Below are positions 1 to 24,299 of a stretch of 24,299 bases of DNA, one piece after another. The notes under the pieces were generated by a model, which did no database searches, had not been told where the DNA came from, and saw only the letters and a list, made by a program, of their open reading frames with translations. This stretch comes from a virus, in IMG/VR virus record IMGVR_UViG_3300028829_004569, positions 1-24,299 of that record. The stretch is one strand, 5' to 3'. Numbering within the stretch: position 1 is the first letter of the stretch; the number at the start of each line of letters is the position of its first letter. The translations under genes were made by a program, and so were the position numbers.

Positions 1-1309
1 TATCAAAAGATATAAAATATGTAGTGTTGACTTTGTATGTTATTCCACTACTAATAGCCATTCTGCCTGAAATGACTCCAACATAAACATTGGTACATTC
101 TATATCTCCGTTAGGTAAATATATTGCATTTTGATATGAGTTATAGTGATTTTTAGTTGCTATGTTTTTATAACTAGGTCCAGTATATATTTTACTCTCT
201 CCATTTGAATCTTTATAACTTATAAAATTACAAGTGTTCTCTGGATTGGTAACTATATAACTATCTCCATAATGGTTAACACTAGCTGTCTTCCAACCAG
301 TTAATTCTGTATCTCCATATAAGAAAGGTCTACCATTATTATCAGCTCCAAAAGCTAAACAAACTCTACTATCAGGTGTTTGTTTGATATTATCTGGACC
401 TAAACTAGTAAGTCTATTTGCTTGGATATCCCCTTCATTTTGAACATTTGTTATTTGATTATCTCCCTCTAGTACAACTAATCCTACTTGAGTATCTCCT
501 TCTGTTGTGACTCTTTCAACTTGAGTATCTCCCTCGTCAGTAATTCTGGATAATTGAGTATCTCCCTCATCTGTAACATTATCTACTACTTCTCCAGAAA
601 TACTATTAATATTTTCTATTTGGGTATCTCCTTCTGCTATTACTCTTTCTACTTGAGCATCACCTTGTTCTTGTATTCTAGTTGTCCCAGTATTAGTTAC
701 CCTTTCTACTTGAGCAGTACCTTCTGCTTCTATTTCATCTAATGCGGTATTTTTATTAGTTTCTATACCTTTCAGAGCCTCATTACTAGCTTCTGTTATT
801 TCATCTAATAGTTGTTGTATTTGTGTTTCTAGTTTACCTACTTGAAAACCTCTCCAACCATCCTCAGTCTTTACCCATACCTCACCATTTTCTAGTGTCG
901 GCATTACTAATACAGTATCTTGTCCATCTCCAACCATCATATTAGATTTCATATAATCATAAATATTTTTAACATCTTCAACTAACTCGTTATATCTATC
1001 TTTAAGTATATTAACATCTGCACCAAAACTAACCTCATATATAGAAGAAGTTGATGCGAATGAATATACGATTTGAATTCTCTCTATATCTTCTAAAGCT
1101 TCTGTATCAGTTATTTCTAAATATTGGTTATCGTTTTCCTCTGTTATTTTATAACTACCACTAGGAATAACGGTATACATTTCTTGTGGTTTTCTCCAGA
1201 AGAATATTGCTTCTGACAATTCTATACCATTAATCTCATATGTAGTTCCTTCTTTATTAAACTCTAAGATATTTCTTAGTAGCTTATTTTGCTTATATAT
1301 ATCAGCCAT
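1..1309 (-). CDS. Tail fibre protein, 3' end outside window (gp17-like)
   Basis: The open frame starts at ATG 1309 behind an AGGAGGG site and runs through 436 codons to the left edge without a stop. The first 160 or so residues have the look of a virion-attachment head. From about residue 190 to 300 the protein is built of 11-residue repeats (unit EGDTQVERVTT; at least seven recognisable copies starting EGD or EGT), which should form a right-handed trimeric coiled-coil shaft. A Gly/Asn/Tyr-rich part follows, as in fibre tips. It is the last gene after the capsid gene and follows a terminator, matching a late fibre gene. T7 gp17 is known to attach by its N-terminus and bind receptor by its C-terminus; here that role is inferred from architecture and context. 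The missing C-terminus may lie at the other end of the window (see findings). Confidence 0.85.
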   Translation of the reverse strand, partial: MADIYKQNKLLRNILEFNKEGTTYEINGIELSEAIFFWRKPQEMYTVIPSGSYKITEENDNQYLEITDTEALEDIERIQIVYSFASTSSIYEVSFGADVNILKDRYNELVEDVKNIYDYMKSNMMVGDGQDTVLVMPTLENGEVWVKTEDGWRGFQVGKLETQIQQLLDEITEASNEALKGIETNKNTALDEIEAEGTAQVERVTNTGTTRIQEQGDAQVERVIAEGDTQIENINSISGEVVDNVTDEGDTQLSRITDEGDTQVERVTTEGDTQVGLVVLEGDNQITNVQNEGDIQANRLTSLGPDNIKQTPDSRVCLAFGADNNGRPFLYGDTELTGWKTASVNHYGDSYIVTNPENTCNFISYKDSNGESKIYTGPSYKNIATKNHYNSYQNAIYLPNGDIECTNVYVGVISGRMAISSGITYKVNTTYFISFD

Positions 1310-1336
1310 CTATTTTCCCTCCTATTATTTTCTGGT

Positions 1337-1373
1337 AAAAAAAAAGAAGAGAAGTTTTACCTCCTCCTCTTCT
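1337..1373 (-). terminator. Rho-independent terminator after the capsid gene
   Basis: On the minus strand a 10-bp stem (AGAAGAGGAG with CTTCTCTTCT, one G-U pair; plus-strand 1364-1373 and 1345-1354) is followed directly by a run of eight or more T. It lies between the major capsid stop and the fibre start, so the fibre is probably transcribed by read-through, keeping capsid protein more abundant than fibre. Confidence 0.85.
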
Positions 1374-1382
1374 CTCTCTTAA

Positions 1383-2210
1383 CTAAGCAATAGCTACTCT
1401 AGTAATGTTAGCTGGGTCAATACAAACTGCTCCAACTGTTTCTGATGCTACTAAGTGATAGCTCATATCTTGTGAAGCATAGTATTCAGCAGAACCCTCT
1501 CTACCATCAGGATTCTCTGCTAATCCACAAGTTCCAGAAGGAATTATAAATATATCATTATCCCCTACTGCGTCTGATATTAATACTTCTGCACCAAAGA
1601 AATAAGTTCCTTTACCATCTCCACCAAATGCTTTTTCATAATCTGCATTTAACACATAATCAGATTCAGAAAGTGTTTGCCAAGAAGCAACACTCATTGC
1701 TACCGCTACACCAGCTACATCTGCGACAGTATTATTGATTAATGCTTTAGCTCCATTAACTCTTCCAATTAACTTAGCTACATTTGTTTTAGTTGCTAAT
1801 CCAGAAGAACTTAAATCTAATTGTTTTAACTCATCATTCTTAGCTAATATAGCATTAATTACTTTTATATCTTCTCTAAGTAAAACAGCATTACCCATAG
1901 ATGTTACCCATTTACCTTTAACGTCTAACTCAGTTTTCATTAAATCTTGTTTAGGTACTCTTTGTGCTGAAGATATAGGTGCTAATGTTACTGGATAAGA
2001 TTTAATATCTCCCGCATTATCTCCATTTCCAGAGAATAAATCCACTGTACCATCTACAGAAGTAGCTCCTTCGACTCTAGCAAACGAATAAGTTTCTGCT
2101 CCTTTTACTGATGCATACTCACAATACTTTCTTAAAACTCCACCTGTTGACTCATTTAAAAAAGCTTTTAGTGCCATTGAATACTTTTGTTCTGTTGTTA
2201 TTGTTGCCAT
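1383..2210 (-). CDS. Major capsid protein
   Basis: A 275-residue protein directly after the scaffold gene and before a strong terminator, the position of the major capsid gene in T7-like phages (T7 gp10A is somewhat longer, about 345 aa). It starts at ATG 2210 behind AAGGAGTG. It has balanced composition with many Ala, Gly, Val and Asp and no membrane segment or signal peptide, as expected for an HK97-fold shell subunit. The N-terminal part is helical (EQKYSMALKAFLNES), like an N-arm, and the middle carries a long helix with basic and acidic faces (about residues 100-135), like a spine helix. No diagnostic motif exists for this fold in sequence, so the call rests on context and size. The upstream leader carries a possible phage promoter two genes away at 2953-2967. 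Confidence 0.8.
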   Translation of the reverse strand: MATITTEQKYSMALKAFLNESTGGVLRKYCEYASVKGAETYSFARVEGATSVDGTVDLFSGNGDNAGDIKSYPVTLAPISSAQRVPKQDLMKTELDVKGKWVTSMGNAVLLREDIKVINAILAKNDELKQLDLSSSGLATKTNVAKLIGRVNGAKALINNTVADVAGVAVAMSVASWQTLSESDYVLNADYEKAFGGDGKGTYFFGAEVLISDAVGDNDIFIIPSGTCGLAENPDGREGSAEYYASQDMSYHLVASETVGAVCIDPANITRVAIA

Positions 2211-2230
2211 ATTTTATCACTCCTTATATT

Positions 2231-2926
2231 TTATAATCCTATTATTTTTAATAACTCTTGTAAACCTTGCTTATCGGCTACTCTATTCTTAATCTCTTTA
2301 ACTACTTTTTTAATATCTCTACCATCTGACATAGCTCTATCTATAGTGTCATATGCTTCATCAATACTCATTGACCTAATTTGTTTCTCAGGTCTTTTAG
2401 GAATAGATTGATTCATATTACCAGTTTGACTTAAAGATTTTTTATACATAACATTCATCATTTTAACTAATATAGGGTTACCCATAATATTATCAATACC
2501 CTTCTCTAGTTCAGTACCTGTATACATATCACTCACAAACGAATGGACGGCTCTATAATTTCTTTTTTCCTCAGAAGTTAATTTATTGCTAAGATTCTGT
2601 CTTATTTCTTCTGGAGAAGGAACTTTATTATCCTCAGCTTCATTTGCCATTTCTTCTACTCTCTCATCTAATATAAACTCAATCTGTTCCTGTGTAAACC
2701 CTTTTTCTTTATATCTATTGGCTTCGGCTTCTAATACGCCTATTACCTCTGGATTATCAAAATCTAATACTTCTTTATACTTTGATAGGTTGTAATCTCC
2801 TACACCATATAACGTTTCATCATCTGTAAACATATCATCGGGTCTAAATTCATCAATTGCTATTTCTTCTTCTGTTGTATTCTCTTCTGGAATAACATCG
2901 ATTTCCTTTTCTATTTCTTCTGCCAT
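2231..2926 (-). CDS. Scaffolding protein (gp9-like)
   Basis: A 231-residue, very acidic protein (N-terminal 60 residues dominated by Glu and Asp) with helical, charged middle and C-terminal segments, including KKVVKEIKNRVADKQ near the end. It sits immediately before the major capsid gene with a 20-base gap, and starts at ATG 2926 behind AGGAGG. Acidic N-terminus, helical body and basic C-terminal capsid-binding end are the usual design of podovirus scaffolds such as T7 gp9. It would direct procapsid assembly and then leave the head. The role is inferred from composition and position. Confidence 0.8.
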   Translation of the reverse strand: MAEEIEKEIDVIPEENTTEEEIAIDEFRPDDMFTDDETLYGVGDYNLSKYKEVLDFDNPEVIGVLEAEANRYKEKGFTQEQIEFILDERVEEMANEAEDNKVPSPEEIRQNLSNKLTSEEKRNYRAVHSFVSDMYTGTELEKGIDNIMGNPILVKMMNVMYKKSLSQTGNMNQSIPKRPEKQIRSMSIDEAYDTIDRAMSDGRDIKKVVKEIKNRVADKQGLQELLKIIGL

Positions 2927-2952
2927 TACTACCTCCTATGTTTTATCTTTCA

Positions 2953-2967
2953 TATATACGAAAACCA
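2953..2967 (-). promoter_or_regulatory. Promoter-like box TGGTTTTCG-TATATA ahead of scaffold/capsid genes
   Basis: On the minus strand this reads TGGTTTTCGTATATAT, matching boxes at 11835-11851, 11901-11915 (minus) and 21768-21782 (plus): TGGTT, a fixed 9-base block, then a -10-like hexamer. There is no convincing -35 element. It lies 27 bases ahead of the scaffold start, where a strong late promoter for capsid genes is expected. Confidence 0.4.
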
Positions 2968-2969
2968 AC

Positions 2970-2984
2970 GGAACACTGTGTTCC
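2970..2984. promoter_or_regulatory. 15-bp perfect palindrome GGAACAC-T-GTGTTCC
   Basis: A 7-bp perfect inverted repeat around one central base, just after the 86-aa gene stop and directly next to the promoter-like box. There is no T run, so it is not a standard terminator. It could be an operator or an RNA-processing hairpin. A related dyad (GGAA-N7-TTCC) lies at 21450-21464 ahead of the tail operon. Confidence 0.5.
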
Positions 2985-2986
2985 AA

Positions 2987-3247
2987 TTACATACTATTTA
3001 TCTTAGCTTTTATAGAAATTAAATCTATTTTTAGCTTACCTAAATTATCTCTCCTTTTAGGATATTGATTATATTTATTATAATAAACTTCATCTACTCT
3101 ATTTGAATCTAATACTACTAAGTCTAATAACTCCATTAATTCTTTATCTCCAGAATACTTTGATAATAATTCAACGTATCTTTTATCTGGAGATAATAAT
3201 TCTTTAGCATATATAGCATTAGCTTTCTCTATTCTGTTGTTGTTCAT
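2987..3247 (-). CDS. Small protein between portal and scaffold, unknown function
   Basis: An 86-residue, mostly helical, charged protein without membrane segment. Its start (ATG 3247, behind AGGAGGAAGCT) lies inside the 3' end of the portal gene, overlapping it by 29 bases, so the two are probably translationally coupled. Many podoviruses carry a small gene at this place, but I recognise no family. A minor head or assembly role is inferred only from position. Confidence 0.7.
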   Translation of the reverse strand: MNNNRIEKANAIYAKELLSPDKRYVELLSKYSGDKELMELLDLVVLDSNRVDEVYYNKYNQYPKRRDNLGKLKIDLISIKAKINSM

Positions 3248-4790
3248 TAGCTTCCTCCTGTTGTTCTAATCTCATTTGTTGTATCATATTAAGCTCTTCT
3301 TCTGTAGGAATTAAATCTTTATCAATATCCATTTTTTCAGCTATCCATATATTAGCTTTAGATGTATCAAGAATTACTCCAGCTTGTTGAGCTTGATTTA
3401 TTCCAGAAATTGTTGAAACATAATTCATTAATCCAGTGACATCACCTAGATTACTTGCCTTAGATAATGAGTTTATATATATTAGACTAGCATATGGTAT
3501 AATACCATCTTGTAAAGTCAACATATTGTATTTCAACATTATATTAAATGGAGCCATAAATGTAGGTTGTAATAACTCCGAGTTAATTAATTCATATGTA
3601 TTAGCAAAACGCTTTCTAAACATTTCTTGCATAGTCTGAACAAAAGTAGCTGTAGTACCTTTACCTTGTTCTATATTCATTATCATATTATCTACCATTA
3701 ATGATTGTCTAAAGGCACTTCTAGCACTTGCTATAAGGCTATCTAACGGCATTAAACTACTTCCAGTTGATAGATACTCTATAATACCTTGTTGCCCATC
3801 TTTAAAACTATCTCCACCATAATTAAGCTTACCTTCTGATAAGTCTAAACCATAAAATAATTCTTCATTACCTACAAACATAGCAGCAGGATTTGCTATC
3901 CTTCTTGCTTGTGATTTATATATTTCTTTATATTGCTCTAATTCTTCCAGTAAACCTATGTTATTTACAACTATTGATTTTCCCCAAGGAGTACCTTCTG
4001 TTACGTCCCATCTAAATACTACAAATGGATTATAATTTAAACTCATTTCCTTTAACACAGTCTCCATATCACTTAATACAATCATATAATTATATTTAGT
4101 TATAGTAGTCTCCTCATCATATTCTGGAATAACAACCTCATAAACATCTACATTAGAACTCAAATCGTCCTCTATAATACTTTCTGGTAAAACAACTCCT
4201 CTACCAAATAAATCTAAGATATATTCAGCATTAACTTCTGGATGAAGTTTGAATACTATATTAGGGTCACTATGAGCGTCCTCTAATATATAGAGGTTAT
4301 CTAAGCCCACATAACCATACATAAAGGGTCTTGATGTTGAACCTGTTTCTCTTATACAGTAACATCCAGTACCAACCTTAATAAAGCTCTCAACGGCTTT
4401 AGAAATCTCTTTATAATAATTTGATGATTGGATATACTTAAATACTTTATTAATATCATTCTCTTTAGTTTTATTTATTTCTGCCAGAGTAGATTTAATA
4501 CCATCTCCCTCTTCGGCTATTAGTCTGTCTTCATCTATATATAAATCCGCCCAGTTACCTTGTCTGGGGAAAATAGAATTCATTATAAAACTCTTTAATG
4601 CATCTATTGAATCTGTTACGGCTGAGTCAACTTCCCTTTGAGATTCTAAGATAGGTTTACCATTATCATTTATTTTTGCAAAAGTATCTGTTAAGTCTAA
4701 TACTCTATTATAAACAGTTCTTATATCTGATTTTCTAGACTTTGCTTCCGCTAGATACCATTGTAGTTTACTCTTGTTAACTAACGCCAT
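3219..4790 (-). CDS. Portal protein (gp8-like head-tail connector)
   Basis: At 523 residues it is close to T7 gp8 (536 aa). It starts at ATG 4790 behind GGGGGAAG. Features typical of podovirus portals are visible: an N-terminal helical stretch, a central region with VFRWDVTEGTPWGKS and a long helix (LEELEQYKEIYKSQARRIANP, about residues 280-300) followed by AAMFV, and a C-terminal Gln/Glu-rich tail. The 'G-x-P-W/Y-G-x-S' motif followed by a long helix is well known in T7-like connectors. It would form the dodecameric ring for DNA packaging and tail attachment. The gene precedes the scaffold and capsid genes as in T7. Confidence 0.9.
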   Translation of the reverse strand: MALVNKSKLQWYLAEAKSRKSDIRTVYNRVLDLTDTFAKINDNGKPILESQREVDSAVTDSIDALKSFIMNSIFPRQGNWADLYIDEDRLIAEEGDGIKSTLAEINKTKENDINKVFKYIQSSNYYKEISKAVESFIKVGTGCYCIRETGSTSRPFMYGYVGLDNLYILEDAHSDPNIVFKLHPEVNAEYILDLFGRGVVLPESIIEDDLSSNVDVYEVVIPEYDEETTITKYNYMIVLSDMETVLKEMSLNYNPFVVFRWDVTEGTPWGKSIVVNNIGLLEELEQYKEIYKSQARRIANPAAMFVGNEELFYGLDLSEGKLNYGGDSFKDGQQGIIEYLSTGSSLMPLDSLIASARSAFRQSLMVDNMIMNIEQGKGTTATFVQTMQEMFRKRFANTYELINSELLQPTFMAPFNIMLKYNMLTLQDGIIPYASLIYINSLSKASNLGDVTGLMNYVSTISGINQAQQAGVILDTSKANIWIAEKMDIDKDLIPTEEELNMIQQMRLEQQEEANEQQQNRES

Positions 4791-4799
4791 ATCTTCCCC

Positions 4800-5174
4800 C
4801 TATAATTTTAATGTTAATAAACTCTCTAACTCGTCGTCTTCGTCATCTTCGTCTTCTGTTATTCCAGAAGTTGGTGATGTTTGAGTTTGTTCTATAGCAG
4901 TTCTTTGTTGAGCCAACTCTTTTTCTGCTGCTTCAATCTTTGCTTGCTGTTCCTCTGCTTCCTTTAGTCTTTCTTCTTCCTCTTCTGCTTGTTGCTTAGC
5001 TTGTCTCTTTGCTTCATCAGCTGCCATTATCTGCTCACTAACACCTAATGTACTTACACCCAGCATTGTTCTACCTAATCCAGTATCTCTAAAGAAATGC
5101 TCTACTTCTCTACCAACACTTCTAAAAGGTCTCTCTATAGCTCTTGATATCCTTCTAAATACTCTACGTCCCAT
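4800..5174 (-). CDS. Basic/coiled-coil small virion protein (gp7.3-like by position)
   Basis: A 124-residue protein with three zones: an Arg-rich amphipathic N-terminus (MGRRVFRRISRAIERPFRSV), a short Gly/Leu segment (GLGRTMLGVSTLGVSEQ), and a Lys/Glu/Gln coiled coil (about 55-100), ending in a very acidic tail. It sits 9 bases upstream of the portal gene. In T7 the small basic gp7.3 is encoded just ahead of portal gp8 and is needed for tail assembly and host interaction. The similarity is in position and charge pattern, not in a recognisable motif. ATG 5174 follows GGAGG at a rather long spacing of 11 bases. Confidence 0.7.
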   Translation of the reverse strand: MGRRVFRRISRAIERPFRSVGREVEHFFRDTGLGRTMLGVSTLGVSEQIMAADEAKRQAKQQAEEEEERLKEAEEQQAKIEAAEKELAQQRTAIEQTQTSPTSGITEDEDDEDDELESLLTLKL

Positions 5175-5175
5175 A

Positions 5176-6114
5176 TTAATTAATACCTCCTATTTTTATA
5201 TATCCTTCTCTGGATACTAAAATATTATAATTATTTGCTAATCTCTTTATATACCTCTCGTTTCTTATTCCAGAAACCCAATTAAACTCTACATAACTAT
5301 ATTCTGTTATCATTAAATCCACTACTTCTCTATACTTCCATATATCCCCATTATCAAAACTAACCATACTTAAAGCTATCCCGTTATCCTCGCACTTTTC
5401 AGCTATCACCCAACTATCATTATTTCTAAACAACCTATGAATGTCCGGCATTGTACCATCAATTAAGAGGTCATTTAAGCCCTTTAATCTATCTAGGCTT
5501 AATGTTGTAGGGGTAACCTCTAAGAAACTCCTTCCTGAGCCTCTCATAGCCTCTGAGAGCGTATTAGGAATTATATCCCAGTACTTTTTAGGTGTGAAGT
5601 GATGGGAAATACAAACTACTACTAAATCCATTTCTGGTACCATACAATCTTCTAGTTCCGTTACTGGAACTCTTCTAAAATCTATAGGGCTTGTGTAACA
5701 CATATCACTTAATATTCTATGAACCCAAACGTATTTATCTATTAATCTCTCATTCTTTGCGTGAAGAACCCAATTTTCAAGATTTAATATATCATTATTT
5801 TCTCCATAAGTAATGTCGTGGTGTGCGTCAAAATTCCATATTGTACTATTCTTGCACTTATACTTTCTCATTATGTCTACTATCTCATTATGTTCGTCTA
5901 TTATTCTAAACTTTGCTTTACTACATTTACTCTTAACTATTTCTAAAAGCTTAGCAAAAGTATCTATATCTATGTTAGTATCTATTTCCGATACTTCTTG
6001 CTTGATTATATCAATTACTTTCCAAGCTGTTTTTGGTGTCAAATCGTAATTAATATAATCTCTATAAGTGTGTCCATTAAATAAAAAATCTATATCTATT
6101 GACATAATATTCAT
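5176..6114 (-). CDS. Fusion of arginase-like (UPF0489-type) domain and gp13/GNAT-like domain
   Basis: A 312-residue protein. The N-terminal part (about 1-200) carries SIDIDFLF (residues 5-12), DAHHD (96-100) and CISHHFTP (168-175). The arginase/agmatinase superfamily is known for DAHxD and SxDxD metal motifs, and UPF0489 proteins share this fold, so a metal-binding alpha/beta fold is likely, though the motif order differs from true arginases. The C-terminal 85 residues, with EYSYVEFNWVSGIRNERYIK and a terminal GYIKIGG, resemble the end of T7 internal protein gp13, a degenerate acetyltransferase-like fold. It overlaps the upstream gene by one base (TAATG) and starts at ATG 6114; a second ATG at 6105 is less well spaced from GGGAGG. 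Its place before gp7.3-like and portal genes suggests a virion or assembly role. Confidence 0.6.
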   Translation of the reverse strand: MNIMSIDIDFLFNGHTYRDYINYDLTPKTAWKVIDIIKQEVSEIDTNIDIDTFAKLLEIVKSKCSKAKFRIIDEHNEIVDIMRKYKCKNSTIWNFDAHHDITYGENNDILNLENWVLHAKNERLIDKYVWVHRILSDMCYTSPIDFRRVPVTELEDCMVPEMDLVVVCISHHFTPKKYWDIIPNTLSEAMRGSGRSFLEVTPTTLSLDRLKGLNDLLIDGTMPDIHRLFRNNDSWVIAEKCEDNGIALSMVSFDNGDIWKYREVVDLMITEYSYVEFNWVSGIRNERYIKRLANNYNILVSREGYIKIGGIN

Positions 6115-6452
6115 TAACCTTTTCCTCCCTTTAGCTCATAAACTAAATCTGCATTTTCTTTTTCCAGAGACTCTATTTTATTTTGTAGTGTTACGATTTG
6201 CAATATTAAGTTATCTATTCTGGAATCTAAAATATAAACAGATTCATTTGAGTCTTTAATTATCTTAGCAAAATAAACCCTATCATTAACTCTCTCATTT
6301 ATAAACCTATTTGTAAGCTCGTCTACTCGTCTATCCTTATCAACCCTCTCCTTATTCAATTGTAATCCTAGAAATATTATAACACCAGTTAATACAGTGT
6401 TAGTACCATATTTCTTTAATATTTCACATATAACTTGAATTAGGTTAATCAT
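6114..6452 (-). CDS. Single-TM coiled-coil protein, spanin-like (Rz-like) candidate
   Basis: A 112-residue protein with one hydrophobic segment at about residues 19-31 and then a long charged heptad-like region to the end (LDSRIDNLILQIVTLQNKIESLEKE). N-in topology with a periplasmic coiled coil is the design of inner-membrane spanins such as lambda Rz and T7 gp18.5, which lies next to the terminase genes in T7. Here the gene is two genes after the large terminase. Its start overlaps the preceding stop as ATGA and its own stop overlaps the next start as TAATG, indicating translational coupling. No lipoprotein partner is visible, so the spanin call is tentative; a membrane anchor of other kind is possible. 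Confidence 0.55.
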   Translation of the reverse strand: MINLIQVICEILKKYGTNTVLTGVIIFLGLQLNKERVDKDRRVDELTNRFINERVNDRVYFAKIIKDSNESVYILDSRIDNLILQIVTLQNKIESLEKENADLVYELKGGKG

Positions 6453-6667
6453 AGCATTTTCTCTATTTTATCCACCTTCTCATTAAGCTCTCTTAATGGC
6501 TCGGTAATCTCATTCAACGATTTAATATATTCTCTTCTGGAATAAACAAGCTCTATGTTAAATTGTCTCTCTCTATCTATAGCCTTTCTAATGTATCTTT
6601 CTCTATCCAGATGATTTGTAATCAACATCACCATAGCCACACTTATTGTTATCACTCTCCATATCAT
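6449..6667 (-). CDS. Small single-TM coiled-coil protein, lysis-associated candidate
   Basis: A 72-residue protein from ATG 6667, which has the right spacing (8 bases) from AGGAGG; an in-frame GTG three codons earlier is too close to that site. Residues 2-17 are hydrophobic, and the rest is charged and heptad-like (EITEPLRELNEKVDKIEKML). It lies between the large terminase and the Rz-like gene and overlaps the latter by 4 bases. The shape fits a spanin or holin accessory protein, but I recognise no family. Confidence 0.55.
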   Translation of the reverse strand: MIWRVITISVAMVMLITNHLDRERYIRKAIDRERQFNIELVYSRREYIKSLNEITEPLRELNEKVDKIEKML

Positions 6668-6679
6668 TAAACTCACCTC

Positions 6680-7936
6680 CTAGTGTTTATATTTATAATA
6701 AGACTTAGCTTTAACACCTCTAAATCTATTATTATTTTTATTGTATTTTATATCTGATTTAATAGCATATCTTATACTATCCAATACATCATCATATAGT
6801 TTTATAGGCTCCTCACTAGCTCCACCTTTCCACACATATTGATAAAACTCTTCTTTACCTTTATTAAACTTATCTCTGATAAATAATAAGTTACCCTCAG
6901 ATAATAAAGTACTAACCTCAGTAATACCCTCTATAACGCTTTTATCTGCATTTATAGCTGGTAGCTTAGCTCTTTGTAAACCACCAACATATTCTGGTCT
7001 AGCACTATCACAATAGAATCTCTGGATATTATAAGTCTTATGAAGTTCCTTACATTTATTTTTCCAGAAATCAAAGTCTTTATGTTGTTCTGCTATCTCC
7101 TCTACTAATATATACTTTCCACTACTCATCTTAGCTAGTACAACAATAGAACCATAGTGCTCATATCCCCAGTCGACACCTGCTATATATCTAACAACAC
7201 CATCTTTATAAGGCATAGCATCTATTAAATGTTTATCTTCTTTAAACATAGGATACACAACTCCTTCCTTAGCTACCCAAACTCCCATTACTTCTCTAAG
7301 ATATCTTATACTTCCCTCTTCGTATAAAGCTAGTTGTCTAGCAATATATTCTGGAGATAAAAAAGAATTATCAAACATAGTGAAATGATGGACCATTATT
7401 TGCAAATGATTATTTTCATCTCTAGTTCCGCCCTTATCTATAAAATCTTTCTTAAAGAAATGACAAGGATTTTCTGTATTTGTATCGGCAAATATCTTTG
7501 CTCCTTCTCCAGAAGTTCTATCAAAACATTCTGTTATAGTGTCCTCGTGTTGAGCTGTTGCTTCATTAATTAGAGTTCCGTGGGAAGTGAATCCTCTTAT
7601 ACTCTTCCAACAATCTGCATTAGCTCCTTGGAATACTGTTATAGTATTGCCAAATAATTCAAATGAATTACTTCTATCTAACTTAATACTTTCACCTAAA
7701 TAGTTTTCAATCTCTCCTATTATATTTCTTTTTACAGAACTAATATTGCTTCCAACTATTATAAACTGTTTACCTTTAAATTTCTGGATATGAAGAAGAA
7801 ATAGTAAGACCATTAAATAAGTTTTACCAGCTCTTTTACCTCCAGATAATATAGTTACATCTGGTTGTTCTTTTAACCATTCCATTAATACATCAAACTG
7901 TTTATTAGTATATTTCTTTCTTAATTTCTCTCTCAT
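6680..7936 (-). CDS. terL: Terminase large subunit
   Basis: A 418-residue packaging motor. The ATPase shows a Walker A motif SGGKRAGKT (31-39), a Walker B region TLINEA with catalytic Glu125, and a coupling-type ADTNTENP (150-157). The C-terminal RNase H-like nuclease has GVDWG with Asp255, FYCD with Asp310 and YDDVLD with Asp382/383, the expected acidic triad. ATG 7936 follows GAGGGG, which overlaps the end of the small-subunit gene two bases upstream. It pumps DNA through the portal and cuts the concatemer. It is shorter than T7 gp19 (586 aa) and closer to the 400-450 aa terminases common in phages of low-GC hosts. All key residues appear intact. Confidence 0.95.
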   Translation of the reverse strand: MREKLRKKYTNKQFDVLMEWLKEQPDVTILSGGKRAGKTYLMVLLFLLHIQKFKGKQFIIVGSNISSVKRNIIGEIENYLGESIKLDRSNSFELFGNTITVFQGANADCWKSIRGFTSHGTLINEATAQHEDTITECFDRTSGEGAKIFADTNTENPCHFFKKDFIDKGGTRDENNHLQIMVHHFTMFDNSFLSPEYIARQLALYEEGSIRYLREVMGVWVAKEGVVYPMFKEDKHLIDAMPYKDGVVRYIAGVDWGYEHYGSIVVLAKMSSGKYILVEEIAEQHKDFDFWKNKCKELHKTYNIQRFYCDSARPEYVGGLQRAKLPAINADKSVIEGITEVSTLLSEGNLLFIRDKFNKGKEEFYQYVWKGGASEEPIKLYDDVLDSIRYAIKSDIKYNKNNNRFRGVKAKSYYKYKH

Positions 7937-7938
7937 AA

Positions 7939-8367
7939 CTACCCCTCAATTTGTGCTATCTCATTAAGAATACCGGCAACTTCTATTTCCTCTTTAGCTT
8001 TATTAACTAATTCTATCTTTGCAAACAACGCTTTTCTATCTTCGGCAATAACTCTAGCCTTACCAAGCTTTTCTAAATCTTCAATACTTAGTTCACCATC
8101 AAGCTTTTCTTCACACTTTTTTAACATATCGTTCCAAAATCCTATGCTTTCCCCTCTAAAATCATATATTCCAGAAGTTCTGGATAAAGAAGCTTCACTA
8201 ACATTTCTATCTTTTAATAAGTCCCAACCCTCTCTTTTCTTTCGGGTATAAATAGAATTAGGTGAGACGTTAAATTTACTAGCCAATTCAGGTATAGGTA
8301 TATTATGGTAAACATATAAAAATCTTATTTCTGATACAAGTTTCGTAAACCTTCCTCTATCTGCCAT
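7939..8367 (-). CDS. terS: Terminase small subunit
   Basis: A 142-residue DNA-binding protein ending two bases before the large subunit start. It has an N-terminal helix-turn-helix (IPIPELASKFNVSPNSIYTRKKREGW, about residues 23-48, shown here in two parts by the key steps ELASKF and SPNSIY), then a helical, charged C-terminal half suitable for oligomerisation. It starts at ATG 8367 behind GGGAGG. Small terminases recognise the packaging site and hand the DNA to the large subunit. A terminator lies just upstream, so packaging genes may be expressed by read-through from the regulatory region. Confidence 0.85.
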   Translation of the reverse strand: MADRGRFTKLVSEIRFLYVYHNIPIPELASKFNVSPNSIYTRKKREGWDLLKDRNVSEASLSRTSGIYDFRGESIGFWNDMLKKCEEKLDGELSIEDLEKLGKARVIAEDRKALFAKIELVNKAKEEIEVAGILNEIAQIEG

Positions 8368-8384
8368 TCTTACCTCCCTTCTAT

Positions 8385-8413
8385 AAAAAAAGGAACAGAC
8401 ATTAGTCTATTCC
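8385..8413 (-). terminator. Rho-independent terminator ahead of the terminase genes
   Basis: On the minus strand GGAATAGAC, loop TAAT, GTCTGTTCC (9 bp, one U-G pair) is followed by seven T. The stop codon of the 40-aa gene lies in the loop. It separates early-type genes from terS. Confidence 0.85.
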
Positions 8414-8524
8414 CAATTCTTGTTCTAATATAGTAATTATTAATGCTTGTGGAGATATATTTAACTCTCTACTTTTAGCCATTAATTTATCAAACAAATC
8501 TACATTACTTATGTTTAAAATCAT
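8402..8524 (-). CDS. 40-aa ribbon-helix-helix-like protein
   Basis: An ORF of 40 codons starts at ATG 8524 behind AAGGGGGC, overlapping the preceding 57-aa gene by 20 bases in another frame. The product begins MILNISNVDLF, then has two helices separated by a short turn (KLMAKSRELN, then SPQALIITIL), a pattern like CopG/Arc repressors: strand, helix, turn, helix. It ends inside the terminator stem-loop. A small regulator is plausible; the length and coupling support it being real, but homology cannot be judged here. Confidence 0.5.
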   Translation of the reverse strand: MILNISNVDLFDKLMAKSRELNISPQALIITILEQELGID

Positions 8525-8678
8525 ATTTTGCCCCCTTCTCATAAATCCATAACAATATCAAAGCTTGTACAATTGGATTAGCAAGTATCCCTAATGGGAT
8601 ACCTGTAGACCAACTAAGAATTCCTAACAACCAATATAATAAAAATTGTATACATATCGCAACTATTGCCCTAATCAT
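8505..8678 (-). CDS. 57-aa two-TM protein, holin candidate
   Basis: ATG 8678 stands behind a perfect TTAGGAGGAATT site. The 57 residues contain two hydrophobic segments, about 2-21 (RAIVAICIQFLLYWLLGIL) and 31-46 (ILANPIVQALILLWIY), joined by a short Gly/Pro/Ser turn, and end in a charged tail KYDFKHK. This is the layout of small class II holins. In T7 the holin gp17.5 directly precedes the small terminase gp18; here the gene also lies just upstream of terS, with one tiny gene between. The endolysin is far away (22 kb), so lysis genes are split. The holin role is inferred. Confidence 0.65.
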   Translation of the reverse strand: MIRAIVAICIQFLLYWLLGILSWSTGIPLGILANPIVQALILLWIYEKGAKYDFKHK

Positions 8679-8686
8679 AATTCCTC

Positions 8687-9211
8687 CTAATAAGTAAACT
8701 CTAATCCTAATTCTTTTTCAACTCTTCTCATATTATTATAATATTGTTTCTCTGATTCTGCAAAGTCAAAGTTAAAATCATCTGCTTCTACAGCTCCTTT
8801 TCTCTTAGTCTCGCCTTCTATTAATCTACACTCATACTCTAACTCAAGCAACTCGTCGCCTATACTTTTTGCTTTCTCTATTTCCTCAGCAAGAGTTTCC
8901 ATTTCTCTCATTACTTTAGTTGAGTTTTTAGATATAGCCGATGATGATACTCCGAATTTCTTAGCTAGTACAACTGGGCTATAACCCTTAACCTTATGTA
9001 AATAATATCTAATATATCTCTCTTTTCCTATTACACCTATTATATAAGCTTTCTTATCCATAGTTTCCTCTACGCTTTCCTCAACTTCTTTTGAAGCATA
9101 AACCTTATCTAAAAAGTCGTTAGACTGAGATAAAACTGTTTTCTTACTGTGAACCTTAATTCCATTTCTGTTATAATTTACGCCATTAACTGTATATCTT
9201 CCGTTTTCCAT
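8687..9211 (-). CDS. Helix-turn-helix protein, likely regulator
   Basis: A 174-residue protein from ATG 9211 behind AGGAGG. Residues 60-97 carry a clear HTH (ERYIRYYLHKVKG, then LAKKFGVSSSAISKNS), resembling sigma-70 region 4 or MarR-type readers. An acidic, helical C-terminal half (ETLAEEIEKAKSIGDELLEL onward) follows. It ends 8 bases before the holin candidate and follows the nuclease gene by 43 bases, so it is likely in one transcript with them. It could be an activator of the TGGTT-type promoters, an alternative sigma-like factor or a second DNA-recognition subunit; sequence alone does not decide. Confidence 0.65.
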   Translation of the reverse strand: MENGRYTVNGVNYNRNGIKVHSKKTVLSQSNDFLDKVYASKEVEESVEETMDKKAYIIGVIGKERYIRYYLHKVKGYSPVVLAKKFGVSSSAISKNSTKVMREMETLAEEIEKAKSIGDELLELEYECRLIEGETKRKGAVEADDFNFDFAESEKQYYNNMRRVEKELGLEFTY

Positions 9212-9254
9212 TTATCGTCTCCTCCTATATTAATATGAATTATTTCGGAATATT

Positions 9255-9695
9255 CTATTCCATTTCCGTAATCTTTTTATTCTCTATTTTAAAATCACTT
9301 ATTACAAAAAACTCTTTCTCTACTTTCTTTCTATTGCTAAAGTCAGTAGTCTTTCTACTCATAAACTTTCTAGTAGGTGTATCTTTAGTAGCCACACCTT
9401 TTAATATATATCCATCTGATGTTACTGTAACTAACGTTAAAGTTTCAACTCCATATAGTTTACTTAGTTTATCCAACTTAGAAGTCTCACAACTCATACC
9501 TGACTTCTTAAAGAAGTCCAAGTTATAATTCCCTCTTCTAGCCTTAACCTCTAAGCAAGAGTATTTATCACCTCTTTTAACTACTAAGTCAGCTATACTA
9601 TACTTGTCAACTGGGATTATCTTAGCTCCCAATCTCTTAGCATTATCTCCATAATGTTTAATTATTTTGTTTTCGATTTCTTTTGATTTATTCAT
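9255..9695 (-). CDS. PD-(D/E)XK nuclease, Holliday-junction-resolvase or restriction-like
   Basis: I take ATG 9695, which lies 7 bases behind AAAGGAGG; the frame is open 18 codons further up, but that part runs into the hairpin DNA and has no ribosome site. The 146-residue product shows E9, D36 in YSIADLVV and the E49-x-K51 pair in LEVKA, the usual E...D...ExK metal site of the nuclease fold seen in archaeal Hjc and many restriction enzymes. Phages use such proteins to resolve branched DNA before packaging (T7 gp3 does this) or to cut host DNA. Which of these applies is unknown. The basic C-terminus could bind DNA. Confidence 0.65.
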   Translation of the reverse strand: MNKSKEIENKIIKHYGDNAKRLGAKIIPVDKYSIADLVVKRGDKYSCLEVKARRGNYNLDFFKKSGMSCETSKLDKLSKLYGVETLTLVTVTSDGYILKGVATKDTPTRKFMSRKTTDFSNRKKVEKEFFVISDFKIENKKITEME

Positions 9696-9716
9696 TATAT
9701 CCTCCTTTATTATCTT

Positions 9717-9766
9717 GTAAGTCTTACGACTTACGCTAGCCTTTAACAATCTTTCAGATTGTAAAG
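9717..9766. repeat. Two adjacent perfect hairpins upstream of the nuclease
   Basis: GTAAGTC-TTAC-GACTTAC (9717-9734) is a 7-bp stem with a 4-base loop. CTTT-a-ACAATCT-TTC-AGATTGT-AAAG (9741-9766) is an 11-bp stem with one bulge. They lie in the leader of the nuclease mRNA about 20-70 bases ahead of its start and could control translation or mRNA stability, or act as DNA dyads in an origin. Confidence 0.6.
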
Positions 9767-9809
9767 ACTATAAGTTATTTAATATTATTTTATTCTGGAA
9801 AGAAAAATT

Positions 9810-9837
9810 ACTAGACTTAACTAGACTTACTAGACTT
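9810..9837. repeat. Three tandem copies of ACTAGACTT
   Basis: Copies start at 9810 (with one extra A), 9820 and 9829. This short direct repeat is separate from the 13-bp iterons at 9981-10045 but lies in the same non-coding block, as accessory repeats often do in origins or operators. Confidence 0.6.
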
Positions 9838-9888
9838 CTTAACTTCTCTTTTCTTTTATCCAGAAATAAAGAATCACCAATTCTCTTA

Positions 9889-9938
9889 GTTGTAAAAGAA
9901 TCTTTAGATTCTTTTCAACACAATCTCTTTAGAGATTG
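9889..9938. repeat. Twin-hairpin module, copy A
   Basis: Fifty bases form two stem-loops in a row. The first is GTTG-t-AAAAGAATC, loop TTTA, GATTCTTTT-CAAC (13 bp, one bulge; 9889-9919). The second is CAATCTC, loop TTTA, GAGATTG (9921-9938). A copy with 46 of 50 identical bases lies at 10859-10908, and the four differences preserve pairing. In minus-strand RNA the loops read UAAA. Confidence 0.8.
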
Positions 9939-9980
9939 AATCTTTTATCTCTATAAATAATTGCTAAATTATTAAGAGTA

Positions 9981-10045
9981 GTTATTAGGATAAGTTATTA
10001 GGATAAGTTATTAGGGTAAGTTATTACGGTATGTTATTACGGTCT
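9981..10045. repeat. Five tandem 13-bp iterons; possible replication origin or operator
   Basis: Copies are GTTATTAGGATAA (9981 and 9994), GTTATTAGGGTAA (10007), GTTATTACGGTAT (10020) and GTTATTACGGTCT (10033). The consensus is GTTATTA-S-GRTAA, with divergence increasing towards higher coordinates. They lie in a 473-base gene-free block just after the 210-aa RepL-like gene. Tandem repeats of this kind next to an initiator gene are typical of iteron origins; they could instead be sites for a transcription activator. I see no clear DnaA box nearby. Confidence 0.75.
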
Positions 10046-10137
10046 GTAGCACTTTTGTTTACTCTATAAATAATAAGGAATAATTAGTCCTAAATCTCAT
10101 CTAAGCCTTTAATACCAATGCTTTATAGCAAAATCAT

Positions 10138-10163
10138 AAGTGTCCCTATAGAGACACTTTTTT
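10138..10163 (+). terminator. Terminator-like hairpin after the 210-aa gene
   Basis: AAGTGTC (10138-10144), loop CCTATAGA, GACACTT (10153-10159), then a T run on the plus strand. It abuts the 210-aa gene stop on the minus strand. Read on the minus strand the hairpin is followed only by TTATGATTTT, so it works better for plus-strand transcripts, perhaps in both directions. The rest of 9767-10137 holds the repeats listed and no gene. Confidence 0.55.
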
Positions 10164-10168
10164 ATATC

Positions 10169-10801
10169 CTATGCTATATATCCCATTCCTTGTAACCATC
10201 TATAGGCATATATATTAATATTAATGCCCTCTTTAGCATATCCTTGCCATAATATACAAGCTATTTGTCCACTATGAGAAGCTCCTTTATATAAATATGG
10301 ATTAAGGACAAGTCTTTTAACTACTTCTCTTCCACCAGAATTAATCCTAAACATATCTATAAGTCCATTATCTGTCAAGAACTTCTTAACTCTAATTTGT
10401 TCTTTTCTACCTCTACAACCTATAGCTTCATATAATTCTTTCCAAGTATTTATAAATCTCTTATGATTAGACTTTAATATACAAGAAAACGGATGAGCTA
10501 ATTTAATAGCCTTTAAGACATAAGCACACACAACTCCTTCTTCCAGAAGTAAGTCTTCTACACCATCATTTAGTTTATTACCAAAGGTTTGTATTTGTCC
10601 ATAAGAATTAATTGACTTAGTAATTCTACACCAAACATATAACATATTAGTATCAATATCTGCTTCGCTTTTAGCTTCACTTAACATCTTATCCACCATA
10701 GCTTTTGTTACCTTAGAATCTTTTTTTAGAATTATCGTTTCCTCATATAACACTTCTCCTGTTTCTGGGTTTGTAATTGTTTGAATTAATTTGTTTTTCA
10801 T
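10169..10801 (-). CDS. RepL-like winged-helix protein, paralogue 2
   Basis: A 210-residue protein from ATG 10801 behind AAGGAGGAATGTGGA. The C-terminal half contains a winged helix: NTWKELYEAIGCRGRKEQ (about 118-135), RVKKFLTDNGLI (137-148) and a beta hairpin ending in LNPYLYKG (166-173) followed by SHSGQ. This helix-KKFLTxNxL(I)-wing-NP pattern is that of Firmicute plasmid RepL initiators and phage wHTH regulators. The same pattern occurs in the 205-aa protein encoded upstream, so the two are paralogues. A role as replication initiator at the nearby iterons, or as regulator, is inferred. Transcription probably starts at the promoter at 10923-10951, giving a leader of about 115 bases that contains the twin hairpin. 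Confidence 0.65.
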   Translation of the reverse strand: MKNKLIQTITNPETGEVLYEETIILKKDSKVTKAMVDKMLSEAKSEADIDTNMLYVWCRITKSINSYGQIQTFGNKLNDGVEDLLLEEGVVCAYVLKAIKLAHPFSCILKSNHKRFINTWKELYEAIGCRGRKEQIRVKKFLTDNGLIDMFRINSGGREVVKRLVLNPYLYKGASHSGQIACILWQGYAKEGININIYAYRWLQGMGYIA

Positions 10802-10858
10802 TCCACATTCCTCCTTATTTTTTTATTCCAGAAATAAAAGAACTAATTAACCCCAATA

Positions 10859-10908
10859 GTTGTAAATGTATCTTTAGATACTTTACAACACAATCTCTTT
10901 AGAGATTG
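10859..10908. repeat. Twin-hairpin module, copy B, in the leader of the 210-aa gene
   Basis: First stem GTTGTAAA-t-GTATC, loop TTTA, GATAC-TTTACAAC (10859-10889); second stem CAATCTC, loop TTTA, GAGATTG (10891-10908), identical to copy A. Positions 11 and 22 of the module swap A-T for T-A, and changes at 9 and 27 move the bulge without loss of pairing. It lies between the predicted start of transcription and the ribosome site. Confidence 0.8.
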
Positions 10909-10922
10909 ATTAGTGAAACACT

Positions 10923-10951
10923 AGTATAAAAACATATTAGGCTCAATTCAA
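10923..10951 (-). promoter_or_regulatory. Sigma-70-type promoter for the 210-aa gene
   Basis: On the minus strand: TTGAAT (10951-10946), a 17-base spacer, then TATACT (10928-10923). This is four of six and five of six matches to the -35 and -10 consensus with ideal spacing. Transcription would begin near 10916, just before the twin-hairpin module. It is the only sigma-70 promoter with both boxes that I find convincing in the window. Confidence 0.65.
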
Positions 10952-11000
10952 TTCTTAATCTAAACTCTTTATATTGTTAGCTTTACATAAAATGAAGTGT

Positions 11001-11036
11001 GAGTTGAGACACTAAAAAGTGTCTTCAAACTCTTTT
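11001..11036 (+). terminator. Plus-strand hairpin with T run
   Basis: GAGTTGAGACACT, loop AAAA, AGTGTC-t-TCAA-a-CTC (13 bp with two single bulges), then TTTTT on the plus strand. On the minus strand no T run follows. No plus-strand gene is visible, so this would end an unrecognised plus-strand RNA, or serve as a structural element. The block 10952-11150 holds no supportable gene. Confidence 0.5.
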
Positions 11037-11150
11037 TCAATTTTTGCTATCTTTTACTTATATTCTACTAAGAACAATAAAGGAGTCAAATGACCTTCAA
11101 CTGCTCATAAGTCATTAAGATTAATATACTTACAAGCAATTATTAGGTCT

Positions 11151-11179
11151 AAAAAAGGTTTCTCTACTGGGACCTTTTT
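11151..11179. terminator. Bidirectional terminator after the 205-aa gene
   Basis: A-run, GGTTTC (11157-11162), loop TCTACT, GGGACC (11169-11174), T-run; with the A and T runs pairing, the stem is long. On the minus strand it overlaps the 205-aa stop codon and ends in six T. The two G-U pairs make it somewhat stronger on the plus strand. It should isolate the 205-aa transcript from the 210-aa transcript. Confidence 0.65.
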
Positions 11180-11795
11180 ACATATCTTTTCTAGTTATAT
11201 CTCCGTTATTATAGAAATAAACTTTAGCATATTTACTAACTGTATCTTTTGTATCTTCCCAAAATGCTAAGATTGACTTTTGTGATGCGTGAGAACCATT
11301 TCTCTTAACTTTAGGATTAACAAACATCCTCCAACCTCTTATACATTTAGTTTTCTTTACTATATTATTACTAGTTAAAAACTTTTTAAATCTAGCCTTC
11401 TGTGATTTACCAGAAATACCACACATTTCGTGGACATCATTCCAATTCTCACATATTGTAGTAGTATTTTTCTTTATCATATTATTCCAAGATGTATTCA
11501 TAAGTAACTTAGCAAAGGCTATTGATAAGCTTCCAGCTTCTTCCATAAGTCCGAATGTCCTATTTTCGTCTATGAATCTACCTTCCATTTTTATTTGATT
11601 GTATCTTCTATTCATTTCGTCTGTAGCATACATAAATCCAAGTAGTTTATAAAACTCGTTCTCGTCTAATAGTTCACCTTTATTTATTATATCCTCTACT
11701 TCATTTGCTAATATTTTAAAGTTCTTAGCTTTTTCTCCAGAACTTACTTTGTCTACCTCAACACCAGTTTCATCATCTATTATTATCCAAGCCAT
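11178..11795 (-). CDS. RepL-like winged-helix protein, paralogue 1
   Basis: A 205-residue protein from ATG 11795, with the same ribosome-site leader (GGAGGAATGTGGA) as its paralogue. The N-terminal 110 residues are helical. The C-terminal part contains ENWNDVHEMCGISGK (116-130), ARFKKFLTSNNIV (134-146), a short wing and FVNPKVKRNGSHASQ (158-172), aligning with the 210-aa protein. The NP plus Gly-rich end of the wing is seen in RepL-type proteins. It is the first gene after the 11.84-11.92 kb promoter-like boxes and has its own terminator, so it is probably a separately controlled regulator or initiator. Function is inferred from fold resemblance. Confidence 0.65.
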   Translation of the reverse strand: MAWIIIDDETGVEVDKVSSGEKAKNFKILANEVEDIINKGELLDENEFYKLLGFMYATDEMNRRYNQIKMEGRFIDENRTFGLMEEAGSLSIAFAKLLMNTSWNNMIKKNTTTICENWNDVHEMCGISGKSQKARFKKFLTSNNIVKKTKCIRGWRMFVNPKVKRNGSHASQKSILAFWEDTKDTVSKYAKVYFYNNGDITRKDM

Positions 11796-11834
11796 TCCAC
11801 ATTCCTCCCTGTTTGTTCAAAAATATTTGTCCCT

Positions 11835-11873
11835 CTATAATACAATAACCACTTTTTCTTCCTAAAGGGTCCA
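11835..11873 (-). promoter_or_regulatory. Promoter-like element: TGGACCCTTT - 12 bases - TGGTTATTG-TATTAT
   Basis: Minus-strand box TGGTTATTG-TATTAT-AG lies 40 bases ahead of the 205-aa gene, with TGGACCCTTT exactly 12 bases upstream of TGGTT. The same two parts with the same spacing occur on the plus strand at 21746-21782. No -35 match is present, so the element would need a phage-encoded activator or polymerase. Confidence 0.5.
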
Positions 11874-11900
11874 CTTTTTTTTAAAAAAATTTCTCCTTTC

Positions 11901-11915
11901 AGTATACAATAACCA
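11901..11915 (-). promoter_or_regulatory. Promoter-like box TGGTTATTG-TATACT
   Basis: A second copy of the box, 64 bases upstream of the first, just after the gp16-like stop. TGGTTATTG is identical in both copies, and TATACT is a good -10 hexamer. A GTGAC-containing stretch lies upstream but no -35 box. Confidence 0.5.
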
Positions 11916-11936
11916 TTTCTCTACTGACGCGTGACA

Positions 11937-14900
11937 TTATTTTACATTTATTTTTTTATAAAATTTATTAATATCAACGTTATATTTATTCTTTAATATA
12001 CTCTTAACATCTTTAGCCTTAGCATTACCTAAGCTTTCATAAAATATCTTTTGGTTCTCTGGTGTATCCTTTTGACCTAGATAATATATTAGTTGTTTAT
12101 AGTATTTCTTTTTAGCTTTAGATAAACTATTGAATCCTTTCTCCTCTACTTCTTTTACTTCTACTTCCTCTTCTTCCTCTACTTCTATTCTTCTGGAATT
12201 AAACTCTACTTCTAATGGATTTACTTTAGTTTTCTTCATAGCCAGAACTTCTTTATCACTAAATAATAAATCTTTGATATCCTCAAATGAATACTTTCCA
12301 TTTACTAAGTCTTCGAATTTATCGGCTTTCATTATTGGTATAAGCTCATATTCATTAAAGCCTTGTGTTGATAATCCAGTTACTTTATCAACTGTATCTT
12401 TATTGAAATTATAAGCATCTCCTAAATATATAACCCCATCTCTTTTAATAATAGCTCCTTGTCCAACTGTAGCCATTGTATCAAGTTGTTTATCTCCTAA
12501 TATAGATTTTATCCCAGCTTTATACTTAACTTTATTATTAGCAGAACGAGCTCCTGTAGCCATATTAGTAATAGGCTTTATCTCATCAATTCTATTACCA
12601 TCTCTATAATCATCATATCCAAATGTTTTATTACCTTCTATTCTGGCATTAACCATAGCAATAGCTATTTCTTCTCTAGCTGGCTTATCTTTAACTAGAG
12701 TATTGAATAATATATTACGCTCACCTAATTGCATTTTAGAGAAGGCTCTAACACTTGAAGAGTTTGCAACTAATCCTACTGCTCCAGAAAGACTATATAA
12801 AGCTTGCTTAATTATATTTGTTTCGGCATCAGTATTTCTAAGTTTATAATCTCCTCTCATATCACTAGGTTCAAAATAAGTTTCTTGTTCTGTTGCAATA
12901 TGAGTATCTATATCATTAGTTGTAATATCTAACTCCTCTCTAATAAAGTCATTAATAGCATTAACTCCTTGGAATTTAGAATCAGAGTAAGCTACGGCGT
13001 AACCTCTCTTTGTAGCTTCAATATCTATATTTCTTTTTCCAGAAACATTAATAGCTGTATTAAGATATCTTTTAACTTTATCTGGAAGAGAATCATAACT
13101 ATCATTATTATCATCTAAGTAATCAGCTCTGGATTTGTATGAAGTAGCTTTATTTCTCATAATATCTATAGTATCATTAATCTCTCTTTTACTTAATTTA
13201 TTTCTCCAATCAAATACTTTGCTATAATATTCTTGGTTTTCTTCTGTTGAGTAACCCCATATCTTTTTAGACTTATCCCAATTCATTGAATAAGTATCAT
13301 ATAAAGATTGTCCTGTCTCAACTATTCTTTTAGATATCAATTCTTTTGCAAAGAGTTTAATTGCTTCTTTAGTCTTATTATCGCTTTCACTATTATACCA
13401 ATTATATACTTTTCTTCCAGAAGATAATATAGGAGCTTCTGATTCCAACATACCTAAATCTAAACCAGTAGTCTCTTGTACTTCATTAAGGATATCTGAC
13501 CCTACGTACAACATAAAGTCACTAAACTCCTCTTCGTTATATTTATTAGTAAGGTTAGTAATCTCTGTTTCTGCTAATGCTAATCTTTCAGCCATATCTC
13601 TATCGCCATAAGTTAAGTCTTTTATCATACTTCCTGCCTTACCAGTAGCATAAATTAAAGCTATTGTAGTCAAAGCATTTGGTACTTGTTGTATAGTAGA
13701 TTGTAATCCACCTTGACTAAATCTACTCTTTCTAATACCCTCTTTAGTTGTATAATATAAAGCTCCATTCAAAGTATCCATACTCATAGCTCTTGCAAAA
13801 CTTCTATACATTAGTAGCCATTTACTAACTTCATTTTGTGCTTGTGTATGGAATATAGAGTTAGATTTAATATTACCTATGTCATCTGATATATAGTTAA
13901 ATACTCCTCTTAACTGTCTTGATTCTGGAGAATTAATATCTAATAATTGCTTAGAGTCTATATAGTTTTCGTTATCTCTTATATGAGATATCGAGAACTC
14001 TCTAAAAGCTGTATAGTTTTTAGAGTTAACTCCATTAATACTTAGTATCCTTGCAAGCTCTGGGTTAACATCTGTTAATGATTCTGGTAGTTTATCTATC
14101 ATTGATGTTGCGAATATCTCTCCATAACTATTAAGATTAATATCAGACATTTGTTGTATCTTGTATCCTAGTATAGAATTGTCTAATGCCTCTATTCCCA
14201 TAGGGTTAGAAGAATTTCTTATCTTTAAATTATGTTCAAGTTTACCTATAACGTATTTTTGATTAGGTAAATTAGATGGAGTACTCTTAGCAACTCTCTT
14301 AAAGAATCTAGCTCCACCATAAGATAAAGCTCCTAAAGGATTGTGTCCATATCTACTAGCTCTTATTGCAGCTAAAGCTGGGTTGGTAGCAAATTCATTA
14401 ATACCAGATGCCCACATAACTCCTCTACTCAAACCTTTTCTAAGTAATCCAGAGGCTCTTATAGCCAAATTAACGCTTGTGTTACTAGATGACCCTAGTC
14501 CATTATCAACCATCTTTATAAAGTCTCCGTGGATGGCTCTGATAGCCTTCATTCTCTCATTTGATACTATCTCCTTATCTATACTTTCTATATAAGAAGG
14601 GTCTAAATATTTCTTACTTTTGTTTTTAATTCTTACAGTAGATGTAGTTCCAAAGTTATCCAACATAGATATATCTTTAGTTTGTCCTTCAAAAATATCT
14701 CTTAGTAAAACCGAATTGTTTTTTAAATATTCTCCATCATTTAGTCCAGATAAGAAGTTAACCATATCCTCTGGAGATTTAAAATATTTATCTGCTAATC
14801 TATAAAATGGAATATACTCTGGAGTACCATAAGCATTATTAGTAGTTCTTTGTAGGTCTCCTAAAAAATAAAAAAGTCTTGTTTTATTGTCGTCACTAGA

Positions 14901-16541
14901 AGAAGAGAAGTTATTATTCTCAAAGAATTTATTTATATCTGCGTCTGTAACTCCTTCATTTAATTCTATTATTTCTCCAGAACCTCTTCTCTTTTTGAAT
15001 CTAGTTTTATATAATTTTCCTAAGTCTTCATATAATTTCTCTTTATGTAAACAGAAGTCTAATCTATTTAACATATGAATATCATTTGTGTATTCATTTG
15101 TAGTTTTTGTAATCTTAGAGATAATATCTTTTGTAGCATCATTATATCTAATCTTAGACTTTTCAACTTCTTGTAATGCTAATTCTGTTAGGTCATCTAT
15201 ATTTGATGTAGCATTATTAAACATAGCGTCCTCTATTGTTATTATAGGTTCTACGTTATCTAAAATGTCATTTAATTTTTCTATACTAAGGTTATTAGTT
15301 TCCATTATAACCTCAAAATCATTTAACTCTCTTAGATTCATCCAATCATCTGTAGACAAATCTTCTTTGATTTTACCATCAGAGTTAATATATTTCTTAT
15401 TAGTTTCAATAAAATGTTGTGGGTCTGTCAAATCATCTAATGTAAAAGTTACTTTATCTCCAGAAAGAATCTCTCTATCTTTAATTACACTATCCCAAAA
15501 AGCTTTATCGTCAACTAAATCGTCAGTATTATTTTTAACATATATATTAGCAAGGTCTTTATTATCATATCCAACTTTATTTAGATAATCTTGTGGTTTT
15601 TGTTTTAGTATATTACTATATTCATCAGCTACTAATACTCTCTGTTTATCAAAGTTTACGAAACTATTCTTTAAATAACTTCTGGAGTTAGCAAGCTCTA
15701 CGTCTTCTAATACATTACCTTCTCTAGTAGCTTTAATATGCTCATCAATTTCTGATTTTCCTATTTCCAGAGTTCTACCAAATACGTCCTTAACGTCTTC
15801 TCTCATACCTCCTCTTCTTTGTAGGAAAGTCTTAGGGCTTTCAGGTGTTACTGGTCCATTAATATTCTTAACATCAACCACATCTGTATCAAACGTAACT
15901 CCTTGTTGAGTTTGATACGCAACTTTAGTTGCTCCATCATATAATCCGTCATCATCAAAAGCTTCTTTTAAGCTTCTAATATCTATTTTACTATCTCCTA
16001 ACTCTATATTATTTGAAAACTTAGCCTTACTTGCTATATAATAACCAGCTATATCTGGCAAAGAATTTAATGCAGCATTAGCAGCATATTCTTTAAGAGT
16101 AGGCTCTCTGTTCTCAATTGATTCAGCTTGTGTTTTAAGTGAAATTGTATCTGCGAATATTTGTGATGAAAGCTTTAGTGCTATTCCAGCTCCACCAGTT
16201 AAAGAGCTAGTCCCTAAGTTTAAAGCCATTTCATATGGATTTGCTATTGATTCTGCCATACCACCTAATAAGTAGGGTATACCTTGCAACTCATCTTTAT
16301 TCTGGATATAAAAATCATCATTATGTTTTATAATCTCTTGGACTTGTTTTTTATCATTCTCAATCTTCTCATTATATTCATCCGCATATTCAGATGTTCC
16401 CTTAACAATATCTCTCACAATATCAGTTTCACTAACATTAAACTTCTTAAACATATGAAGTCCTTTTCTATAACCTTCTTGTACTTTATTAACGGCGTAT
16501 TCACCAACTACTGGTGTTCCGTAAAAAACATCATTTGCCAT
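11937..16541 (-). CDS. Large internal virion protein (gp16-like ejection protein)
   Basis: At 1534 residues it is the largest gene and the last of the tail/ejection block, in the place and size class of T7 gp16 (1318 aa), which forms part of the trans-envelope channel for DNA entry. It starts at ATG 16541 behind AGGAGGG. The protein is mostly helical with Ala/Gly-rich weakly hydrophobic stretches (for example near residues 90-135 and 985-1000, and LSGAVGLVANSS further on), typical of ejection proteins that insert into membrane. A Glu/Val-rich run (EVEEEEEVEVKEVEEKG) lies about 70-90 residues from the end, followed by a basic Lys/Tyr-rich tail. I cannot find the lytic transglycosylase motif that T7 gp16 has at its N-terminus. 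Confidence 0.75.
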   Translation of the reverse strand: MANDVFYGTPVVGEYAVNKVQEGYRKGLHMFKKFNVSETDIVRDIVKGTSEYADEYNEKIENDKKQVQEIIKHNDDFYIQNKDELQGIPYLLGGMAESIANPYEMALNLGTSSLTGGAGIALKLSSQIFADTISLKTQAESIENREPTLKEYAANAALNSLPDIAGYYIASKAKFSNNIELGDSKIDIRSLKEAFDDDGLYDGATKVAYQTQQGVTFDTDVVDVKNINGPVTPESPKTFLQRRGGMREDVKDVFGRTLEIGKSEIDEHIKATREGNVLEDVELANSRSYLKNSFVNFDKQRVLVADEYSNILKQKPQDYLNKVGYDNKDLANIYVKNNTDDLVDDKAFWDSVIKDREILSGDKVTFTLDDLTDPQHFIETNKKYINSDGKIKEDLSTDDWMNLRELNDFEVIMETNNLSIEKLNDILDNVEPIITIEDAMFNNATSNIDDLTELALQEVEKSKIRYNDATKDIISKITKTTNEYTNDIHMLNRLDFCLHKEKLYEDLGKLYKTRFKKRRGSGEIIELNEGVTDADINKFFENNNFSSSSDDNKTRLFYFLGDLQRTTNNAYGTPEYIPFYRLADKYFKSPEDMVNFLSGLNDGEYLKNNSVLLRDIFEGQTKDISMLDNFGTTSTVRIKNKSKKYLDPSYIESIDKEIVSNERMKAIRAIHGDFIKMVDNGLGSSSNTSVNLAIRASGLLRKGLSRGVMWASGINEFATNPALAAIRASRYGHNPLGALSYGGARFFKRVAKSTPSNLPNQKYVIGKLEHNLKIRNSSNPMGIEALDNSILGYKIQQMSDINLNSYGEIFATSMIDKLPESLTDVNPELARILSINGVNSKNYTAFREFSISHIRDNENYIDSKQLLDINSPESRQLRGVFNYISDDIGNIKSNSIFHTQAQNEVSKWLLMYRSFARAMSMDTLNGALYYTTKEGIRKSRFSQGGLQSTIQQVPNALTTIALIYATGKAGSMIKDLTYGDRDMAERLALAETEITNLTNKYNEEEFSDFMLYVGSDILNEVQETTGLDLGMLESEAPILSSGRKVYNWYNSESDNKTKEAIKLFAKELISKRIVETGQSLYDTYSMNWDKSKKIWGYSTEENQEYYSKVFDWRNKLSKREINDTIDIMRNKATSYKSRADYLDDNNDSYDSLPDKVKRYLNTAINVSGKRNIDIEATKRGYAVAYSDSKFQGVNAINDFIREELDITTNDIDTHIATEQETYFEPSDMRGDYKLRNTDAETNIIKQALYSLSGAVGLVANSSSVRAFSKMQLGERNILFNTLVKDKPAREEIAIAMVNARIEGNKTFGYDDYRDGNRIDEIKPITNMATGARSANNKVKYKAGIKSILGDKQLDTMATVGQGAIIKRDGVIYLGDAYNFNKDTVDKVTGLSTQGFNEYELIPIMKADKFEDLVNGKYSFEDIKDLLFSDKEVLAMKKTKVNPLEVEFNSRRIEVEEEEEVEVKEVEEKGFNSLSKAKKKYYKQLIYYLGQKDTPENQKIFYESLGNAKAKDVKSILKNKYNVDINKFYKKINVK

Positions 16542-16557
16542 TTATTCCCTCCTAAAA

Positions 16558-18402
16558 TTAAAACTCATTATTAACTGTAGCCCCTATGAGAGCCTCATAG
16601 GCGTCGTTGTTCGCCCTTACCCTAGCTTCACTATCACTACCAAAGACAGACTCCGTATATCCTCTCCTATAGACTTCTACGGGCTTCTTATTTAAATAGA
16701 CTGTACTGTTGTTATACTTTTCAGATAGAGCTTTTTCAAATGCCTTAGGTTTTGCTTTTCTCTCTTTTATTCTATATTCTTTTATTCCAGAGATATCACC
16801 TATTGCCCCATCAACTATTTGTCTAAAAGATAAATTTCTTCTATATTCTCTGTTGAAATTTTGAGCTGTATAATCTAGTTGACTAGACCAGTTTATATTA
16901 CCAGTCACAATTTGCCCTAATATGTAATTATTTAACATAGTTTGTTTGGATATAGAAAGATTGTATTGACTAATAGCTTTAGCTATACCACCCTTATCTG
17001 ACAACTCACTATATAATATATTCTTTGCTTTCTTAGTTTGTTTACCGGCACTAATATAATTAAGAGTTTCTGGAGAAGTTTTATAAAGTTCTACGTCCTC
17101 TACATTAACGACTCCTCTGGACAATAAACTTCTAATCATATTTTCTTTTTGTATCGGGTCATCATCATAACTTTCTATTAAAGATGTAACAGATGATATA
17201 GAAGTACTCCTATCTTGACCCGCGTTTTCATTAGCTTGTATTTCTTGTTTGAATCTACTTGTTTCTGTAGTTGAATACATTTGTACAAACTCTCCATTGT
17301 TTACTATATCTTGAACCGTATCACCAAAGTATTTCTTAGATATATAACTATTTTGCATAATATCAGTAGGTGTAAGTGGAGTTTCCTCTACATCTGAAAT
17401 AGCAATTGTATAGTTACCACTTCTTATATTACTATCTATTCTTCTGTAGTCAGTAACATATTTACTTCTAAGCTTTTCTTTTTCTGCTTCAACCTTTCTA
17501 TCTAATGTATATTTTTGATTCTCTAATTGAGCCTTTAATTTATTTGAATTGTTACGAATAAAATCTTTAGTAGAGTTTTCTAAATTGCTTAGATAAGTAT
17601 CTCTATTTTCTTTATCCAGAGAACCTTCTGCAATAAGATTATCTATCTCAATCTCGTAAACTGCTTTATTCTCCGACCCTTTAGTTAATTGAGTTAAAGC
17701 CTCTTGCTTCTCTTCAATAGACAAATCATTACTATCTATAATCTCTTGAGCCTTTCTTTTTAATCTTTCTCCAGAACCTTTTAATAAAGTATTCATTTTC
17801 ATTTCTCTTATATTACTTTCTGGAATTAAACCTTTAAGTTTATCAAAGCCTTTTAAAGCTTCTTCTCTTGACTTCTCTGCTTCTGTTTTATTATCGTTAT
17901 TTATATAATCGTACATTAATCCAGTAGCTACAAATATTGTATCATCAACTACCTTCTTACTATCATACTCATTCTTTTGACCTTGTAAAACAAAATTCTT
18001 ATTAGCCGCTGACCCGTTAACCGTATTATACCATTGATTAACATCCTCTTCTTTTGTGTACTTTGTATCACCTATAAGAGATTTATTTAGTTCATATACT
18101 TGATTTAATCCATCAATATATGCTTGATAATTATCGTCACTAAACTTATCTTTTCCTTCCCATTGACTCTCATATTCTTGTATTCTATTATTTGCTTCTA
18201 TCTTTAATTTAGCTAATTCATTAGACCTTTTAGCACTATCTAACTTAGTCGCCATTTGCCCAGCTACCTTATACGCTATATCTAGTGATACATTTCCAGA
18301 GGTAACTTTGCTTATATTTTGGGTGTTAATATTAGGCGATATTAAATTAGGGTTGGCTTGTATAGTATTTAAATTAACCTGTTTTATAAACTTGTTTGCC
18401 AT
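16558..18402 (-). CDS. Internal virion protein (gp15-like ejection protein)
   Basis: A 614-residue, Gln/Asn/Lys/Glu-rich helical protein (T7 gp15 has 747). ATG 18402 overlaps the preceding stop by one base (TAATG) behind GGAGG, and the gene ends 16 bases before the gp16-like start. Long stretches such as the region around 150-330 are predicted amphipathic helices with no membrane segment or enzyme motif. In T7, gp15 and gp16 form the hexameric tube that crosses the periplasm. Order, size and coupling support the same role here; I see no short motif that would identify the family on its own. Confidence 0.75.
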   Translation of the reverse strand: MANKFIKQVNLNTIQANPNLISPNINTQNISKVTSGNVSLDIAYKVAGQMATKLDSAKRSNELAKLKIEANNRIQEYESQWEGKDKFSDDNYQAYIDGLNQVYELNKSLIGDTKYTKEEDVNQWYNTVNGSAANKNFVLQGQKNEYDSKKVVDDTIFVATGLMYDYINNDNKTEAEKSREEALKGFDKLKGLIPESNIREMKMNTLLKGSGERLKRKAQEIIDSNDLSIEEKQEALTQLTKGSENKAVYEIEIDNLIAEGSLDKENRDTYLSNLENSTKDFIRNNSNKLKAQLENQKYTLDRKVEAEKEKLRSKYVTDYRRIDSNIRSGNYTIAISDVEETPLTPTDIMQNSYISKKYFGDTVQDIVNNGEFVQMYSTTETSRFKQEIQANENAGQDRSTSISSVTSLIESYDDDPIQKENMIRSLLSRGVVNVEDVELYKTSPETLNYISAGKQTKKAKNILYSELSDKGGIAKAISQYNLSISKQTMLNNYILGQIVTGNINWSSQLDYTAQNFNREYRRNLSFRQIVDGAIGDISGIKEYRIKERKAKPKAFEKALSEKYNNSTVYLNKKPVEVYRRGYTESVFGSDSEARVRANNDAYEALIGATVNNEF

Positions 18403-19010
18403 TAATATAATCCTCCTTTAATGCTGACTGATAACAAATCATCTAACTTACTATCATTCTTAGCTTTATAACTTCTATATTCATCTAATCCTGCATCAGC
18501 TAACTCCATTACACTTGATAGTATTCTATTATTTGTATTTTGTTTTACTGCATCTACAGACTCATCTAAAGCGTTTATTTGGTTTGTGTATGTTTGGTCT
18601 AATTGTAAGTTTTGAGCCATTGTATTAGACGTAATGGCTGATATTTGATAGGTATTATTAGCTGTTAAGTTATTCATACTTTCAATATATTCAGCATCTA
18701 ATCTACTTTGAACACTCTCTGTTTCAGAAGTTGTTGTCAAGTAAGTACTTTGTTGACTTACAAATACATTTATATCACTACTAGCATCTAAATATTCATT
18801 AGATAATTCTAACCTATCCTCCGCATAATTAGCCATAAGACTAGAATACGTATCATTATATGCTTCTTGTATTTGATTTTTATTATAATTATAATACATA
18901 GTTGCGACATCCTTCTCATATTCTGCAACTTTACTTGCTGCCATATTTTGTATTGTACCTGATATTGACTCCATAGCCATTTTACCAGCTGCTAACATTA
19001 ATTCTACCAT
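18402..19010 (-). CDS. Internal virion protein (gp14-like ejection protein)
   Basis: A 202-residue protein (T7 gp14 has 196) from ATG 19010 behind AGGAGG. It begins with a short apolar segment (MVELMLAAGKMAMESISG), continues as a long Asn/Ser/Gln/Tyr-rich helical body, and ends with VMELADAGLDEYRSYKAK, a type of ending common in gp14-like proteins. In T7, gp14 leaves the virion first and forms the pore in the outer membrane, which fits a diderm host. It is tightly packed between the nozzle and gp15-like genes. Confidence 0.75.
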   Translation of the reverse strand: MVELMLAAGKMAMESISGTIQNMAASKVAEYEKDVATMYYNYNKNQIQEAYNDTYSSLMANYAEDRLELSNEYLDASSDINVFVSQQSTYLTTTSETESVQSRLDAEYIESMNNLTANNTYQISAITSNTMAQNLQLDQTYTNQINALDESVDAVKQNTNNRILSSVMELADAGLDEYRSYKAKNDSKLDDLLSVSIKGGLY

Positions 19011-19025
19011 ACTAACCTCCTTATA

Positions 19026-20879
19026 TTAATTATCGATAACAAGGTTTACAAGCGATTGTATTCCTTGCAATTCTACTATTTTATCATTTTCATTAGTTGA
19101 TATCTGGATAGAAAAACCAGTCTTAACTCTTATAGAGGTTCTTTGTTTATATATACTATAAACATCCTCTACACTTGATGGAAGGTTAGTAATAGGCTTA
19201 CCGTCTATTAAAACACCTTCTATTCCTTCTCTATCTTCATTATATAACTTAACTACTATATCGTTTATAATAGATGAGTTATCATATGTATATAATATAC
19301 CACCTTGTGTTAAATTAAAAGGATTTAATGTAATTGTCGCATACTTATAATTCTTTTCTGTAGGAATAAACAAATCTTTATCTGATAATATTTTATCTTC
19401 CAGAGATAAAAACTTTGTAGCTCCACTAGTATCAAGCTCCAATTTAACCTTTCTAAATATTCCATCTGAATCTGCGATATCTATAATATAAATATATTCC
19501 TCGTCTTTACTTCTGCATACAACATAATCTGTATTATCTATAGATACTCTACACAAGTCTTTAAATAGATTCTTAAATGAAAATCTATCTACGTCTACTG
19601 TATTAAAACTAGTTTGTACAGATGTTTTATCTAGTAATAATACTTGTAATGTACCCTTGCTATTTAAGAAATATACTGAATTATTCTTTACACAGAACTT
19701 ATCGGAACAACTTACATTTGATATTACCGATATATTACTTCCTATACTAGTCGGTGTTATTTGAGTACCACCATAACCTATTATATAAACACCAGCAGTT
19801 GTAAGTATAAACAATCCTATATTAGAAATTACCCCAGTTATTTCACCTATCTTATTATCTATAGGGTCTAACTGAAAATAGAATGCGTCATCACTATTAC
19901 TATCATTTCTAAAGTTGCTAGGCTCACTCATTTTACTAGCATAAAATAGTCCGTCTTTATAAAAATAAGTTCTATCTTGATAGAATGCTACTCTTTCTGG
20001 AGAAGAAATATTATCAATCAATTGTCCAAAAGAAAGCAATCCAGAATCCTCTCCAGTCATTGAGGTAAAGTAGTTTCCATTATACTCCTCATCAAATGTT
20101 AAGTCTCCTATCTCCACAGAAGTGTTATTAACTATATATGTTTTGTCATCTTCTATTTCTTCAAAAGTATATAATATACCATATATATCCCCCTTTTGAG
20201 GATTATCAAAGTAATCTATATCAACACTAGATGAATAAGTTGTATATATTCTATTTATCTGGATAGAAGAATTAGGTAAATATATTTTTCCTCCAGAAAC
20301 CTTAATCTTTGGGTCTGATAATGTACTTTGTTGTACTACTCTTAATTTATTCTTTTCTGATGATAGCGAGCTACCAGAGACATAATAAGGATTACTTGAT
20401 ACGACCCATAGGTCTAGCTTAACATCCTCTTTATATCTAATAGGACAATCTATATCGTCAAACGTATCTGACAACTCTATATCGTCATCCATAGAATACG
20501 ATATAATATCGTCTGTACCATTATATAATACAAACTCGTTTTTACCTATGACCTCTATCTTAGTGTTATCTCCTAAGCTATGAGCTAACCCTTGCTCTAT
20601 TTCATTAGTAGTATTATTTAATCTATAAATATATTCTGAGGTTAATATTAATGAATACCCTTTAGCTGTTTCTCTAACATCTAAGATACTTCCTTGTAAA
20701 TCTAAAGTTATTTTATCATATGTTTTAGCTACCTTTAATGACCCTATATCTGTTACTAGAAAGTTAGTTATTTCTTTTGCTCCAGAACTATAAATATCAC
20801 TTGTTCTTATTCCAGATAACCTTTCTCCAATCTCCCCATAGTTCCACATATTGTTAACAACATACTTAGTTTCAGCCAT
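19026..20879 (-). CDS. Tail tubular protein B / nozzle (gp12-like)
   Basis: I choose ATG 20879 (617 residues, starting MAETKYVV), one base after the gp11-like stop; an in-frame ATG four codons earlier lies inside the previous gene without usable spacing. The protein is rich in beta strands, Tyr, Asn, Asp and Gly throughout, as in the propeller-like gp12 nozzle of T7 (794 aa). The N-terminus (NNMWNYGEIGERLSGIRTSD, then NFLVTDIGSLKVAKTY) resembles the conserved start of gp12-like proteins, which often read as a 'G...S.R.D...Y..G...N....G....R' pattern. It would form the tail tip and the DNA channel outlet. Confidence 0.85.
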   Translation of the reverse strand: MAETKYVVNNMWNYGEIGERLSGIRTSDIYSSGAKEITNFLVTDIGSLKVAKTYDKITLDLQGSILDVRETAKGYSLILTSEYIYRLNNTTNEIEQGLAHSLGDNTKIEVIGKNEFVLYNGTDDIISYSMDDDIELSDTFDDIDCPIRYKEDVKLDLWVVSSNPYYVSGSSLSSEKNKLRVVQQSTLSDPKIKVSGGKIYLPNSSIQINRIYTTYSSSVDIDYFDNPQKGDIYGILYTFEEIEDDKTYIVNNTSVEIGDLTFDEEYNGNYFTSMTGEDSGLLSFGQLIDNISSPERVAFYQDRTYFYKDGLFYASKMSEPSNFRNDSNSDDAFYFQLDPIDNKIGEITGVISNIGLFILTTAGVYIIGYGGTQITPTSIGSNISVISNVSCSDKFCVKNNSVYFLNSKGTLQVLLLDKTSVQTSFNTVDVDRFSFKNLFKDLCRVSIDNTDYVVCRSKDEEYIYIIDIADSDGIFRKVKLELDTSGATKFLSLEDKILSDKDLFIPTEKNYKYATITLNPFNLTQGGILYTYDNSSIINDIVVKLYNEDREGIEGVLIDGKPITNLPSSVEDVYSIYKQRTSIRVKTGFSIQISTNENDKIVELQGIQSLVNLVIDN

Positions 20880-20880
20880 A

Positions 20881-21393
20881 TTACACCACATCCCTTACAT
20901 ATGGGACAAATTGGTTATTATATAATCTTTGTAGCTCTTGTTCTGTTCTTGTGTTAAGTAATTCTACTCTACTAGAAAAAGCATTCATACTTTCAGATAC
21001 CTTTAAAGCAGTCATTAGTACTAATAGATTATACATATATTCTGGATATTCAGATAAAGCTATAGTTCTACAATATTTTAGATAAACCTCATCATCATAT
21101 GAATATATATAATTACCTTCAAACTCTCCAGTGGAGTTAACAAATCTTAATTTATTAAGATAGTCGACGGGTATATTAAATCTATTCTGTCCCAATTCAT
21201 TAACACCATCTTTATTTAATTTAACAGTCGTTGCGTTAAACCTTAAATCTGTTCTTACGGCTAAGCTTCCAAGGATATCCTCTAATATAGTACTAGCGAA
21301 TTGATAAGTATCACTTCTATTGTCGTTATATGTTGATACTTCACCTATTTCCCTTAGGGCAGCCTCTATTATTTTTCCTCTATCTAAAGACAT
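20881..21393 (-). CDS. Tail tubular protein A / gatekeeper (gp11-like)
   Basis: A 170-residue protein (T7 gp11 has 196), first gene of the tail block and immediately before the nozzle gene as in T7. It has an N-terminal helix (KIIEAALREIGEVSTYND), a central strand-rich part with NRFNIPVDYLNKLRFV (the 'P-x-D/P-L/Y' segment common in gp11-like and adaptor proteins), YCRTIALSEYPEYMYNLLVLMTALKVSES, and a C-terminal helix QELQRLYNN. It starts at ATG 21393 behind GGAGAGG. It would form the ring below the portal and hold the nozzle. Confidence 0.85.
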   Translation of the reverse strand: MSLDRGKIIEAALREIGEVSTYNDNRSDTYQFASTILEDILGSLAVRTDLRFNATTVKLNKDGVNELGQNRFNIPVDYLNKLRFVNSTGEFEGNYIYSYDDEVYLKYCRTIALSEYPEYMYNLLVLMTALKVSESMNAFSSRVELLNTRTEQELQRLYNNQFVPYVRDVV

Positions 21394-21449
21394 ATTATGT
21401 TACCACCTCTCCTTTTTATGTTTATATCTATATTAATACTTCAATTTAT

Positions 21450-21464
21450 GGAATGTAATGTTCC
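21450..21464. promoter_or_regulatory. Imperfect dyad GGAA-N7-TTCC ahead of the tail operon
   Basis: GGAATGTAATGTTCC lies in the 83-base gap between a terminator and the gp11-like start. It shares GGAA-N7-TTCC and the following CGTATATA motif with the palindrome at 2970-2984. No convincing -35/-10 pair is visible in this gap, although some promoter is needed after the terminator. Confidence 0.35.
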
Positions 21465-21476
21465 GTATCCGTATAT

Positions 21477-21503
21477 AAAAAAAGGGACTAATTAAAGTCC
21501 CTT
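21477..21503 (-). terminator. Rho-independent terminator ahead of the tail operon
   Basis: AAGGGACT, loop TTAATT, AGTCCCTT on the minus strand (perfect 8-bp stem), followed by seven T including the end of the stem. The stop codon of the 57-aa gene lies inside the loop. Confidence 0.9.
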
Positions 21504-21665
21504 AGTGTTTGTCTTTTCAAATACCGCATTATAAATCTCGTCATCTAATTTAGAATCAGTTCTTTCTACAACGGCTTTTAATAATAGCAATATTAATCTT
21601 TCTAAAGCCTCAGTTCCAAAGTATTTTACCGCAAAAGATTTTATAAAGTTCAATAATAAGTTCAT
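21492..21665 (-). CDS. 57-aa small phage protein
   Basis: ATG 21665 stands behind AGGAGGTATTT. The product has an amphipathic to hydrophobic helix (ALERLILLLLKAVVE, about 20-34), then RTDSKLDDEIYNAVFEK. Small proteins with a helix followed by a TD-x-K-x-DD-x-(I/L) end are frequent next to lysis genes of phages, but their function is not known to me. It ends in the loop of the terminator. Confidence 0.65.
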   Translation of the reverse strand: MNLLLNFIKSFAVKYFGTEALERLILLLLKAVVERTDSKLDDEIYNAVFEKTNTKGL

Positions 21666-21940
21666 AAATACCTCCTATAAAATGTATAATTATTAATCAG
21701 TTTTTGTATAAATTTTACTCAAAACATCAAAAGTGAAAAAAAGTATGGACCCTTTTTATGTGTAAACTGGTTATATTACTATGTAATAAGAAATAAATGT
21801 AGACTAGATAAACTTTGAAAATTAGTTAATTATTTCTCTTGAAAGTATTATAAATTAGTTTTCAAATATTAAATAGCTTACATAATACTTGTTAATCACA
21901 ATAAGTGAACGAAGTTTATCAAATATTCTGGAATAAAAAA
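21666..21940. promoter_or_regulatory. 275-base gene-free block with a plus-strand promoter-like element
   Basis: No gene is supportable. At 21746-21782 the plus strand has TGGACCCTTT, 12 bases, then TGGTTATAT-TACTAT, the same bipartite layout as the minus-strand element at 11835-11873. It points towards the antisense of the endolysin, so its role is unclear: plus-strand transcript start, or a protein-binding site used in either orientation. A TCTGGA copy and the short dyad TTGT-N5-ACAA are also present. Confidence 0.45.
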
Positions 21941-22342
21941 TTACTTAGTTAATTCAAAGACTTGTCTTCTATTTCTTGGGTCAAAAGAAATATGAATCCA
22001 ATAAGTACTTCCACTATGTTCTAGTATTAGTTGGTCGAATTCTAAGTCAGATTCAGCAATTGCTTTAAACACTTCTTCTATTTTTCTTCCCAGAGGTAAA
22101 AAGTCTATTGCAAATCCCTTTAGATGGGCTGAATTAGTTGCACCTCCAACGGCTCTATTTAATTCAGAACATCTATACCAAGAGTTAACCCTTAGGGGAA
22201 CTCTTAGGTATTCTCTTACCTTTTGTATTCCTACCGTACTTCTCATTAAATTATTTATTAATGTCTCTGGAATAGAATTATCTATATTTAATCTATCAGC
22301 TGTACTAGATTTAATCACTTCTTTATATGTAAAATTAATCAT
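21941..22342 (-). CDS. Endolysin, peptidase M15 (D-Ala-D-Ala carboxypeptidase-like)
   Basis: A 133-residue protein from ATG 22342 behind GGAGGG. SAHLKGFAID gives His73 and Asp80, and YWIHISF gives His117, the three zinc ligands of M15 peptidases; Glu109 in LILEHS is a likely catalytic base. The length matches the M15_3 group of single-domain phage lysins, and RVNSWYRCSELNRAVGGATN before the first motif is typical of it. It would cleave peptide stems of peptidoglycan in the periplasm. There is no signal peptide, so release needs a holin (candidate at 8505-8678). Confidence 0.9.
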   Translation of the reverse strand: MINFTYKEVIKSSTADRLNIDNSIPETLINNLMRSTVGIQKVREYLRVPLRVNSWYRCSELNRAVGGATNSAHLKGFAIDFLPLGRKIEEVFKAIAESDLEFDQLILEHSGSTYWIHISFDPRNRRQVFELTK

Positions 22343-22364
22343 TATCCCTCCTTTAATATTTAAT

Positions 22365-22389
22365 AAAAAGGGATGGCATATACCATCCC
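22365..22389 (-). terminator. Rho-independent terminator ahead of the endolysin
   Basis: GGGATGG, loop TATATG, CCATCCC on the minus strand (perfect 7-bp stem), then TTTTT. It separates the 189-aa gene from the endolysin. Confidence 0.85.
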
Positions 22390-22406
22390 CCTCTATTAAA
22401 ATTTTA

Positions 22407-22976
22407 CTATCTAACGCAAGCGCAAGTACCTGAGTTAGCAGCTGTAATAGCTTTTATAATCTCAGCTGTCTCTGCTTTTCTTTCAGCGGTAGCTAGATTA
22501 CGTAAGATATTATCTTTGTCCAATTGTTGCATTAACTCTCTAGTTGCGCACGCTTGCGCAGTTACTTCTTTTTGAGTTGCATTACTTTCTTGTAATATCA
22601 ACTTTTGAGTTTCACAACAACAGTTAGCCTGTTCTTTTTGACCAGCAGTAATCAAATTATTAACATCTCTAAGTCTGTCTGCTTCTCTAAACTCAGCGTC
22701 AGAGAAGTTTTTATTCGTTTGGTCTGTTCTAAGTATCTCTCTAGTTTCTAAAGCTTGAGCAGAAGTTCTAGCTAATGAAGCCTCTAATGCTTGAGCGTGG
22801 CAGTCACTAGCTGTCTTAGCCGCAGTACCATCTGCTAAAGCCGACTCTCTTAAAAAGTTAGTAGGTCCTACTCCCATTCCTGGACCACCATACATTCCAT
22901 TACCAAAAAATCCATTTCCTAATACACCTAAACCTCTTAGTGCTGCAAAGTCCTCGATTCCTATTCCATTTTCCAT
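22407..22976 (-). CDS. Gly-rich/Cys-containing 189-aa phage protein, unknown function
   Basis: I take ATG 22976, nine bases behind AGGAGG; an in-frame TTG two codons earlier is too close to that site. The N-terminal 40 residues are Gly-rich (GNGFFGNGMYGGPGMGVG), followed by a long Ala/Gln/Glu helix. Cysteines occur as SDCHA, ANCCCETQ, QACAT and a final CACVR. Proteins with a Gly-rich head and a CCxTQ-type helical repeat occur in many phages near structural or lysis genes, but I know of no assigned function. It lies between two terminators, so it may be expressed as its own transcript, and this stretch lacks the TCTGGA hexamer, a possible sign of separate origin. Confidence 0.75.
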   Translation of the reverse strand: MENGIGIEDFAALRGLGVLGNGFFGNGMYGGPGMGVGPTNFLRESALADGTAAKTASDCHAQALEASLARTSAQALETREILRTDQTNKNFSDAEFREADRLRDVNNLITAGQKEQANCCCETQKLILQESNATQKEVTAQACATRELMQQLDKDNILRNLATAERKAETAEIIKAITAANSGTCACVR

Positions 22977-23000
22977 ATACAAATACCTCCTAAAGGCTAT

Positions 23001-23037
23001 AAAAAAATATAAAAAATAATCTATTCACATTGGATAG
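23001..23037 (-). terminator. Weak terminator after the 156-aa gene
   Basis: CTATCCA, loop ATG, TGAATAG on the minus strand (7 bp with one C-A mismatch), followed by TTATTTTTTATATTTTTTT. The stem is poor but the T tract is long. Confidence 0.5.
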
Positions 23038-23038
23038 G

Positions 23039-23509
23039 TTATACAAGTTCATCTAAGTAGTCTGTATAGATGATTTCTTTATTCAATTCATCTAACTCGG
23101 CTGTAATTTCCAAGACGGACTCTTGTTTTGCTTCATCTACTTGTGCGTAATATAAGGCTTCTAGATTACCAAGTATTAGTTCCTTTTTCTTGGCTTCTCT
23201 TTTATTCTTAATTACATTTTCGATAAAGGCTTTCTTTTCTGTTTTTGCAAGGGGGAGTTCCTTATATGTCACTCTCTCTAGGCTAAATTCTTGCATCTGG
23301 TTGTAGAACCCATCTACAACACGGAAGATTAATGGTACAAAATCATCATCCTCAAACACATGATATTTAAAGTCTTTAATAAATTTACCTAATGTATGGA
23401 CTTGTAACTCAATGTCCTTAAAGTCTTTTATATCTTTTAGTTGAAGATATTCGATGTTTTGTAGATTAACAATTCCGGACGCATTCTTGTCGATTAATAA
23501 CGCTTTCAT
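23039..23509 (-). CDS. 156-aa protein, possible fibre-associated chaperone
   Basis: ATG 23509 stands behind AAAGGAGG. The product is acidic and mixed strand/helix at first (IDKNASGIVNLQNIEYLQLKD) and then has a long basic and acidic coiled-coil-like half (EKKAFIENVIKNKREAKKKE to AELDELNKE). It lacks membrane segments or enzyme motifs. It follows the fibre fragment on the same strand, the usual place for fibre-assembly chaperones, and the helical C-terminal half would suit that, but no family is recognised. Confidence 0.65.
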   Translation of the reverse strand: MKALLIDKNASGIVNLQNIEYLQLKDIKDFKDIELQVHTLGKFIKDFKYHVFEDDDFVPLIFRVVDGFYNQMQEFSLERVTYKELPLAKTEKKAFIENVIKNKREAKKKELILGNLEALYYAQVDEAKQESVLEITAELDELNKEIIYTDYLDELV

Positions 23510-23601
23510 TTATCGCCTCCTTTTTTAACCATAGATTTTTCTTCCAGAGTTAAGTGTTTCAGCCAAACACATAACAATAATCTCTTATCATATATACCTC
23601 C
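23510..23601 (-). other. Short gap with a 10-codon mini-ORF
   Basis: A perfect AAGGAGG site precedes ATG 23591, whose frame ends after ten codons (MIRDYCYVFG) at TGA 23559. Another ATG in a second frame gives 15 codons. A true leader peptide, a broken small gene or chance are all possible. One TCCAGA copy lies at 23543. Confidence 0.3.
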
Positions 23602-24009
23602 TTATCTCAATTCTAATCTTGTACCAATCCCCCAGCCAGAGTCAGAGGGGTTGCTATTTATACTTGCGTAAAAAATACCTGCCTCATATTCATCGTTCCA
23701 CTTTCCACCATGTACTAAAATTCTAGTAATCGAAGGGTCATACGCATACGTATAGAAGCCAGACCCATAATTATCATTACTTCCAACAGAACGAACAACA
23801 AAAGCAAAATCTAAATCTCCTTCTTGCATAAAACTTATCCACCCATAGGGTTGAGTTAGAGGATTGGTTGAGAAATAGTTCCAACCATCAACATTCAACA
23901 CATAATCAGACTTTATTTGTTCCATCTTTTCAATAGAGTTTGTATAATAGTACCCATCATCACCAACAGCAAAACCATCAACAAATTGTCTTATGTTACC
24001 CCAAAAGCC
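23602..24009 (-). pseudogene. Tail-fibre C-terminal fragment without a proper start
   Basis: The frame is open from a stop at 24010-24012 to the stop at 23602. The first ATG (23925) has no ribosome site, and the coding character clearly continues upstream of it (RQFVDGFAVGDDGYYYTNSI precedes it). The 136 residues are rich in Gly, Tyr, Trp, Asn and Ser (NVDGWNYFSTNPLTQPYGW; GFYTYAYDPS; SGWGIGTRLELR), as in fibre receptor-binding tips. The 5' end overlaps the RHH gene in another frame by 19 bases. It looks like the displaced tip of a fibre gene, kept open but probably not translated on its own, or translated by an unrecognised way. Confidence 0.6.
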
Positions 24010-24173
24010 CTATAACCCTCTTCCTCTTTGTATTCTTTGATGACCTCATCTACTAAGCTGGACCTATTATAGCTCCATTTCTCGCTTAGTATTTTTTCTA
24101 GCTTTTCGTAACTTTCTTTTGTAATATTTACGCAAATTCTAACAGTTTTAATATTATGACTTTTGTAATTCAT
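23991..24173 (-). CDS. 60-aa ribbon-helix-helix (CopG/Arc-like) protein
   Basis: ATG 24173 lies about 10 bases behind AGAGGTG. The product has the RHH order: strand KTVRICVNI (about 9-17), helix A (TKESYEKLEKILSEK), turn, helix B (NRSSLVDEVIKEYKEE, about 36-51). Such small proteins dimerise and bind operator DNA. It stands between an open frame running from the right edge and the fibre fragment, so it may have been inserted into a fibre region. Possible operators were not identified. Confidence 0.65.
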   Translation of the reverse strand: MNYKSHNIKTVRICVNITKESYEKLEKILSEKWSYNRSSLVDEVIKEYKEEEGYRAFGVT

Positions 24174-24192
24174 TCGTAAGCATCACCTCTTT

Positions 24193-24299
24193 TTATATTT
24201 TTCCATAATCGCTATATTTCCGCAACTTTCTTTTTTTGACTTCTTTTTTTGTCATTTTATATTTATTTACAAATTTTCCAACATTGGCATATTTACACC
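24193..24299 (-). CDS. 3' end of an open frame entering from the right edge
   Basis: A frame is open from the edge to TAA at 24195-24193 (35 codons). It contains NVGKFVNKYKMTKKEVKKRK, is strongly basic and ends KYSDYGKI. No start with a ribosome site is visible. If the window ends are joined, this is exactly the continuation of the fibre frame that leaves the left edge. It could equally be the end of an unrelated small gene. Confidence 0.4.
   Translation of the reverse strand, partial: CKYANVGKFVNKYKMTKKEVKKRKLRKYSDYGKI

What the first reader, a model, noticed from the sequence alone, without database searches (positions are those of the whole stretch)
240..23548. Roughly tenfold excess of TCTGGA/TCCAGA, balanced on both strands
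I count 34 TCTGGA and 37 TCCAGA. From composition (my estimate near 30% G+C) about three per strand would be expected. All genes are on one strand, yet both orientations are equally common, and five copies lie in about 2 kb of non-coding DNA. Codon preference (Ser-Gly, Pro-Glu) explains part of the coding copies only. A function on double-stranded DNA is plausible: primase or recombination (Chi-like) site, uptake-like tag, methylation or nuclease-protection mark, or condensation/packaging site. The two empty stretches (about 8.2-9.8 and 22.3-23.5 kb) may be newer DNA.
Basis: partly seen in the sequence, partly recalled or inferred. Interest (0 to 1): 0.8.

Follow-up and report, generated by a model that had tools for sequence, protein, structure and literature searches.

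The report
Phage genome tagged with TCTGGA sites
A bacteriophage that probably infects a Fusobacterium-like bacterium carries an exact six-letter DNA word, usually followed by a run of A's, every few hundred bases on both strands; natural selection is keeping it there, but what reads it is not known.

Summary
TCTGGA occurs 34 times and TCCAGA 37 times, 8.8-fold (dinucleotide) or 5.8-fold (trinucleotide) above expectation, the top-ranked 6-mer of the window. Codon-preserving shuffles give 8.7 and 7.3 copies against 34 and 32. Its codon-shuffle score (12.0) exceeds the maximum 6-mer score of all 70 control segments (mean 4.6, highest 8.1). Five copies lie in 2.4 kb of non-coding DNA (0.56 expected). 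Half of all CTG and TCC codons sit inside copies. So this is one directional element, selected as DNA. The window is a podovirus-like fragment whose virion genes are ~35% identical to Fusobacterium phages and prophages. None of those, nor the Fusobacteriota chromosome or plasmid DNA tested, is comparably enriched. The 'empty stretches' are chance. The reader of the motif is unidentified. I rate a host self-recognition (uptake-sequence-like) tag mirrored in the phage as most likely (0.35), then a phage-encoded reader, then a Chi-like site. A genome of the true host would decide.

The parts
240..245 (+). TCTGGA core (coding)
393..398 (+). TCTGGA core (coding)
545..550 (+). TCTGGA core (coding)
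593..598 (-). TCTGGA core (coding)
1195..1200 (-). TCTGGA core (coding)
1533..1538 (-). TCTGGA core (coding)
1800..1805 (-). TCTGGA core (coding)
2028..2033 (-). TCTGGA core (coding)
2610..2615 (+). TCTGGA core (coding)
2748..2753 (+). TCTGGA core (coding)
2886..2891 (+). TCTGGA core (coding)
3149..3154 (-). TCTGGA core (coding)
3186..3191 (+). TCTGGA core (coding)
3402..3407 (-). TCTGGA core (coding)
4123..4128 (+). TCTGGA core (coding)
4237..4242 (+). TCTGGA core (coding)
4863..4868 (-). TCTGGA core (coding)
5209..5214 (+). TCTGGA core (coding)
5269..5274 (-). TCTGGA core (coding)
6163..6168 (-). TCTGGA core (coding)
6219..6224 (+). TCTGGA core (coding)
6536..6541 (+). TCTGGA core (coding)
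6606..6611 (-). TCTGGA core (coding)
7021..7026 (+). TCTGGA core (coding)
7063..7068 (-). TCTGGA core (coding)
7350..7355 (+). TCTGGA core (coding)
7508..7513 (-). TCTGGA core (coding)
7783..7788 (+). TCTGGA core (coding)
7841..7846 (-). TCTGGA core (coding)
8170..8175 (-). TCTGGA core (coding)
8179..8184 (+). TCTGGA core (coding)
9794..9799 (+). TCTGGA core (non-coding)
9859..9864 (-). TCTGGA core (non-coding)
10542..10547 (-). TCTGGA core (coding)
10827..10832 (-). TCTGGA core (non-coding)
11736..11741 (-). TCTGGA core (coding)
12192..12197 (+). TCTGGA core (coding)
12783..12788 (-). TCTGGA core (coding)
13038..13043 (-). TCTGGA core (coding)
13081..13086 (+). TCTGGA core (coding)
13128..13133 (+). 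TCTGGA core (coding)
13416..13421 (-). TCTGGA core (coding)
13924..13929 (+). TCTGGA core (coding)
14448..14453 (-). TCTGGA core (coding)
14745..14750 (-). TCTGGA core (coding)
14770..14775 (+). TCTGGA core (coding)
14818..14823 (+). TCTGGA core (coding)
14976..14981 (-). TCTGGA core (coding)
15459..15464 (-). TCTGGA core (coding)
15681..15686 (+). TCTGGA core (coding)
15766..15771 (-). TCTGGA core (coding)
16301..16306 (+). TCTGGA core (coding)
16786..16791 (-). TCTGGA core (coding)
17069..17074 (+). TCTGGA core (coding)
17116..17121 (+). TCTGGA core (coding)
17615..17620 (-). TCTGGA core (coding)
17770..17775 (-). TCTGGA core (coding)
17819..17824 (+). TCTGGA core (coding)
18295..18300 (-). 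TCTGGA core (coding)
19103..19108 (+). TCTGGA core (coding)
19399..19404 (-). TCTGGA core (coding)
19996..20001 (+). TCTGGA core (coding)
20040..20045 (-). TCTGGA core (coding)
20258..20263 (+). TCTGGA core (coding)
20292..20297 (-). TCTGGA core (coding)
20781..20786 (-). TCTGGA core (coding)
20811..20816 (-). TCTGGA core (coding)
21041..21046 (+). TCTGGA core (coding)
21927..21932 (+). TCTGGA core (non-coding)
22266..22271 (+). TCTGGA core (coding)
23543..23548 (-). TCTGGA core (non-coding)

Best explanation
Shown: the phage genome carries a dispersed, directional DNA element, (pyrimidine)-TCTGGA-NN-(A-rich stretch of ~6), about every 340 bp on both strands, kept by selection on the DNA itself. 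Inferred: it is a self-recognition tag read on duplex DNA by a sequence-specific machine of the host. It works like the uptake signal sequences (an exact short core plus a neighbouring A/T stretch, both strands, mostly inside genes) that temperate Pasteurellaceae phages accumulate to host-like density. On this reading the unidentified host, probably a Fusobacteriota species, has the same motif dense in its chromosome, and a temperate phage living in it has taken on the tag. The class of machine (DNA import or recombination) is inferred by analogy only.
For: Duplex-level selection: enriched on both strands and in all reading frames, 62 vs 14.7 by codon shuffle in called ORFs; 6 of 12 CTG and 9 of 17 TCC codons inside copies; 26 of 45 Ser-Gly pairs use TCTGGA; Ser-Gly and Pro-Glu pairs themselves in excess (45 vs 31, 25 vs 11) while Gly-Ser and Glu-Pro are not. 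Composite element: A count at +8..+13 is 3.5 vs 2.2 (p = 7e-15), on plus and minus copies alike, and absent after one-mismatch cores. Even spread over all modules, including a terminase from another phage lineage. Precedent: temperate Pasteurellaceae phages accumulate host uptake sequences while phages >150 kb, likely lytic, lack them (PMC6776037). Type IV pilus-linked natural competence is reported for F. nucleatum (cited in PMC11705814). Virion relatives are Fusobacterium phages with integrases, and the window shares the GATC, CATG and CTTAAG avoidance seen in Fusobacterium DNA.
Against: No host genome with the motif was found: F. vincentii, Ilyobacter and Sebaldella DNA show no enrichment (O/E 0.6-1.3). 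Related Fusobacterium phages and prophages are neutral or depleted. One-mismatch cores are not in excess and lack the A-rich stretch, whereas uptake-driven motifs usually leave many near-matches (own knowledge). The density (2.9 per kb) is above the ~0.75 per kb reported as saturation for Hin-USS. Whether this phage is temperate is not known from the fragment.
Confidence: 0.35

Rival explanations
1. Phage-encoded reader: a DNA-binding protein of the phage itself (small terminase, an HTH protein, an internal virion protein, or one encoded in the missing part of the genome) uses the dispersed sites for condensation, packaging, selective replication or protection of its own DNA.
For: Enrichment is confined to this phage and absent from relatives and from the Fusobacteriota DNA tested. 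Exact cores only, with no sign of decayed copies. Even density in genes of different origin. An excess of neighbours 40-50 bp apart (8 vs 1.8 expected) hints at a cooperative footprint. The window encodes HTH-like and RHH-like proteins (weak matches).
Against: I know of no dsDNA phage with dozens of dispersed asymmetric packaging or condensation sites. No protein could be tied to the motif; the one structure model (putative nuclease 9258-9695) was unusable (pLDDT 42).
Confidence: 0.27
2. Chi-like site: TCTGGA switches the host's RecBCD/AddAB-type nuclease from degradation to recombination, and a phage without its own inhibitor is packed with sites as a shield on both strands.
For: E. coli/Salmonella lambdoid phages without recombinases over-represent Chi and phages with Gam avoid it (PMC3784561). 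Here O/E is 5.8 under the trinucleotide model that the paper also used. phiBB and phiKSUM, annotated with Gam-like proteins, are depleted in TCTGGA (O/E 0.38 and 0.25).
Against: Known Chi is enriched in the host chromosome; F. vincentii shows 359 vs 394 by codon shuffle. The paper found 0.2 Chi per kb in phages, concentrated between origin and packaging site; here 2.9 per kb, even and strand-balanced. phiKSUM avoids CCAG/CTGG in general (72 vs 276), so its depletion is not specific. An A-rich stretch at +8..+13 is not a Chi feature known to me. The fragment does not show whether an inhibitor gene exists.
Confidence: 0.17
3. Mutational or repair bias: very-short-patch-like repair turns TCTAGA into TCCAGA/TCTGGA, giving both strands equally without a function.
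For: TCTAGA, the word that a single T-to-C or A-to-G change turns into TCCAGA or TCTGGA, is depleted (2 vs 13.5), and the process would be strand-symmetric.
Against: TCTAGA is equally depleted in F. vincentii, FNU4 and phiKSUM without any gain of TCTGGA. The sum of the three words is 73 against 21.6 expected, more than conversion could supply. It does not explain the A-rich stretch or the excess Pro-Glu and Ser-Gly pairs.
Confidence: 0.06
4. Recognition site of a methyltransferase or other protective mark (R-M, BREX-like, orphan methylase).
For: Asymmetric 6-mers are typical targets of type III/IIG and BREX methylases (own knowledge).
Against: Phages normally avoid such sites, as this window avoids GATC (0 vs 60) and CATG (2 vs 51). 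The nearest precedent for enrichment linked to orphan methylases is HIP1 in cyanobacterial genomes (PMC4390886), which is palindromic. No methylase was recognised in the window.
Confidence: 0.07
5. Codon usage, protein repeats or chance.
For: Ser-Gly and Pro-Glu codon pairs account for most of the roughly 16 coding copies that codon shuffles give.
Against: Codon shuffle maxima 18 and 14 vs 34 and 32; window score 12.0 vs a highest control of 8.1 in 70 segments; non-coding copies; A-rich stretch on both strands.
Confidence: 0.01

Closest known systems
DNA uptake signal sequences (Hin-USS/Apl-USS of Pasteurellaceae; DUS of Neisseria)
   Same: Short asymmetric exact core, both strands about equally, mostly inside genes; carried by temperate phages of such hosts (PMC6776037). 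The A/T stretches next to the Hin-USS core (own knowledge) resemble the A-rich stretch here.
   Different: Core of 6 rather than 9-12 bases, density about four times higher, no excess of near-matches, and no host genome with the motif found.
Chi sites in phages (PMC3784561)
   Same: Strongly over-represented asymmetric motif in a phage genome, depleted in phages annotated with Gam-like proteins.
   Different: Even and strand-balanced, ~15 times denser than the 0.2 per kb reported, A-rich flank, not enriched in the Fusobacterium chromosome tested.
HIP1 highly iterated palindrome of cyanobacteria (PMC4390886)
   Same: Extreme genome-wide iteration of one short word.
   Different: HIP1 (GCGATCGC) is palindromic and chromosomal, with orphan methylases for internal words; here asymmetric with a directional flank, in a phage, and no methylase in the window.
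Fusobacterium phages phiBB and FNU4, prophages L012-L017, phage-plasmid pFvar_27725
   Same: Portal, capsid and tail tubular proteins (23-43% identity).
   Different: None has comparable TCTGGA enrichment: O/E 0.28-1.2, at most 2.3 in L015 (13 vs 5.6, mostly one strand).

Membership tests
DNA uptake signal sequence | motif highly enriched in the chromosome of a competent host | tested here: inconclusive
   Not enriched in F. vincentii (800 kb), Ilyobacter or Sebaldella samples, but the true host is unknown
DNA uptake signal sequence | exact short asymmetric core on both strands, mostly inside genes | tested here: met
   34 + 37 copies, balance p = 0.81, 66 coding copies
DNA uptake signal sequence | A/T-rich stretch at fixed distance from core (as in Hin-USS) | tested here: met
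   A-rich +8..+13, p = 7e-15
DNA uptake signal sequence | excess of one-mismatch versions | tested here: not met
   144 one-mismatch cores, none above 1.6 times expectation, without the A-rich stretch
DNA uptake signal sequence | DNA with the motif is taken up preferentially | not testable with these tools
   needs a transformation assay
Chi site | over-represented in the host core genome | tested here: inconclusive
   not in F. vincentii; true host unknown
Chi site | enriched in phages lacking RecBCD/AddAB inhibitors, depleted in those with Gam | tested here: inconclusive
   phiBB and phiKSUM (Gam-like) depleted, but FNU4 and phiPaco, without annotated Gam, are not enriched; window incomplete
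Chi site | attenuates the host exonuclease in cis | not testable with these tools
   needs an exonuclease protection assay
HIP-like iterated motif | palindromic | tested here: not met
   TCTGGA is not self-complementary; flank is directional
Restriction-modification or BREX target | site avoided in the phage | tested here: not met
   71 vs 8.1 expected, while GATC is 0 vs 60
Very-short-patch repair product | gain of TCCAGA/TCTGGA wherever TCTAGA is lost | tested here: not met
   F. vincentii and phiKSUM lose TCTAGA without the gain
Primase recognition site | phage primase with matching template preference | not testable with these tools
   no primase identified in the fragment

The most novel reading that the evidence does not exclude
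A dsDNA phage marks its own genome with dozens of directional composite sites (TCTGGA plus A-rich stretch, often in pairs 40-50 bp apart) read by a phage-encoded protein to tell its DNA from the host's for packaging, condensation or protection: a dispersed self-tag with no counterpart known to me in tailed phages.
Probability: 0.2. Interest if true: 0.85.

Novelty: new variant of a known kind. Interest (0 to 1): 0.6.

Why it matters
A short word kept at about six to nine times expectation, at the cost of rare codons and even amino-acid choices, shows a strong and constant selection on phage DNA whose agent is unknown. If it mirrors the host, it predicts an uptake or recombination code in Fusobacteriota, a phylum for which the papers searched here report none, and would let phages be assigned to hosts by the tag. 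If it is the phage's own, it would be a dispersed self-recognition code new to tailed phages as far as I know. Either way one host genome, or one binding pull-down with a short duplex, makes it testable.

Tried and rejected
Codon and amino-acid preference and chance (70-segment null): rejected. Newer DNA in the empty stretches: not significant. Very-short-patch repair: rejected. Family-wide motif: rejected for phages with ~35% identical virion proteins. Fusobacterium-wide or Ilyobacter/Sebaldella host motif: not seen. A different 'dialect' in each relative: the best lead, CCGG/TCCGGA in F. necrophorum phages (phiPaco CCGGAA z = 6.5), contains a palindrome and is much weaker; AACGCT in pFvar falls to z = 4.6 after codon shuffling; CATTGA in L059/L060 lacks any flank. 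Searches for closer relatives in viral contigs and genome contigs by terminase, capsid, portal, tail tube and the 5176 protein gave no closer phage. Structure of the putative nuclease: model unusable. Accession guesses for more Fusobacteriota plasmids: two of four found.

Full report
WHAT IS THERE. The window (24,299 bp, 30.9% G+C) is a virus record of the same length. Its genes all lie on the minus strand: a terminase large subunit, a T7-type portal (head-tail adaptor), capsid, tail tubular proteins A and B, an endolysin and large unassigned proteins that look like internal virion proteins. Positions 1-1309 are an open-ended ORF with EGDTQ-type repeats. Portal, capsid and tail proteins are 25-43% identical to Fusobacterium phages phiBB and FNU4 and to IMG/VR prophages L012-L017, and more distantly (23-34%) to the phage-plasmid pFvar_27725 of F. 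varium. The terminase is of another lineage, 47% identical to Staphylococcus phages. The window lacks GATC (0 vs 60) and CTTAAG (0 vs 12) and nearly lacks CATG (2 vs 51); Fusobacterium phages and the F. vincentii chromosome under-use the same words. The host is therefore probably a Fusobacteriota species (inference).

THE OBSERVATION. 34 TCTGGA and 37 TCCAGA. O/E is 8.8 by dinucleotide and 5.8 by trinucleotide model, and it is the highest of all 6-mers. The excess is limited to the exact word: all 18 one-mismatch words lie between 0 and 1.6 times expectation.

IT IS NOT CODON USAGE. Shuffling synonymous codons over the whole proteome gives 8.7 and 7.3 copies against 34 and 32; no shuffle of 1,000 exceeded 18 or 14. 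Copies occur in all three frames of both orientations. Six of 12 CTG codons and nine of 17 TCC codons are inside copies; 26 of 45 Ser-Gly pairs read TCTGGA. Even the protein has bent: Pro-Glu 25 vs 11.3 expected and Ser-Gly 45 vs 30.8, while Glu-Pro and Gly-Ser are not in excess. Five copies lie in 2,448 bp of non-coding DNA with 0.56 expected. In 70 control segments of about 11-24 kb (F. vincentii chromosome, Fusobacterium phages and prophages, other phages and plasmids) the highest codon-shuffle score of any 6-mer is 4.6 +/- 0.9, maximum 8.1; the window scores 12.0.

IT IS A COMPOSITE, DIRECTIONAL ELEMENT. Aligned on TCTGGA, 87% of copies have a pyrimidine before the core (no G at all), and an A-rich stretch follows at +8 to +13, strongest at +11. 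This holds for plus-strand copies (A at +11 in 26 of 34, where A is 30% of that strand, p = 3e-8) and minus-strand copies (27 of 37, where A is 39%, p = 3e-5), so it is not a coding effect. The mean number of A's is 3.52 against 2.19 for other NNNGGA words (p = 7e-15). Words one mismatch away have no A-rich stretch (2.2). Density is even over genes (p = 0.62), including the terminase of foreign origin. Gaps of 40-50 bp between neighbours are in excess (8 vs 1.8, p = 2e-4 before correction for the 17 bins examined), in all orientations; this is suggestive only.

WHERE ELSE. Not enriched in phiBB (6 vs 16), FNU4 (15 vs 18), phiHugo (4 vs 12 in 30 kb), phiPaco (25 vs 20), phiKSUM (11 vs 43) or pFvar (3 vs 11); FNU1 has 8 copies in 131 kb; prophages L012-L017 are about neutral, the highest being L015 with 13 vs 5.6. 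Not enriched in 800 kb of the F. vincentii chromosome (359 vs 394 in coding DNA by codon shuffle, 30 vs 29 in non-coding DNA), Ilyobacter or Sebaldella plasmids. No closer relative was found in any collection searched. The true host was not identified, which is the main gap.

MECHANISM. Shown: selection at the DNA level for an exact core plus A-rich stretch, independent of strand and gene. Inferred: a protein reads it on duplex DNA, because the preference covers the flank and both strands. Three readings survive. (1) A host tag of the uptake-sequence type mirrored by a temperate phage: temperate Pasteurellaceae phages do exactly this and large, probably lytic ones do not (PMC6776037), and natural competence linked to type IV pili is reported for F. 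nucleatum (cited in PMC11705814). (2) A phage-encoded reader, supported by the absence from every relative and Fusobacteriota sample tested and by the lack of decayed copies. (3) A Chi-like site: in lambdoid phages Chi is over-represented without recombinases and avoided with Gam (PMC3784561), and two Fusobacterium phages annotated with Gam-like proteins are low in TCTGGA; but one of them avoids CCAG/CTGG altogether, and density, evenness and flank do not fit. I put these at 0.35, 0.27 and 0.17. Restriction or methylation targets, repair bias and chance are unlikely.

KNOWN OR NEW. It works like a genome-wide iterated recognition word, a known kind (USS/DUS, Chi, HIP1). It meets some but not all defining features of an uptake sequence and is not filed as one. 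The word, its A-rich companion, its density and its restriction to one phage among relatives were not found in the papers searched; absence from that library is not proof of novelty.

Noticed in passing
window 1-24299: GATC absent (0 vs 60), CTTAAG absent (0 vs 12), CATG (2 vs 51) and TCTAGA (2 vs 13.5) nearly absent, AAATTT low: probable host restriction systems.
   Followed up: partly
L026, L009, L016: F. necrophorum phage phiPaco and relatives are rich in CCGG, TCCGGA and CCGGAA (phiPaco CCGGAA 46 vs 13; L016 14 vs 1.3), a word close to the window's motif but palindromic at its centre.
   Followed up: partly
L036 (NZ_CP084075.1): A 2.1-Mb Fusobacterium vincentii record filed as plasmid pSB055A looks like a chromosome.
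   Followed up: no
L037-L086: F. vincentii chromosome strongly under-uses CTNNAG words (CTAAAG 113 vs 780, CTGAAG 91 vs 451, CTACAG 15 vs 297, CTGCAG 6 vs 167), suggesting an R-M target; FNU4, annotated with an Eco57I-like methylase, avoids CTAAAG and CTGAAG too.
   Followed up: no
window 10169-10801 and 11178-11795: Two weakly similar proteins (22% identical), one of which matches phiKSUM CDS0104; function unknown.
   Followed up: partly
window 6680-7936: Terminase belongs to a Staphylococcus/Streptococcus siphovirus lineage while portal, capsid and tail are of the Fusobacterium podovirus-like type: module exchange.
   Followed up: no
L057 (NZ_CP028104.1): F. varium plasmid pFvar_27725 is a phage-plasmid of the same wider family, sharing the 5176-6114 protein (34%).
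   Followed up: partly
L059/L060: CATTGA/TCAATG 64 copies in 20.6 kb (57 vs 20 in coding DNA by codon shuffle), no flank signal.
   Followed up: partly
window, neighbouring motif copies: Gaps of 42-49 bp between neighbouring copies recur (8 cases vs about 1.8) in all orientations.
   Followed up: partly
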